Of a DNA stretch of 64,000 bases, positions 1-64,000 are shown piece by piece. The notes below the pieces were generated by a model. The model had not been told where the DNA came from, made no database searches, and saw nothing but the letters and a program-made list of their open reading frames with translations. Within the stretch, counting starts at the first letter, position 1. Each line of letters opens with the position of its first letter. This stretch comes from Sphingomonas piscis (GTDB taxonomy: Bacteria > Pseudomonadota > Alphaproteobacteria > Sphingomonadales > Sphingomonadaceae), in NCBI RefSeq assembly GCF_011300455.1, contig NZ_CP049869.1, forward strand, positions 930,001 to 994,000. The letters run 5' to 3'. The translations under genes and the position numbers were made by a program.

Positions 1-329
1 TGCCGATGAACCGCGGCATCCTTGCCACTTGCTACGGCACCGCGACGCGGCCGATGGGTGCCGATGAGCCGTTAGAGGCACTGCGGTCCGCGTACGCCGA
101 CGAGCCGTTCGTGCATGTCACCAGCACCCCGCCCGCAACGAAGTGGACGCTCGGCTCGAACGCCGTGCAGGTGACCGCCCGCTACGACGAGCGGACCGGC
201 CGGGTGTTGGCCATCGCAGCGCTCGACAATCTCGTGAAAGGCGCGGCGGGTCAGATGATCCAGTGTGCAAATCTGATGACCGGCCTCGACGAGAGCGCCG
301 GCCTGCCAAGAGTTGGAGTCTACCCGTGA
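1..329 (+). CDS. argC: N-acetyl-gamma-glutamyl-phosphate reductase, C-terminal part
   Basis: This is the 3' end of argC, cut by the window edge; about 109 residues are visible. ArgC reduces N-acetylglutamyl phosphate to the semialdehyde with NADPH, the third step of arginine synthesis. The visible part carries the conserved C-terminal signature DNLVKGAAGQ followed by a Gln/Ala-rich helix and ends ...VGVYP. The catalytic Cys and the NADP-binding domain lie outside the window. Its TGA (327-329) overlaps a GTG (326) that is the natural start of argJ, so argC and argJ are translationally coupled. The order argC-argJ-argB-argF-argR is the classical actinobacterial arg operon order (with argD absent). 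Identification is secure from the motif and the neighbours. Confidence 0.93.
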   Translation, partial: PMNRGILATCYGTATRPMGADEPLEALRSAYADEPFVHVTSTPPATKWTLGSNAVQVTARYDERTGRVLAIAALDNLVKGAAGQMIQCANLMTGLDESAGLPRVGVYP

Positions 330-1485
330 GTGTTACTGCCCCCAAGGCTTCGTCGCGTCCGGCCTTCATGCCGGGATCAAGCACAAGCGCCACGACATGG
401 CGCTGCTTGCGACGGTGGATCGTCAGCCGGCGCGCGCCGCGGCGGTGTTCACCCAGAATATGTTCGTAGCCCCTCCCGTGGTCGCCAGCCGCTCACGCCT
501 TGCGGAGAACGGGGGCCAGGCAGTTGCGGTGATCGTCAACAGCGGCAACGCCAACGCCGGAACGGGCGAGCCTGGAATGCGCGACGCGGAGGCGATGTGC
601 GACGCGGCCGCGCAGGCGCTCGGCTGCGACCCGAAGCATGTCCTCGTCTGCTCCACGGGGATCATCGGCAACCCCCTCCCGATCGACACCATCCTTGAAG
701 CGACTCCCAAGCTGGCGACAACGCTTAGCGTCGAAGGCAGTGAGGACGCGGCCAAGGGCATCCTTACCACCGACAGCGAGCCGAAAGAGGCGCTGTTCGC
801 CGGTTCCACCTTCACCATTGGCGCGATGGCCAAGGGTTGCGGGATGATTGCGCCGAACATGGCGACAATGCTGGCCTTCATCACCACCGACGCCGATCTG
901 CCGCAAGCGGACATGCAGCGCGTGCTCAAGGAAGCAGTGGACGCAACCTTTAACACGCTGAACGTCGACGGCGCGACCTCCACCAACGACACGGTCATCC
1001 TGCTGTCGAGCGGCAAGCGCGGGGTAGCGAACCTATCGGAGTTCACCGGCGGCCTGTTCAAGGTTTGTGAGGAGCTGACACTCAAGATGGCGCGCGATGC
1101 CGAGGGCATGACCCGGCTCGTTCGCCTACGCGTGACCGGCGCCCGCGACGATGCCGATGCGCGGGTCGCTGCCAAGAACATTGCCGAGAATAACCTCGTC
1201 AAATGCTCGTGGCATGGCGGCGATCCCTACTGGGGCCGGTTGTTGTCCGCCGCAGGGTCATCGGGCGCTTCGTTTAATGTGGACCGGGCGTTCGTCGCCT
1301 ACGGTGGCACGATGGTGGCCATGTCCGGGGCCCCCTTGCCGCACGACGAGGCAGCCGTCGCCGAGCATATGAAGGGCGACGAATATGAGATTGAGGTGCA
1401 CCTGGGCGTTGGCTCCGGCACCGCGCAGGTGATCGGCGTCGACCTCGGCCCCGGCTACATCAAAGAGAATAGCAAGACGTCATGA
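313..1485 (+). CDS. argJ: Bifunctional ornithine acetyltransferase/N-acetylglutamate synthase (start region frameshifted as read)
   Basis: ArgJ transfers acetyl groups from N-acetylornithine to glutamate, closing the cyclic arginine pathway. The self-cleaving family signature is present: KGCGMIAPNMAT followed by MLAF, with the nucleophilic Thr near residue 185. The NSGNANAGTG and STGIIG motifs are also seen. Length (about 386) is normal. The in-frame start available as read is a TTG at 313, inside argC. The better start is GTG 326, which overlaps the argC stop and would give an N-terminus MSVTAPQGF typical of the family. It is out of frame by one base, and adding one C to the five-C run at 339-343 repairs it. 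I therefore think the start is GTG 326 and that one base is missing in the sequence. The stop overlaps the argB ATG (ATGA). Confidence 0.9.
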   Translation: MESTRECYCPQGFVASGLHAGIKHKRHDMALLATVDRQPARAAAVFTQNMFVAPPVVASRSRLAENGGQAVAVIVNSGNANAGTGEPGMRDAEAMCDAAAQALGCDPKHVLVCSTGIIGNPLPIDTILEATPKLATTLSVEGSEDAAKGILTTDSEPKEALFAGSTFTIGAMAKGCGMIAPNMATMLAFITTDADLPQADMQRVLKEAVDATFNTLNVDGATSTNDTVILLSSGKRGVANLSEFTGGLFKVCEELTLKMARDAEGMTRLVRLRVTGARDDADARVAAKNIAENNLVKCSWHGGDPYWGRLLSAAGSSGASFNVDRAFVAYGGTMVAMSGAPLPHDEAAVAEHMKGDEYEIEVHLGVGSGTAQVIGVDLGPGYIKENSKTS

Positions 1486-2351
1486 TCAGCCCCGAACATA
1501 CCGCCTCGATCCTTGTCGAGGCGCTCCCCTACATCCAGCGGTTCGCGGGCAAGTCGATCGTGGTCAAGCTGGGCGGCGCGGCGATCGACAGGGAACTCGA
1601 CCGCGCGCTTGCGCAGGATGTTCTCTTGCTGCGCAGCGTGGGCGTGCGCTGCGTGCTGGTCCATGGTGGCGGTCCGCAAGTCAATGCCGTGCTGAACCGG
1701 GTCGGGATCGAACCACAGTTCAAGGACGGCCTGCGCGTCACCGACGAACAGACGCTCGAGATCGTCCGCATGGTCCTAGTCGGAAAGATCAACCGCGACC
1801 TTGTTGCCACCATCAACAAGGAAGCGGCGGACGAACCCGTTGCGGTCGGCCTGTCCGGCGAGGATGCGGGGCTGCTGACCGTGGTCCCCGTCGATCCGGA
1901 ATTGGGCTTCGTCGGCGACGTCAGCAAGGTGCGCGCGGGTGTCCTTGCCAATTTGCTCGATGACGGCCTTGCCCCGGTCGTCGCGACCATCGGTGCCGAC
2001 GCGAGCGGCCAGCCGCACAACATCAATGCCGATGAAGCGGCCCGCGCGATCGCCGTAGCGATGGGCGCGGAAAAGATCGTCTATCTGACCGCCGCGCCGG
2101 GGCTGCTGGAAGACGTGAATGACGAGAGCAGCCTAATCCAGCGCATCAGCTCGGAGGAGCTGCGCGGCAAGATCGAAAGCGACAGCGTCAGTGCCGGCAT
2201 GATTCCCAAGCTCCGCGCCTGTGCCGATGCGGTCGACGGTGGCGTCGGTACGGCACACATCATCGACGGCCGCGTGCCGCATGCGCTGCTGATCGAACTG
2301 CTGACCGATCGCGGCATCGGCACGATGATTAAAAGGAGTGCGGACTGGTGA
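1482..2351 (+). CDS. argB: Acetylglutamate kinase
   Basis: ArgB phosphorylates N-acetylglutamate, the second step of arginine synthesis and often the point of feedback control. The amino acid kinase fold is clear: KLGG at residues 29-32, HGGGPQVN at 61-68, GLSGEDAG, and the ADP-site stretch NINADEAA. The protein has 289 residues. The core reads like actinobacterial ArgB (DGLRVTDEQTLEIVRMVLVGKINRDLV; GEDAGLLTV), unlike the usual alphaproteobacterial form, which is part of the case for transfer of this operon. The start ATG overlaps the argJ TGA and the stop overlaps the argF GTG (GTGA), so the four arg genes form one coupled unit. Confidence 0.95.
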   Translation: MISPEHTASILVEALPYIQRFAGKSIVVKLGGAAIDRELDRALAQDVLLLRSVGVRCVLVHGGGPQVNAVLNRVGIEPQFKDGLRVTDEQTLEIVRMVLVGKINRDLVATINKEAADEPVAVGLSGEDAGLLTVVPVDPELGFVGDVSKVRAGVLANLLDDGLAPVVATIGADASGQPHNINADEAARAIAVAMGAEKIVYLTAAPGLLEDVNDESSLIQRISSEELRGKIESDSVSAGMIPKLRACADAVDGGVGTAHIIDGRVPHALLIELLTDRGIGTMIKRSADW

Positions 2352-3216
2352 GTGATCTTCTCAGCATCCGCGACCAATCGCGCGAGGACCTGCTTCGCAT
2401 CCTGGAGCTGTCCGAAGCCAGCGATCTCGGCCGCCCGCTGAAGGGCAAGGGCGTGGCGCTGGTTTTCGACAAACCGAGTGCACGAACCCGCAATTCGATG
2501 GAAATGGCGGTGGTCCAGCTTGGCGGCCACCCCGTATACATCCAGGGTCACGAAGTCGGGATCGGTGAACGCGAGAGTGCCGAGGACGTCGCCCGTACCC
2601 TAGCCTGCTATCACCGGATCATCGCCGCTCGGGTGAAGAAGCACGAACAGCTGACCGACATGGCCGCGGCAGTGACTACGCCGGTGCTGAACATGCTGTC
2701 GGACGTACATCACCCGCTGCAAGGGCTTGCCGACCTCCTAACCGTCAAGCAGATCGCCGGGCGGATCGAGGGCGTGAAGCTCGCCTATGTCGGCGACGGC
2801 GACAACAATGTCGCTCGCTCGCTGGCCGAGGCATCCTCGAAGCTGGGTGCGGAGCTGACTATGGCCAGCCCGGAAGGCTACGGTCTGCCGACCAATGAGG
2901 TTCAGTTCCTCAGCGGCGTGTCACAGGTCGAAGACCCGCGCGAGGCGGTCGAAGGCGCCGACTTCGTCTACACCGACGTGTGGGTGTCAATGGGCCAGGA
3001 TGCCGACGCCGACCAGCGCAAGCGCGACCTTGCCGCTTATCAGGTCAACGAGGCTTTGCTCGGCAATGCGCGCTTCCTCCACTGTCTGCCCGCGCGGCGG
3101 GGGAAGAGGTCACCCACGAGGTGATGGAAAGCCCGCGCAGTGCCGTCTGGAAGCAGGCCGAGAACCGCATGCATAGCGCCCGCGGCGCGCTGGCCTGGAT
3201 GGTCGAACGATCATGA
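2348..3216 (+). CDS. argF: Ornithine carbamoyltransferase, frameshifted near the 3' end as read
   Basis: ArgF makes citrulline from ornithine and carbamoyl phosphate. The carbamoyl-phosphate motif SARTR is at residues 44-48, the family's HPCQ motif appears as HPLQ, and the ornithine-site HCLPA motif is near residue 246. As read, the frame continues to a stop at 3124 with a wrong tail (KRSPTR) after HCLPARRG. The expected tail (EEVTHEV ... QAENRMHSARGALAWM) is present in another frame ending at 3216. Adding one G to the five-G run at about 3100-3104 joins the two into 289 residues, close to the shorter family lengths. GTG 2348 overlaps the argB stop; the natural stop overlaps the argR start. 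A consensus error is more likely than a real mutation. Confidence 0.88.
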
Positions 3217-3680
3217 ATGCGGACTTCCGATCGAAGCGGCAGAAGGCCATCGCGGACCTGATCCGTGCCGAGCCGTTCGGAAGTCAGGAAGAGGTCACGA
3301 ACCGTCTCAGGGAGCTTGGCTATACGGTAACCCAGGCCACCGTGTCCCGCGACCTGGAGCAAATTGGGGCCGTCAAGGTGAGGCGCGGCGGCGTGCATGC
3401 TTATGCATTGCCTAATCAGATGGGCAGCAGTGACTGGGCAGCGAGCCGCCTGAAGCACATCCTCTCGGAATGGGCGGAGAGCGTCGAGGCAGCAGGCAAC
3501 CTCATCATCATCAAGACTCCCCCCGGCTCGGCGCACCTCGTCAGCCTCGCGATCGATCAGTCCGACCTTCCGGAAATTGCCGGAACGGTGTCGGGCGATG
3601 ACACCTTGTTCGTCGCCTTGCGCGATGGTGTTACGGTGGACCTGATCGCCGCCCGTTTTCGTGAGCTCAGCGGCCGCTAG
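3213..3680 (+). CDS. argR: Arginine repressor
   Basis: A 155-residue ArgR. The N-terminal winged helix (about 1-70) has the recognition-helix signature YTVTQATVSRDL. The C-terminal arginine-binding and hexamerisation domain ends with the family's GDD-containing stretch TVSGDDTLFVAL. Arginine-bound ArgR normally represses arg operons as a hexamer. Its place as last gene of argC-J-B-F-R suggests it controls its own operon; the operator would be upstream of argC, outside the window. ArgR proteins of this type are uncommon in Alphaproteobacteria, while argR at the end of an arg operon is standard in Actinobacteria. The gene ends tail to tail with the GNAT gene, overlapping it by 4 bases. Confidence 0.93.
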   Translation: MNADFRSKRQKAIADLIRAEPFGSQEEVTNRLRELGYTVTQATVSRDLEQIGAVKVRRGGVHAYALPNQMGSSDWAASRLKHILSEWAESVEAAGNLIIIKTPPGSAHLVSLAIDQSDLPEIAGTVSGDDTLFVALRDGVTVDLIAARFRELSGR

Positions 3681-4096
3681 CTTCCGCGACGATAAATATC
3701 GGGCACTTCGCGCACCATCAGACGCTCGGGGTGCGGATAGGGCTCCCAGCCGAGACGTGCATAAACAGGCTGCATATCGCGGGTGAACAGCGCCCAACGG
3801 CGGAGGCCCTGCAGCTCCGGATGATCTTGGAGGGCCCTCAGCATGGCCGAGGCGATCCCCTGCCCGCGATGCTCGGGCAATACGAAGACATCGGCCAGAT
3901 AAGCGAATGTCGCTCGATCGGTGATCACGCGCGCGAAGCCGACCTGCCGCTCATCCTCAAGCGCTGCGACGCAGAGCGAACCCTGCACCGCCCGCTCGAC
4001 AGTCTCCCGAGGAATGCCTTCCAACCAATATGCCCGCGTCAGGAAGCCGTGGATCACACCGATGTCGAGATCGGCGGGATCGAAGGAGATTCGCAC
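3677..4096 (-). CDS. GNAT-family N-acetyltransferase
   Basis: A small acetyltransferase of about 139 residues. The GNAT acetyl-CoA signature is seen as DVFVLPEHRGQGIASAML (Q/R-x-x-G-x-G/A loop), with the C-terminal YARLGWEP strand typical of the family. GTG 4096 is the likely start because it lies 4 bases after the lysA stop and gives a normal N-terminus; a longer open frame to 4186 would run into lysA. It is probably cotranscribed with lysA. The substrate cannot be told from sequence; some relatives acetylate small amines or amino acids. A role in lysine metabolism is only suggested by position. Confidence 0.75.
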   Translation of the reverse strand: MRISFDPADLDIGVIHGFLTRAYWLEGIPRETVERAVQGSLCVAALEDERQVGFARVITDRATFAYLADVFVLPEHRGQGIASAMLRALQDHPELQGLRRWALFTRDMQPVYARLGWEPYPHPERLMVREVPDIYRRGS

Positions 4097-4100
4097 GGGC

Positions 4101-5393
4101 TCAGGCGGCGGCGGAGCGCTGCTCGCCGGTCCACACCGGCTCAGCAACTTCATTGCGCACCACATCGTCGAGGGTCTCGCGCTCACGGATCACGGCATAT
4201 TCGCCGCCGCGCACAAGCACTTCGGCGGGGCGGCCGCGGCTGTTGTAGTTGCTGGCCATCACCGCACCGTAAGCGCCGGCCGTCATGATCGCGAGCAGGT
4301 CGCCTTCATGAGCTTCCTCGACGTCGCGGCTCTTGGCGAGAACGTCGCTGGACTCGCACACCGGTCCGACGATGGACGAACGGCGGCGGCGCGATTGCTG
4401 GCGAACGGCGAAGACGTCGTGCCAGGCATCGTACATGGCCGGGCGCATCAGGTCGTTCATGCCGGCATCGACGACCACGAACGGGTCCGGCTGCCCTTCC
4501 TTGACCAGCATCACCCGCGTGAGGAGCACGCCGGCATTGCCGACGATTACGCGGCCCGGCTCAAACACCAGGCGGACGTCCCAGCCGGCAGTCACTTCCG
4601 CAACCATGCGGCCATAATCTTCCGGCGACGGCGGGGACGGGTCGCCCGCAACGTAGGGCACGCCAAGACCACCGCCGAGATCGGCGACCTGGATCGGAAC
4701 CTCCTCAGCGCGGAGCTCGGCAATCATGCGGCCGAGTTCCTGATAAGCGAGGCGCAGCGGCTCCAGATCGGTCAGCTGACTGCCGATATGCACGGCAATG
4801 CCCTGCACCTTGAGGCCCGGCAGTTCCATTGCGCGGCGGTAGGCGGGAATGATCCGGTGCGCGGGAATGCCGAACTTGTCGGTGGCGCCGCCGGTCGAGA
4901 TCTTCGCGTGGGTGCCCGCCTCGACGTCGGGGTTCACGCGAAACGCGACCCGCGCCTCCATGCCGAGCCGGGTCGCAACGCGCGATAGCATCTCGGCCTC
5001 TTCTTCGGACTCGAAATTGAACTGGTAGATGCCCTCACGAAGCGCAAGCTCCATCTCGTCCAGGTTCTTGCCGACGCCCGAGTAGACGATCTTGTCGGCG
5101 GGGATACCAGCGCGGCGGGCGCGGATAAGCTCGCCGCCGGAAACGATGTCGGCGCCCAGTCCGCAGTCGGCGATCAGCTTCAGCAGCGCGCCGGTGGTGT
5201 TCGCCTTCACTGCATAAGCGACTAGCGAATTGCCGCAGCCGCAGTCCTTCACGGCGTCGCGGAAGACGGTGGCGTGCCGCTCGATCGTGGCGCTGGAGTA
5301 GACGTAGGTGGGGGTGCCGACGTCGGCGGCAATGCGGCTCAAGGCGACGGACTCGCAGTGCATCTCACCGGCGAGGTAATGAAAATGGTTCAT
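4101..5393 (-). CDS. lysA: Diaminopimelate decarboxylase
   Basis: LysA decarboxylates meso-diaminopimelate to L-lysine, the last step of the pathway, using PLP. Family marks: the PLP lysine in AYAVKANTTG (about residue 68), GGGLGVPY, the phosphate/substrate motif EPGR, and the dimer active-site motif CESSD. Length 430 is normal. The gene lies downstream of an Lrp regulator on the same strand with a 92-base gap in which I see no strong terminator, so the two may be one unit. No other lysine gene is in the window. Assignment is firm. Confidence 0.96.
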   Translation of the reverse strand: MNHFHYLAGEMHCESVALSRIAADVGTPTYVYSSATIERHATVFRDAVKDCGCGNSLVAYAVKANTTGALLKLIADCGLGADIVSGGELIRARRAGIPADKIVYSGVGKNLDEMELALREGIYQFNFESEEEAEMLSRVATRLGMEARVAFRVNPDVEAGTHAKISTGGATDKFGIPAHRIIPAYRRAMELPGLKVQGIAVHIGSQLTDLEPLRLAYQELGRMIAELRAEEVPIQVADLGGGLGVPYVAGDPSPPSPEDYGRMVAEVTAGWDVRLVFEPGRVIVGNAGVLLTRVMLVKEGQPDPFVVVDAGMNDLMRPAMYDAWHDVFAVRQQSRRRRSSIVGPVCESSDVLAKSRDVEEAHEGDLLAIMTAGAYGAVMASNYNSRGRPAEVLVRGGEYAVIRERETLDDVVRNEVAEPVWTGEQRSAAA

Positions 5394-5485
5394 GAGTTTG
5401 GCTTCCTGTGGCGCGGACGCGGGGCCCGGCGAAATCTACAAAGGACGTGAAGGATCGTGGGCCTGCTTAGGCCGCGCGTTTGCCT

Positions 5486-6010
5486 TTACGTTTTCGTAGA
5501 ACCACTGCCGTCTCCTTCGCCGAGCTTGATCGGATAGGCCGTCGAACCCTTGACGCGTTCCATCGCGATTCGCGACGTTACGTTCTTGAGGGGAACGGCC
5601 GAAATCAACCGGCGGTAGAAATCGTCATAGTCGCTCATCGACGAAACCGCAATCCTGAGCATGTAATCGACGTCGCCGGCCATCCGGTACACGTCCATGA
5701 CTTCAGGCATGTCGCGGGTGACTTGGGCAAAACGGCTCAGCCATTCGCGGCTGTGGTCGTTGGTCTGGATGTCGACAAAAATGGTCAGTCCGACTCCGAT
5801 CTTTTCTGGGTTCACCAGCACGACTCGGCGGGTGATCACCCCGTCAGCCTCGAGCTTCTGTATCCGCCGCCAGCAGGGCGTCTGGGACAGGTTCACCTGC
5901 GCGGCGATTTCGGCCACCGGCAACGACGCATCCTCCTGCAGGATGGCAAGGATCTTGAGGTCGGTCTGGTCGAGCTTGGCCACGGCGAGATCATGCGCCA
6001 AATCCGCCAC
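5486..6010 (-). CDS. Lrp/AsnC-family transcriptional regulator
   Basis: A 174-residue Lrp/AsnC protein: N-terminal helix-turn-helix (LDQTDLKILAILQEDASLP, then the recognition segment VNLSQTPCWRRIQKLE) and a C-terminal RAM (amino-acid sensing) domain with VYRMAGDVDYMLRI. Proteins with this VNLSQTPCWRRI signature include many amino-acid-sensing regulators in Proteobacteria. The start is GTG 6010; a later GTG at 5983 is possible. It is divergent from the cys operon and upstream of lysA, so either could be a target. A GC-rich palindromic element at 6031-6050 just upstream may be its own operator. The ligand is not known. Confidence 0.88.
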   Translation of the reverse strand: MADLAHDLAVAKLDQTDLKILAILQEDASLPVAEIAAQVNLSQTPCWRRIQKLEADGVITRRVVLVNPEKIGVGLTIFVDIQTNDHSREWLSRFAQVTRDMPEVMDVYRMAGDVDYMLRIAVSSMSDYDDFYRRLISAVPLKNVTSRIAMERVKGSTAYPIKLGEGDGSGSTKT

Positions 6011-6030
6011 AATTGGAAGTTTCTTCTATT

Positions 6031-6050
6031 CTGCTGCAGCGCAGTGCAAG
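6031..6050. promoter_or_regulatory. Palindrome-like element in the lrp-cysH divergent region
   Basis: The stretch CTGCTGCAGCGCAGTGCAAG lies between the divergent lrp and cysH genes. On the minus strand it closely matches an element at 56647-56666 in front of the porin-glnK-amtB block: both share TTGC, then CTGCGCTGCA, then CAG, with one gap. This suggests a binding site used twice, possibly by the adjacent Lrp protein. It is a pattern seen by eye only. Confidence 0.4.
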
Positions 6051-6151
6051 TCCTACGCTATTTGCCTGCCGTGTGATTGAAGGCTGCATGGTAGAGGCGT
6101 ATGTGGCGCCTCCGTTCGCTCGTGCCGGAGCGTCAGGGGCAGTTTTGGATC

Positions 6152-6928
6152 ATGACCGTCTTGGAAGAAAATTCTAAGCTCGCGGCGTCTGCTGCGTCGC
6201 TCGAGGACCTTGTGCCGGTTCTCGCGACCGCTGGAGCAACTCCGCTGGAGAGGCTTCAGGCATTACGCGACACCGTACCGGGGCGGATCACCTTCACCAC
6301 CAGCTTCGGCATCGAGGATCAAGCGATCACGCATTGGATCTTCGCACACGGCATCGACATCGACGTCGTGACGCTCGACACCGGTCGACTGTTTCCGGAG
6401 ACATACGACGTCTGGGCCGCGACCGAAGAGAAGTATAGCCGGCGCATCAGGGCTTTCTTCCCCGACCCCAAGCTGCTGGCCGACTTTCTGTCCGACTGGG
6501 GCGTCAACGGTTTCTACCACGCAAAGGAAGCGCGTCTGTCATGCTGCGGCGTCCGCAAGGTCGAGCCGCTGGGCCGGGCACTGGCCGGATCCTCGGCCTG
6601 GGTAACCGGCCTTCGCGCGGATCAGTCTGGCGCTCGCGCCGCCGTTCCGCCCGCGACCTGGGATGCCGAGAAACAGCTGATCAAGACCGCGCCACTGTTC
6701 GACTGGACGCGCGAAGATGTCGTCGGATTCGTCGAGGCCGAGGCTGTGCCGGTGAACGCCCTCCACGCGCAGGGCTTCCCGTCCATCGGCTGCGCGCCCT
6801 GCACCCGGGCCATCGCCCCGGGTGAGCCGGAGCGCGCTGGCCGCTGGTGGTGGGAGGAACAGTCCGCCAAGGAATGCGGCCTCCACGTTGCCGCCGATGG
6901 CACGCTGGTCCGGACCAAGGCGGCGTAA
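6152..6928 (+). CDS. cysH: Adenylylsulfate (APS) reductase, 4Fe-4S type
   Basis: CysH reduces activated sulfate to sulfite. The assimilatory APS type carries a 4Fe-4S cluster held by two Cys pairs; here they are CC at residues 131-132 (CCGVRKVEPL) and CxxC at 214-217 (GCAPC), with the C-terminal redox Cys in ECGLH. This marks the enzyme as using APS rather than PAPS. The N-terminal PP-loop fold is seen in TFTTSFGIEDQAITHW. ATG 6152 is chosen: it gives a normal 258-residue protein, while the open frame starts earlier without homology. It begins the six-gene cys operon and is divergent from lrp. The stop is followed after one base by the cysG GTG. Confidence 0.93.
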   Translation: MTVLEENSKLAASAASLEDLVPVLATAGATPLERLQALRDTVPGRITFTTSFGIEDQAITHWIFAHGIDIDVVTLDTGRLFPETYDVWAATEEKYSRRIRAFFPDPKLLADFLSDWGVNGFYHAKEARLSCCGVRKVEPLGRALAGSSAWVTGLRADQSGARAAVPPATWDAEKQLIKTAPLFDWTREDVVGFVEAEAVPVNALHAQGFPSIGCAPCTRAIAPGEPERAGRWWWEEQSAKECGLHVAADGTLVRTKAA

Positions 6929-6929
6929 G

Positions 6930-8360
6930 GTGACGACCGCATCGACAGAGCGGCGGCCGGAAGAAGTCCCGGCGCGTATCGAGCCGCTGACGACCCTGCC
7001 GCTGTTCCACAATCTTGCTGGACGCAAGGTGGTGCTGACCGGCGCCGGCGATCCCGCGTTGTGGAAGGCGGAATTGCTGGTTGCCGCCGGAGCCGAGTTG
7101 CTGATCCTCGCCGGGTCGCACGAGGGCGCCGCGCGCTATGCCAATCTGACCGGCCGCGCCGACATCCAGGCGCGTCCGTGGACAGCCGACGACCTTACCG
7201 GCGCGGCATTGCTCATCCACGGTGAGGAAGGTGGGGCCGAAACATTCGTCGCCGCCGCCCGCAGCGCCGGCATGCCGGTAAACGTCATCGACAATCCGAA
7301 GCATTCCGACTTCACCTTCGGCACCATCGTCAACCGCTCGCCGCTGGTGATCGGAATCTTCAGCGGCGGTCATGCACCGATGCTCGGGCAGTCGGTGCGC
7401 GAACGGCTGGAGGCGTTGCTCCCCGCCAAGCTCGCCCACTGGGCCAAAGCGGCCGGCGAGTGGCGACCGGAGGTGAAGACGCGGATCGGCACGTTCGAAC
7501 ACCGCCGCGCCTTCTGGAAACGGTTCGTCGACCGCGTCTGGTCCGAGGGGCACCGCCTGCCGGAGCATGCGGATCGCGACGCGCTGTTGAACGAGCAGCC
7601 GGCGGGCACCGGGGAGGTGCTGCTGGTGGGTGCCGGGCCGGGTGATCCGTCGCTGCTGACGCTTGGCGCCCTGCGGGCACTGCAGCGGGCAAGCGTCATC
7701 CTCTACGACGATCTGGTCGGCCCCGAGATCCTGGAGCTGGCCCGCCGCGAAGCCCGCCGCGTTGCAGTCGGCAAGAAGGGCTATGGCCGCGCCTGCAGCC
7801 AGGCCGACATCAACTCGGAGGTCGTCCGGCTGGCGCTCGAGGGTGACACGGTGGTCCGCCTTAAGGGAGGCGACCCGCTCATCTTTGGCCGCGCTGGCGA
7901 GGAGCTGGATGCCTGCCGGGACGCCGGCGTGCCCGTGACCATCATCCCCGGCATCTCCGCCGGACAGGCGGCAGGCGCCGCCATCGGTGTGTCGCTGACC
8001 GAGCGCGAGCTGTCGCGGCGGGTCCAATTCGTGACTGCGCATGGCTCCGACGGCAAGCTTCCGACCGACATCGACTGGACCGCAATCGCCGACGCGCAGG
8101 CGACCACCATCGTCTACATGCCCCGCCGCAACATCGACGCTTTCATCGACAAGGCCGCCGCCGCCGGTCTCGACCGCGACACGCCCGTGGCACTCGTCGC
8201 ATCGGCAAGCCTGCCCACCGAACGCCGGCTGTTCGGCCGGGTGCGCGACTTGCCGCAGCTGGTCGACACCCTAGATGCGTCGGCACCCCTCACCATCATC
8301 ATCGGCCAGGTCGCGCGCGAACGTAGCGCCGCGGCCGCAAGCAACAGAGCAGCAGCATGA
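6930..8360 (+). CDS. cysG: Siroheme synthase (uroporphyrinogen-III methyltransferase/precorrin-2 dehydrogenase/ferrochelatase)
   Basis: A fused CysG of 476 residues that makes siroheme, the cofactor of sulfite reductase CysI. The N-terminal half is the NAD-binding dehydrogenase/chelatase with [15 protein letters not shown] near residue 32. From about residue 229 comes the SAM-dependent methyltransferase with [38 protein letters not shown] and [14 protein letters not shown] 6930 sits one base after the cysH stop and removes a 36-residue upstream extension that overlaps cysH. The 3' end overlaps cysD by 4 bases. Its place inside the cys operon ties siroheme supply to sulfite reductase synthesis. 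Confidence 0.93.
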
Positions 8361-9271
8361 ACGCCCCGTCCAAGATCAGCCTGACGCACCTTGAGCAGCT
8401 GGAAGCTGAAAGCATCCACATCATGCGCGAGGTGGTCGCCGAGACCGAAAAGCCGGTGATGCTCTATTCGGTCGGCAAGGACAGTGCTGTGATGCTGCAC
8501 CTGGCGCGCAAGGCTTTTTACCCAGCCCCGCCGCCCTTCCCGCTCCTGCACGTCGACACGACCTGGAAGTTCAAGGCGATGTACGAGCTTCGCGACCGCG
8601 TTGCGCGTGAAAGCGGGATGGAGCTGATCGTCTATCAGAACCCGGAGGCCAAGGCGCGCGGCATCAACCCGTTCGACCATGGCAGCCTCCACACCGACAT
8701 GTGGAAAACGGAGGGCCTCAAGCAGGCGCTCGACAAATACGGCTTCGACGCCGCGTTCGGCGGCGCCCGCCGTGACGAGGAGAAGAGCCGCGCAAAGGAG
8801 CGGATCTTCAGCTTCCGCTCGGCCAGCCACCGCTGGGATCCGAAGAACCAGCGGCCGGAGCTGTGGAACCTCTACAATGCCAAGAAGGCGCCGGGCGAAA
8901 GCATCCGCGTCTTTCCGCTGTCCAACTGGACCGAGCTCGACATCTGGCAATATATCTATGCCGAGGACATTCCGATCGTTCCCCTCTACCTCGCCGCCAA
9001 GCGGCCGACGGTTGAGCGCGACGGCATGCTGCTGATGGTCGATGACGAACGCTTCCCGCTGCGCGAGGGTGAGACGCCTGTGGAGCGCTCGATCCGCTTC
9101 CGGACGCTCGGCTGCTATCCCCTGACCGGCGCCGTCGAGAGCGATGCCGCGACCCTGCCGGAGATCATCCAGGAGATGCTGGTCGCCACCACCTCCGAGC
9201 GTCAGGGCCGCGCCATCGACCATGACAGCAGCGGCTCCATGGAGCGCAAGAAGCAGGAAGGCTATTTCTGA
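8357..9271 (+). CDS. cysD: Sulfate adenylyltransferase small subunit
   Basis: CysD is the catalytic subunit of ATP sulfurylase and makes APS from sulfate and ATP, driven by GTP hydrolysis in CysN. The PP-loop motif SVGKDS is at residues 38-43, followed by [10 protein letters not shown] and the family stretches [15 protein letters not shown] and [14 protein letters not shown]. Length 304 is standard. The start ATG overlaps cysG and the stop base is shared with the start of cysN, so it is strictly coupled to both. Identification is certain. Confidence 0.96.
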
Positions 9272-10941
9272 TGGCCACGGTTTTGAAGGCGCCTTCGCGG
9301 GCCGATGAGGCGCGCGCCGAGCTCGACGCCTATCTTGCGCTGAATCAGAAGAAGTCGCTGCTGCGCTTCCTCACCTGCGGATCGGTGGACGACGGCAAGT
9401 CGACGCTGATCGGCCGACTGCTCTACGATTCCAAGATGCTGTTCGAGGACCAGCTGGCGTCGCTGGAAGCCGAGAGCAAGAAGATCGGCACCACCGGCGG
9501 CGGGCTTGATTTCGCTTTGCTCGTCGACGGCCTCGGCGCCGAGCGCGAGCAAGGCATTACGATCGACGTCGCTTATCGCTTCTTTGCGACCGACAAACGC
9601 AAGTTCATCGTCGCCGACACGCCCGGTCACGAGCAGTATACGCGCAACATGGTGACTGGCGCGTCGACCGCGGACCTCGCCGTCATCCTGATCGACGCGA
9701 CCAAGGGCGTGATCACGCAGACCCGGCGCCACTCCTACCTCGTCAACCTGCTCGGCATCCCGCGCGTGGTGCTAGCGGTGAACAAGATGGATCTGGTCGG
9801 CTACGACCGCGCGACCTTTGAGCGTATCGAGCGCGACTATGCCGAATTCGCGCGCGCTATCGGCATCACCGACGTGACCGCCATTCCGCTGTCGGCGCTG
9901 GCGGGCGACAATGTCACTAGCCGCAGCACGCAGATGGACTGGTACGACGGCCCGTCGCTGCTCGACCATCTTGAAGCGGTGCCGACGCGTGAGCAGAGCG
10001 CCAGCGGCCCCTTCGCGCTGCCCGTACAGTGGGTAAACCGCCCCAACCGCGACTTTCGCGGCTACACCGGAACGATCGCCGGAGGACGCATTCGCCCGGG
10101 CGATCCTGTCGTCGTTCTGCCCTCTGGCCGCCGCACCGAAGTCCAGCGGATCGTCACCTTCGAAGGCTATCGTGACGAGGCCGTACGCGGCCAGTCGATC
10201 ACGCTCACGCTTGCCGACGAAGTGGATTGCTCGCGCGGCAACATTATCGCTTCGCCCGACGCGGGGTTCGGCATCGGCAATAAGCTTGCCGCGACCTTGG
10301 TGTGGATGTCGGACGAGCCGCTCGCCGACCACCGCTCCTACTGGCTGAAGCTCGGTACTCAGACCGTTTCGACAAGCGTGTCGCAGATCGAGGCGATCGT
10401 CGACGTCAACACGTTGGTCGAAGAGCAGGGCAGCCGGCTGGAGCTCAACAGCATTGCCCGGTGCAAGCTCCACCTCGACCGCAACCTCGTCGGCGCGCCC
10501 TACACCGACAATAGCGCGCTCGGCGGCTTCATCTTGATCGACAAGCTGACCAACGCCACGGTCGCAGCCGGCATGATTGCGGAGATCGGCCAGAGCGATC
10601 CTCAGGACGTGCACGATCCGGCTCAGCACATCGCCTGGATTCAGGGTGTGGCGGCGGCGGAGGGCGCGGTCGCGCTTCAGCAGCGGCTGGGCGCGCTCGG
10701 CCGTCCGGTGTTCGTCCTCGGCAACGAAATTCTTGACCAGGGACTTACCAGCGACCTGGCCGACGATCCGGAGCATGCTGCCGAGCGGGTCCGTCGGGCA
10801 CGAGAAGCGGCCCTGCTGCTGGCGCGTGCGGGCGTGGAGGTGCTGGTCACCATTCAGGCTTCGTCCGAGGAGACCGTACCCGGCCGCGTCATCGACGCCG
10901 CCGAACTGATTGAGGAAAGCGACGGCGAATGGATGATCTGA
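9271..10941 (+). CDS. cysN: Sulfate adenylyltransferase large subunit with a vestigial APS-kinase tail
   Basis: CysN is the GTPase subunit of ATP sulfurylase. G motifs are seen at GSVDDGKST (37-45), DTPGHEQY (near 116) and NKMD, and the EF-Tu-like barrels follow. At 556 residues it is longer than a plain CysN (about 475) and shorter than a CysNC fusion (about 630). The extra tail, about residues 455-556, still resembles APS kinase: the stretch GRPVFVLGNEILDQGLTSDL and the following RVRRAREAALLLARAGVEVL match the DGDNVRHGL region and next helix of CysC. The P-loop (GxxGxGKS) is gone and the C-terminal half is missing. I infer a decayed kinase domain that can no longer make PAPS. This fits the APS-type CysH upstream. 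Confidence 0.92.
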   Translation: MATVLKAPSRADEARAELDAYLALNQKKSLLRFLTCGSVDDGKSTLIGRLLYDSKMLFEDQLASLEAESKKIGTTGGGLDFALLVDGLGAEREQGITIDVAYRFFATDKRKFIVADTPGHEQYTRNMVTGASTADLAVILIDATKGVITQTRRHSYLVNLLGIPRVVLAVNKMDLVGYDRATFERIERDYAEFARAIGITDVTAIPLSALAGDNVTSRSTQMDWYDGPSLLDHLEAVPTREQSASGPFALPVQWVNRPNRDFRGYTGTIAGGRIRPGDPVVVLPSGRRTEVQRIVTFEGYRDEAVRGQSITLTLADEVDCSRGNIIASPDAGFGIGNKLAATLVWMSDEPLADHRSYWLKLGTQTVSTSVSQIEAIVDVNTLVEEQGSRLELNSIARCKLHLDRNLVGAPYTDNSALGGFILIDKLTNATVAAGMIAEIGQSDPQDVHDPAQHIAWIQGVAAAEGAVALQQRLGALGRPVFVLGNEILDQGLTSDLADDPEHAAERVRRAREAALLLARAGVEVLVTIQASSEETVPGRVIDAAELIEESDGEWMI

Positions 10942-10966
10942 GCCGCCGCTTGTGGGGAGCACAACA

Positions 10967-12781
10967 ATGACCGCCTGGCCGCCTTTTCCGGAAAGCCCGC
11001 TTGCCCCGGACCAGTGGAACCGGTTGCAGGAGCTGAGCTCTACGCTGACCGAGCCGCAGGCGCGGTGGATCAGCGGCTATTTCGCCGGTTTCGTGGCTGC
11101 CATCTCGCGCGGCGAAGGCGGCGCGCTTCCGGCCGCTTCGTTAGTTGCTGCGGGCCGGACCGTGACCATTCTGTACGGCTCGGAGACCGGCAACAGCACT
11201 GCGCTTGCAAGGCAGCTCGAGGGGCAGCTCAAGGCTGCCGGCGTGAACGCCACCGCGGCCGATATGGCAAAGTATAAGGGCCGTGGCCTGAAGGACGAGC
11301 AAGACGTCCTCGTGGTCGTCAGCACCTATGGGGAAGGCGACCCACCGCAGCCGGCCGTGCCTTTCTTCGAGTTCGTCGAGGGTGCCCGCGCGCCCAAGAT
11401 GGAGGGCGTCCGCTTCGGCGTCTTGGCACTCGGCGATTCAACCTACGAATTCTATTGCGAGGCGGGAAAGCGCATCGACAAGCGTTTCGAGGAACTCGGC
11501 GCCACTCGCCTGTTCGACCGCGTCGATTGCGACATCGATTATGACGAGCCCGCCGCCAGCTGGGCCGCGCAGGTCGTCGCCAAGCTGAAGGAAGAAGCGG
11601 CAGCCGCTGCGCCGGCGGGCCAGCCAGCACCGGCCGCGAGCCCCTTCCCGACGGCCGCTTCGTCCTACGACAAGCGCAATCCCTTCGCCGCGACGGTGCT
11701 GGAAAGCATCAAGATTACGGGCCGCGCATCGTCAAAGGAAACGCGCCACGTCGAAATCGACCTGGACGGATCCGGCCTGACCTACGAGCCGGGCGACGCG
11801 CTCGGCATCGTGTCAACCAACGAGCCGCACCGGGTCGAGGAATTGCTCGAAGTCACCGGCCTGTCCGCCGATGCGCCGATTACGCTCAAGGGTGACACGG
11901 TCCGCCTCGCATCCGCACTGGAAAGCCACTTCGAGATCACCCAGGCTGCCCCTCGCTTCATCGAACAATGGGCGATGCTGAGCGGTTCGGCCGAGCTTGG
12001 TGCCCTGATGGACGACGACCGGCGTCAGGACCGCGCCGACTTTCTCTACGGCCACCATGTCATCGACATCGTCCGCCAATATCCGCTCGGCGGTGTCACG
12101 CCGGAGGACTTCGTCGCCGGCCTTCGCCCGCTTCAGCCGCGCCTCTACTCAATCGCATCAAGCCAGAAGGCCGTGGACAGCGAGGTGCACCTCACCATCA
12201 ATCCGGTGCGCTACGACCTGCACGGCATCGGCCGCAACGGCGTCGCCTCGGCCCACATCTGCGACCGCATCGCGCCGGGCGACCAGCTGCCCGTCTATGT
12301 GCAGGCCAATGCCCACTTCAAGCTGCCGACGGACGACAGCCGGCCGATCATCATGGTGGGCCCCGGCACCGGCGTCGCGCCGTTCCGCGCATTCCTTCAG
12401 GAACGCGAGGCACGCGGCGCCGAGGGCAGGAGCTGGCTCTTCTTTGGCGAGCGCAACTTCCGAAGCGATTTCCTCTACCAGATCGAGTGGCAGGACTGGC
12501 TCGCAAACGGCGTGCTGACCGACCTCGACGTCGCTTTCTCACGCGACGCGGGCGCCAAGGTCTATGTTCAACACCGCATGCTGGAGAAGGCGCAGCAGCT
12601 GTACGCCTGGCTCGAGGAAGGCGCGCATTTCTACGTTTGCGGGGACGAGCGGATGGCCAAGGATGTCGAGGCCGCACTTGAGACAATCGTTGCCGACCAG
12701 CGCGGCTGCAGCGCCGAAGACGCCCACGCCTATGTGCGCGACCTGACCGCCCAAGAGCGCTACCAGCGCGACGTTTACTAA
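10967..12781 (+). CDS. cysJ: Sulfite reductase (NADPH) flavoprotein, alpha component
   Basis: CysJ passes electrons from NADPH through FAD and FMN to CysI. The N-terminal flavodoxin-like domain has the FMN loop YGSETGNSTALARQL (about residues 65-80) and STYGEGDPP; an Ala/Pro-rich linker (near 220) leads to the FNR-like part with RLYSIASS, GPGTGVAPFRAFLQER and the C-terminal VYVCGDE-like GDERMAKDVE plus final aromatic residues RDVY. Length 604 fits. ATG 10967 has a reasonable leader; GTG 10952 is an alternative 5 codons earlier. It lies 25 bases after cysN and 8 bases before cysI. Confidence 0.95.
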   Translation: MTAWPPFPESPLAPDQWNRLQELSSTLTEPQARWISGYFAGFVAAISRGEGGALPAASLVAAGRTVTILYGSETGNSTALARQLEGQLKAAGVNATAADMAKYKGRGLKDEQDVLVVVSTYGEGDPPQPAVPFFEFVEGARAPKMEGVRFGVLALGDSTYEFYCEAGKRIDKRFEELGATRLFDRVDCDIDYDEPAASWAAQVVAKLKEEAAAAAPAGQPAPAASPFPTAASSYDKRNPFAATVLESIKITGRASSKETRHVEIDLDGSGLTYEPGDALGIVSTNEPHRVEELLEVTGLSADAPITLKGDTVRLASALESHFEITQAAPRFIEQWAMLSGSAELGALMDDDRRQDRADFLYGHHVIDIVRQYPLGGVTPEDFVAGLRPLQPRLYSIASSQKAVDSEVHLTINPVRYDLHGIGRNGVASAHICDRIAPGDQLPVYVQANAHFKLPTDDSRPIIMVGPGTGVAPFRAFLQEREARGAEGRSWLFFGERNFRSDFLYQIEWQDWLANGVLTDLDVAFSRDAGAKVYVQHRMLEKAQQLYAWLEEGAHFYVCGDERMAKDVEAALETIVADQRGCSAEDAHAYVRDLTAQERYQRDVY

Positions 12782-12789
12782 GAGGATTT

Positions 12790-14514
12790 GTGACAGTGGA
12801 CAGCCGCGTCGTCGACCGCAGCAATGACATTTCGCAGCCGCTGGAGGCGCTCGGCCCCGATGAGACGCTGAAGTATAACAGCGACTATCTGCGCGGATCC
12901 ATCGACCTCGGCCTTCTCGACCGTGTCACCGGCGGCGTGAAGTTCGAAGACAATAAGCTGATGAAGTTTCACGGAATCTATCAGCAGGATGACCGCGACA
13001 TCCGGGACGAGCGGCGGCGGCAGAAGCTGGAGCCGGCGTATACCTTCATGGTCCGGCTGCGCCTGCCCGGGGGCGTAACGACGGCCGAGCAGTGGCTGAA
13101 GATCGACGAACTGGCGCGGCGGCATGGCGGCGACATGGTGCGCCTGACGACTCGCCAGACCTTCCAGTTTCACTGGGTGGTGAAAGAAGACCTCAAACCG
13201 ACGATCCAAGGGCTTCATGAGGTGCTGCTCGACACCGTTGCGGCCTGCGGCGACGATGCTCGTACGGTGATGGCGGGCGCCGATCCGGACGACAGCGAGC
13301 TCCACGCCGAGGTTGTGGCGCTGTCCAAGCAGCTCAGCGACCACATCATCCCCAAGACGCATGCGTACCACGAGATCTGGTACAATGAGGCGAAGATCGC
13401 TTCCTCGGAAAACGAAGAGCCTTTTTACGGTCGGCAATACATGCCGCGTAAGTTCAAGATCGGCTTCGCGATCCCGCCCTCCAACGACATCGACATCTAC
13501 ACGCAGGACCTTGGCTTCATCGCCATTGGCGGAGAGAGCGGGCTGGAGGGCTTCAACGTCGTGATCGGCGGCGGCATGGGCCGCACCGATAATGAGGCGG
13601 ACACCTATCCGCGCCTCGGCGACGTGATCGGCTTCATTGCAAAGGACCAGCTGATCGCCGCGACGGATGCGGTGATGGGGGTCCAGCGCGACTATGGCAA
13701 CCGCAAGGTCCGCAAGCGGGCGCGGTTCAAGTACACGATCGACGACAAGGGTCTCGACTTCATCACATCCGAGATCGAAGCGCGCATGGGCGGCCCGCTC
13801 GAGCCGGCGCGCGCCTTCACGTTCGACAGCAACGGCGATCGCTTCGGCTGGGGAAAGACCGACCGCGGCACGTGGAACCTGACCCTGTTCATCGAGAATG
13901 GCCGGATCCGCAACACCGGCAACTATCGCCTGATGGATGGCCTGCGTGCGCTCGCGCAGGTGCATAACGGCAAGTTCCGGCTGACGCCCAATCACAATGT
14001 GATCGTGTCGGGTGTGACGGACGAGAAGCGCCCGCAGGTCGAGGCTTTGCTGTCCGAGTATGGCATTCCAGTGGACGGCGGCCACAGCCTGCTGCGCCTT
14101 AACGCCATGGCCTGCGTCGCGCTTCCGACTTGCCCGCTGGCGATGGCCGAGGCGGAGCGCTACCTCCCGGACCTCGTCCAGAAGATCGATCCGCTGCTGG
14201 AGAAGCATGGGCTTGCCGACACGCCGATCACCATTCGCATGACCGGCTGCCCCAACGGCTGCGCCCGCCCTTACGTGGCGGAGATCGCCTTCACCGGCCG
14301 TGCGCCGGGCAAGTACAACCTCTACCTCGGTGCCGGTTTCCACGGCGAGCGGCTGAACACGCTTTATCGGGAGAATATCGGCGAAGCGGCGATCCTGGAG
14401 ACGCTGGACGGCCTATTCGCCCGCTATGCTCAAGAGCGGACCTCAGGTGAGCATTTCGGGAATTATCTGCACCGTGCGGGGATCGTCGGTGCGGCGGAGC
14501 AAGCAGCCGCCTAG
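12790..14514 (+). CDS. cysI: Sulfite reductase hemoprotein, beta component
   Basis: CysI reduces sulfite to sulfide at a siroheme-4Fe-4S centre. The cluster ligands are in place: C442 and C448 (CVALPTC) and C487 and C491 (GCPNGC). The siroheme-binding stretch VRLTTRQTFQFHW is near residue 117. Length 574 is normal. The start is GTG 12790, with a short GAGG-like Shine-Dalgarno upstream. This is the last gene of the cysHGDNJI operon and ends tail to tail with gntR (4-base overlap). No cysK or sulfate transporter is in the window, so cysteine synthase must be elsewhere. Confidence 0.95.
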   Translation: MTVDSRVVDRSNDISQPLEALGPDETLKYNSDYLRGSIDLGLLDRVTGGVKFEDNKLMKFHGIYQQDDRDIRDERRRQKLEPAYTFMVRLRLPGGVTTAEQWLKIDELARRHGGDMVRLTTRQTFQFHWVVKEDLKPTIQGLHEVLLDTVAACGDDARTVMAGADPDDSELHAEVVALSKQLSDHIIPKTHAYHEIWYNEAKIASSENEEPFYGRQYMPRKFKIGFAIPPSNDIDIYTQDLGFIAIGGESGLEGFNVVIGGGMGRTDNEADTYPRLGDVIGFIAKDQLIAATDAVMGVQRDYGNRKVRKRARFKYTIDDKGLDFITSEIEARMGGPLEPARAFTFDSNGDRFGWGKTDRGTWNLTLFIENGRIRNTGNYRLMDGLRALAQVHNGKFRLTPNHNVIVSGVTDEKRPQVEALLSEYGIPVDGGHSLLRLNAMACVALPTCPLAMAEAERYLPDLVQKIDPLLEKHGLADTPITIRMTGCPNGCARPYVAEIAFTGRAPGKYNLYLGAGFHGERLNTLYRENIGEAAILETLDGLFARYAQERTSGEHFGNYLHRAGIVGAAEQAAA

Positions 14515-15230
14515 AGCGGCACCTTCGCCGCGCGGTCGATGCCAAGGCTTCGCCGCGCCGGCGCCGAATGGCCGCGCATGGTCATTTCCGCGACATCCGG
14601 CTGACCCGCCTCGATAGCATCGACGATGGCGTGATGCTGGTGCTGCGCCGTCATCAGGATGGGGAAGATCTCGTCCGCTGGAATGCGGTTGAAGGCGACC
14701 ACGCCGGGTGCGACGAACGGCATTGCGTAGACCCGTCCGATCAGCTCGGCGAGCAGCGCATTCTCCGCCCCGCGAACGATCGCTTCGTGGAAGCGCTGGT
14801 TCATGCGCGCATAACGCTCCTCGTCTTCCTTGACGATGAAGCCCTTTTTGAAAATGCGGTCGCCGTCTGACAGAGCGTCACGGAGCTCCGCCAGAATTTC
14901 GCGGCTGACACCTTTTCGGGCGATTTCATGGGCGGCGTAGCCCTCCAGCACGCAGCGCATTTCCGTCGCTTGGTACGTCTGTTCGACGCTGAAGCTACGC
15001 ACCGCGTAGCCGCGTCGGCCGCGAGGCTCCAGCAGGCCTTGAATCGCGAGCGCCGGAAGCGCATTACGCACTGGCGTTCGAGACACCCCCAGCCGCTCGG
15101 CAATCGCCGCCTCGGCCACGCGCGCGCCCGCGGGGAGCGAGCCGTCGACGATCAATTCACGAATGCGCTGTGCGACCGGGGACGTTACGCGCCCCTCGTC
15201 GGACTGCGCGCGGTCGGCAGTCATATCCAT
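14511..15230 (-). CDS. GntR-family (FCD) transcriptional regulator, candidate regulator of the cluster
   Basis: A 239-residue GntR protein. The N-terminal winged helix (about 15-80) has the family pattern RIRELIVDGSLPAGARVAE ... AERLGVSRTPVRNAL. The rest (about 85-225) is an all-helical FCD ligand-binding domain with conserved His/Asp positions (ARMNQRFHEAIV; QHQHHAIVDAIEAG), which in this family often bind a metal and a small carboxylate. It is the last gene of the leftward aro operon, 52 bases after phhA. A GGGATCCC palindrome lies in that gap, 40 bases before its ATG. Palindromes with a GG-AT-CC type core resemble known GntR operators, so I infer autoregulation and control of the other GGGATCCC promoters. 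This is an inference; the ligand is unknown. Confidence 0.85.
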   Translation of the reverse strand: MDMTADRAQSDEGRVTSPVAQRIRELIVDGSLPAGARVAEAAIAERLGVSRTPVRNALPALAIQGLLEPRGRRGYAVRSFSVEQTYQATEMRCVLEGYAAHEIARKGVSREILAELRDALSDGDRIFKKGFIVKEDEERYARMNQRFHEAIVRGAENALLAELIGRVYAMPFVAPGVVAFNRIPADEIFPILMTAQHQHHAIVDAIEAGQPDVAEMTMRGHSAPARRSLGIDRAAKVPL

Positions 15231-15268
15231 TGGCGCTGTTCTACGATGCTTAGGCAGCGCCGTCCATA

Positions 15269-15279
15269 CGGGATCCCAA
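15269..15279. promoter_or_regulatory. GGGATCCC operator upstream of gntR
   Basis: Core palindrome at 15270-15277, read CGGGATCCCAA on the plus strand. It lies 6 bases past the phhA stop and 40 bases before the gntR start. It is one of six full copies in the window, all between genes. Its position suggests that gntR has its own regulated promoter at the end of the aro operon. Confidence 0.65.
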
Positions 15280-15282
15280 AGC

Positions 15283-16140
15283 TCAGCGGCGAAGCGGCAG
15301 GGACACCGGCGTTCCTTCGACGTTCGACGGATCGAGATCTTCCAGCTCGTCGAGCTCGCGGCAGATCGCCGGCACGTCCTGGCCCTGCATCATGGTCAGC
15401 AGGTCCTCGAAGCGGTCGATCACAAAGTAGAGTTGCTGAAAGGCGTCGATGTCGTAGCGGGCGCGAAGCACGCTCTTGAGGTCGAAATTGAGCCGGCGCG
15501 GCTTCGGGCTCTCCAGCGAATAATGGACCTCGCTGAAGCTCGACAGGATCCCGGCGCCGTAGATGCGCAGCTGACTGTCCTCGCAGGCAAGCCCAAATTC
15601 CACGCTGTACCAATAAAGGCGGCTGAGGCGGTGCAACGAGCCGTTGGCGATGGCCTCAAGCCCAAGGTGGCCCAGTGCCTGCATCACGTCCGCTACCGCT
15701 GGGTCGGCCAGCAATGGCACGTGCCCGAACAGGTCATGAAACATGTCCGGCTCTTCCAGATAATCGAGCTGGTCGGCGGCGCGGATGAACACGGCGGCGG
15801 GGAACCGCTTTTGCGACAAGTGCCGGAAGAAGACATCGTCCGGCACGATGCCGGGCACGCCTACCACCTGCCAGCCGGTGCGGGTATGGAGCTTCTCGGA
15901 AAGCTCATCGAAATTCGGCACGCCGGGCCTGGACAGGTGCAGGACGTCGAGACCACGCTCGAACGCAGACACAGCGCGGCCATGAAGCAACGACTGCTGG
16001 CGCGCGAACAAAGTATCCCACACCCAGTGGTCGCCGGCGGTCAGCTCGTCCCAATGCTGCGGCACGGTCCAGTCGTCCGCAACGCCAGGGGGCGGCGATG
16101 GCGACGCAAGCGCGCCATGGAGATGATGTTCCTGGTTCAT
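15283..16140 (-). CDS. phhA: Phenylalanine 4-monooxygenase (phenylalanine hydroxylase)
   Basis: PhhA hydroxylates L-phenylalanine to L-tyrosine with tetrahydrobiopterin or another pterin, O2 and non-heme iron. The iron ligands are visible: H135 and H140 in FHDLFGH and E181 in YSVEFGL. The family stretches GVPGIVPDDVFF and RFPAAVFIR are also present. Length 285 matches bacterial single-domain enzymes. It is fourth gene position 3' of aroC and overlaps aroE by 4 bases (ATGA), so it is made together with the shikimate enzymes. As no tyrA is in the cluster, I infer that here it serves tyrosine synthesis and not phenylalanine breakdown. It is followed by gntR. Confidence 0.95.
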   Translation of the reverse strand: MNQEHHLHGALASPSPPPGVADDWTVPQHWDELTAGDHWVWDTLFARQQSLLHGRAVSAFERGLDVLHLSRPGVPNFDELSEKLHTRTGWQVVGVPGIVPDDVFFRHLSQKRFPAAVFIRAADQLDYLEEPDMFHDLFGHVPLLADPAVADVMQALGHLGLEAIANGSLHRLSRLYWYSVEFGLACEDSQLRIYGAGILSSFSEVHYSLESPKPRRLNFDLKSVLRARYDIDAFQQLYFVIDRFEDLLTMMQGQDVPAICRELDELEDLDPSNVEGTPVSLPLRR

Positions 16141-16979
16141 GATGTCCTCGTGGCGCCGGTGAGTAACGCGCGCAGCTCTTCGTCGGCTTGTGGCGGCTCG
16201 GTCCGGAAAAAGAGTTCGAAGGCGCTTCGGGCCTGGCCGATCAGCATCGTTAAGCCGTCGACCGGCTCGCCCCCTGCCGCGGCGCCGCGCCGGAGGAAGC
16301 CGGTTCGAAGCGGCTGATAGACCATGTCGAACAGGATGGTGCCGCGAGCGTTGTCCTCCACCGCCCGCAGCAACGGCTCGGGCATCGGTGGCAAACCGTC
16401 CATACCGAGCGGGCTTGCATTGACGATGAGGGCTGCATCGGCAAGCGCGTCATGAGCGGAATCCAGCGATGCGAAGTTCAGCGAGAGGTCTGGCGCAGCG
16501 CTGCGCAGCCCCTCGGCTTTCAAAGGATCGCGGGCAATGATCGTTACCTCGCTTGGCGAGCGCCCGGCCAAATAAGCCAGCATCGCCCGGGCCGCACCGC
16601 CCGCGCCAATCACGGCGACCTTGCGCGACCCAAGCGGTTTTTCGCCCAGCGCCGCGACGATTCCGTCGACGTCGGTGTTGTAGCCCCAGAGGCCATAGTC
16701 GGCACGGACCACGCAATTCACCGCGCCGATGGCCGCTGCGTCCGGCGAGACCTGATCGAGCAATGGCGCGATCCTCTCCTTGTGCGGGATGGTGACGTTA
16801 CATCCGCGCCAGTCCGGATCTGCGCGGCGCCCGTTGAGGTAAGCCGCAAGTCCAGCCGCCTCTACACTCTGCGCGCGATACTCACCCACGAGGCCAAGTT
16901 TCGACAGCCAGTGGCCATGCAGCGCCGGGCTTTTCGAGTGGGCGATTGGGTCGCCGATCACCTCGGCAAAAGGCGGCAT
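16137..16979 (-). CDS. aroE: Shikimate dehydrogenase (NADP+)
   Basis: AroE reduces 3-dehydroshikimate to shikimate. Substrate-site residues are seen in SKSPALHGHW and NVTIPHKE; the NADP-binding loop is GAGGAARAML near residue 122, and the closing helix GLTMLIGQARSAFELFF is conserved. Length 280 is standard. It overlaps aroB upstream (shared base at 16979) and phhA downstream by 4 bases. The DHQ dehydratase and shikimate kinase genes that act on either side of it are not in this window. Confidence 0.95.
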   Translation of the reverse strand: MPPFAEVIGDPIAHSKSPALHGHWLSKLGLVGEYRAQSVEAAGLAAYLNGRRADPDWRGCNVTIPHKERIAPLLDQVSPDAAAIGAVNCVVRADYGLWGYNTDVDGIVAALGEKPLGSRKVAVIGAGGAARAMLAYLAGRSPSEVTIIARDPLKAEGLRSAAPDLSLNFASLDSAHDALADAALIVNASPLGMDGLPPMPEPLLRAVEDNARGTILFDMVYQPLRTGFLRRGAAAGGEPVDGLTMLIGQARSAFELFFRTEPPQADEELRALLTGATRTS

Positions 16980-18079
16980 TAGCCGTTCCGATCCAGGAAG
17001 GCCGCAACGTCGGCCATGTCGACGGTACGGTCGACATAGGCCTGACCGATGCCGCGGCTGAGAATGAATGCGACCTTGCCGCCAGCCTTTTTCTTATCCG
17101 AGGCCATGTGTCGGGTCAGCACCTCGCCGCTTGCGGTGATCCCCGCCTCTGCAAGGCTCGTGGGCAGACCTACAGCGGCGAAGTGAGCACGTGTCCGCTC
17201 CGCATCATCGGCGCTGCACAGTCGCCGCTCAGCAGAGAAGGTCATCGCCTGCACGCACCCCAGCGCAACGGCCTCGCCGTGAAGCAGGCGTTCGGAATAG
17301 CCGGTCTCCGCTTCCAGCGCATGCCCGAAGGTATGGCCGAGGTTCAGGAGCGCGCGCTTGTCGCCAGTCTCCCGCTCGTCAGCGGCGACTATACGTGCCT
17401 TGCCGGCAACCGCTTTCTCGATGGCGTAACAGCGCGCCTCGAGATCGCCCTCGATCACCGCATGCCCGTTCGCCTCAAGCCAGACGAAGAAGTCCGCATC
17501 TTCGATCAAGCCGTACTTGGCGATTTCGGCATAGCCTGCGCGCACCTGGCGTGCATCGAGCGTGTCCAGCACTTCCGGGTCGATCAGCACCAGCGAGGGC
17601 TGGTGAAAGGCGCCGACGAGATTCTTGCCTGCCGCCACGTTGATGCCCGTCTTGCCGCCGACGCTGCTGTCCACATGCGACAGCAAGGTCGTTGGCACCT
17701 GCACGAAGCCGCAACCACGCTTGAGGATTGCGGAGGCGAACCCGGTTAGGTCGCCAATGACACCGCCCCCGAACGCAACAATATGCTCCGACCGCTCGAT
17801 CTCCAGCGCGAGCAGTCGGTCCATCAGATCGGCGAGCACGGTGAAGCTCTTGCTCCCCTCGCCTGCCGCCACGAGCACAGGGTTCACGTCGACGCCGTCG
17901 AGCGCTTCGGTAAGCCGCGCGCCTTGTGCGGCCCAAACTTGTTCGTCGCTGACCACCACCAGCCGGCCGCCGCGGATGAACGGCTGCAGCTGTTTGCCAG
18001 CCTGTTCGAGCAGCCCCGGCGCGATCCGAACCTCGTAGGCGCGATCGCCGAGCTCGACCGGAACCACCCTCATCCGCAT
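16979..18079 (-). CDS. aroB: 3-dehydroquinate synthase
   Basis: AroB cyclises DAHP to 3-dehydroquinate using NAD+ and a divalent metal. The signature [20 protein letters not shown], followed by [20 protein letters not shown], is present, and the metal-binding His residues are in [13 protein letters not shown] and HGEAVALG. Length 366 is normal. In many Alphaproteobacteria aroB is paired with aroK; here it is instead between aroC and aroE, overlapping aroC by 10 bases. Identification is certain. Confidence 0.96.
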
Positions 18080-19137
18080 TGCGCCCGATGCAACAGCTTC
18101 TGGTCCGCCAGCACCAGCGCCATCATCGCTTCGACGACCGGCACGCCGCGGATTGCCACGCAGGGATCGTGACGACCCTTGGTGACGATCTCGCTCGCCG
18201 CGCCGTCGCGGTCGACGGTCGGCACGGGCGTCAGGATCGAACTGGTCGGCTTGAAGGCCACCCGCACTACCACCGGCTGACCACTGGAAATGCCGCCCAG
18301 CACGCCGCCCGCATGATTGCTGCGGAAGGTGGGGCCATCCTCGCCCGGCTCCATCGCATCCGCATTCTGTTCCCCGCGCAGTCGCGCGGCTTCAAAGCCG
18401 TCGCCGATCTCCACGCCTTTGGCCGCGTTGATCGACATCATCGCGCTGGCGAGTTCGGCGTCCAGCTTGGCGTAGAGCGGAGCGCCCCAACCGGCTGGCA
18501 CACCCTCCGCCACGCACTCGACAACGGCACCGAGGGAGGAGCCTTCCTTGCGCACCTCGTCGAGCTTGGCAGCCCAGCGTTCGGCTGCGCGAGGATCGGG
18601 ACAGAAGAAGGGGTTTTGGTCGATGGCTTCGAGGTCCATCGCGGCGCGGGCGATCGGGTCGCCACCAAGCTCAACGAGGTAAGCCTTGATCGTGACGTCC
18701 GGGATCACGAGCCGCGCCACAGCCCCTGCCGCAACCCGCATCGCCGTCTCGCGCGCCGAGCTGCGACCGCCGCCCCGATAGTCGCGAAAACCGTATTTGA
18801 CGTCGTAGGTGTAGTCGGCATGGCCGGGCCGATAGCTCCCGGCGATGTCGGAATAATCCTTCGAGCGCTGGTCGACATTCTCGATCATCAGCCCGATCGG
18901 AGTGCCCGTCGTCTTTCCGTCGAACACGCCCGACAGGATCCTGACCTCATCGGGTTCTCGGCGCTGCGTCGTGAACTTGGATTGGCCGGGCCGGCGCTTG
19001 TCGAGCCAGGGCTGAATGTCCGCTTCGCTGAGCGCAATGCCCGGCGGGCAACCGTCGACCACCGCGCCGATCGCCGGTCCGTGGCTCTCGCCCCAGCTGG
19101 TGAAACGAAACAGGCGGCCGAAACTGTTGAAGCTCAC
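18070..19137 (-). CDS. aroC: Chorismate synthase
   Basis: AroC makes chorismate from EPSP with reduced FMN. Family signatures: [18 protein letters not shown] at the N-terminus, [30 protein letters not shown] and the C-terminal [12 protein letters not shown]-like stretch. Length 355 fits. It overlaps the prephenate dehydratase gene upstream by 4 bases and aroB downstream by 10 bases. Confidence 0.96.
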
Positions 19138-19658
19138 CGCGACACCACCACAAAGATCGTCTCATTGTCATCGCGGTCGTGCATGTCGCGTTTCAGCACT
19201 TCCAATCCATAAGCCTCTGCGGCGCTTTCCGAGGCCAGAACCGCGTTGGCCGGGTCAGCCAAACTCTGGGCCGCGGCCGCGGTATTGCTCGCTTCCTGCT
19301 GCTCAAGCCCAAGTTCGCCCAGGCTCCGGACGCACTGCTTCAACGCCATCGGATGGCTGACCGCAACACGGACCTTATCCAGCGCCGCGCCGGGAAGGCC
19401 GAGCAAGTGGATGCGGATAGGCAAGCGATGCTCGGCGACCACTTTGAGGCTGCTGGCGTCGATCAGCTCCTGTACCTCCGGTACGGTACCGGCGCTATTG
19501 TTGGCGCGCGGCAGGATGCCGATGTCGACGTCGCCATTCTCGACCGCGTCGATGACGTTGGCGAAGGTCGCCTGTCCGACCGGCTCGGCATCGGGCAGGA
19601 AAGTCAGGCATGCTTCATGGCTGAAGGCGCCGGGAACACCCTGGTAGGCGGCCTTCAT
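19134..19658 (-). CDS. pheA: Short prephenate dehydratase without ACT domain
   Basis: Prephenate dehydratase turns prephenate into phenylpyruvate, the last carbon-skeleton step to phenylalanine. The catalytic fold is complete: [13 protein letters not shown] at the start, [20 protein letters not shown], and [20 protein letters not shown] at the end. The protein stops there, at 174 residues, where family members normally continue into an ACT domain that binds phenylalanine. Two conserved spots differ: the usual IENS motif reads RANNS, and the TRF motif reads TIF. It may thus be insensitive to phenylalanine, altered in activity, or specialised. Overlaps with aroA and aroC place it firmly in the operon. 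The symbol is by function; the domain loss is seen directly. Confidence 0.85.
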
Positions 19659-20974
19659 CGGATGTCCGCCCCAAGGTTACGCATCAGCGGAAGGAAGGTG
19701 GGAAAGCTGGTTGCGATCATGCCGGCGCTATCCACCGCCACCGGCCGCTCCGCAACCAATCCGAGCACGAGAAAGCTCATCGCAATGCGGTGATCGTGGT
19801 GGGCAGCGACTTCGCCGCCACCTGCCGGCGGGCCACCAGCACCACGAACGGTGAGACTGTCCTTACCTTCCTGGTACTCGACGCCGCAGGCGCCCAAGCC
19901 CTCGGCGACGGCAGAAAGCCGGTCGCTTTCCTTGACGCGTAGCTCCTCGAGACCCGTCATGATTGTCGTCCCGCCCGCGCAGGCGGCGGCGATGGCGAGG
20001 ATGGGATATTCGTCGATCATCGACGGCGCGCGCTCGGCAGGTACCTCGACACCGGTCAGCGTCGATGCGCGGACGATGATGTCGGCCACCTGCTCGCCAC
20101 CGCTCGACCGCACGTTCCGATATTCGATGTCGCCGCCCATCTCCTTGAGCGTGGTAATCAGGCCAGTTCGCAGGGGGTTGATGAGGATGTTCGGCAGTTC
20201 AACCTCCGATCCCGGCACCAGCAGCGCAGCGACGATCGGGAAGGCTGCGGAGGACGGATCGCGCGGAACAATCACGTCGGTTGCCACCATGTCGCGGTGG
20301 CGGCCAAGCCGCACCGTGCCGCCCTCCTGCTCGACATCGACGCCGAAGGCGCGAAGCATGTTTTCCGTATGGTCGCGGCTCGGCAGCGCCTCGTGCACCT
20401 CGACATCGCCAACCGCCCGCAGGCCGGCCAGCAGGATGGCCGTCTTCACTTGCGCCGAACTTTTCACATTGTCGTAGCTGATGCCGGTCAGCGTGCCGCC
20501 ATGCACCGTTACCGGGAGGGTCGATCCCTCGGTGCGCGCGCCCATCTGACGCAACGGCCCGAGCACCCGCTCCATCGGCCGGCCACTAAGCGAAGCGTCG
20601 CCGGTGAAGGTCGCACGAATAGGCCATCCGGCCGCAGCGCCCATCAGCAGCCGTGCGCCGGTTCCGCTGTTGCCGCAGTCGATCGGCGCGTCCGGGCTCC
20701 GCCATTCGCTTCGGCTAGTCACGCGCCAGTGGCCGTCGCCGAGCCGCTCCACCTCCGCCCCGAACGCGCGAACCGCGGCGGCAGTATGAAGCACATCGTC
20801 GCCCTCAAGCAGGCCTTCGATGTTGGTCGTTCCCGCCGCCAGACCGCCGAAGATCAACGCCCGGTGCGAAATCGACTTGTCGCCCGGCACCTCGGCAACG
20901 CCCTTCAGGGGGCCGCAGCGATGTCCCTCGAGACGATCGGACGGCACCTCCGCGACCGCGCTCAGGCTACGCAC
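19655..20974 (-). CDS. aroA: 3-phosphoshikimate 1-carboxyvinyltransferase (EPSP synthase)
   Basis: AroA joins shikimate-3-phosphate and PEP. Motifs: GDKSISHRALIFGGLAAG, GNSGTGARLLMGAAAG, the RDHTENML site and the C-terminal HHDHRIAMSFLVLGL. Length 439 is normal. The likely start is GTG 20974, which overlaps the 3' end of the DAHP synthase gene by 13 bases; a later GTG is possible. The overlap indicates translational coupling to the first enzyme of the pathway. Confidence 0.95.
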   Translation of the reverse strand: MRSLSAVAEVPSDRLEGHRCGPLKGVAEVPGDKSISHRALIFGGLAAGTTNIEGLLEGDDVLHTAAAVRAFGAEVERLGDGHWRVTSRSEWRSPDAPIDCGNSGTGARLLMGAAAGWPIRATFTGDASLSGRPMERVLGPLRQMGARTEGSTLPVTVHGGTLTGISYDNVKSSAQVKTAILLAGLRAVGDVEVHEALPSRDHTENMLRAFGVDVEQEGGTVRLGRHRDMVATDVIVPRDPSSAAFPIVAALLVPGSEVELPNILINPLRTGLITTLKEMGGDIEYRNVRSSGGEQVADIIVRASTLTGVEVPAERAPSMIDEYPILAIAAACAGGTTIMTGLEELRVKESDRLSAVAEGLGACGVEYQEGKDSLTVRGAGGPPAGGGEVAAHHDHRIAMSFLVLGLVAERPVAVDSAGMIATSFPTFLPLMRNLGADIR

Positions 20975-22308
20975 GCGCTGTCCCCGGCCTTGTTCGCTAC
21001 CAGCCCGGCAAGCTCGTGCGCCACGTCAAGCGCCTGCTGTTCGTTGAGCCGGGGATCGCAATGCGTGAGATAGCGCAGCGGCAGGTCCGCTTCCTCAACC
21101 TGCACGCTTCCGCCCAGGCATTCGGTGACGTGGCCGCCGGTCATCTCCAGGTGAACGCCGCCCGGATGCGCACCCTCGGCGCGCGTGATCGCGAAGAAGG
21201 CGCTGATCTCCTTGACGATATCGGCCAGCATCCGCGTCTTGTGAGCGCCGGCGCTTCGCGTGTTGCCGTGCATCGGATCGATCGACCAGATCGCGTTGCT
21301 GCCCCGATCCTTGGTGACCTTGAGCAAGGTCGGCAGATGCTCCTCGACCTTTCCTGCGCCGAACCGCCCGATAAGGGTAAGGCGGCCCGGCTGGTTGTTC
21401 GGATCGAGAATGTCGATCAGCCGGTTGAGCTCGTCGGGGGACAAGCTCGGGCCGCACTTGAGGCCGATCGGGTTGGCAATGCCGCGGGCATATTCGACAT
21501 GGGCGCCGTCAACCTGTCGCGTGCGGTCGCCGAGCCATAGGAAATGGCCGGTCGTCGCCCACCAGCTTTCCGTCGCCGGGTCGAAACGGGTGAACGCCTC
21601 CTCATAATTGAGCAGCAGCGCTTCGTGGCTGGTGAACATGCTCACTGGCCGAAGCGGTGCCGAGAGACCCGCTTCATTGTGGATGCGGCGGAGGTCGGCG
21701 TAGGACGCCTCCGCGTAGGCAGCGAGCAGTTGCACCGTCACTTCGGCCTGGCGATGCGCCTCCAGCAGCCGCTTGGGATCGGGCACGCGGTCCTTCTCGG
21801 TGAAGGCCGGTCCGTTGACGGCATCTCCACGGTAGCTGGGCAAAGTCACCTCGCCTCGGGTCTCCGTCGTGGCGGAGCGCGGCTTGGCGAATTGGCCGGC
21901 GATGCGGGCGAGATGGACGACGTTGGTGCCGCTTTCCGCTTGCACCATGGCACCCATGCGCAGCAGCAGGTTGAAGGTTGTGCGCACCTTGTCGGCGCCG
22001 AATTCGGCGAAGCTTTCCGCGCAATCGCCACCTTGAAGCAGAAAGCTGCGGCGGGCGGACACCTGGGCGAGTTGCGCCTTGAGATGCTGGATGTCCGCCA
22101 CCGACACCAGGGCCGGGGCGGCCGCCAGCCTCTTTTCGATCCGCTCGGCGGCGGCCGAGTCCGGATAGTCAGGCAATTGCGCCGCTGGACGGTCGCGCCA
22201 CTGATGCGGCGTCCATGACCCGCCAACCTGCGCTTCCTCGTCCTGCGAGCCATGGACGAAAGGGTCGACATCTTCATCGGCAACCCGGCCGAATGCGTAA
22301 GCGATCGT
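20962..22308 (-). CDS. Class II 3-deoxy-7-phosphoheptulonate (DAHP) synthase, probably the C-terminal part of a fusion
   Basis: This segment encodes a class II (plant/mycobacterial type) DAHP synthase, which condenses PEP and erythrose-4-phosphate and starts the shikimate pathway. Motifs: LLQGGDCAESF, RIAGQFAKPRS, GLKCGPSLSPDE, IWSIDPMHGNT and MTGGHVTECLGG. The domain begins near 22224 (GGSWTPHQW), but no ATG, GTG or TTG stands in frame just before it. The first start in this frame, at 22449, lies inside chorismate mutase and reads nonsense. The frame is open straight up to the five-G run (minus strand, 22309-22313) at which the upstream chorismate mutase frame breaks. With one more G the two become one 624-residue protein. 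So this is best read as the second half of a chorismate mutase-DAHP synthase fusion. Confidence 0.88.
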   Translation of the reverse strand, partial: TIAYAFGRVADEDVDPFVHGSQDEEAQVGGSWTPHQWRDRPAAQLPDYPDSAAAERIEKRLAAAPALVSVADIQHLKAQLAQVSARRSFLLQGGDCAESFAEFGADKVRTTFNLLLRMGAMVQAESGTNVVHLARIAGQFAKPRSATTETRGEVTLPSYRGDAVNGPAFTEKDRVPDPKRLLEAHRQAEVTVQLLAAYAEASYADLRRIHNEAGLSAPLRPVSMFTSHEALLLNYEEAFTRFDPATESWWATTGHFLWLGDRTRQVDGAHVEYARGIANPIGLKCGPSLSPDELNRLIDILDPNNQPGRLTLIGRFGAGKVEEHLPTLLKVTKDRGSNAIWSIDPMHGNTRSAGAHKTRMLADIVKEISAFFAITRAEGAHPGGVHLEMTGGHVTECLGGSVQVEEADLPLRYLTHCDPRLNEQQALDVAHELAGLVANKAGDSACVA

Positions 22309-22835
22309 CCCCCGCCGGGCGTGCGAAGCGTCATGAAATGGCGAATGACATCGCCGTCGCGAAGGTGCGCCGGTAGGTGCGACTCCACGAGCGCGATCAC
22401 TTCGCCGCGGCGCGCTGCCTCCAGTGCCTCGTTCGGGCTCTCCACCCACTCAATGGGCGCCGCCGATCCGAACCGTGCCCGCGCTTCCTCCAGAATGGCC
22501 ACGCGGTTCTTGGGTGCACAGATGACGATCTTCATCGCCACTTGGGTCTGCAGTGCATGGCTCATCAGTGCGCGCCACAGCTGGTTCACCAGCGCCGGCG
22601 GAGTTGCTTTAGCCTGTCGGGTCAGCCGGCCCACGACATGAGCCTCGCGGGTCGGCCGATATTTCAGAAGCCCGGGAATCGTCGCCGCCTTGGCGCTCAC
22701 CACCTTCTTCGCGATGGTCAGCCGGTCTTCCACGAGGGCGAGGATCTTCTCGTCGATCGCATCGATGCGACCGCGCAATTCCTCAAGGGATTCCTGCCGG
22801 GCTTCTTCCGACAGACGTTCATTCAATGGTGGCAT
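22309..22835 (-). CDS. Chorismate mutase (AroQ type), frameshifted 3' end as read, probable N-terminal part of a fusion
   Basis: An AroQ helical chorismate mutase converts chorismate to prephenate. The domain is seen at about residues 15-100: LRGRIDAIDEKILALVEDRL, then RPTREAHVVGRL and LWRALMSHALQTQ. A second region (about 105-175, MKIVICAPKNRVAILEEAR and on) resembles the extra domain of alphaproteobacterial chorismate mutases. After TPGGG the frame as read gives a long unrelated tail, while the expected continuation (TIAYAFGRVADEDVDPF) is in the DAHP synthase frame. ATG 22835 is preferred over ATG 22865 because of the family N-terminus, but neither has a strong Shine-Dalgarno. It is the first structural gene of the aro operon, 80 bases after the leader peptide. 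Confidence 0.85.
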
Positions 22836-22915
22836 TGCTTTGTTCTCTTCGGCGCCCGCATGCATGCGGACGTTCAGCTCTAACGGGAGACTATGTCGCT
22901 TCTAACCGGCCGCCC

Positions 22916-22996
22916 TCAGGCGTACCGGCCCATAAAGAGCGCGAAATAATAGGAGCGCTGCCAAGGCATCGAGGTCTGAACCCGTCCTTCGGTCAT
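22916..22996 (-). CDS. Aromatic-residue-rich leader peptide of the aro operon
   Basis: A 26-codon ORF in front of the operon, with a strong AGGAG Shine-Dalgarno (23009 to 23005, minus strand) 8 bases before its ATG. Six of 26 residues are aromatic: W12, Y16, Y17, F18, F21 and Y25, concentrated in the second half (PWQRSYYFALF). This is the usual design of a regulatory leader on which ribosomes stall when charged aromatic tRNAs run short. It ends 80 bases before the chorismate mutase ATG. I do not see a hairpin followed by a T-run after it; a perfect CCGCATGCATGCGG palindrome (22856-22869) lies just before the gene start. Control may therefore be translational or Rho-linked and not classical attenuation. 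Confidence 0.8.
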   Translation of the reverse strand: MTEGRVQTSMPWQRSYYFALFMGRYA

Positions 22997-23062
22997 GCTG
23001 GTTGCTCCTACGACGACATTGTTGCGTCGGGCGGAACCCTGCCGTCCACGCCATCCCAAGTC

Positions 23063-23080
23063 AATATGGGATCCCAAATT
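23063..23080. promoter_or_regulatory. GGGATCCC operator between the aro operon and proBA
   Basis: Core at 23068-23075 within AATATGGGATCCCAAATT. Read towards aro it lies 72 bases before the leader peptide start and runs into a -10-like CATATT; read towards proB it lies 43 bases before the ATG. A degenerate second copy (minus strand CTTGGGATGG, 23051-23060) is close by. Either or both divergent operons could be controlled. Confidence 0.65.
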
Positions 23081-23118
23081 TTGTTGTCTGTTGCCGCCCT
23101 GCCGCGTAACCGCACGCC

Positions 23119-24261
23119 ATGGCTCAAGCCGCCGCCCTGACCGACAGCCTCGCCGCGTCTTTGATCGGACGCGCGAAGCGGCTCGTGGTGAAGGTTGGCT
23201 CCTCCCTGCTGATCGAGCGGGGGCAAGCCCGCGAAGCGTGGCTGGCGACGCTTGCCAGCGATATCCACGCACTCACCAGTCAGCAGAAGCAGGTGGTGAT
23301 CGTCTCTTCCGGTGCGGTTGCGCTCGGGCGTTCCTACCTCGGCATGAAGGTGACCAGCCGGCTCGACCAGAAACAGGCGGCGGCGGCGGCGGGGCAGTCG
23401 CTCCTGATGCAGCATTGGCAGCAGGCCTTTGCGCCGACCGGGACGCGGGTTGCCCAGTTGCTGCTGACGCTCGATGACACGGAGCAACGCCGCCGCTGGC
23501 TCAATGCTCGCGCGACGCTTGAAGTGCTGCTCGGCCAAGGTGCGCTGCCCGTCATCAACGAGAATGACAGCGTCGCCACCGATGAGCTCCGCTATGGCGA
23601 CAACGACCGGCTGTCCGCACGTGCGGCGCAAATGGTGCAGGCCGACGCCCTGTTACTGCTATCGGACGTCGATGGCCTCTACAGCGCCGACCCGAGCGCT
23701 GACCCAAACGCCCGTCACATCCCGCACCTCAGCGATGTGGATGCCGACAGTGAGCGGGCAGCGTCCGGAGCGAAAAGCGGTGGCGTGGGAACGGGCGGCA
23801 TGCGGACGAAGCTGATGGCGGCCTCGGTCGCGCGCGGGTCCGGCTGCACGACGATCATCGCAAGCGGCAAAGAGGACCACCCGATCGGACGATTGCTGAA
23901 CGGCGCTCGGGCGACGGTGATCAGCGCGCCGGGCACGCCCGCAACCGCCTACAAGCAATGGATAGCGGGCGCACTGGCACCGGCCGGAACGCTCACTCTC
24001 GATCACGGTGCGCTGGCGGCGCTGCAATCCGGCAAGAGTTTGCTGCCGGCTGGGATAACGAGCGTGTCGGGCGACTTCTCCAAGGGTGCCTGCGTTGCCG
24101 TAACCGACACGTCGGGAGCGGAGATCGCGCGAGGGGTCGTGAACTACTCGTCCCGCGACATCGGCCTGATCAAGGGCCAGGCGACCGACCGCATCGAGGA
24201 ACGCCTGGGCTACCGCGGCCCGGATGTCGTCATTCACCGCAACGATCTGGTCTTGAAATGA
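23119..24261 (+). CDS. proB: Glutamate 5-kinase
   Basis: ProB phosphorylates glutamate, the first step of proline synthesis. The amino acid kinase domain has VVKVGSSLL near the start, VSSGAVALG, NENDSVATDELRYGDNDRLSA and SDVDGLYSADP; the C-terminal part (about 285-375) is a PUA domain with SLLPAGITSVSGDFSKG. Length 380 is typical. The stop overlaps the proA ATG (ATGA). It is divergent from the aro operon, and a GGGATCCC palindrome stands 43 bases before its start, so it may share that control. Confidence 0.95.
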   Translation: MAQAAALTDSLAASLIGRAKRLVVKVGSSLLIERGQAREAWLATLASDIHALTSQQKQVVIVSSGAVALGRSYLGMKVTSRLDQKQAAAAAGQSLLMQHWQQAFAPTGTRVAQLLLTLDDTEQRRRWLNARATLEVLLGQGALPVINENDSVATDELRYGDNDRLSARAAQMVQADALLLLSDVDGLYSADPSADPNARHIPHLSDVDADSERAASGAKSGGVGTGGMRTKLMAASVARGSGCTTIIASGKEDHPIGRLLNGARATVISAPGTPATAYKQWIAGALAPAGTLTLDHGALAALQSGKSLLPAGITSVSGDFSKGACVAVTDTSGAEIARGVVNYSSRDIGLIKGQATDRIEERLGYRGPDVVIHRNDLVLK

Positions 24262-25490
24262 GCATGGGAGAGCAATTGCTGCAGCTTGGACAACAGGCGC
24301 GCGAGGCCGCCAACCAGCTGCGGATCCTCTCGGCCGACACTCGGTCCGAGGGCATCCGCGCCATGGCAAGGAAGGTGCGCGACAGCGTGGCGGAGATCGT
24401 CACGGCCAATGAGGAGGACATGGGGGCGGCCACGCAGAACCTCGATCGCCTGATGCTGAACGAGGCACGGGTGTTCGCCATCGCGGATGCGCTCGACGAG
24501 GTGGCGGCGCTACCGGATCCCGTCGGTGCCGAGATGTCGCGATGGCAGCGGCCGAACGGACTCGACATCGCCCGAGTGCGCACGCCCATCGGCGTCATCG
24601 GCATGATCTACGAAAGCCGGCCTAACGTCACGGCCGACGCCGCGGCCATCTGCATCCGGTCGGGCAATGCGGTGATCCTGCGCTCCGGCTCCGACGCGCT
24701 GAACAGTTCGCTGGCGATCCATCGCGCGTTGCAGGCAGGGCTCGCCGAGGCGGGGCTGCCTATCCATGCCGTGCAGTTGGTCGACACGCCGGACCGCGCC
24801 GCCGTCTCGGCACTGCTCGGGGGGCTAAACGGCAGCGTCGACCTGGTCATCCCTCGCGGTGGCAAGGGGCTGGTCCAGCGAGTGCAGGACGACGCGAAGG
24901 TGCCGGTGCTGAGCCACCTCGAAGGCGTCTGCCACACCTATGTTCACAAAGCTGCCGACCCGGAGAAGGCAGTCAGCATCGTCCGCAACGCCAAGATGCG
25001 CCGGGTCGGCATCTGCGGCGCGACCGAATGCCTTCTGATCGACGTGGACATAGCGCCTTCCCTGCTGCCGGGCATTGCGGCGGCGCTCGAAGGCTGCGAA
25101 CTACGCGGCGACGATCGCGCCCGAGCCATCGTGGGCATGAACAGCGCAACGGAAGAGGATTGGGGCAAGGAATATCTCGCCCCCATCCTCGCCATTCGGG
25201 TCGTCGACGGTCTTGAACAGGCCATCGACCATATCGCCACCTATGGCACAGCACATACCGAAGCGATCATCACCGAGGATGCGGCGACCGCTGAGACCTT
25301 CCTTAACGAAGTCGATAGCGCCATCGTCATCTGGAACGCCTCGACCCAGTTTGCGGACGGGGGCGAGTTCGGTTTCGGTGCCGAGATCGGCATCGCCACA
25401 GGCAAGATGCACGCTCGCGGACCCGTAGGGCCGGAGCAGTTGACCAGCTTTCACTATCTAGTGCGCGGCGACGGGCAAGTCCGGCCTTAG
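24258..25490 (+). CDS. proA: Glutamate-5-semialdehyde dehydrogenase (gamma-glutamyl phosphate reductase)
   Basis: ProA reduces gamma-glutamyl phosphate with NADPH to the semialdehyde that cyclises to pyrroline-5-carboxylate. Motifs: GVIGMIYESRPNVTADAAA, LRSGSDALNSS, and the catalytic-Cys region VLSHLEGVCHTYV; the C-terminal ALDH-like closing motif is FGFGAEIGIATGKMHARGPVGPEQLTSF (in two pieces). Length 410 is normal. ATG 24258 overlaps the proB stop. ProC is not in the window. The gene ends tail to tail with the beta-helix gene with two bases between. Confidence 0.95.
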   Translation: MSMGEQLLQLGQQAREAANQLRILSADTRSEGIRAMARKVRDSVAEIVTANEEDMGAATQNLDRLMLNEARVFAIADALDEVAALPDPVGAEMSRWQRPNGLDIARVRTPIGVIGMIYESRPNVTADAAAICIRSGNAVILRSGSDALNSSLAIHRALQAGLAEAGLPIHAVQLVDTPDRAAVSALLGGLNGSVDLVIPRGGKGLVQRVQDDAKVPVLSHLEGVCHTYVHKAADPEKAVSIVRNAKMRRVGICGATECLLIDVDIAPSLLPGIAAALEGCELRGDDRARAIVGMNSATEEDWGKEYLAPILAIRVVDGLEQAIDHIATYGTAHTEAIITEDAATAETFLNEVDSAIVIWNASTQFADGGEFGFGAEIGIATGKMHARGPVGPEQLTSFHYLVRGDGQVRP

Positions 25491-25492
25491 CC

Positions 25493-27598
25493 TCAGCCCA
25501 GGCGACGCGGGTCCAGTTGCCAGCGCCCATTGGGACGCAGCCCTGCAAACGGGCCGGCCGGACGTGGGCGAGGAGTCATCCTGCCCTGGATATCGTGATC
25601 CGATCCCAATGCCGCGTCCGTGCGAGGAACGGGCTGTAGCCCGCTGACGGTCATGGTGAGACTCGCAGTGTCGAAGCCGATCCGCCCACGCGAAAGAGTC
25701 GAATTGCGATCCCAGCCGAAACTCTCCTGCCAATCGGCTAGTCCGTGGTAGCGAATCCTCCGCCACGCTTCCGGGTCGGGTTTGGACACGTCGTCGAGGA
25801 AGCCCTGGAAAGCCGCGGGCATGTTCACATAAGCATTGCGTCGTGCCGCATTCTTCCGGTTCAGAAAGACCACGCCGACCTTGCAGTCGGCAATGATGTT
25901 GCCGATTACCTCGTTGCTGTCGGACACCGGCCGCTTGCGGTCGGGACGTGTGATGTTGAAGATGGCGGCATTGTCGCAGCGGCCGATCAGATTGTGCGCG
26001 ACAATTAGATTGCTGCTCGCATTATTGAAGATGCCCGACCCGGCGCAACCGCGCTGACCGGGTGTACCCGGCTCGGCATTGCGGACGTCCCAGATAATGT
26101 TGTTGTCGATGAGGGCACGGGCCGGGGTCATCTCGAAGTGGACTGCGGCGGACACCGTCTGGATGTCGGCGAAGACATTCTGCGTGACGCGAACATTTTC
26201 ATTGTCCACGTCCCACCAGGCGCCATTGCCATGCCGCATGTGGCGAATGACGTTGCGGCGGAACAGCATATTCTTGGCGAAATGGAACTTGGCGCCTGAG
26301 GATTCCCAGCCGCGCTCCGCATCGGCCCAGCCACACCACTCAATGAGATTGTCCTCGATCAGCACGTCGCTCGTGCGCATGCCGCCGAGCCCCAAGACCC
26401 CGCAATAGCGGATTGTGTTGCCGCGAATGACAATCCGCTGGCCGGTCTTTGCCGCGCCGGCGCTCTTCCCGTCGAAGCCGATGGCGAGACCCTGCCCGTT
26501 CGCCCATTCCAGCACATTATCCTCGATCACCCAATGGTCGCCGCCCGCGAGCGAGACCATCCCATCCTGCGGAAATGGGTAAGCGTTGCCGGCATGCTGG
26601 AATATAAGGCCCTTGATCCGGATGAATCCTAGCCCGCTTCGTGCCGGAACGAACGCCTGCTGGCGGGTGGTCGCCTCGATCAGCCGAGTGGCCGGCGTGC
26701 CGGAATCGAGACGGATGTAGATGGCGGTGCCATCGCTCTGGACCCAGAAGCGCGCTGTCGGAGAGCCGCCGACCTCTTGCATGATCGGGCCGCCACGTCG
26801 CCGCGCGGGAAGGCCGTCCCTCGCAACGGCCGGCTTCGTATAGTCTGGGATTGGCGGCAGGTCGGGGGCCCATAATTCGCGCAACTGCTCCACTGGCTCC
26901 AACGGCTTGCCGTCGGCAAACACCAGCCCACGGCGGCGCAGGTAGGGACCCATGTCGACCCGGGATGGATCCAGCCAGCTCCAGGATCCCATGATGCTGG
27001 GCAGCGCGAACGGATTATAGGCGTCGGGGAACAAGGTCCCGGACAACTCGTGGCGCCAGACCTGAACATCGGGTCGTGAGGGTGGAGCGCCCGGGAAACT
27101 CGGAAGCTCTGCAGGCCGCCAATCTTCCAAGACCTCCGAACCCGTGACGACCACCTTGGCGCCAGGTGCGGCTTCATAGCTGATCATCCGCGACGAGTCG
27201 GTGCCGCCGCGCGCCGGCCGCACGCACTCGCGATACGTGCCGCTGGCGATCACCACTCGCTCCCCAGGCTGCAGCAGCTCCGCCGCTCGGCCGATCGTCT
27301 TGAACGGGCGGGTACGGTCGCCCGGTCCAGCGTCGTCGGCCGTGGCCGCGATCGCGTCCACATGATAGGTGCGGGTAAAGGTCAGCGGCCGTTCCCAGCG
27401 TGGAAAAACTGTGCCGTCCGGCATGCGTTCGCTTGGTGTCGGCGCCCCCGCTGCCGTCAGAGCCTGGCTGGCCGATCCCGCGCCGAAGGCAGCGGCCGCC
27501 AGCATCGATGCACCTTGAAGCAGACTTCGGCGATCAATCCCTTGATCGTCCTCCGCAACATCAGGGATCGACCATGCTGGTTCCCGTTGATCGCTCAT
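25493..27598 (-). CDS. Tat-exported right-handed parallel beta-helix protein
   Basis: A 701-residue protein with an N-terminal twin-arginine signal (DRRSLLQGASMLAAAAFGAG, about residues 22-41), so it is probably exported folded. The middle (about 80-560) has the spaced repeats of a right-handed beta-helix as found in pectate-lyase-like and polysaccharide-acting proteins: DHWVIEDNVLEWANGQG, IVIRGNTIRYCG, VLIEDNLIEWCGW, MLFRRNVIRH, VRVTQNVFADI, LIDNNIIWDVRN. The exact substrate is not predictable. A strong AGGAG lies 7 bases before the ATG. It stands between proBA and the thr operon and does not belong to an amino-acid pathway. The thr-promoter GGGATCCC site is about 115 bases upstream of it. 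Confidence 0.8.
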   Translation of the reverse strand: MSDQREPAWSIPDVAEDDQGIDRRSLLQGASMLAAAAFGAGSASQALTAAGAPTPSERMPDGTVFPRWERPLTFTRTYHVDAIAATADDAGPGDRTRPFKTIGRAAELLQPGERVVIASGTYRECVRPARGGTDSSRMISYEAAPGAKVVVTGSEVLEDWRPAELPSFPGAPPSRPDVQVWRHELSGTLFPDAYNPFALPSIMGSWSWLDPSRVDMGPYLRRRGLVFADGKPLEPVEQLRELWAPDLPPIPDYTKPAVARDGLPARRRGGPIMQEVGGSPTARFWVQSDGTAIYIRLDSGTPATRLIEATTRQQAFVPARSGLGFIRIKGLIFQHAGNAYPFPQDGMVSLAGGDHWVIEDNVLEWANGQGLAIGFDGKSAGAAKTGQRIVIRGNTIRYCGVLGLGGMRTSDVLIEDNLIEWCGWADAERGWESSGAKFHFAKNMLFRRNVIRHMRHGNGAWWDVDNENVRVTQNVFADIQTVSAAVHFEMTPARALIDNNIIWDVRNAEPGTPGQRGCAGSGIFNNASSNLIVAHNLIGRCDNAAIFNITRPDRKRPVSDSNEVIGNIIADCKVGVVFLNRKNAARRNAYVNMPAAFQGFLDDVSKPDPEAWRRIRYHGLADWQESFGWDRNSTLSRGRIGFDTASLTMTVSGLQPVPRTDAALGSDHDIQGRMTPRPRPAGPFAGLRPNGRWQLDPRRLG

Positions 27599-27706
27599 CC
27601 ACCGCTCCTGTTATATCGCATCACCATTCCCGTCGGATCGTGTCCGGTCAACACAGCTTTCATGCACCAGAGTTCACGACACTCTTGACGAAGCACCCCT
27701 TATTCG

Positions 27707-27726
27707 TGCAAATGGGATCCCATAAT
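27707..27726. promoter_or_regulatory. GGGATCCC operator upstream of the thr leader
   Basis: The sequence TGCAAATGGGATCCCA (27707-27722) is identical over 16 bases to the site before the ilv operon. The palindromic core is 27714-27721. A -10-like CATAAT (27721-27726) overlaps its right edge, 49 bases before the thr leader ATG; a TTGACG lies at 27685-27690. I cannot fix the promoter elements with certainty. Confidence 0.7.
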
Positions 27727-27769
27727 GAGTTGCGGCGCTGGCTGCGCTCTCGGGGACTAGTCGGATCAC

Positions 27770-27877
27770 ATGACGATCGCGGGTGACATGATGGGCAAGA
27801 GCGTCTTTGGCGCCACCATCGTCACGCGTGTAACGACCATGGTGATTACCATCGCCACGCGGGGGGAACACGGCTGA
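27770..27877 (+). CDS. Thr operon leader peptide
   Basis: A 35-codon ORF between the operator and the thr operon. It contains 7 Thr (2, 16, 19, 22, 23, 27, 30), 4 Ile and 4 Val, with the cluster TRVTTMVITIAT in its second half. The operon downstream makes threonine and carries ilvE, a branched-chain aminotransferase, so both threonine and isoleucine/valine starvation would be sensed. It is followed after 29 bases by an intrinsic terminator, the standard layout of a transcription attenuator. The stretch GGTGAT (27841-27846) can pair with ATCACC (27899-27904) at the foot of the terminator, a candidate antiterminator piece. Confidence 0.85.
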   Translation: MTIAGDMMGKSVFGATIVTRVTTMVITIATRGEHG

Positions 27878-27906
27878 CCACGGTTTAACCAACCAGAGAT
27901 CACCGA

Positions 27907-27938
27907 CCCGCTCCCCCGAACCGGCGAGCGGGTTTTTT
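27907..27938 (+). terminator. Attenuator terminator before thrA
   Basis: A 7-bp perfect stem CCCGCTC (27907-27913) / GAGCGGG (27926-27932) is followed directly by six T residues (27933-27938). It lies between the leader peptide stop (27877) and the structural gene start (27970), so it can only act as an attenuator. Confidence 0.88.
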
Positions 27939-27969
27939 ATTGCCTTTGAGACATGGAAACGGAAGACAC

Positions 27970-29727
27970 ATGAACGACCAGCAGGGGAACCAGGGCCACG
28001 CGGAGGCGGTACGTCCGCCGCTGAGCGTCCTCAAGTTCGGAAGCTCGGTACTGGCCGAAGAAGGCGATTATCCGGCGGTCGCGCTGGAAATCTACCGCCA
28101 CGTCCGTGATGGCGAGAAGGTCATCGCCGTCGTCTCCGCACTGGCTGGCGAGACCGACCGCTTGTTGAGCCAGGCCGAACGGGTCGGCGGCGCCGACATG
28201 GACGCTCTGACTGCCCGCCTTGCGCGCGTCGGTGAACTGGAATCTGCCGCGCTGATGGCGCTCGCCGCCTGCCGCATGGGCATGCGCGCCTGCACCCTGG
28301 ATCCGAACGAAATGGGTCTCAGCGCGACAGGAGCGCCGCTCGACAGCAACCTCAACGATCTCGATGCCGATTATGTCTGGAACAAGCTGGCCAACCATGA
28401 TGTGGTCGTCGTCCCGGGCTTTACTGCCATGCATGACGAGCATGGCGTGGTCACCCTGGGCCGCGGCGGAACCGATCTGTCGGCCGTCTTCTTCGCCGAC
28501 CGGCTCGGCGCCCATCGCGTCCGCCTGATCAAGGACGTCGACGGCGTCTATGCGGAAGACCCGGCCAAGAACCCGAACACCCAGCGTTTCGCGCAGCTCG
28601 ACTATGCACGCGCGACGCAGGCTAGCGCCGGCTTGATCCAGGAAAAGGCGATCCGCGCCGCCGAAGCTGGAGACGTGCTGATCGAGATCGCCAGCCTGGC
28701 GCAGGACGGCGAGACCGCCATCGCCAAGCTGCCGGTCAAGCTGGCACCGCGCCCCAAGAAGCCGAAGCTGCGCGTGGCACTGCTCGGCTGCGGCGCGGTC
28801 GGCGCGGGTGTTCTTGCCCATCTGAAGCATTGGAGCGACCGGTTCGACGTCAATCCGGTGCTGGTCCGCCACCCGATGCGCTATGCCGATTCCGGCGACT
28901 TCACCAGCGAGCCGGATCATGCACTGGCGGGCGAGGTCGACATCGTCATCGACGTCCTGGTCGGCTCCGACTTCCCGGCGTCCCTGCTGGTGCCGGCGCT
29001 CAAGTCGGGAACGCACGTCGTGAGTGCCAACAAGGCGGCGCTCGCCAACCATTATGACGAACTGCAGCAGGCGGCGCAGACCGGCGGCGCAATGCTGAAC
29101 TTCTCGGCCGCTGTCGGCGGCGGAACACCGGTGATCGAGCGGTTACGCGCGCTGGAAGGCCGCGTCGCCAGGATCGAAGGCGTGATGAACGGCACCTGCA
29201 ATTTTCTTCTCGACCGGCTGAGCGAAGGCTGGACGTTCGACGAAGCGCTCGCCCGAGCGCGTGAACTTGGCTTTGCCGAGGAAGATTCGTCCGCGGACGT
29301 CGACGGTCACGATGCCGTGGCCAAGCTGTCGCTCCTGATTCGGCAGGGCTTCGATGTTCCGATTGCGCTGGGCGACATCGGTCGGCAGTCGTTGCGAGAA
29401 ATCGATCGCACCGCTCTGCTGGAGGCGAAAGCCAAGGGCCTGGTTCTGAAGCAGGTTGGCCGCTGCGAGTTGGTTGACGGCAAACCGGTCGCATCCGTGG
29501 CGCTGGAATATCTGCCCGCGGGTCATCCGCTCGCTGCCCCGCGCAACGAGGAAAATGCCTTTGTCGTCACTGAAAAGGACGGCAGGCGCCATTGCCTGCA
29601 TGCCAAGGGCGCGGGCCGCTGGCCAACCGCGGCTGCCGTCTTCTCCGACGTGATGGACATCTACCGCGCAGTCGCCGCCCGCCAGACCGAAGCGCCGAGC
29701 GTGGCGACCCTGCGAATGAGCGCCTGA
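27970..29727 (+). CDS. thrA: Compact aspartokinase-homoserine dehydrogenase fusion lacking ACT domains
   Basis: A 585-residue bifunctional enzyme that phosphorylates aspartate and reduces aspartate semialdehyde to homoserine. The kinase half (about 18-255) has VLKFGSSV (usual KFGGTS), GRGGTDLSAV and IKDVDGVYAEDP. The dehydrogenase half (about 266-575) has LLGCGAVGAGV, VSANKAAL, GGGTPVIERL and GVMNGTCNFLL. In ThrA and MetL of enteric bacteria about 200 residues with two ACT domains separate the halves; here the halves are joined by a few residues. No ACT domain follows either. Threonine feedback at the enzyme is therefore doubtful. ATG 27970 follows GGAAG; TTG 27940 in frame lies right in the terminator tail and is less likely. 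First gene of thrA-thrB-thrC-ilvE. Confidence 0.88.
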   Translation: MNDQQGNQGHAEAVRPPLSVLKFGSSVLAEEGDYPAVALEIYRHVRDGEKVIAVVSALAGETDRLLSQAERVGGADMDALTARLARVGELESAALMALAACRMGMRACTLDPNEMGLSATGAPLDSNLNDLDADYVWNKLANHDVVVVPGFTAMHDEHGVVTLGRGGTDLSAVFFADRLGAHRVRLIKDVDGVYAEDPAKNPNTQRFAQLDYARATQASAGLIQEKAIRAAEAGDVLIEIASLAQDGETAIAKLPVKLAPRPKKPKLRVALLGCGAVGAGVLAHLKHWSDRFDVNPVLVRHPMRYADSGDFTSEPDHALAGEVDIVIDVLVGSDFPASLLVPALKSGTHVVSANKAALANHYDELQQAAQTGGAMLNFSAAVGGGTPVIERLRALEGRVARIEGVMNGTCNFLLDRLSEGWTFDEALARARELGFAEEDSSADVDGHDAVAKLSLLIRQGFDVPIALGDIGRQSLREIDRTALLEAKAKGLVLKQVGRCELVDGKPVASVALEYLPAGHPLAAPRNEENAFVVTEKDGRRHCLHAKGAGRWPTAAAVFSDVMDIYRAVAARQTEAPSVATLRMSA

Positions 29728-29739
29728 GGAGAACCGACG

Positions 29740-30681
29740 ATGTTGGACCAGGCCATCGCATCCGCACCCGCCAGCATCGGCAATGTCGCCGTGGGCTTCG
29801 ACATTATGGGCCAAGCTTTTCCGGCTGCCCACGACACAGTGGTCGCGACGCGTGAAAGCGAGCCCGGAGTGAGGCTTGGCAAGGTGAGTGGGCTGGTCTC
29901 CTCGCTTCCGGAGGAAGTGGATCGCAACACGGCACTGGCGGCTGCTTCCGCCTTGCTGGACGCAGTGGGCAACCCCTTCGGGGTCCGACTGGACGTCGAC
30001 AAAGGCGTGCCCATGTCGGCGGGCATGGGCGGCTCGGCAGCCTCGGCGGTTGCCGCAGCGGCGGCGGTGAATGCCCTGCTTCCAAACCCGTTCAGCACCG
30101 AGGAATTGCTGCCGTTCACCCTGGAAGGCGAGCGGGTCGCGTCCGATCCTGTGCACTGGGACAATGTCATGGCGAGCCTGTTGGGCGGCCTCGTGCTCGC
30201 CGCGCAGGAAACCCCGGCGAAGCTTGCTAAGCTGACAGTGCCGGACGGCGTCGTCACCATCATCCTCCATCCGTCGGTGAAGACGGAGACCAAGGCGGCG
30301 CGTGCAATTCTCCAGCGGGAAGTGCCGCTCAAGACCCTGATCGAGAACAGCCGCCGATTGGCCACCTTCGTTGCCGGTTGTGCAAGGGGCGATCTCGACC
30401 TCGTCCGCGCCGGTTTCGAAGACGTGCTGATCGAGCCGCAACGCAAGCACCTGTTGCCCTGCTTTGACGCGGTGAAGTCGGCGGCGCTCGACGCAGGGGC
30501 GCTCGGCTGCACATTCTCAGGCTCCGGGCCGTCGATGTTCGCCTGGGCGGAGGCGGGCAAGGCGGCCGCGGTGGAAGCAGCGATGGCCAAGGTATTCGAC
30601 GAAGCCGGTCTCACCGCCAAGGCGTATCGATCGGCCAGCACCGAAGGCGTCACCGTTCAACCCGCGAAGGAAGCGGCATGA
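29740..30681 (+). CDS. thrB: Homoserine kinase (GHMP family)
   Basis: ThrB phosphorylates homoserine. The GHMP ATP loop is seen as VPMSAGMGGSAASAVAAA (about residues 90-107), the N-terminal APASIGNVAVGFDIMG is conserved, and CTFSGSGPSMFAWAE near the C-terminus is the third GHMP motif. Length 313 is typical of this (enteric-like) class; many Alphaproteobacteria use an unrelated, aminoglycoside-phosphotransferase-like ThrB instead. It begins 12 bases after thrA with a GAGGAG-type site and overlaps thrC by 4 bases. Confidence 0.95.
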   Translation: MLDQAIASAPASIGNVAVGFDIMGQAFPAAHDTVVATRESEPGVRLGKVSGLVSSLPEEVDRNTALAAASALLDAVGNPFGVRLDVDKGVPMSAGMGGSAASAVAAAAAVNALLPNPFSTEELLPFTLEGERVASDPVHWDNVMASLLGGLVLAAQETPAKLAKLTVPDGVVTIILHPSVKTETKAARAILQREVPLKTLIENSRRLATFVAGCARGDLDLVRAGFEDVLIEPQRKHLLPCFDAVKSAALDAGALGCTFSGSGPSMFAWAEAGKAAAVEAAMAKVFDEAGLTAKAYRSASTEGVTVQPAKEAA

Positions 30682-31982
30682 AGTTCCAGAGCACCCGCGG
30701 CGAGCATCAGGGGATTGAACTCGCCGACGCCATTCGCCTCGGCGCGGCGCCAGATGGCGGCCTGTTTCTGCCCGAAGGCATTCCCTTTGTCGGCGAGATC
30801 GACGGTGCGGACGATACGCCCGCGTTTGCAGAAGCGATGCTGCAGCCCTTCTTTGCCGGCAGCAGCCTGGAAGGCGAACTCGCATCTGCCTGCCGCCGCG
30901 CGTTTGCACAGCCGCTGCCGATTGCTCCGGTCGACAATGCGCGGCCGACGCTCCGTTCGCTTGAGCTGTTCCACGGCCCTACCGGTGCCTTCAAAGACTT
31001 CGGCGCGCAGTTCCTCTTCTCGTTGCTCGATACGATCGGCCAGCGCAGCGCGCCCTTGACCGTACTCGCAGCCACTTCAGGCGATACCGGCGCCGCAGTC
31101 GGCTGCGCTGCGGAAGGCCGGCTGGGCGCCAGCGCCGTGATCCTGTTTCCGGAGGGCCGCGTTTCCGCTTACCAGGCGAAGCAGATCAGCTGCTGGACCG
31201 CGCCCGTCCAAGCGCTGGAAGTCGAAGGTGACTTCGATGATTGCCAGCGGCTGGTGAAAGCCGCGTTCCAGGACCGTGCGCTGTCGGAGCGGCACAACCT
31301 CACCTCGGCCAATTCGATCAACATCGGCCGCCTGATGCCACAGATGGCCTACATCGCCGCAGCGGCAACGCGCACGTATCGAGAGACGGGAGAGAAGCCG
31401 GGCTTCATCATCCCGACCGGCAATCTCGGCCATGGCTTCGCCGCGCTTTACGCCCGCGCCATGGGTCTCCCCATTGGTCCGGTGATCCTAGTCACCAATG
31501 CCAACCCCGCCCTGTCGGAATGGCACAAGTCCGGCACCTACACGCCGCGCACCTCGCTTGCGACCATTGCCAATGCGATGGACGTCGGGGCGCCGAGCAA
31601 TTTCGAGCGGCTTCAGTCGCTTAGCGATCAGCTGGGAACGTTCGGTGTCGAGCTGGTCGACGACGACGCCATCAAGGCGCGGATCGTCGCTGACTACCGC
31701 ACTTCCGGCTACCTTTGGTGCCCGCACTCCGCCACTGCCGCCGAGGCGTTCGCGCGCCTGCCGGAAGCGGAGCAAAAGGCACGGCCGTGGCTCGCATGCG
31801 CCACTGCACACCCATACAAGTTCGCCGACGTAGTCGAACCGTTGGTAGGCGTATCCGTAACGCCCACCCCGGCGCTCGCTGCGATCGACCATCGCTCCAG
31901 CCGCGCCGTACCGATGCGCGCCAGCCTCGATGAGCTGGCCCGCTTTCTCGGCACCAACGACATTCAGGAAGACGCGGCATGA
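30678..31982 (+). CDS. thrC: Threonine synthase
   Basis: ThrC converts O-phosphohomoserine to threonine with PLP. Motifs: the PLP lysine in GPTGAFKDFGAQFL, LAATSGDTGAAVG, and the phosphate-binding PTGNLGHGFAALYA. Length 434 and the N-terminal MKFQSTRGEHQGIELADAI are those of the enteric/proteobacterial class. It overlaps thrB and ilvE by 4 bases each (ATGA), so the four genes are tightly coupled. Confidence 0.95.
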   Translation: MKFQSTRGEHQGIELADAIRLGAAPDGGLFLPEGIPFVGEIDGADDTPAFAEAMLQPFFAGSSLEGELASACRRAFAQPLPIAPVDNARPTLRSLELFHGPTGAFKDFGAQFLFSLLDTIGQRSAPLTVLAATSGDTGAAVGCAAEGRLGASAVILFPEGRVSAYQAKQISCWTAPVQALEVEGDFDDCQRLVKAAFQDRALSERHNLTSANSINIGRLMPQMAYIAAAATRTYRETGEKPGFIIPTGNLGHGFAALYARAMGLPIGPVILVTNANPALSEWHKSGTYTPRTSLATIANAMDVGAPSNFERLQSLSDQLGTFGVELVDDDAIKARIVADYRTSGYLWCPHSATAAEAFARLPEAEQKARPWLACATAHPYKFADVVEPLVGVSVTPTPALAAIDHRSSRAVPMRASLDELARFLGTNDIQEDAA

Positions 31983-32881
31983 TTGAGCAATCGTATGAAG
32001 ATCGGGACGGATGGATTTGGCTGGACGGCACGCTCGTCCCGTGGCGGGAGGCACAACTCCACGTTCTGTCTCATAGCATGCATTATGGCGGCGCCGCATT
32101 CGAGGGTCAGCGCGCCTACGACGGCGTCATCTTCAAGCTCGACGAGCATACGCGCCGGCTGAAGCAGAGCGCCGAACTTCTTGGCTACACCATCCCGTGG
32201 ACCGATGAGGAGATCAACGCCGCCTGCAACCAGGTGGTCGCCGCCAACGGCCTCAGTGACGCTTACGTCCGACCAATCGCCTGGCGAGGTGCCGAAAAGC
32301 TTGCCGTGTCGGCACCGCAGGCCAAGGTCCACCTGGCGGTCGGCGCCTGGACGTGGGGCGCCTATTTCGGGGAAGAGGCCCTGCGCAAGGGCGCCAAGGT
32401 CGACATCTCCGATTATCGCCGACCCGCCCCCTTCACGGCGCCGGTGCATTCGAAATCGTCGGGCCTCTACATGATCTGCACCATTGCCAAGAACCGGGCA
32501 GAGGCGAAGGGCTGCAGCGAAGCCATGATGCTCGACTGGCGCGGCCAGGTCGCCGAGGCGACCAGCGCCAACATCTTCTTCGTGCGGGACGGTGAGCTGT
32601 TCACGCCGACCCCGGACTGCTTCCTCGACGGAATTACGCGCCGCACGGTGATCGGCCTTGCCGAGCAGCGGGGGCTGACCGTCAACGAGCGCGCAATCTG
32701 GCCCGAGGAACTCGAAAGCTTCCAGCAATGCTTCCTCACCGGCAGCGCCGCCGAGGTGACGCCCGTGGCGGAGATCGGGTCGTGGCGCTTCGAGGTCGGT
32801 GACCTCACCCGCCAACTCGCCCGTGATTACCAGTCGCTGGTGCGCAGCGGATCCCGGGCGGAGCTGTCGAACGCGGCTTAG
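31979..32881 (+). CDS. ilvE: Branched-chain amino acid aminotransferase
   Basis: IlvE performs the final transamination to Val, Leu and Ile. It is a class IV PLP enzyme: the PLP lysine is in PVHSKSSGLYM, and the motif EATSANIFFVRDGELFTP matches the family. Length 300 is normal. Its location in the thr operon, and not with ilvC, links BCAA output to the Thr/Ile/Val-rich leader. It ends tail to tail with the Gfo/Idh gene with a 4-base overlap. Confidence 0.94.
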   Translation: MIEQSYEDRDGWIWLDGTLVPWREAQLHVLSHSMHYGGAAFEGQRAYDGVIFKLDEHTRRLKQSAELLGYTIPWTDEEINAACNQVVAANGLSDAYVRPIAWRGAEKLAVSAPQAKVHLAVGAWTWGAYFGEEALRKGAKVDISDYRRPAPFTAPVHSKSSGLYMICTIAKNRAEAKGCSEAMMLDWRGQVAEATSANIFFVRDGELFTPTPDCFLDGITRRTVIGLAEQRGLTVNERAIWPEELESFQQCFLTGSAAEVTPVAEIGSWRFEVGDLTRQLARDYQSLVRSGSRAELSNAA

Positions 32882-34110
32882 CTTCGCATCGTCCCGTTCG
32901 GATTGAGCCGGACCGTCCGGCCGGTTCTTGCCGACGCGTAGATTGCTTCAATCAGCCTCATGTCACGGAGACCCATTTCGCCCGGAGTACGGATGCCTTT
33001 GCCGTCGCGGATCGCATCGGCAAAATGGTCGAGTTGTCCGGCAAATTGGCGAGTGGGATTGCCGGGGTTGAAGTCCCGCCGGTCGCGGCCGCTTTCCAGC
33101 ACCATCTTCTGCCCCGAATAGCTGGTCGCCGGATCCATGATCAGCGCGCCGGTCGTGCCGCGCACATGGGCGAAATTGGTGCCTGCGGAGTCGTAGGAGG
33201 TGGCGAGTTGCGCTACCGCACCTGACGGAAATCGCCAGTGCGACGAGACATGGGCGAAGACCTCGGCGAAGCGCGGGTCTCCGGCTGGGCGGAAAGTGCT
33301 GGCGCTGATGCTCTCCGGCATTTCGCCAGACAGATAGAGCGCCGACTGCAAGCCGTAGAGGCCGTAATCCTCGAGCGGTCCACCGCCGGCAAGGGCCCGG
33401 CTAACGCGCCAGTTCTCGGCCGCGGTGGTCGGTGGCAGGCGGTAGCTTTGCTCCGTTCGGATCAGGCGCAACTGACCGACTGCCTTGTCGCGCATCAATT
33501 GCATTGCTTGCAAATTGAACGGCTCAAAATGCGAGCGGTAGGCGATCATGAGTTTCTTGTTCGCGCGTTTGCCCGCAGCGATCATCGCGGCGCACTCGGC
33601 GCTGGAGAGTGCCATCGGCTTTTCGCACAGGACATGCTTGCCTGCGGCGAAGGCACGGATGGCGAAGTCGGCGTGAAGCCCGGTAGGAACAACGATGTAG
33701 ACGGCGTCGATCCTTCGGTCCGCAGCGATCCTGTCGAAGGTGTCGTAGGAGTAGCGCGCATCGGCCGGCACGCCATACGCGTCGCCGACCTTGGCGAGCT
33801 TGTCGGGATTTCCTGACACCAAGGCGGCGATGTGCGAACGCTCCGACTCGGCAAAGCGCGGCATCATCTGGTTGAGTGCATATCCGCCGAGGCCGACGAT
33901 GGCGTAACCGACGCTATCCGCACGCTTCTTCTTGGAAGTCGTTTCGGGGAGATCGAGATTGCCGCGGAGGGGCTGTCCCGCTGCGCGCGGACGCACGCCT
34001 ACCTGAGCGCTCGCTCCTTCAGATACGCCGACCAGAGCAGCCGAGGCCAAGGCGGCCCCGCCAGCAATTACAACGTCACGCCGTGTTGGATCGCGAAAGC
34101 CCATCATCAC
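32878..34110 (-). CDS. Tat-signal Gfo/Idh/MocA-family oxidoreductase
   Basis: A 410-residue NAD(P)-dependent sugar or glycoside oxidoreductase. The twin-arginine signal is TRRDVVIAGGAALASAALVG near the start, so it is probably periplasmic. From about residue 68 comes the Rossmann fold (IVGLGGYALNQMMPRF) and then the family lysine motif CEKPMALS; such proteins are often glucose-fructose oxidoreductase-like. Three ATGs stand in a row at 34110-34102; the first is taken. It follows fhs by 84 bases on the same strand. The sugar is unknown; a GH43 gene lies 3 kb away. Confidence 0.85.
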   Translation of the reverse strand: MMMGFRDPTRRDVVIAGGAALASAALVGVSEGASAQVGVRPRAAGQPLRGNLDLPETTSKKKRADSVGYAIVGLGGYALNQMMPRFAESERSHIAALVSGNPDKLAKVGDAYGVPADARYSYDTFDRIAADRRIDAVYIVVPTGLHADFAIRAFAAGKHVLCEKPMALSSAECAAMIAAGKRANKKLMIAYRSHFEPFNLQAMQLMRDKAVGQLRLIRTEQSYRLPPTTAAENWRVSRALAGGGPLEDYGLYGLQSALYLSGEMPESISASTFRPAGDPRFAEVFAHVSSHWRFPSGAVAQLATSYDSAGTNFAHVRGTTGALIMDPATSYSGQKMVLESGRDRRDFNPGNPTRQFAGQLDHFADAIRDGKGIRTPGEMGLRDMRLIEAIYASARTGRTVRLNPNGTMRS

Positions 34111-34194
34111 CTCCCATCTCGTCGGGATTGTTGTGCCACTATGACGTCAACGCGACCAGAGCCCTTGTTGCAGTCGGCAGCTCCTTGGACCGGC

Positions 34195-35856
34195 TTAAGA
34201 CAGGCCTTCAATCACCCCTTCTTCCGTAAGGCGAATGTGTTCGGCGGCCGCGTGTCGCGGAAGGCCGGGCATGGTCATGATCTCACCGCACAGCGCCACG
34301 ATGAAACCGGCGCCGGCCGCCAGCCGCACCTCGCGGACGTTGACGACGTGCCCCGTTGGCGCGCCCTTCAGGTTGGGGTCCGTCGAAAAGCTGTACTGCG
34401 TCTTGGCAATGCAGATCGGAAGGTGCCCGAGACCCGCCGCTTCCCACTGCTTCAGCTGTTGGTGGATACTGGGATCTGCAACCGCTTCCTCCGCGCGGTA
34501 AATGCGCGTCGCGATGGTGTTGATCTTCTCGAATAGCGGCAGGTCGTCGTCGTACAGCGTCGTGAACTGGGCCGACTGCTTGTCGCTAAGGTCCGCAACT
34601 GCCTGCGCCAGGTCAACGGCCCCTTGTCCGCCTTCGGCCCAGTGGCGGCAGACATAGGCCTCCGATCCGTGCGCGCGTGAAACGTCGCGGATGACGTCCA
34701 CTTCCGCATCGTCGTCGCCGCTGAAATGATTGATTGCGACCACCACCGGGACGCCGAATTGCCGTAGGTTCTCGATATGGCGGACGAGGTTGACCGAGCC
34801 GCGCCGCACCGCGTCGACATCGGCAATATTGAGATCGTTCTTGTCGATTCCTCCGTTGAGCTTGAGCGCACGAACGGTCGCCACAAGCACGGCGGCGTCG
34901 GGTGACAGGCCCGACTGGCGGCATTTGATGTCGAAGAACTTTTCCGCGCCAAGGTCCGCGCCAAAGCCCGCTTCTGTGACGACGTAGTCGGCTTGTGACA
35001 AAGCGGTGCGGGTGGCGATCACCGAATTGCAGCCGTGGGCGATATTGCCGAACGGCCCGCCGTGGATCAGCACCGGATTATTCTCGATCGTCTGGACGAG
35101 GTTGGGGCGGATCGCGTCCTTCAGCAGCACCGCCATCGCGCCATCGGCTTTGAGATCGCCCGCCGTCACCGGCTTCTTGTCGCGCGTATAAGCGACGACG
35201 ATCCGGCTGAGCCGTTGCTCCAAGTCCTGGAGGTCGTTGGCGAGACACAGGATCGCCATCACTTCGGACGCGACCGTAATGTCGAACCCACTCTCACGCG
35301 GATAGCCGTTGGTCGCGCCGCCGAGCGACTGGACAATGCCACGAAGCGCGCGATCGTTCATGTCCATGACCCGCCGCCACACCACCCGGCGGACGTCGAT
35401 GCCGAGCGCGTTGCCCCAATAGATGTGGTTGTCGACCATCGCCGCAAGCAGGTTGTGCGCCGAGGTGATGGCATGGAAATCGCCGGTGAAATGAAGGTTG
35501 ATGTCCTCCATCGGCACGACCTGAGCATAGCCGCCGCCGGTGGCACCGCCCTTCATCCCGAAGCAGGGACCTAGCGAGGGCTCGCGAAGGCAGAGGATGG
35601 TCTTCCGGCCGATCAGGTTCATCGCATCGGCCAACCCCACGCTGGTCGTGCTCTTGCCTTCGCCGGCGAGCGTCGGGCTGATGGCGGTAACGAGGATCAG
35701 CTTGCCGCGCTTTTCACCCGAAGGCGCGGCGGTGAGGTCCAGCTTGGCCTTGAAGCGGCCGTACGGCTCGACCGCCACTGCGGGGATTCCGATCTTCTCG
35801 GCCACTTCGTTCAGCGGGCGAAGCTTGGCCGCGCGCGCGATTTCCAGGTCCGTCAC
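34195..35856 (-). CDS. fhs: Formate-tetrahydrofolate ligase
   Basis: This enzyme makes 10-formyl-THF from formate, THF and ATP, feeding one-carbon units into purine and Met/Ser metabolism. The ATP loop [20 protein letters not shown] (about residues 63-82) and the family stretches GGAYAQV-like [23 protein letters not shown] (in parts) and [19 protein letters not shown] are clear. Length 553 is standard. It is alone among the amino-acid genes. A GCGGATTCCGC palindrome lies 34 bases upstream and is shared with the ilvD-ilvC intergenic region. Confidence 0.95.
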
Positions 35857-35888
35857 TCTCGCTCCTTAAAACTAGAGCAAGGGCGATA

Positions 35889-35901
35889 TGCGGATTCCGC
35901 C
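35889..35901. promoter_or_regulatory. GCGGATTCCGC palindrome upstream of fhs
   Basis: Perfect 11-bp palindrome (35890-35900) 34 bases before the fhs start. The 13 bases ATGCGGATTCCGC (minus the first base context) recur at 39960-39972 between ilvD and ilvC. I saw no copy inside a gene. Candidate operator; the factor is unknown. Confidence 0.4.
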
Positions 35902-35980
35902 GCCGCGTCAGCCGGGTTGAATATCGGAAAGGGATTGGGGACCGCGCACGAGGGGGAGTCTGACGCGGTCCCCAAAGGCG

Positions 35981-36727
35981 TCAGCGCAGGCCGCCACTCA
36001 CGATCAGCCTCTCACCCGTCACCCAGCGGGCGTCGTCGGAAGCAAGAAACACTGCAACCGCCGCAATATCGTCCGGCTGGCCGGTTCTGCCGAGCGGTGT
36101 CTGGGCGACGATGCTCTGCTCGAACTCCGACCCGGTGAAACCCGAGGCTCGGGTGCCGTCGGTTTCCGTAAGGCCGGGCAGGATGGCGTTGACGCGGATC
36201 TTGCGTGGGGCAAGCTCATTGGCGAGCACGCCGGTGATGGCGTCGAGCGCCCCTTTAGTGCCGCTGTACACCGCCGAGTCGGCCGGCAGCAGGCTGGTCA
36301 CGGTTGACGAGATGTTGATCACACTAGCACCCTCGGAAAGGTGCGGCGACGCCGCCTTCGTGGTGAGAAGCGGCCCGAGCACGTTGACGTCGAACTGGCG
36401 GCGGTAATCTTCCGCGGTCACCTCCTCGATCTTGGCCCAACCGTAGATGCCGCTGTTGTTGACCAGCACATCTAGGCGACCGAAATGATCGATGGCCGAC
36501 TGGACGATCCCGGCGGCATCGGCTTCCTTGGAAACGTCGCCCTTCACTGCGACGGCCTTGCCGCCAGCCCCGATGATATCGCCGACGACGGCGTCCGCGC
36601 CTTCCTTGCTGGACGCGTAGTTGACGATGACGGACGCGCCCTCTGCAGCAAGCGCCCTGGCGATACCGGCGCCTATACCTTTCGATGCGCCAGTGACGAC
36701 AGCGACTTTGCCTGACAATTTCGACAT
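35981..36727 (-). CDS. SDR-family oxidoreductase
   Basis: A classical short-chain dehydrogenase of 248 residues. The cofactor loop is VTGASKGIGAGIARAL near residue 12, then VNNSG, the Ser of NISSTVTS and the catalytic YSGTK (YxxxK). It resembles 3-oxoacyl-ACP reductase/glucose dehydrogenase-like members. ATG 36727 is chosen for the normal N-terminus MSKLSGKVAVVTG; the open frame to 36820 runs into the promoter region. It is divergent from an ArsR-like regulator, with an inverted repeat between them. Substrate unknown. Confidence 0.85.
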   Translation of the reverse strand: MSKLSGKVAVVTGASKGIGAGIARALAAEGASVIVNYASSKEGADAVVGDIIGAGGKAVAVKGDVSKEADAAGIVQSAIDHFGRLDVLVNNSGIYGWAKIEEVTAEDYRRQFDVNVLGPLLTTKAASPHLSEGASVINISSTVTSLLPADSAVYSGTKGALDAITGVLANELAPRKIRVNAILPGLTETDGTRASGFTGSEFEQSIVAQTPLGRTGQPDDIAAVAVFLASDDARWVTGERLIVSGGLR

Positions 36728-36783
36728 GTTCTTAGTCCTTCTTCGTGTCTCTCCGAGGGCAGCGGCATTGTCCGTGTCTTCGG

Positions 36784-36804
36784 TAGTTCGGGAATATGGA
36801 ACTA
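36784..36804. promoter_or_regulatory. Inverted repeat between SDR and ArsR-like gene
   Basis: TAGTTC (36784-36789) and GAACTA (36799-36804) are perfect inverted arms 9 bases apart, in the 114-base divergent region. The layout suggests that the ArsR-like protein binds here and controls both itself and the SDR gene. Confidence 0.45.
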
Positions 36805-36841
36805 TTGAACCAGGCTTCAAGTCCCTCTATTTATTTTCATC

Positions 36842-37168
36842 ATGCGGCCGCTTCTTCACCCATCAATCGATGAAATCCGACCGGAAGCGATCCTTCACGC
36901 GCTATCGGATCCCGTGCGCGCGACGATCTTTGCGCAGATCACGAAGCAGGGTTTCGTCCAGGCCTGTTCCAACCTCGCCTGCGTCGACGATCGGCAGATC
37001 CCCAAGTCGTCACTCTCTCAACACTTTAAGGTGCTGCGCGAGGCCGGCCTGATCCGCTCCGAGCGCCAGGGCGTGGAGATGCGCAACACTTCGCGCTGGG
37101 ACGAGGTGAATGGGCGCTTCCCCGGTCTATTGGAGTCGATCGTGAAGGCTTACGGCAAAGTCGGCTGA
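36842..37168 (+). CDS. ArsR-family winged-helix regulator
   Basis: A 108-residue DNA-binding protein. The ArsR-type pattern is seen: ILHALSDPVRATIFAQI, then the recognition helix region KSSLSQHFKVLREAGLIRSERQGVE. It lacks an obvious metal-binding CxC motif at the helix and so probably responds to something else or to redox through its two Cys (ACSNLAC). Divergent from the SDR gene, which is its likely target. Confidence 0.82.
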   Translation: MRPLLHPSIDEIRPEAILHALSDPVRATIFAQITKQGFVQACSNLACVDDRQIPKSSLSQHFKVLREAGLIRSERQGVEMRNTSRWDEVNGRFPGLLESIVKAYGKVG

Positions 37169-37198
37169 CCACCTCCCGCAGCGTTGGACTGAAGTGAG

Positions 37199-38194
37199 CT
37201 ATCGCTTAGCTGAGGCAGTCACGCCAGCGTCGGTGTGTGGGATGGGGCGGATCGTGCCGTCCGGATTATAGTACATCGGCTCAATCCTGACCGCCCGCCG
37301 CCCAAGCGCGCCTTTCTCATCGCCGATGGTCAGCGAGGCGTCGTGGTAGAACATGTACCACTTGCCCTTGAACTCGGCGATGCCCGGATGGATGGTGAAG
37401 CTGTTCTTGCCTGACGCCATGATGTCGCCGCGAAAGGTCCAGGGCCCCGCAATCTTCGGCGCCGTGGCGTAGGCGATCCGCTCGTCCGGGCCCTGCTTCT
37501 TGTCTATCGAGGCGTAGGTCAGGTAATAGATGCCCTTGCGCTTGTGGATCCACGGGCCTTCTTCGAAGCGCGGGACGTTCATCTCGCGGATGGGGCCGTC
37601 CAGCTCGACCATGTTGGGCTTCAGCTTGGCAATATAGCATTTGGCATTGCCCCAGATCAGCCAGCTGGTGCCGTCACCTTCCGTCCACACGGTCGGGTCG
37701 ATATCGTCCCAAGTGTGTGGCCCCTGCGGGGTCATCTGGTTGTAAACGAGGGCCGAGCCACGCGCGTCCTTGAACGGGCCAGTTGGGCTGTCCGAAACCG
37801 CAATCGCAATCGCCTTACCCGGGTGGGTCTTGTCGTGCTCGACGGCGGCGTAGAAGTAATATTTGCCGTTTTTGAACACCATCTGCGACGCCCAGGCGTC
37901 CTTGCTCGCCCACTTGAAGTCAGTCGCCTTCATGATCGGGCCGTGAAAGGTCCAGTGCCGCATGTCCGTGGTCGAGTAGGCCAGCCACTCGCGCATGTTG
38001 AACATCTCTTTGCCGCGCGCCTCGTCATGGCCGACGTATAGATAGAGACGGTTGCCGCGCACCAGCGGCGCCGGATCGGCAGTGAAGCGGTCGCGGATGA
38101 TCGGATTGCTGCCTGGCGTGGACGGCCGCGCAGCGGCGGGCGTGGCCAGGGCGACGCCGGCGAGGGAAAGAACAGCGGCTCTGAACATCGACAT
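37199..38194 (-). CDS. Glycoside hydrolase family 43-like secreted protein
   Basis: A 331-residue exported protein: N-terminal signal MSMFRAAVLSLAGVALATPAAA, then a five-bladed-propeller GH43-type domain. Seen motifs are FTADPAPLVRGNRLYLYVGHD (N-terminal catalytic Asp in ADPAP), DDIDPTVW (pKa-modulating Asp region) and FEEGPWI (catalytic Glu). GH43 enzymes act on arabinan, xylan or related side chains. It starts 5 bases after the ilvD stop on the same strand, so it may be cotranscribed with ilvD, which has no metabolic logic that I can see. Confidence 0.85.
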   Translation of the reverse strand: MSMFRAAVLSLAGVALATPAAARPSTPGSNPIIRDRFTADPAPLVRGNRLYLYVGHDEARGKEMFNMREWLAYSTTDMRHWTFHGPIMKATDFKWASKDAWASQMVFKNGKYYFYAAVEHDKTHPGKAIAIAVSDSPTGPFKDARGSALVYNQMTPQGPHTWDDIDPTVWTEGDGTSWLIWGNAKCYIAKLKPNMVELDGPIREMNVPRFEEGPWIHKRKGIYYLTYASIDKKQGPDERIAYATAPKIAGPWTFRGDIMASGKNSFTIHPGIAEFKGKWYMFYHDASLTIGDEKGALGRRAVRIEPMYYNPDGTIRPIPHTDAGVTASAKR

Positions 38195-38199
38195 TTGCC

Positions 38200-39885
38200 T
38201 TAGGCAGCAGCGCTTGTCACGGCGCCGTCGGATGCCGAGCCGACCAGCCGTGCATATTTGACGAAGGCCCCACGAACGTTCTGCCGAACCGGTGCAGGCG
38301 ACGCTTCACGCGATGCAAGGTCCGCATCTGTCTCGATCTTCCGTCCTTCGACGTCGATGCGTACCAAGTCGCCCGTCTGCAGCTTAGCGATTGGGCCACC
38401 TTTCGCCATCTCGGGCGCGACGTGGCCGACCATGAAGCCGTAGGTGGCGCCGGAGAAGCGGCCGTCGGTGACCAACGCCACGCTGTCGCCAAGGCCTCGA
38501 CCCTGGATTGCGGCCGTAATGGCAAGCATTTCGCGCATCCCAGGCCCACCGGCCGGCCCCTCGCCTCGGATGACGACGATATCACCCGGTTCGATCTGCC
38601 CGTGCGTCACGGCGTCGAAACAGGCTTCCTCGCCGTCGAAGACCTTTGCCGGGCCCTCGAAGAGCATTTTGTCGTGACCGGCCAGCTTTACCACGCAGCC
38701 GTCGGGCGCGAGGTTGCCGTAGAGCACGCCAAAGCCGCCGCGCGCCTTGATCGGCTTGTCGGCGGAGACGAGCACGTCCTGGCCCGGCGTCTCCTCGGCG
38801 TCGCGGAAATAGTCGAACAGCGACTTGCCCGTGACCGTCGGCGTATCGGTGATGAGTCCGGCTTCCATCAGCTTGCGGCCGAGCAAGGGTGTGCCGCCTG
38901 CAGCGGTCATGTGCGGCGCCATGTAGCGGCCGCCGGGCTTCAGGTCGGCAATCACCGGTGTCGCGCGCGACACTTCATCGAAGATGTCGATGTTGAACTG
39001 GTCCGGACCGATCCCCGCCTCGCGCGCAATTGCCAGCAGGTGGAGAACGAGGTTGGTCGAACCGGCCGTCGCCGTACCCGCCACCGCCGCGTTGCGGAGG
39101 CTCTCTGGCGTGATCAGACTGCGCGCATTGCGGCCTTCCTTCACGGCCTCAACCAGCCACTTGCCCGCCTCCGCCGCGGCATCGCCCTTGCGCGCGTCAA
39201 CGGCGGGGATGTCGTTGAGACCCATCGGCGACAGACCAAGGAAGCTGAGCGCCAGTGCCATGGTGTTGGCAGTGAATTGGCCTCCGCACGCGCCGGCGCC
39301 GGGGCAAGCCGCTTTCTCGACCGCCTTCAGCCCTTCATCGTCCAGCTTGCCGGCGCTGTGGGCGCCCACTGCTTCGAACACGTCCTGGATGGTGAGGTCC
39401 TTGTCGCCGAGATGTCCCGGCATGATCGAACCGCCGTAAAGGACCACTGACGGCAGATCGAGCCGCGCCGCCGCCATCGCTGCGGCGGGGATGGTCTTGT
39501 CGCAGCCGACCAGGAACACGGCACCGTCCAGCATGTGGCCTTGCACCGCCAGCTCCGCGGAATCGGCGATCACCTCCCGGCTCATCAGCGAGGCGCGCAT
39601 GCCTGGCGTGCCCATGGAGATACCGTCGGTGACCACGATCGTGTTGAAATCGACCGGGGTCCCACCGGCTTCCTCAATCCCGCGCCGCACGTGCTCCGCC
39701 AGAAAGCGCAGGTGCATGTTGCACGGCGTGACCGTCGACCAGGTGTTGATGATCGCCACCATCGGCTTCGCCATCTCCGCATCGCCATAGCCGGCGGCGC
39801 GAAGCATCGCGCGTGCGGGGGCCCGTGCCGGACCTTCGACGAGCGCACGAGAGGGAAGCTGGGAAGAGACGTCATTCTGTGGCAT
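38200..39885 (-). CDS. ilvD: Dihydroxy-acid dehydratase
   Basis: IlvD dehydrates the dihydroxy acids to the keto acids of Val and Ile with an iron-sulfur cluster. Cluster/active residues: [28 protein letters not shown], and the C-terminal [15 protein letters not shown] 39885 gives [15 protein letters not shown] and a 561-residue protein; an in-frame ATG at 39927 adds 14 residues and is less likely. Immediately before ATG 39885 stands AGGATCCCAA, which may act as Shine-Dalgarno and looks like a damaged operator half. It is divergent from the ilvC operon, separated by the ilv control region. Confidence 0.95.
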
Positions 39886-39886
39886 T

Positions 39887-39896
39887 TGGGATCCTG
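39887..39896. promoter_or_regulatory. Incomplete GGGATCC site at the ilvD start
   Basis: Plus strand TTGGGATCCTG, directly before the ilvD ATG (minus strand AGGATCCCAA then ATG). Only one arm keeps the consensus. It may simply be the ilvD ribosome binding site (AGGA) by chance; if bound, the factor would also block translation initiation DNA-side. Confidence 0.3.
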
Positions 39897-39942
39897 TCGG
39901 TTCGGACAAGTGCTGTGAAAAGCTCACGGCCCCCTACCCGAA

Positions 39943-39973
39943 CCGGAATCGCATAGGCAATGCGGATTCCGCT
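39943..39973. promoter_or_regulatory. Long inverted repeat with GCGGATTCCGC in the ilvD-ilvC region
   Basis: The arm CCGGAATCGCAT (from 39943) and the arm ATGCGGATTCCG (39960-39971) are inverted copies with one extra G in the second, around a 5-base centre. The second arm contains the palindrome GCGGATTCCGC (39962-39972) that is also found upstream of fhs. It could be a protein site for ilvD or an RNA hairpin in its leader. Confidence 0.4.
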
Positions 39974-40005
39974 TGCCGGGCAGCGCAGTTAAGCATAAGG
40001 GACTT

Positions 40006-40023
40006 TGCAAATGGGATCCCAAA
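40006..40023. promoter_or_regulatory. GGGATCCC operator upstream of the ilv leader
   Basis: TGCAAATGGGATCCCA at 40006-40021, identical over 16 bases to the thr site; core 40013-40020. A half repeat AAATGGGACC follows directly (40021-40030). It stands 34 bases before the leader start and 128 bases before ilvD, so it can serve both directions. Confidence 0.7.
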
Positions 40024-40053
40024 TGGGACCATTTAGAGAAGGGACAGAGGTCA

Positions 40054-40158
40054 GTGTCGGTCACGTCGAAAGACATGATGGTCATCAGCAACGCCGCGGC
40101 ATTGTCGCGCGTAGCCCTTCTTCTTGACCTTATTAACGTCCGAGAGGGCGGGGTTTAG
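40054..40158 (+). CDS. Ilv-leu operon leader peptide
   Basis: A 34-codon ORF starting at GTG 40054 with purine-rich sequence (GAAGGGACAGAGG) before it; ATG 40075 is an alternative. It holds 5 Leu, 5 Val and 2 Ile, with the control cluster RVALLLDLINV near the end. It is followed by an intrinsic terminator and then ilvC. This matches the design of ilv/leu leader peptides in other Proteobacteria. It would make the 16 kb ilv-leu-glt-ppc unit respond to charged Leu, Val and Ile tRNA. Confidence 0.85.
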   Translation: MSVTSKDMMVISNAAALSRVALLLDLINVREGGV

Positions 40159-40189
40159 TTCTGGTAGCGGTCTAGGACCGGAATTCAGA

Positions 40190-40223
40190 CCCCCCGCCCA
40201 GGACCGGACGGGGGTTTTCTTTT
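40190..40223 (+). terminator. Attenuator terminator before ilvC
   Basis: Stem CCCCCG (40191-40196) / CGGGGG (40209-40214) with a 12-base loop, followed by TTTTCTTTT. It lies between the leader stop (40158) and the ilvC start (40245). Confidence 0.85.
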
Positions 40224-40244
40224 GCGCGACGAAGGAGACCTAAG

Positions 40245-41258
40245 TTGGAAAAGATCTACACCGGCAGCGACGCCGATCTGAACGTCCTCAAGGGCGGTAC
40301 GGTGGCCGTGGTCGGCTACGGCAGCCAGGGCCGCGCCCATGCCATGAACATGCGCGACAGCGGTCTGGACGTGATCGTCGGCGCCCGCTCCGGCGGTCCG
40401 GCAGAGCGTAAGGCGAAGGCCGACGGCTTCAACGTGGTGTCCATCGAAGACGCCGTGAAGCAGGCTTCGCTCGTCTCACTGCTCACCCCCGACCTTGCGC
40501 ACAAGCAGGTCTATGCCGAACAGATCGCGCCGAACCTGCGCGCCGGCGGCACTCTGGTCGTCGCTCACGGTTTCTCCGTCTTGTACGGCGAGATCGCGCC
40601 GCGTGCGGACATCGACGTCGTGCTTGTCGCGCCGAAAGGGCCCGGCGACCTCGTCCGCCGCGAGTTCGAGATCGGCCGCGGCGTCCCGGCGCTGTTCGCC
40701 GTCCACCAGGACTCGACCGGCAACGCCCGCGCTCGCGCTCTGGCCTATGCCGACGCAATTGGCGGCACCGTCGGCGGCGTCATCGAAACCACCTTCCGCG
40801 AAGAAACCGAAACCGACCTGTTCGGCGAGCAGGCCGTGTTGTGCGGCGGCGCGACCGAGCTGGTCACCGCCGGCTTCGAAACCCTGGTGACGGCAGGCTA
40901 CAAGCCCGAGGTCGCCTATTTCGAATGCCTCCATGAGCTGAAGCTGATCGTCGACCTGCTCTACGAAGGCGGGATCGCGAAGATGCACGCGTTCATCTCG
41001 GACACGGCAAAGTATGGCGACCTTGTCTCCGGCCCGCGTGTCGTCAATGACGAGACCCGCGCCCGCATGCAGGAAGTGCTGGAAGATATTCAGAACGGCA
41101 CCTTCGCCCGCAACTGGATCGACGAGAATGCGTCGGGCCGGAAGCAATATGACGCAATGATGCAGGCCGACCTCGATCAACCAATCGAAAAAGTCGGTGC
41201 GCGCCTGCGCCACAACATGGCCTGGTTGAACACCGCGCCGAAGACCGAGGCCGCATAA
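40245..41258 (+). CDS. ilvC: Ketol-acid reductoisomerase
   Basis: IlvC isomerises and reduces acetolactate/acetohydroxybutyrate with NADPH and Mg2+. It is the short class I form (337 residues): [18 protein letters not shown] near residue 20, [15 protein letters not shown], and the Mg-binding [12 protein letters not shown] and [17 protein letters not shown]. The start is TTG 40245, which opens the standard [16 protein letters not shown] lies 7 bases before it. A rare TTG start on the first gene of a large operon may limit its yield. One base separates its stop from the ilvB GTG. Confidence 0.95.
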
Positions 41259-41259
41259 G

Positions 41260-42957
41260 GTGTCGGCGGCCGGCGCAACGAGGACGAGTGAAGAGCTGCA
41301 GCCGGTTTCCGGCGCGCGGCTCCTCACCCAGTCGCTGGAGCGCGAAGGTGTCACGCACATCTTCGGCTATCCGGGCGGCGCGATCATGCCTGTGTATGAT
41401 GCGCTTACCGGTTCGAAGCTCCAGCACATCCTCGTACGCCACGAACAGGCCGCCGCCCTTGCCGCCGATGCCTATGGTCGTGTGACCGGGAAGCCGGGGG
41501 TGTGCCTCGCCACCTCCGGCCCCGGCGCGACTAACCTCGTGACCGGCATCGCCAATGCCTACATGGACAGCGTTCCGATGGTCGCGATCACTGGCCAGGT
41601 GGCAAGCCCGCTGATGGGCACCGACGCGTTCCAGGAAGTCGACATATTCGGCATCACCCTGCCGATCGTCAAGCACAGCTACATCATCCGCTCGACGGCG
41701 GAGATCCCGCAGATATTCGCTGAAGCCTTCGCGCTGGCTCAAAGCGGACGACCCGGCCCGGTGCTGATCGATCTGCCAAAGGACATGGGTGTGATGTCGG
41801 CGGTGCCGAACCCGGTGCGTACGCCCGCCGTACCGCACCCGGCGCATTGCGGCGATGAGTTGGGCACCGCTAACGCTTTGCTGGCGAAGGCCAAGAAGCC
41901 GATCCTCTACCTTGGCGGCGGCGTTCCCATCGCCCGGGCAGAACAGTCGGTCCGCGACTTTGCGGCGCGCAGCGGCATCCCTGTAGTCGCGACGTTGAAG
42001 GGCCTGGGCTCGGTTCCGACCACGGACGAGAACTTCCTTGGCATGCTTGGCATGCACGGCAGCCGCGCGGCCAACACCGCGATCGACGAGAGCGACCTGC
42101 TGATCTGCGTCGGCGCCCGTTTCGACGACCGCGCAACCGGCAAGCTCGACACGTTCGCGCCGAACGCCAAGGTCATCCATATCGACGCCGACGCCGCCGA
42201 GATCGGCAAGCTGCGCCGCGTTGAGGCTGCCTTGTGCGGCGAGATGAACGCGGTGCTGCAGGGTCTCGAAGCCGCGCCCGACACGTACAGCGGTTGGCTC
42301 GAGCAATGCCGTGCTTGGAAAGCGCAGTGGTCATGGGACTATGACGCTCCCGGGCGCGGTATTTATGCCCCTGCCCTGCTTCGTGAACTCTCTGAGCGCG
42401 CCGGACCGAAGGCGATCTTCACCTGTGACGTCGGTCAGCATCAGATGTGGGTGGCTCAGCACTGCCAGTTCTCGCGGCCGCAGGCGCACCTCACCAGCGC
42501 CGGCTTGGGGACGATGGGCTACGGCGTTCCTGCCGGCGTCGGCGCTTTGTTCGCGGAGCGGGATGCGACCGTGATCACCGTGACGGGCGACGGCTCGATC
42601 ATGATGAACATTCATGAGCTGGCGACCATCCGCCGCTACCGTCTGCCGTTGAAAATTTTGCTGCTGGACAACAGCCAATTGGGCATGGTGCGTCAGTGGC
42701 AGGAATTGTTTTTCGAGGAGAATTTCTCGGAGATCGACCTCAGCGACAATCCCGACTTCGCCGAGGTCGCGCGTGCGTTCGGCATTGAGGCATTCACCAT
42801 CGACCACCGTTCCGAAGTGGACGGAGCGATCGACCGGCTGCTGAGCACCAACGGACCGATCCTCTGCCATGCGCGCATCGACCCGCGCGAGAATGTTTGG
42901 CCGTTGGTGCCGCCCAACAGCGCCAACACCAACATGATGGAGCAGAGCAAATGGTAA
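41260..42957 (+). CDS. ilvB: Acetolactate synthase, large subunit
   Basis: The ThDP-dependent catalytic subunit of acetohydroxyacid synthase, committing pyruvate to BCAA synthesis. Motifs: FGYPGGAIMPVYDAL, the catalytic Glu in VRHEQAAALAADAYGR, TSGPGATN, and the ThDP motif GDGSIMMNIHEL. Length 565 is normal. GTG 41260 starts directly after ilvC. The 3' end overlaps the small-subunit gene by 7 bases. Confidence 0.95.
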   Translation: MSAAGATRTSEELQPVSGARLLTQSLEREGVTHIFGYPGGAIMPVYDALTGSKLQHILVRHEQAAALAADAYGRVTGKPGVCLATSGPGATNLVTGIANAYMDSVPMVAITGQVASPLMGTDAFQEVDIFGITLPIVKHSYIIRSTAEIPQIFAEAFALAQSGRPGPVLIDLPKDMGVMSAVPNPVRTPAVPHPAHCGDELGTANALLAKAKKPILYLGGGVPIARAEQSVRDFAARSGIPVVATLKGLGSVPTTDENFLGMLGMHGSRAANTAIDESDLLICVGARFDDRATGKLDTFAPNAKVIHIDADAAEIGKLRRVEAALCGEMNAVLQGLEAAPDTYSGWLEQCRAWKAQWSWDYDAPGRGIYAPALLRELSERAGPKAIFTCDVGQHQMWVAQHCQFSRPQAHLTSAGLGTMGYGVPAGVGALFAERDATVITVTGDGSIMMNIHELATIRRYRLPLKILLLDNSQLGMVRQWQELFFEENFSEIDLSDNPDFAEVARAFGIEAFTIDHRSEVDGAIDRLLSTNGPILCHARIDPRENVWPLVPPNSANTNMMEQSKW

Positions 42958-43214
42958 ATGCCCGGCTCCGCATCGATTTCGCCAACAACGAGGGCGCGTT
43001 GCTGCGCATCCTCGGTGTCGTCGAGCGCCGTGGATTCATGATCAAGTCGGTGGCGATGAACGAACATGCCGACGGCAGCTCGGCATCGCTGATCGTCGAG
43101 GTCCAGCCGCGCAGCGACGCGCGCCGTCTCGACGTGCTTGTCCCCTTTCTTCAGCGGCTTGTGGAAGTCCGCTCCATCAACGCCTTCGAACCCATGCAGG
43201 ACCAAGCGGCATGA
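42951..43214 (+). CDS. ilvM: Acetolactate synthase small subunit, short single-ACT form
   Basis: An 87-residue regulatory subunit made of one ACT domain (LRIDFANNEGALLRILGVVERRGFMI). Typical alphaproteobacterial IlvN/IlvH subunits are about 170 residues with an extra C-terminal domain; this length matches enteric IlvM. ATG 42951 overlaps ilvB (stop 42957), and the stop overlaps leuA. It should stabilise and activate IlvB; whether it still gives valine inhibition is open. Symbol by resemblance in length only. Confidence 0.85.
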   Translation: MVNARLRIDFANNEGALLRILGVVERRGFMIKSVAMNEHADGSSASLIVEVQPRSDARRLDVLVPFLQRLVEVRSINAFEPMQDQAA

Positions 43215-44788
43215 CCGACCGTATCCGTATCTTCGACACCACTTTGCGCGACGGCGAGCAGGCCCCCGGCTTCTCGATGACCGTCGATGCCAAGCTCAGG
43301 ATGGCGAAGGCACTCGCGGCGCTTCAGGTCGATGTGATCGAAGCCGGTTTTGCGGCGGCGTCGCCGGGCGATGCGCAAGCGGTCGCCACCGTGGCCCGCA
43401 ACGTTGAGGGACCCACCATTGCCTCGCTTGCTCGCGCGCATGAAGGCGATATCCGCGCCGCCGCCGAGGCTCTGAAGGACGCGGCGAACAAGCGCATCCA
43501 CGTCTTCATCGGCACCAGCCCCATTCACCGCGAGTTTAAGCTGAAGCTCAGCCGCGAGCAGGTGCTGGAGAAGATCCGCACCTCCGTGGCGCTCGCCCGC
43601 GAATTTGCCGACGATGTCGAATTCTCGGCCGAGGACGCAATCCGGACCGAGCGCGACTACCTCGCCGAAGCGCTGTCCATTGCGGCGGCCGCGGGAGCGA
43701 CGACGCTGAACGTGCCTGACACGGTCGGATACACGACGCCGGACGAAATCTTCGACTTGTTCACCTTCCTCGGCACCGCCGTGGACAAGGGCGAGGACGT
43801 GATCTTCTCGGCGCACAACCATGACGACTTGGGCCTCGCCGTCGCCAACTCGCTGGCCGCGATCCGCGCCGGCGCGCGGCAGGTGGAATGCGCGGTGCAT
43901 GGTATCGGCGAGCGCGCAGGCAACGCGTCGCTGGAAAGCTTGGTTATGGCGCTGCGCACGCGGTCCGATCATTATGGCGTCGATACCGCCATCGATGCGA
44001 CCAAGATCATGGCCGCGAGCCGCACCCTAGCGCAGGCGACGAACCATCAGCCCGCACGCAACAAGCCTATCGTCGGCGCCAACGCTTTCGCGCATGAGGC
44101 CGGCATCCACCAGCACGGCATCCTGCAGAACCGCGCGACCTATGAGATCATGAAGCCAGAGGACATCGGCCTGTCGACCGACGGCATCGTCATGGGCAAG
44201 CATAGCGGCCGCCACGCGCTCGCCTCGCGCGCCAAGGCGCTGGGGTTCCCGCTGGAGGGCGAGAAGCTCGACAAGGCCTTCGCGGAGTTCAAGACGGTCG
44301 CGGACGAGATCGGTGTCGTCGACACCGCCCGTTTGCTTGCGCTTCTGGAAGGGCTGGAGAGTCGTCGCAGCAAGCGCCTCTGGTCTCTCGGCAAGGTCGA
44401 CATCCGCGCGCCCGTGAACCCGACCGCCTACCCGGTCGCCCGAGTCGAACTGGAGCATGGCGAGCGAGGGCGGATCACGGACCTTGCTTCGGCACCCGGC
44501 GCGCTCGACGCGGCGTTCACCGCCGTCAGCCAGATCATGGGCATTCCCGCCCGCGTGGACATGCTCGACATGCAATATGTCGCCGCCGATCCGAACGACG
44601 AAAGTGAAGGCGAGCAGGGCGCGGCCGTGCTGGTCGAGATGGCCATCGAGGTCGACGGCGAGCTCTACACCGGCCGTGCGCGAGCTCGCGACATCCTTCC
44701 CTGCTGCGTCTCCGCCTATATCGATGCCGCCAGCAACGCCGAAGCGGTCCGCCGTATGCGCGCATCCGCGCCCGCTCAGGCGGCGTAA
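43211..44788 (+). CDS. leuA: 2-isopropylmalate synthase
   Basis: LeuA condenses 2-ketoisovalerate with acetyl-CoA, the first leucine-specific step. The HMGL-like catalytic domain opens with FDTTLRDGEQAPGFSM; metal and substrate sites are in SAHNHDDLGLAVANS and GIGERAGNAS. From about residue 390 a LeuA regulatory (leucine-binding) domain follows, so enzyme-level feedback is kept here. Length 525 is normal. It overlaps ilvM by 4 bases and precedes leuB by 3 bases. Confidence 0.96.
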   Translation: MTDRIRIFDTTLRDGEQAPGFSMTVDAKLRMAKALAALQVDVIEAGFAAASPGDAQAVATVARNVEGPTIASLARAHEGDIRAAAEALKDAANKRIHVFIGTSPIHREFKLKLSREQVLEKIRTSVALAREFADDVEFSAEDAIRTERDYLAEALSIAAAAGATTLNVPDTVGYTTPDEIFDLFTFLGTAVDKGEDVIFSAHNHDDLGLAVANSLAAIRAGARQVECAVHGIGERAGNASLESLVMALRTRSDHYGVDTAIDATKIMAASRTLAQATNHQPARNKPIVGANAFAHEAGIHQHGILQNRATYEIMKPEDIGLSTDGIVMGKHSGRHALASRAKALGFPLEGEKLDKAFAEFKTVADEIGVVDTARLLALLEGLESRRSKRLWSLGKVDIRAPVNPTAYPVARVELEHGERGRITDLASAPGALDAAFTAVSQIMGIPARVDMLDMQYVAADPNDESEGEQGAAVLVEMAIEVDGELYTGRARARDILPCCVSAYIDAASNAEAVRRMRASAPAQAA

Positions 44789-44791
44789 CGC

Positions 44792-45865
44792 ATGGCGAAG
44801 ATCGTCATCCTTGCCGGCGACGGCATCGGTCCCGAAGTTGCGCGTGAGGCGGAAGCCTGCCTGCGCCTGATCTCGGGCGCGCGCGGGCTCGGGCTTACTT
44901 TCGAGGACCACCTGTTCGGTGGCGCCGCAATCGATGCGTCAGGCGATCCGTTTCCGGAAGAAACGCAGCGTGCGTGCGAGAACAGCGACGCCATCCTGCT
45001 CGGCGCCGTCGGTGGACCCAAGTGGGACGGCGGCTCGGTTCGCCCCGAAGCCGGCCTGCTCAAGATGCGCGGCACGCTCGGCCTGTTCGCCAACCTGCGT
45101 CCGGCGCGCACCTATGCTGGCCTGGAAAGTTTCAGCCCGCTTCGCGCAGACATCGTCAAAGGCGCGGATATGCTGGTGGTGCGTGAACTCACCGGCGGCC
45201 TGTATTTCGGGGACAAGGTTGAGGGCACGGAAGAAGCCTCCGACCTCTGCACCTACTCGCGCGGCGAAGTCGAACGGATCGCCCGCGTCGCCTTCGAAGC
45301 GGCCCGCAAGCGGCGCAAGAAGGTCACCTCGGTCGACAAGGCCAACGTCCTCGCCACCTCGCGCCTCTGGCGACGCGTGGTGACGGAGGTTGCGACCCAA
45401 TATCCCGATGTCGAGCTGGAACATGCGCTGGTGGACTCCACTGCCATGGCGCTCATCACCCATCCCACGCGCTTCGACGTGATTCTAACTGAGAATCTCT
45501 TCGGCGACATCCTCTCCGACGAAATGTCGGTAATCGGCGGCTCCATTGGCCTGCTCGCGTCGGCCAGTACCGGCACCACGGGCACTGCCGTGTTCGAGCC
45601 CATCCACGGCTCCGCGCCTGACATCGCCGGGCAAGACTTCGCCAACCCCGCCGGCGCGATCGCTAGCGCGGCAATGCTGCTCGACCATCTTGGTCACTCG
45701 GCGGAAGCCCGCATCCTTGAGGCCGCTGTCGAACAGGCGATAGCCGGCGGCTTCCGCACCCGCGACCTCGGTGGTGGAACCCGCTGCAGCGAGTTCGGTG
45801 AGCAGGTTCGCTTGTCTGTCGACGCGCAGCTGACCGCCAATCAGCCGAAGCTGGCCAGCGCATGA
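44792..45865 (+). CDS. leuB: 3-isopropylmalate dehydrogenase
   Basis: LeuB oxidises and decarboxylates 3-isopropylmalate with NAD+. Motifs: [44 protein letters not shown] and the metal site [21 protein letters not shown]. Length 357 is standard. It overlaps leuC by 4 bases. Confidence 0.96.
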
Positions 45866-47319
45866 CCCAGCGCCCCCGCACCCTCTACGAGAAGATCTGG
45901 GATGCGCACGTCGTCGAGCGCCGCGACGACGGCACCTGCTTGATCTACATCGACCGCCACCTGGTTCACGAGGTCACCTCGCCGCAGGCGTTCGAAGGTC
46001 TGCGCATGGCCGGCCGTAAGGTGCGCCGCCCCGACCTGACGCTCGCCGTTGCCGACCATAACCTGCCGACGACCGCGCGTGTCGACACGGAGGGCAATCG
46101 CCTTCCCATCGCCGACCCGGCGAGCGCCGAGCAGCTTCGCACGCTGGAGGCCAACGTCGCCGAGTTCGGCGTCCCGTACATCGACGCCATCGCCGCCGAG
46201 CAGGGCATCGTCCACGTCGTCGGCCCGGAGCAGGGCTTCACCCTTCCCGGCACCACCGTCGTCTGCGGCGACAGCCACACCGCCGCGCATGGCGCGATGG
46301 GCGCGCTGGCGTTCGGCATCGGCACCAGCGAGGTCGAGCATGTGCTCGCCACGCAAACGCTTCAGCTCGCGCCCTCCAAGACGATGGAGATTCGCGTCGA
46401 AGGCGAGCTCGGCTTCGGCGTCAGCCCCAAAGACGTGATCCTTGCGGTGATCGGCCGCATCGGGGCGGCGGGCGGCACCGGCTATGTACTCGAGTTTCGC
46501 GGAAGCACCTTTGAAGCGATGAGCATCGAGGGCCGCCTGACCGTCGCCAACATGGCGATCGAGGCCGGTGCCCGCTCCGGCCTGTTCGCCCCGGACGAAA
46601 AGACCTTTGCCTATCTCAAGGGTCGCCCCATGGCGCCCACGGGCGAAGCCTGGGACAGCCAAGTCGCCTATTGGCGCACATTGCCGACCGACGACGGTGC
46701 GCGCTTCGACGCCAGCGTCGTCATGAACGCCCGCGACATCGCGCCGACCGTCACCTGGGGCACCAGCCCCGAAGATGTGGCGCCGATCACCGGCAGCGTT
46801 CCCGCCCCGGAAAGCTTCGCCGACCGTTCCAAGCAGGAAGCCGCCGCCAAGTCGCTCGCCTACATGGGCCTGTCTTCCGGCCAGGCGCTTCAGGACGTCG
46901 CCATCCAGCACGTCTTCATCGGCAGCTGCACCAACAGCCGTATCGAGGACCTTCGCGCTGCAGCCGCGGTTGTGCGCGGCCGCAAGGTTGCCGACGGCAT
47001 CAAGCAGGCGCTGATCGTTCCCGGCTCCGGTTTGGTGAAGCGGCTCGCCGAAGCTGAGGGCCTGGACCGAGTCTTCACCGACGCAGGCTTCGAATGGCGC
47101 GAGCCCGGCTGCTCCATGTGCCTCGCCATGAACCCGGACAAGGTGCCGGCGGGCGAGCATTGCGCCTCCACCTCCAACCGTAATTTCGTCGGCCGCCAGG
47201 GGCCCGGATCGCGCACTCATCTCGTCTCACCTGCGATGGCCGCCGCTGCCGCCGTGACCGGCCGCCTCACCGACGTCCGCGACCTGATGCGGGGCAACGC
47301 TGGGGAGATGGCCGCATGA
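45862..47319 (+). CDS. leuC: 3-isopropylmalate dehydratase, large subunit
   Basis: The aconitase-like subunit that carries the 4Fe-4S cluster and isomerises isopropylmalate together with LeuD. Cluster Cys are in FIGSCTNSR and [32 protein letters not shown] is also typical. Length 485 fits. It overlaps leuB and leuD by 4 bases each. Confidence 0.96.
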
Positions 47320-47875
47320 CCCCCGTGGAGCGGATCACCGGTCGCGCCATTCCGCTTGGCCGCAAGAACGTCGACACCGACGTCATCATCGGCGCGCGGC
47401 ACCTCAAGACCATCGTTCGCGCCGGCCTCGGCCAGCACGCCTTCGAGACCATCCGCAGCGAGCCCGGCAACGTGTTCGACGACGAGCGTTTCGCGGATGC
47501 CCCTATCCTCATCGCCGGCGACAACTTCGGCTGCGGCTCGAGCCGCGAGCATGCCGCCTGGGCGATCCGCGACCTCGGCATTCAGGCGGTGATCGCGCCC
47601 AGCTTCTCGGACATCTTTTCCGGCAACGCGTTCAAGAACGGGATCGTCCCCGTAGTGCTGCCACAGGCGGCCATTGACCATCTGCTGGAGGTCGCGCAGG
47701 AACATGAACTGACCGTCGATCTCGACACGATGTCGGTCACTTCGCCGCTGCAGGACCGGTACGAGTTTCAGATGGACCCCTTCCGGCGTGAATGCCTGAT
47801 GGGCGGTCTCGATGAAATCGCCCTGACGCTGGCCAGCGAAGCGGCGATCCGCGCTTATGAAGTGAGAGTGGGAAT

Positions 47876-47879
<4 letters not shown>
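47316..47879 (+). CDS. leuD: 3-isopropylmalate dehydratase, small subunit
   Basis: The swivel subunit of isopropylmalate isomerase; 187 residues, with [30 protein letters not shown] and [18 protein letters not shown]. It overlaps both leuC and gltB (ATGA with gltB), so the coupling of the leucine genes continues directly into glutamate synthase. Confidence 0.95.
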
Positions 47880-52483
<4,604 letters not shown>

Positions 52484-52504
52484 GCTTATAGGGACAAGAA
52501 GACA

Positions 52505-53908
52505 ATGGGTGACCCCACAGGCTTCCTGAAGGTTGAACGCCAGGACCGGACCTACCGGCCCGCGCAGGAACGCGTCACGCACTACAAGGAATTCGTGATC
52601 GACCGCGATCCGGAGACCTCGCGCAAGCAGGCGTCGCGCTGCATGGACTGCGGCATTCCCTTTTGCCACAGCGGCTGTCCGGTCAACAATCTGATCCCGG
52701 ACTGGAACGACCTCGTCTACAAGGACGATTGGAAGACCGCGATCGACCGCCTCCATGAGACCAACAATTTCCCGGAGTTCACCGGCCGCATCTGCCCCGC
52801 GCCGTGCGAGGCGAGCTGCACGCTCAACCTCCAGGACACACCGGTCACCATCAAGTCGATCGAATGCGAGATCGCCGACCGAGCGTTCGATGAGGGCTGG
52901 GTCAAGCCGAAGATGGCGCCGCGCGGCACCGGCAAGCGCATTGCCATCGTCGGCTCCGGCCCGGCCGGTATGGCCTGTGCGCAGCAGCTCGCGCGTCATG
53001 GCCACAACCCGACGGTGTTCGAGAAGAACGACCGAATCGGCGGCCTGCTTCGCTACGGCATCCCCGACTTCAAGATGGAAAAGCATCTGATCGACCGCCG
53101 CGTCGCGCAGATGGAAGCCGAGGGCGTGATCTTCCGCACCGGGGTCAACGTCGGCGTCGACATCCCAGTGCAGCGGCTGATGGACGATTACGACATCCTC
53201 ATCCTCGCCGGCGGGGCCGAAAAGCCGCGCGACCTGAAAGTGCCGGGCCGCGAGCTCGAAGGCACCTATTTCGCGATGGAGTTCCTGACCCAGCAGAACA
53301 AGCGCAACGCCGGCGATCCGGAAGAAAAAGCCGCTGGCAATCGCACCATCTCGGCCAAGGGCAAGCATGTGGTCGTCATCGGCGGCGGCGATACCGGCTC
53401 CGACTGCATCGGCACCTCGCATCGCCACGGCGCGGCGTCGGTCACCCAGCTGGAGATCATGCCGGAGCCGCCGCTAAAGGAGCAGAAGCTGCTCACCTGG
53501 CCGCACTGGCCGATGAAGCTCCGCACCTCCTCCAGCCAAGAAGAAGGCGCCGACCGCGAATTCGCCATCGTCACCAAGGAACTGATTGGCGAGAACGGCC
53601 ACGTTACAGCCCTCGTGTGCGAGCGCAACGGCGAGCGGGTCGAATTGAAGGCTGACCTCGTCCTGCTGGCCATGGGTTTCACCGGACCGTGCATCCCCGG
53701 CGCCGTCGAGCAGGCGGGCGTCGACCTCACGGAACGCGGCAATGTCGATGCGGCTTTCGGCGAATTCCGCACCTCCAACCCGCGCATTTTCGCGTGCGGC
53801 GACATGCGCCGTGGACAGTCGCTTGTGGTCTGGGCGATCCGCGAAGGCCGCGACTGTGCTCGCTCGGTGCACGCGCAGCTATCCGCAGTCGCGCGGCAGG
53901 CGGCGTAA
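52505..53908 (+). CDS. gltD: Glutamate synthase (NADPH), small subunit
   Basis: GltD takes electrons from NADPH through FAD to GltB. The N-terminal Cys-rich 4Fe-4S region is [17 protein letters not shown] plus CPAPCEASC; the FAD loop is [15 protein letters not shown] and the NADPH loop [13 protein letters not shown]. Length 467 is normal. It starts 21 bases after gltB behind GGGACAAGAAG. Confidence 0.96.
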
Positions 53909-53930
53909 TCTCAGCAAAACGGGGGCAATC

Positions 53931-56605
53931 ATGAACCAACTCACCCCCGAACGCCGCCCTGGCAGCATCGGCCAGAACCCGGACGTCCGCTATCTGGGAC
54001 GCCTGCTCGGGGACGTCATCCGCGACCAGTGCGGCGCCGCGATGTTCGAACGGATCGAGCATATTCGGTCCGCATCCGTCGACCGCCACCGGGGCGTCGA
54101 GGTCGCGGACCAGGGGCTCGACGATCTCAGCCTCGACCAGACGCTGACCTTCGTCCGCAGCTTCATGCTCTTCTCCATGCTCGCCAACTTGGCCGAGGAC
54201 CGGCAGGGGGTGGCCAGGGAAGCCGGTGCGACCGTCTCGGAAGCGCTGGAGATCTTGCAAGAGCAAGGCATCGGTTCCGACGCCATCCTCGACCTTCTCA
54301 AGAAGTCCCTGATCGTTCCGGTGATGACGGCCCACCCGACGGAGGTGCGGCGCAAGTCGATGCTCGACCACCGCAACCGCATCGCGGCGCTGATGCTAGA
54401 GCGTGACGCCGGCCGCGAAGAGAACGAGGACGGCGACCTGGTCGAGCAGGCGATCGTCCGCCAGATCGCGCTGCTTTGGCAGACTCGCCCGCTACGCCGC
54501 GAGCGGCTCTACGTCGCAGACGAGGTCGAGACCGCCCTCTCCTACTTCCGCGATGTGTTCGTTCCGGTGCTGCCGATGCTCTACTCGCGGTGGGAGCGGG
54601 TGCTCGGCCACCGCCCGCCCGGCTTCCTTCGCCTCGGCAGCTGGATCGGCGGCGACCGCGACGGCAATCCATTCGTCACTGCGGGGTCGCTGGAACTGGC
54701 GTTAGGTCGGGGCTGTCAGGCCATCCTCGACCATTATCTGGACGAGGTTCATGCACTCGGGGCCGAGTTCTCCGTGTCCAGCGAGCTGGCCGAGGTCTCG
54801 CCCGGGCTGCAGGCGCTCGCCGATTCCGCCGGGGACAGCGGCCGCGCCCGATCCGACGAGCCGTACCGCCGCGCGATAACGGGTATCTACGCGCGGCTGT
54901 CGGCGACCTACCGCAGACTCGTCGGCAAGGATCCCGTGCGGACCGAACGTGTTCGGGGGAGGCCTACGTCGATGCCGCAGAGTTTCGGGCCGACCTCAAG
55001 ACGATCGCGCATTCCCTTGCTCCTGGCGGCGAAGGGGCAATGGCTGGCACGGGCGCGCTCGGCCGCCTGATCCGCTCGGTCGAGATCTTCGGCTTCCACC
55101 TCTTCACCCTCGACCTTCGGCAGAACGCCGACGTTCACGAGCGCGTCGTTGCCGAACTGCTGGCCCAGGGTGGAGTCGAATCGGATTATCTTGCGCTTGG
55201 CGAAGAGGACCGCGTCCGCGTGCTCCGGCAGGAACTCGCCAGCCCCCGCCTTCTGGTCAACGCCTTCGTCGACTACAGTGAGGAAACGCAGAGCGAACTC
55301 GCCATCGTTCGCGCCGCGGCGGAAGCGCACCGCAAGTACGGACCGACATGCATCACCACGTACATTGTTTCGAAGAACGACAGCGTCTCGGACCTGCTGG
55401 AGGTCAACCTGCTGCTGAAGCAGGCCGGCCTCTGGTCGCCCGGCCCGCCGCCCAAGGCCGCGATCATGGCCGTGCCCCTGTTCGAAACCATCGAGGATCT
55501 CGTCGCGGCACCGGGCGTCATGACGGATTGGCTCGCGCTTTCTGAAGTGGCCGGCGCAACGCGAGCGCGCGGCTATCAGGAAGTTATGCTCGGCTATTCT
55601 GACAGCAACAAGGACGGCGGCTACCTGACCTCGGTGTGGAGCCTCCACCAGGCCAGCCGTGCATTGTGCGACGTTTTTGCGAAAGCGGACGCGCACATGC
55701 AACTGTTCCACGGCCGCGGCGGCGCGGTAGGCCGCGGCGGCGGCTCCAGCTTCTCCGCCATTCGCGCCCAGCCCAAGGGAACGGTGCAGGGCCGCATCCG
55801 CATCACGGAACAGGGCGAAGTCATCGCCGCCAAATATGGCACTCGCGAAAGCGCCGCCGCCAATTTGGAATCCATCGCCTCCGCCACCCTGCTCGCCAGT
55901 CTTGAGCAGCGTTCCGACCGACGCCGCGAGCGCTTCTACGGCGAAATGGCGAAGATATCGGATGTGGCGCGCGCCACTTACCGCGGCCTGGTCTATGAGA
56001 CGCCCGGCTTCGTCGAATTCTTCCGGTCGATGACTCCGATCGCCGAGATCGCGGAACTGAAGATCGGCTCCCGTCCCGCCAGCCGCACCAAGTCGACAGC
56101 CATCGAGGACCTTCGCGCCATTCCCTGGGTGTTCAGTTGGGCCCAGGCCCGCGTCATGCTGCCAGGCTGGTTCGGCGCAGGCCACGCGCTTGCGCAGGCC
56201 GACGAGGCCTTGCTCAAGGAATATTACGAAGCCTGGCCATTTTTCCGAACGTCGGTCGACAATCTGGAAATGGTGCTCGCCAAGTCGGACATGGACATTG
56301 CCGCCGCTTATTCGGAGCTGGTGCCCGACCCTGACCTGCGCACCGCTTTGTTCACCCGCATTCGGGATGGATGGTCGATCACACGCGATGCGATCCTGAA
56401 GATCACGGACCAGAATTGGCTGCTGGAGAAGAACCCGGCGCTCGACGCCTCCGTCCGGCTCCGCCTTCCGTATGTCGAGCCGCTGAACCGTCTACAGGTC
56501 GAGCTTCTGAAGCGTCACCGCGCCGGAGAGAGCGATCCCCGAATCAGAGAGGGAATCCACCTCTCCATCAATGCGATCGCGACCGCGCTTCGTAACTCAG
56601 GCTGA
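53931..56605 (+). CDS. ppc: Phosphoenolpyruvate carboxylase, frameshifted as read
   Basis: Ppc carboxylates PEP to oxaloacetate, refilling the TCA cycle for aspartate- and glutamate-family synthesis. The catalytic His motif VMTAHPTEVRRKS, GSWIGGDRDGNPFVT, GYSDSNKDGGY and the FHGRGGAVGRGGG loop are all present, but in two frames. The first frame runs to 55070 and turns to nonsense after ERVRG; the second carries the rest (EAYVDAAEFRADL and on) to 56605. Adding one G to the five-G run at about 54955-54959 joins them into 891 residues, the normal length. I read it as one intact gene with a consensus error. ATG 53931 lies 22 bases after gltD behind GGGGG; it is the last gene of the ilv-leu-glt unit. 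Confidence 0.9.
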
Positions 56606-56610
56606 TTCGC

Positions 56611-56627
56611 GCAAACGGGATCCCAAA
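56611..56627. promoter_or_regulatory. GGGATCCC operator after ppc, upstream of the porin-glnK-amtB block
   Basis: GCAAACGGGATCCCAAAA with core 56617-56624. The left flank GCAAA matches that of the thr and ilv sites. It lies 6 bases past the ppc stop and 183 bases before the porin start. Confidence 0.6.
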
Positions 56628-56645
56628 ACGGCTTCGCCTTGGAGC

Positions 56646-56719
56646 GTTGCTGCTGCGCTGCAACAGAGCGGAACCTCGTAACACACGTGAAATATTGACG
56701 CCGCGTTGTGCGGCGCAAC
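56646..56719. promoter_or_regulatory. Two GTTG...CAAC inverted repeats and a possible -35 box
   Basis: GTTGC (56646-56650) faces GCAAC (56660-56664), and a second repeat GTTGTGCGGCGCAAC covers 56705-56719. TTGACG at 56695-56700 could be a -35 element with the second repeat in the spacer. The first repeat matches the element at 6031-6050 beside lrp. I see no clear sigma-54 box or NtrC site, which one might expect before glnK-amtB. Confidence 0.4.
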
Positions 56720-56772
56720 ATGCCTATGCACTATGCCCCTGGGTTTCAGTGCCGGAGCCCTGCTGCCGGCGC

Positions 56773-56784
56773 CGGGATCCCAAA
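56773..56784. promoter_or_regulatory. Second GGGATCCC operator, close to the porin start
   Basis: CGGGATCCCAAA with core 56774-56781, 26 bases before the porin ATG. Two sites about 157 bases apart before one gene could allow looping. Confidence 0.6.
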
Positions 56785-56806
56785 CGATTTCTCACATGGG
56801 GGTCCA

Positions 56807-57610
56807 ATGCCAACCAAGATTATCACCGCTGCACTGCTCGCTTCGGCAGCGCTTTTTGCCAGCCCCGCGCTGGCGCAGGACACGGCCGATCAGCCAGCCA
56901 CGGTCGCTCAGCCCGCTCCGGCGGAAGAATCCTCCAGCCCATTCACCATCAATGGCGGCGCAACGCTCGTTTCGGATTATCGCTTCCGTGGTATTTCGCA
57001 GACCGACAAGCGCGCTGCTGTCCAGGGCTCGCTCACAGTCGGCCATGAATCGGGCTTCTACGCCACGATCTGGGGCTCCTCGATCGACGAATATGTCGCC
57101 GCCGCATCGGATCAGGAAATCGACTTCATCGTCGGCTACAAGAAGACGTTCGGCTCGACGACAGTCGATGGCGGCGTGCTCTATTACTACTATCCGGGCG
57201 CCGAGCAGATCTTCCCCGGCTACGACAGCGACTTCTTCGAACCGTACATCTCCGTCGCCCAGAGCTTCGGCGCGGTGACGGCGAAGGTCAGTGCCGCCTA
57301 TGCACCCAAGCAGAATGCGCTCAGCATCGGTTCGGGCAAGGAAGACAATTTCTACCTCGCCGGCGACCTCTCCGGTGCCGTTCCCGGCGTTCCGCTCACC
57401 CTGTCAGCCCACCTCGGCCATAGCTTTGGTCCGAGCTACCTGACCATCGGCAAGGGCTACACCGACTGGAACGTCGGCGCTGCTTACACGTGGAAGGCGC
57501 TGACCTTCGGCGTCAGCTACGTCGACACCAACAAGTCGCTCTACTCGCCGATCAGCGGTCGCAACATCTCCAAGGGCGGGGTCGTCGCCTCGGTCGGAGT
57601 GGCGTTCTGA
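56807..57610 (+). CDS. TorF-type outer membrane porin-like protein
   Basis: A 267-residue protein with a signal peptide (cleavage after ALA23) and a body of alternating beta strands: NGGATLVSDYRFRGISQTDK at the start is typical of the TorF/TIGR02001 family of putative porins, and the end is an outer-membrane-type strand ending in Phe (VVASVGVAF). Members are often found next to glnK-amtB or urea/nitrogen genes in alpha- and gammaproteobacteria. ATG 56807 is chosen for the signal peptide. It probably passes a small nitrogen compound, but the substrate is not shown. It is followed by glnK after 28 bases. Confidence 0.82.
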   Translation: MPTKIITAALLASAALFASPALAQDTADQPATVAQPAPAEESSSPFTINGGATLVSDYRFRGISQTDKRAAVQGSLTVGHESGFYATIWGSSIDEYVAAASDQEIDFIVGYKKTFGSTTVDGGVLYYYYPGAEQIFPGYDSDFFEPYISVAQSFGAVTAKVSAAYAPKQNALSIGSGKEDNFYLAGDLSGAVPGVPLTLSAHLGHSFGPSYLTIGKGYTDWNVGAAYTWKALTFGVSYVDTNKSLYSPISGRNISKGGVVASVGVAF

Positions 57611-57638
57611 TCATTCAGCAACAGGGGGAGAAACCCGC

Positions 57639-57977
57639 ATGAAAATGATCGTTGCAGTGATCAAGCCATTCAAGCTGGAAGAGGTGCGCGATGCGCTCGC
57701 CTCCGCTGGCGTGCAGGGCATGACGGTCACGGAATCGAGCGGTTTCGGTCGCCAGAAGGGCCATACCGAAATCTACCGCGGCGCCGAGTACCACACCAGC
57801 TTCGTGCCGAAGCTGCGACTGGAAGTCGTCGTTTCGGACGGTGAAGCCGCAAGTGTCGTCGAAACCATCCAGAACGCCGCCCGCACGGGCGCGATCGGCG
57901 ACGGCAAGATCTTCGTCATCGACGTCGCCCAGGCGGTTCGCATCCGCACCGGCGATGCCGACGATGACGCGCTTTGA
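57639..57977 (+). CDS. glnK: Nitrogen regulatory protein P-II
   Basis: A 112-residue PII protein that senses ATP/ADP and 2-oxoglutarate and plugs AmtB. The uridylylation site Tyr51 is in the T-loop (RGAEYHTSFVPKLRLE), and the C-terminal GDGKIFVIDVAQAVRIRTG is the standard signature. GGGGGAG stands before the ATG. Pairing with amtB 12 bases downstream makes it the GlnK paralogue. Confidence 0.95.
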   Translation: MKMIVAVIKPFKLEEVRDALASAGVQGMTVTESSGFGRQKGHTEIYRGAEYHTSFVPKLRLEVVVSDGEAASVVETIQNAARTGAIGDGKIFVIDVAQAVRIRTGDADDDAL

Positions 57978-57989
57978 GGAGGGGGAAGA

Positions 57990-59432
57990 ATGACACTCTC
58001 TAGATTGATCCGCGGTGGAGCGGTGGCCGCAGGTGCCGCCGCGTTCGCCGCCATGCCCGCCTGGGCGCAGGACGCGGCAGCCGCCGCTCCTGCCGCTGCG
58101 GCTCCGTTCACGCCCACGGCAGAAATGGTCAACAAGGGCGACGTCGCCTGGATGCTCGTTGCATCGGCATTTGTGCTGATGATGTCGGTCCCGGCGCTGG
58201 CCTTGTTCTACGGCGGCCTTGTCCGCACCAAGAACATGCTTTCGGTGCTGATGCAGGTGCTGACGATTGTCTGCGTCGCGTCGCTGGTATGGTTCTCGTG
58301 GGGCTATTCGATGGCCTTCACCTCCACCGGCACGCCCTTCCCAAGCGTTGTCGGTGGCTTCGACAAGGCGTTCCTCGCGGGCGTCGATCCGACGACCTTG
58401 GCGGCTACTTTCTCGAACGGCGTCTATCTTCCGGAATATGTATTCATCATCTTCCAGATGACGTTCGCCTGCATCACGCCGGCCCTCATCGTCGGTGCCT
58501 TTGCGGAGCGCGTGAAGTTCGTCCCGCTGATCATCTTCACGGTGGCGTGGCTGACCTTGGCCTATTTCCCGATCGCGCACATGGTCTGGTACTGGGCTGG
58601 CCCGGACTTCCTGCCGTCCGCTCCGACCGACTATGGTTACCTGTGGGGCAAGGGTGCGCTCGATTATGCGGGCGGAACCGTGGTTCACATCAACGCGGGC
58701 ATTGCTGGCCTTGTCGGCTGCATCATCATCGGTCCCCGCATCGGGTTCAAGTCGGAGCCGATGCCACCACACTCCCTGGTTATGACCATGATCGGTGCGT
58801 CCCTGCTGTGGATCGGCTGGTTCGGCTTCAACGCCGGCTCGGGGCTCGAAGCCAACGCCTTTGCGGGCCTGGCCTTCATCAACACCTTCGTCGCTACCGC
58901 AGCCGCGGGTGTGACCTGGGCATTGATCGAGGGCGTACTGCACAAGAAGGCATCGCTGCTTGGCGGCGTGTCGGGCGTGGTCGCCGGTCTGGTTGCCATC
59001 ACTCCGGCGGCGGGCTTCGCTCATCCGGGCACGGCAATCATCCTCGGCGCAGTCGCGTCGGCGGTCTGCTTCGTGTTCGTGACCACGGTGAAGAACAAGC
59101 TGAACTATGACGACTCGCTCGACGTGTTCGGCATTCACGCAGTCGGCGGCATCGTCGGCGCGATCGGCACTGGCATTGTCGCCAACCCGGCCTTCGGTGG
59201 CCAAGGCTGGATCGACTATACCGCACCGGTCGCCAAGGCCGGCGAGTTCGACCAGGCGGGTCAGCTGATTGCCCAATTGTGGGCGGTCGGAACCACCGTC
59301 ATCTGGACTGGTGTCGTTTCGGCGGTGCTGTTCCTGGCGCTGAAATATACCATCGGGCTCCGCCCCACTGCCGAAGTCGAACGCGAAGGCCTCGACCTCA
59401 ACGAGCATGGGGAACGCGCCTACAACTACTAA
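57990..59432 (+). CDS. amtB: Ammonium transporter
   Basis: A 480-residue Amt protein with a signal peptide (cleavage after AWAQ region, about residue 26) and about 11 membrane segments. Family marks: ALFYGGLVRTKNMLSVLMQ, FAERVKFVPLIIFTVAW, the first pore His in GGTVVHINAGIAGLVG and the second in FGIHAVGGIVGAIGTG. It takes up ammonium as the substrate of the GS-GOGAT route encoded upstream. A strong terminator follows after 16 bases, so it closes the block. Confidence 0.95.
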   Translation: MTLSRLIRGGAVAAGAAAFAAMPAWAQDAAAAAPAAAAPFTPTAEMVNKGDVAWMLVASAFVLMMSVPALALFYGGLVRTKNMLSVLMQVLTIVCVASLVWFSWGYSMAFTSTGTPFPSVVGGFDKAFLAGVDPTTLAATFSNGVYLPEYVFIIFQMTFACITPALIVGAFAERVKFVPLIIFTVAWLTLAYFPIAHMVWYWAGPDFLPSAPTDYGYLWGKGALDYAGGTVVHINAGIAGLVGCIIIGPRIGFKSEPMPPHSLVMTMIGASLLWIGWFGFNAGSGLEANAFAGLAFINTFVATAAAGVTWALIEGVLHKKASLLGGVSGVVAGLVAITPAAGFAHPGTAIILGAVASAVCFVFVTTVKNKLNYDDSLDVFGIHAVGGIVGAIGTGIVANPAFGGQGWIDYTAPVAKAGEFDQAGQLIAQLWAVGTTVIWTGVVSAVLFLALKYTIGLRPTAEVEREGLDLNEHGERAYNY

Positions 59433-59448
59433 GCGACCACACGAGGAA

Positions 59449-59475
59449 GGGGAGGCAGCGATGCCTCCCCTTTTT
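59449..59475 (+). terminator. Intrinsic terminator after amtB
   Basis: A perfect 9-bp stem GGGGAGGCA / TGCCTCCCC with a GCGA tetraloop and a TTTTT tail. It ends the porin-glnK-amtB unit before the acyl carrier protein gene. Confidence 0.92.
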
Positions 59476-59493
59476 CACAAAGGAAAACGGAAG

Positions 59494-59730
59494 ATGGACG
59501 AACAACGCGCCCGCATCGTCATTGCTGACCATCTTGCGCTGCCCGTCGCATCCATCAGCGACGACGCGGATTTTCTGGCGCTCGGCGCCGACAGCCTCGA
59601 CATGGTTTCTCTGACCATGCGGCTCGAAGAAGAGTTCAACACCCACATTCCCGACGACGGGGTGGAAGACTGCCGCACGGTGGGTCAGGCGATCGCCATG
59701 CTCCGGACCAGTCTCGCGGCGCCTGCCTGA
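59494..59730 (+). CDS. Acyl carrier protein
   Basis: A 78-residue ACP. The phosphopantetheine Ser is S34 in LGADSLDMVSLTMRLEEEF. The N-terminal MDEQRARIVIADHL departs from housekeeping AcpP, so it may be a secondary ACP. ATG 59494 is preceded by AGGAAAACGGAAG. It stands alone after the amtB terminator; a partner enzyme is not obvious, though the SDR 300 bases on could be one. Confidence 0.85.
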   Translation: MDEQRARIVIADHLALPVASISDDADFLALGADSLDMVSLTMRLEEEFNTHIPDDGVEDCRTVGQAIAMLRTSLAAPA

Positions 59731-59810
59731 ACGGCTGTCACGCATGAGTCTCTCGATCGTCCTCATGCCGCAACCGACTCTGCCGATAAGGGGGTGAAGG
59801 AGTTCATGCG

Positions 59811-59972
59811 ATGAGCGACGACGACTTCCGATACTTTCAGCGGCGCGAACGTCAGGAGCGCATTGCGGCTAAGGCTGCTCCGACCCTCGGCGCTCGCCGC
59901 GCGCACCAGGAAATGGCGCTTCGTTACTCCGTGCTCCTGATGTGGGGCGATCCGGCACAGCTCGCCGCTTAG
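59811..59972 (+). CDS. Small hypothetical protein (53 residues)
   Basis: A short ORF starting ATG 59811 with a very good GGGGTGAAGGAG site 9-18 bases before it. The product is charged in its first half (MSDDDFRYFQRRERQERIAAK) and then mildly hydrophobic (YSVLLMWGDPAQLAA). I do not recognise it. The start signal and the codon use make it plausible. Confidence 0.5.
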   Translation: MSDDDFRYFQRRERQERIAAKAAPTLGARRAHQEMALRYSVLLMWGDPAQLAA

Positions 59973-60042
59973 ATGCGGCGGATAGCCGAAAGCAGGTAGG
60001 AACGGGCCGCCACCCGAAGCGCTGGACCGATGAGGTGTTCTC

Positions 60043-61077
60043 ATGGTCCGTCTGAAGCCGCTTTCCGAACAAACGATCGTCATTACCGGTGCCAGCAGTG
60101 GCATCGGCCTCGCTACCGCCGAGGAAGCGGTGGCGCGCGGCGCCCGCGTGCTACTCGCCGCCCGCAACCGCGACGCGCTGGAGCAACTCGCCGCCGACCT
60201 GTCCGCCGGCGGCGGAGAGGTGGCGATCTGCGTTGCCGACGTCTCCCGGGAGGAAGACATTACCCGGATCGTCGCCACGGCCGTTGAACGGTTCGGCGGA
60301 TTCGACAGCTGGGTCAACGATGCAGCTGCTGCCACTTATGGATCGATCGAGCAGGTGCCGATCGAGGATCAGCGCCACATCTTCGACGTTAATTACCACG
60401 GCCTGCTGATGGGCTCGCTTGCCGCTGTTCGGCACCTTCGCGCGCACGGCGGCGGAGCGATCGTCAACATGGGCTCGGTGCTGAGTGACCGAGCCATGAT
60501 CTACCAAGGCCCCTACTCCGCCTCCAAGGCTGCAGTGCAGGCTGCAACTGACGCGCTGCGCATGGAGGTGGAGCGCGCGGGCGATCCCATCTCGATCACC
60601 CTCATCAAGCCTGCGTCGATCAACACGCCCTACCCGGAACATGCCCGCAACTATATGGACACGGCTCCGCGTCTGCCGCCGCCGCTCTACGATCCCGCTC
60701 TCGTCGCGGACGCAATCCTGTTCGCGTGCGAAACCCCGCGCCGCCAGCTTTACGTCGGCGGTGGCGGCTACCTGATCTCGCTCGCGGGTCGGGTCGCCCC
60801 GCGTCTGACCGACAAGGCGATGCAGCTGATGGGCGTGGAGGTGCAGCAGACCGAGACCGATCCGGGTGACCCCGCCCAGCGCGACAACCTGACCGAACCT
60901 AAAAAAGACGGTGACGTTCACGGCAACCAGGACGTGTTCGTCCGGCAAACCAGCCTTCTTCTCCAAGCGCAGAAGCAGCCGCTCCTTGTTCCCTTCGTCG
61001 CAGCAGCGGCCGCAGTCGAACTTTCGCGGGGCGCACGGAGCATCTTCAGGTGGAATCGGGAGAGTGACGATGAATGA
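60043..61077 (+). CDS. SDR-family oxidoreductase with C-terminal extension
   Basis: A 344-residue protein. Residues 1-200 form a classical short-chain dehydrogenase: ITGASSGIGLATAEEA near 13, NMGSVLSDRA and the catalytic YSASKAAVQAAT. A C-terminal extension of about 90 residues (VGGGGYLISLAGRVAPRLTDK and on) is typical of the subgroup of membrane-associated SDRs often annotated as short-chain dehydrogenases of unknown substrate. The stop overlaps the next gene's start region by 8 bases. Confidence 0.85.
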   Translation: MVRLKPLSEQTIVITGASSGIGLATAEEAVARGARVLLAARNRDALEQLAADLSAGGGEVAICVADVSREEDITRIVATAVERFGGFDSWVNDAAAATYGSIEQVPIEDQRHIFDVNYHGLLMGSLAAVRHLRAHGGGAIVNMGSVLSDRAMIYQGPYSASKAAVQAATDALRMEVERAGDPISITLIKPASINTPYPEHARNYMDTAPRLPPPLYDPALVADAILFACETPRRQLYVGGGGYLISLAGRVAPRLTDKAMQLMGVEVQQTETDPGDPAQRDNLTEPKKDGDVHGNQDVFVRQTSLLLQAQKQPLLVPFVAAAAAVELSRGARSIFRWNRESDDE

Positions 61078-61423
61078 CGAGCGCATCCTTGAGTTCGAAC
61101 GCGACCTTTGGGTTGGTGCCGGCGACGTGTACCGGGAGCGCGTGTCACCCGACGTCGTCATGGTGATACCAGCCGAGCCATTCCTCCTAAGAGGCGGACA
61201 AGCGATCGATGCGGTGGAACGCACACCGCGGTGGGAGGATGTGGAGATTTCCGACCTCAGCGTGGATCGTGCGCAAGAAGGCTTGATCGTCATCGGTTAT
61301 CGCGCCGACGCTAGCCGCGGTGAGGAGCGGTTCACCGCTTACTGCACAAGCACATATCAGCGTATCGGCGATCACCAGTGGCACGTCATTCAGCATCAGC
61401 AGACGGTGCCCGCCGCAACCTGA
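61070..61423 (+). CDS. NTF2/SnoaL-like small protein
   Basis: About 117 residues, starting at ATG 61070 that overlaps the SDR stop (open frame extends further upstream without sense). The pattern of a helical start (NDERILEFERDLW), LRGGQAID and a C-terminal FTAYCTSTYQRIGDHQWHVIQHQQTVP strand pair fits the NTF2-like/DUF4440 fold. Function unknown; the overlap suggests cotranslation with the SDR. Confidence 0.65.
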   Translation: MNDERILEFERDLWVGAGDVYRERVSPDVVMVIPAEPFLLRGGQAIDAVERTPRWEDVEISDLSVDRAQEGLIVIGYRADASRGEERFTAYCTSTYQRIGDHQWHVIQHQQTVPAAT

Positions 61424-61499
61424 TTAGTTTCCCTGCGCACCTTTGGCTCCAAACCTTCTGCTGGTAGTAGGATGTGCGGCGGTGTTTTGGGGGTAGAGC

Positions 61500-63542
61500 A
61501 TGAGCTGGGGGCGGCGAGCTAGGTTCGTGGCAGTTGCAGGGGCTCTGGCGGGAGCCATTGCTTTCGCTTGTGCGGGCGGAAATGACGCCCCGACCTGGAG
61601 CCTCGCTAAGGCGGAGTACGACCGCTACGGCAATAGCGCGGTGCTGGTTCCGGGAAACGACACCCGAACCAATTTGCTGCTTTTGCTTGCTGATGGCGGA
61701 CAGCCGTTGACGTTGTCGCAAACGGACGACGGTCAAGCGCCCTTTTTCAGCTGGGCGGACCTTCGCGACGGGGTCTCGCCGCCCGGTGAATATGCCAACG
61801 AGAGCGCCGGGCCGAGCCGGTGCCAATCCAACACGCAGGGCACGGAGGATTTCGTCGCGGCTGTGCGGGGCGCAAAGGGTCTGGCTCCCGGCGAGGCCAC
61901 GGCGCTAATTGCGGCGCGGCAAGCATTCACGCCGCACTGTGCCGAGAAGATCGCCGGCCCGGGCTTTCCCCCGGTCAGGAGCGTAATGGGCCGGGAGTTT
62001 GCAGCCTATCTCGACGCAGCCGAGAATTTCTACGGCGGCGATTTCGACGCGGCCACTCACGGCTTCGCAAGCCTGACGAGCGCAACCGATCCGTGGGTGC
62101 GGGAAACGGCGACCTACATGGTGCCGCGCACGGCCATCAACAAAGCGGTGATTGCCGGGATCGACGAATATGGCTGGATGGAGCCGGACAAGGTCGACGG
62201 GGCGGCGGCTCGTGCGGCGGGTGCCGGGTTCCGATCCTACCTGCAAACCTATCCCCGCGGCCGCTATGCGGAGTCGGCGCGCGGGCTGATGCGGCGCGTG
62301 CATTGGCTGAGCGGCGACAAGGCTGCGCTGGGGCAGGAGCTTGGGTTCCTGCTAGGGCGGACTGCCGACCCTGATGAACGCATCGAGGTTATTCAGGAAA
62401 CCGACAACCGCCTGTTCGAGGGCGGCGCAGGAACGCCGTCCGATCCCTTGCTTCTGGCCGTCGCCGATCTCCAGCGGATGCGGATCGGCGGGCCCATCTC
62501 GCAGGCTGAGCTGGAACGGCAGCGGCCCTTCTTCGCTGGGCACGAGGCGCTGTTCGACTATCTTCGCGCGGCACGTGCCCTGTTCGTCCGCAACGCGCCG
62601 CGCGACGTGCTGCAGATTATCCCGGATCGCGCCAAGCAGCCGCGCTTCTCAACGGTTCAGTTCAGCCGCCAAATGCTTCGCGGGTTTGCGCTTGCGGCGC
62701 TGAAGGACCGCAACACTCGGGGGTTCCTGCTCGACCTCTTGCCCGGTGCAAAGGGCATGTACCAGCGTGACGCGGTGGAGCTGGCGCTGGCGATGAACGA
62801 TGAGCGGACCGGCAATCTGGCTTCAGTATTTGCGCCTGGCTCGGCGGTGCGCAACGCGTCTGTGCGCGAAATCCTGCTCAGCCGGACGGCGGGACCTGAC
62901 CTGCTCCGCCGGCAAGCGACAACGGCGCCCACCATTCGAGAGAAGCAGGCGGCGCTTTACGTCCTGCTCGCCAAGGAGCTTGGCCGCGGCATGTACGCAG
63001 ACTGGCTCAGGGACGTGCAGCGCGTTCCAGCGGGGGCCACTACGGAAGGATATTATCAGGCGCCCGAACTCGGCGCCGGCTACGACGCAACAGCCGTGCC
63101 CTTGGGCATGTTCGTGAGGCCAGCCTCCCTTGGAGAATATGGCTGCGCCCCGCTGATCCAGACTGTCGGCGCGCTGGCGCAGCGGCCGAGCAGTTCCCGC
63201 GATCGGCTCTGCCTCGCGGAGTTCATGCGGGAGCAGGGCTTCGACTGGTGGGAGTATGACCGGCCGCTGGAGCCGGGCAGCCTCGCTGGAACCAAAAGCC
63301 TTTTCCCCGGCCAGCCATATTCACGGCTGGAGGTGTACAAGGCCGTGATGAACGATCCTGCCGCGAGCGCCGACGACAAGGCATTCGCCCTGTACCGGGC
63401 GGTGCGCTGCTACGCGCCAAGCGGGTCGAACAGCTGCGGCGGGACCGAGGTGTCGGTGGCGACTCGCAAGGCGTGGCACGACCGATTGAAAGCCAGCTAT
63501 CCTCAATCCACGTGGGCCAAAAGCCTCCGCTATTACTGGTGA
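61500..63542 (+). CDS. Large exported protein of unknown function
   Basis: A 680-residue protein with an N-terminal hydrophobic export signal (FVAVAGALAGAIAFACAGG). I do not recognise a known domain by eye. The body is rich in helices with Ala/Leu/Arg and shows tetratricopeptide-like spacing in places (YGGDFDAATHGFASLTSATDPWV; ETATYMVPRTAINKA), and several Cys pairs near the C-terminus. It overlaps the next gene by 4 bases, a lipoprotein, so the pair probably acts together in the cell envelope. Confidence 0.7.
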   Translation: MSWGRRARFVAVAGALAGAIAFACAGGNDAPTWSLAKAEYDRYGNSAVLVPGNDTRTNLLLLLADGGQPLTLSQTDDGQAPFFSWADLRDGVSPPGEYANESAGPSRCQSNTQGTEDFVAAVRGAKGLAPGEATALIAARQAFTPHCAEKIAGPGFPPVRSVMGREFAAYLDAAENFYGGDFDAATHGFASLTSATDPWVRETATYMVPRTAINKAVIAGIDEYGWMEPDKVDGAAARAAGAGFRSYLQTYPRGRYAESARGLMRRVHWLSGDKAALGQELGFLLGRTADPDERIEVIQETDNRLFEGGAGTPSDPLLLAVADLQRMRIGGPISQAELERQRPFFAGHEALFDYLRAARALFVRNAPRDVLQIIPDRAKQPRFSTVQFSRQMLRGFALAALKDRNTRGFLLDLLPGAKGMYQRDAVELALAMNDERTGNLASVFAPGSAVRNASVREILLSRTAGPDLLRRQATTAPTIREKQAALYVLLAKELGRGMYADWLRDVQRVPAGATTEGYYQAPELGAGYDATAVPLGMFVRPASLGEYGCAPLIQTVGALAQRPSSSRDRLCLAEFMREQGFDWWEYDRPLEPGSLAGTKSLFPGQPYSRLEVYKAVMNDPAASADDKAFALYRAVRCYAPSGSNSCGGTEVSVATRKAWHDRLKASYPQSTWAKSLRYYW

Positions 63543-64000
63543 GGCGGCGGCTCGCGGTTCTGGCGCTGGCGCTGCTGGCGGCGGCATGCGGCGACCGCTT
63601 CCCAGGCCGGGTCGATGCGCGAGATCACGAAGCCTTCTGGCTTTGGGCGGGGGTAGCGCCGCAGCCGGTGTTGGCGAAGGCAACGACACTATACATCCTC
63701 GACGGTGAAGTGCGGACCGGCGCCGGGCCAGCCTATGTCTCGCTTAGGTCGCAGGCACCTCGGCTGACTCGACCAGAGGTGTGGATGGTGGTGCGCACCG
63801 ACGACCTTCGCTGGCGCGAAGAAAGTTATGCGGCCATGCTCACGCGGCTCGAGCAGTGGCGCGCCTCCAATCGCCTTGCCGGACTCCAGATCGACTTCGA
63901 CGCGCGAACCCGTCACCTCGGTGATTACGCGCTCTTCCTCTCCGACCTGCGAAGGCGCTTGCCGCCAGGCTTGAAGCTCTCGATCACCGGCCTGCTCGAT
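63539..64000 (+). CDS. DUF3142-like lipoprotein, N-terminal part
   Basis: A gene running off the window end; 154 residues are visible. GTG 63539 overlaps the previous stop (GTGA). The product begins with a lipoprotein signal (RRRLAVLALALLAAAC) with lipobox Cys, then AFWLWAGVAPQPVL, WMVVRTDDLRW and LAGLQIDFDART, which are the marks of DUF3142 proteins (a putative TIM-barrel-like fold with a conserved QIDFD). Function is unknown; it is probably an outer-membrane-anchored partner of the upstream exported protein. Confidence 0.75.
   Translation, partial: MRRRLAVLALALLAAACGDRFPGRVDARDHEAFWLWAGVAPQPVLAKATTLYILDGEVRTGAGPAYVSLRSQAPRLTRPEVWMVVRTDDLRWREESYAAMLTRLEQWRASNRLAGLQIDFDARTRHLGDYALFLSDLRRRLPPGLKLSITGLLD

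Follow-up and report, generated by a model that had tools for sequence, protein, structure and literature searches.

A shared palindromic operator at amino-acid biosynthesis promoters of Sphingomonas piscis and its probable reader, a GntR/FCD regulator encoded among its targets

The main promoters of an amino-acid biosynthesis block in Sphingomonas piscis share one operator, a conclusion that is well supported by comparison of the DNA with related genomes. The functional form of this element is about WTGGGATCCCAW, and it is probably the operator of a GntR/FCD regulator of the VanR subgroup encoded in the block itself (positions 14511-15230), which would act mainly as a repressor on a patchy and partly foreign island. 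With one switch shared by the main promoters, and probably read by the block-encoded GntR protein, the island genes seem to be passed on along with their master regulator.

A palindrome in front of biosynthetic operons

The window, that is the whole 64-kb stretch of DNA analysed, had been described in a first-pass annotation as holding six copies of the palindrome GGGATCCC, at positions 15270, 23068, 27714, 40013, 56617 and 56774. All six were found there, together with the 16 bases said to be identical around the thr and ilv sites. Each copy lies between genes, as had been claimed (6/6 outside called genes, in a window that is 7.1% non-coding); some gene calls are uncertain, because the gene finder used was our own simple one. 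Among 256 palindromic 8-mers compared, only GGGATCCC has more than three intergenic copies in the window.

The first copy, TACGGGATCCCAAAG (15270-15277), stands 39 bp from the start of gntR (minus strand, 239 aa), and likely serves autoregulation. The gntR genes of MAG 340R/G003 and of G010 have upstream sites too; none was found within two mismatches directly upstream of the gene in G004, G009 or S. parva. The second copy (23068-23075) separates the divergent aro block (minus strand, 15283-22835; chorismate mutase/DAHP synthase, aroA, a short pheA, aroC, aroB, aroE and phhA) from the proB-proA target operon (plus strand, 23119-25490), and has an orthologous counterpart in G003, G004 and G009 and, before aroG, in S. 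parva. The operon thrA-thrB-thrC-ilvE (plus strand, 27970-32881) follows the third copy (27714-27721), with sites before thrA in G003, G004, G009, G010 and S. parva. A fourth (40013-40020) lies between ilvD (minus strand) and the run ilvC-ilvG-ilvM-leuA-leuB-leuC-leuD-gltB-gltD-ppc (plus strand, 40245-56605), accompanied on the ilvD side by a weaker second site, GACAGGATCCCAAA (minus strand, 39885-39898; 969885-969898 in the genome). The last two (56617-56624 and 56774-56781), 157 bp or about 15 DNA turns apart, precede the operon of the torF porin, glnK and amtB (plus strand, 56807-59432), and torF has a site in G009 and G010 as well. The proposal that the site marks the whole cluster therefore holds for the main promoters but not throughout, since no GGGATCCC precedes arg, lysA or cys in the window.

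A leader peptide follows the site at his, aro, thr and ilv. The aro leader, MTEGRVQTSMPWQRSYYFALFMGRYA (minus strand, 22916-22996), is rich in Phe and Tyr, with similar leaders in G004, G009 and S. parva and none clear in G003. A Thr/Ile-rich leader ORF precedes thrA (plus strand, 27770-27877; a stem-loop and a T run come after it), and short ORFs of this kind occur in G004, G009 and G010. The ilv leader is MMVISNAAALSRVALLLDLINVREGGV (plus strand, 40075-40158), with Ile/Val/Leu-rich equivalents in G009 and G010 and none listed in G004. Terminator-like hairpins were seen by eye at the leaders. Folding of the leader RNA was only slightly better than that of shuffled sequences (z -1.6 for thr, -1.8 for ilv), a terminator scan listed none at thr and one, on the plus strand, at ilv, and Rfam families all stayed below their gathering scores on the leaders. 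Attenuation of trp and pheA is named in PMC5343134.

Distribution of the site and of gntR

The bare GGGATCCC occurs 34 times in the 2.718 Mb genome, with 16 copies intergenic and 18 coding, so the absence of copies inside genes cannot be extended from the window to the chromosome. Nor is the motif as frequent inside genes as between them once the non-coding share of sampled DNA (about 11%) is considered (binomial p 1.4e-7 for the intergenic excess). The longer form TGGGATCCCA is intergenic in 6/6 own-genome copies, as are ten of the 11 copies of GGGATCCC followed by A; the eleventh, before zwf, lies inside the called gene that comes ahead of it, at that gene's 3' end. The comparison of flank with coding position in this genome gave a Fisher p of only 0.045. 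Sites precede asd, zwf, cysE and two TonB-type receptors, and are found also at glnA and hisG, where a His-rich leader peptide follows. One regulon joining aromatic, proline, threonine and branched-chain synthesis with nitrogen assimilation, as first suggested, is well supported by the sites at orthologous promoters, but it is not confined to the cluster. A search of the open-access literature yielded no published report of such a regulon.

Orthologues of gntR, 65-69% identical, are present in 4 of 36 same-genus genomes, making five carriers with our own. GGATCCC was found in all 17 of the ilv, thr, aro/proB and torF regions of gntR carriers, and none of 300 simulated sets had a 7-mer in more than 11 of 17; the regions are orthologues of four promoters and not independent, and the simulations ignore kinship. 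In the operator logo the core columns are conserved by construction, because sites were picked by their core. Island-type ilvC is found in the same four genomes and our own, with a site 234-259 bp upstream that has 1-3 mismatches, within two in 4/5 genomes and within three in 5/5. Native ilvC has a site within two mismatches at 1/25 gntR-minus loci and in 0/4 gntR-plus genomes; the exception, in a non-carrier (L126, G035), is a two-mismatch match at -509, which is about chance level. The asd site is present within three mismatches in 2/5 carriers and 0/11 non-carriers, and G010 carries the thr, ilv and torF sites with a native aroC. Conservation in relatives, as anticipated by the first-pass annotation, thus holds where gntR and the island genes are present and not across the genus.

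Exact TGGGATCCCA was intergenic at 3/4 gntR-plus against 2/26 gntR-minus loci (one site per genome). An operator used genus-wide and independently of GntR was rejected, because the 10-mer was coding in 24/26 of the gntR-minus loci read. These coding copies often share one repeated LVNWDPK context, which we take from the sequence to be valS. S. parva has six exact sites, four before thrA, aroG and two TonB-receptor-like genes and two coding. An Acetobacteraceae MAG of 3.3 Mb holds only two, 0.4 and 1.1 kb upstream of a gntR orthologue (49% identity), one before the gene preceding gntR and the other inside that gene. No site within two mismatches was seen on the loci of GntR homologues that are more distant (37-43%, L167-L172). 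At E<=1e-35, 7 of 396 genomes sampled from the order had gntR, only our own exceeding 43% identity, and a plasmid-borne close relative was excluded, all 805 matching plasmid records being below 60% identity.

The candidate regulator, its mode of action and its origin

The window GntR protein matches the Pfam families GntR (1.1e-15) and FCD (1.3e-16), both above gathering scores, and has the N-terminal GntR wHTH and C-terminal FCD domain required of the FCD family. By sequence its nearest solved structure is 6z74 (E 3.8e-26), which we take to be Atu1419. The VanR subgroup is characterized by six effector-domain helices, and the AlphaFold model (mean pLDDT 85.2) has six, at residues 82-228, without the extra linker helix of FadR type; as modelled, the protein fits this subgroup. 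PMC7797058 distinguishes FCD subgroups by helix number and describes Atu1419 as a VanR-subgroup repressor of a 10-bp palindrome whose essential G3 is read by Arg45, with Zn ligands Asn137/His141/His192/His214. In the window protein the Asn and three His of this metal site (N144, H148, H199 and H221) are invariant in 7/7 aligned sequences, as is R51, the equivalent of Arg45. The effector of Atu1419 is N5,N10-methylenetetrahydrofolate; of the effector-pocket residues, R92 and Y140 are kept here, and Asn221 is replaced by Ser228. The best NCBIfam match, PhnR (TIGR03338), was rejected as an identity (101.5 bits, far under the 271.5 cut-off). The first-pass annotation had listed this FCD-type GntR only as a target. 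It is the candidate that most probably reads the operator, since gene and sites occur together and the protein has the features of the VanR subgroup, one member of which binds a 10-bp palindrome.

Other readings of the sites fare less well. Shuffling of the window gave an expectation of 1.54 copies of GGGATCCC, and six were reached by 1/100 dinucleotide shuffles; clustering by chance, or as a compositional effect of a BamHI-like palindrome, is nevertheless hardly credible, being contradicted by retention of the site at orthologous promoters and its near absence from native counterparts. Simple chance is ruled out by this conservation together with the uniqueness among 256 palindromes. The sites might instead be real operators that a second regulator of the island recognises, namely the Lrp/AsnC protein (5486-6010), which has the domains of that family and orthologues 66-67% identical in the G004 and G009 stretches, and Lrp proteins are global amino-acid regulators. 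We regard this reading as very doubtful: the 120 kb of G010 with its thr, ilv and torF sites contain gntR but gave no Lrp orthologue, the exact sites of the Acetobacteraceae MAG adjoin gntR on a locus with no Lrp match, and Lrp sites are degenerate, so that a sharp palindrome of 10-12 bp better suits a VanR-subgroup GntR. If GntR is the reader, it could still be an activator, the role of FadR at fabA. In our own genome the asd and aro operators stop 1-3 bp short of a plausible -35, near -41/-45, a place that would suit an activator too. Elsewhere the geometry argues for repression and makes activation rather unlikely. In five genomes (our own, G004, G009, G010 and S. parva) the thr operator is preceded by a TTGAC box that begins 27-28 bp before it, so that the operator covers the -10/start region; at S. 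parva aro a TTGAC box stands on one side of the operator and a possible -10 on the other, and the second torF site is 25 bp before the start codon. At aro/pro/thr and at ilv, scanning for promoters gave no sigma-70 consensus. The solved relative Atu1419 is a repressor (PMC7797058).

The patchy presence of gntR with island ilvC (4/36) is as expected of a horizontally acquired island, and the phylogeny conflicts with that of the host, by tree for ilvC and by identity for aroC. Island IlvC proteins group in a single clade (SH-aLRT 99), and their nearest neighbours, in a tree without other alphaproteobacterial IlvC among its rows, belong to another class (93); native IlvC forms a separate clade (100). 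Same-family IlvC reaches only 54-55% identity to the island protein among the matches listed. We conclude from these sequences that the island ilvC is foreign to the genus. Patchiness could instead reflect an island ancestral in the genus and lost many times, and the single-gene asd tree (15 of 16 rows, G012 left out) cannot separate gain from loss. Such repeated loss seems improbable, given the position of the island IlvC clade, the persistence of native ilvC beside it in 4/5 carriers, and carriers that do not form one clade in the asd tree, where at least two changes are forced. Delivery of the operator by an outside donor was also considered and rejected: in the nearest other-class group, the nine ilvC loci (L173-L181) came no closer than 4-5 mismatches, and L184 was the only one of all 29 loci within two. 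No tRNA was found in the window, L277 or L278, and inspection by eye of the translated gene starts that were read showed no integrase.

Proposed switch and comparison with known systems

In summary, we infer that the GntR protein would sit on or beside core promoters, mainly repressing them, and would be released from the DNA by an effector bound in the FCD pocket with its predicted metal. Many biosynthetic operons would then open together upon starvation or according to nitrogen/one-carbon status, and the downstream leader-peptide attenuators at his, aro, thr and ilv may fine-tune each pathway. Regulator, operators and targets would make up an amino-acid biosynthesis island, patchy in the genus and at least partly foreign, which appears to have replaced native genes in places, with genes outside it carrying the site too. 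We lean, by a little, towards a travelling island with its own global VanR-subgroup regulator that drew in resident asd, his, glnA, zwf and TonB-type receptors, its switch stacked on attenuators.

FCD/VanR regulators are familiar mainly as switches of local reach, in most cases for catabolism; the protein described here would control core anabolism in several pathways and would move together with its target genes. Looking forward, carriers, non-carriers and partial carriers within one genus make the evolution of a foreign regulator into a global one testable, resident genes that have the site in only some carriers (asd, 2/5) offer the same comparison, and a defined operator is available for testing with orthologues of the window GntR.

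The closest known system is Atu1419/VanR of Agrobacterium fabrum, which shares the GntR wHTH and FCD architecture, a 10-bp palindromic operator with G at position 3, the Zn ligands and most effector-pocket residues, as well as autoregulation, likely here in some carriers; the paired torF sites 157 bp apart would suit looping by a tetramer. The operator letters differ (TGGGATCCCA here, ATGTATACAT there), as does the pocket residue Asn221 (Ser228 here), and dispersed anabolic operons take the place of one catabolic cluster. PhnR-type regulators are linked by the best NCBIfam match, but no phosphonate genes were seen among the targets. Like Lrp and other global amino-acid regulators, one protein would act over many biosynthetic pathways and nitrogen assimilation, although it belongs to another family and has a sharp palindrome. 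The his, thr, ilv and phe attenuators of Gammaproteobacteria likewise have leader peptides enriched in the amino acid whose pathway they control, with terminator-like hairpins here seen by eye, whereas here they match no Rfam family at gathering score and are stacked under one common upstream operator. Whole-pathway operons, such as trp operons, are also transferred laterally, placing foreign genes beside or instead of native ones; here many pathways would have moved at once, with a dedicated common regulator.

The operator and its target genes

The six copies of the palindrome GGGATCCC reported by the first-pass annotation were found at the positions claimed (15270, 23068, 27714, 40013, 56617 and 56774), where shuffled sequences lead one to expect 1.54, and our own gene calls agree that all six are intergenic. 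Among the 256 palindromic 8-mers, GGGATCCC alone has more than three intergenic copies in the window. The proposal that the amino-acid promoters of the cluster share this operator was borne out in part: sites lie upstream of gntR (15270), between the aro block and proBA (23068), upstream of thrABC-ilvE (27714), between ilvD and the ilvC-leu-glt-ppc run (40013) and, as two copies, upstream of torF-glnK-amtB (56617 and 56774). No core copy was found upstream of the arg, lysA and cys genes of the window. An ArgR arginine repressor (3213-3680, plus strand; 50% homologue in the G004 stretch read) adjoins argJ-argB-argF, and an Lrp/AsnC regulator (5486-6010, minus strand; 66-67% homologues in G004 and G009) adjoins the cys block.

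Across the whole genome (a single contig of 2.718 Mb, of which the window spans 930001-994000) there are 34 copies of GGGATCCC, and the predicted bias held in part: 16 of the 34 are intergenic, compared with ∼11% non-coding in sampled DNA, while the remaining copies are not. In this genome all six instances of the longer form TGGGATCCCA are intergenic, as are 10 of the 11 copies of GGGATCCC followed by A; the longer form marks the copies that matter. Outside the window, sites of the longer form were located upstream of asd (70 bp from the start), zwf (where the site falls within the preceding called gene, at its 3' end), a cysE-like serine acetyltransferase gene and two genes resembling TonB receptors, one of them with only a weak match to its best receptor family. 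Sites with one imperfect flank stand 50 bp upstream of glnA and 307 bp upstream of hisG-hisD (genes named from sequence). The copy at 1948023 precedes a gene reading like a DegP-type protease, and non-coding copies at 461828, 637407 and 2520335 are without a clear target or may lie in genes that were missed. The operator lies ∼160-240 bp upstream of TonB-receptor-like genes in both this genome (loci L003 and L021) and S. parva (L223 and L225, named from sequence), which hints that nutrient uptake is part of the regulon. Genes resembling trpA, trpB, trpC(F) and trpD were named from sequence ∼10 kb past the right edge of the window (L278:10531-14903, minus strand); no operator within two mismatches was found in the 20-kb stretch that contains them.

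Conservation of the sites and descent of the island

Orthologues of gntR (14511-15230, minus strand) with 65-69% identity were detected in 4 of the 36 same-genus genomes searched (G003, G004, G009 and G010). Named orthologues come from S. parva, S. daechungensis, the MAG Sphingomonas 340R (whose gntR locus matches that of G003) and an Acetobacteraceae MAG (49%). Evenly drawn samples of the order (396 genomes) and of the class (385) yielded no additional close gntR; the four carriers are not among the matches in these samples.

The gene blocks of the window are present, wholly or partly, in G004, G009 and G010. Allowing up to three mismatches to TTGGGATCCCAA, a site was found upstream of the island ilvC in all five carriers (our genome and the four relatives), always 234-259 bp from the start, upstream of thrA in 5/5, at aro/proB in the four having this block in the DNA read, and at torF in the three read. 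Moreover, when words were counted over 7307 bp of orthologous promoter regions with no motif set in advance, GGATCCC ranked first, in 17/17 regions; the maximum for any 7-mer in 300 first-order simulated sets was 11. Conservation in relatives, named as a check by the first-pass annotation, holds at these four carrier loci and not at the genus's native-type ilvC, which is nearly without sites: a match within two mismatches lies upstream in 1 of 25 gntR-minus loci (L126, at -509), which is chance-level, and in none of four from gntR-plus relatives. In non-carriers the exact 10-mer is coding in 24 of the 26 loci read, one per genome.

Among 37 genomes (two without an IlvC match), island-type IlvC (71-76%) occurs in gntR carriers only; in four of the five it coexists with the IlvC native to the genus (44-48%), which our genome lacks. 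In a tree of 59 rows the island type forms one clade (99); it adjoins genomes of another class (93), and the native type forms a separate clade (100). For aroC, searched in 16 genomes, carriers with the aro block have the island type only (79-82%), and the native type (65-74%) is present in G010 and in the non-carriers with a match. No aroC match at E<=1e-40 was obtained in G014 and G029, both at least 99% complete, which are possibly aromatic auxotrophs or possess a very divergent aroC. The asd tree (15 genomes) does not unite the carriers in a single clade; it forces at least two changes and places G010 beside the non-carrier G016 (99/98). Because the asd operator is present in 2/5 carriers and 0/11 non-carriers, asd looks like a resident gene brought into the regulon later.

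In the stretches read, the island showed no tRNA border, and no integrase was recognised. Genes for a Gfo/Idh-type dehydrogenase, formate-THF ligase, SDR dehydrogenase and GH43 glycosidase lie between the thr and ilv blocks (32878-38188) and are perhaps a later insertion. At 174 aa the product of pheA (19134-19658, minus strand) is short: in NCBIfam it aligns only to roughly the initial two thirds of prephenate dehydratase and so seems to be without the C-terminal regulatory part. Its matches in G003, G004 and G009 are of similar length.

Promoter layout and leader peptides

By eye, a TTGAC box starts 27-28 bp upstream of the operator at the thr promoters of five genomes (our own, G004, G009, G010 and S. 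parva), which would put the operator on top of the -10 and start region, and at ilv a CTTGC...CATA pair is directly upstream of the operator in several genomes. These layouts would suit repression. Activation would also suit the arrangement at asd and aro in our genome, where the operator abuts a plausible -35; at S. parva aro it lies directly behind a TTGAC box. A promoter scan at aro/thr and ilv found no sigma-70 consensus.

Downstream of the operator are leader peptides rich in Phe/Tyr (aro), Thr/Ile (thr), Ile/Leu/Val (ilv) and His (his), with terminator-like hairpins at thr, ilv and his (by eye), and the thr and ilv leaders fold only slightly better than shuffles (z -1.6 and -1.8). Accordingly, a global switch appears to be stacked over pathway-specific attenuators. 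The his leader peptide, THHHAHVHAR, is very clear; with its hairpin (by eye) it precedes hisG and stands behind an operator-like site (locus L267, our genome, 194478 region).

The candidate regulator

The first-pass annotation named no described regulator for the site. No description of such a regulon was found in searches of an open-access library; a candidate is offered by the window's own gntR. The co-occurrence of gntR and the sites across genomes, the sites upstream of gntR (in our genome, 340R/G003 and G010) and a fitting protein family, with GntR and FCD domains, make its product the likely regulator. In the Acetobacteraceae MAG (3.3 Mb) exact TGGGATCCCA occurs only twice, both times upstream of gntR, at distances of 0.4 and 1.1 kb; one copy precedes the gene that comes before gntR and the other lies within that gene. 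No site within two mismatches was found directly upstream of gntR in G004, G009 and S. parva, and it is possible that an Lrp/AsnC protein reads the sites instead. Taken together, the results indicate that the regulon is real and that the GntR protein encoded within the window is likely its regulator. From family and targets, its effector might be guessed to be a folate, 2-oxoglutarate or another carboxylate.

The solved structure closest in sequence to the window protein is 6z74, which we take to be Atu1419. Atu1419 is described as a tetrameric VanR-subgroup repressor that binds a 10-bp palindrome, whose essential G3 is contacted by Arg45, and has a Zn site (Asn137/His141/His192/His214); its proposed effector is methylenetetrahydrofolate, and looping is described for sites separated by 190 bp (PMC7797058). 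The window protein shares with Atu1419 the arginine that contacts DNA (R51), the complete set of four metal ligands (N144, H148, H199 and H221) and two pocket residues (R92 and Y140), all seven invariant in a seven-row alignment, whereas the last pocket residue, Asn221, is replaced by S228. In its structure model the effector domain comprises six helices. A distance of 157 bp (∼15 turns) separates the two torF sites, a spacing that would suit a looping tetramer. The family of the protein is known, and the novelty lies in how far the regulon reaches, in its anabolic role and in its apparent travel along with an amino-acid island.
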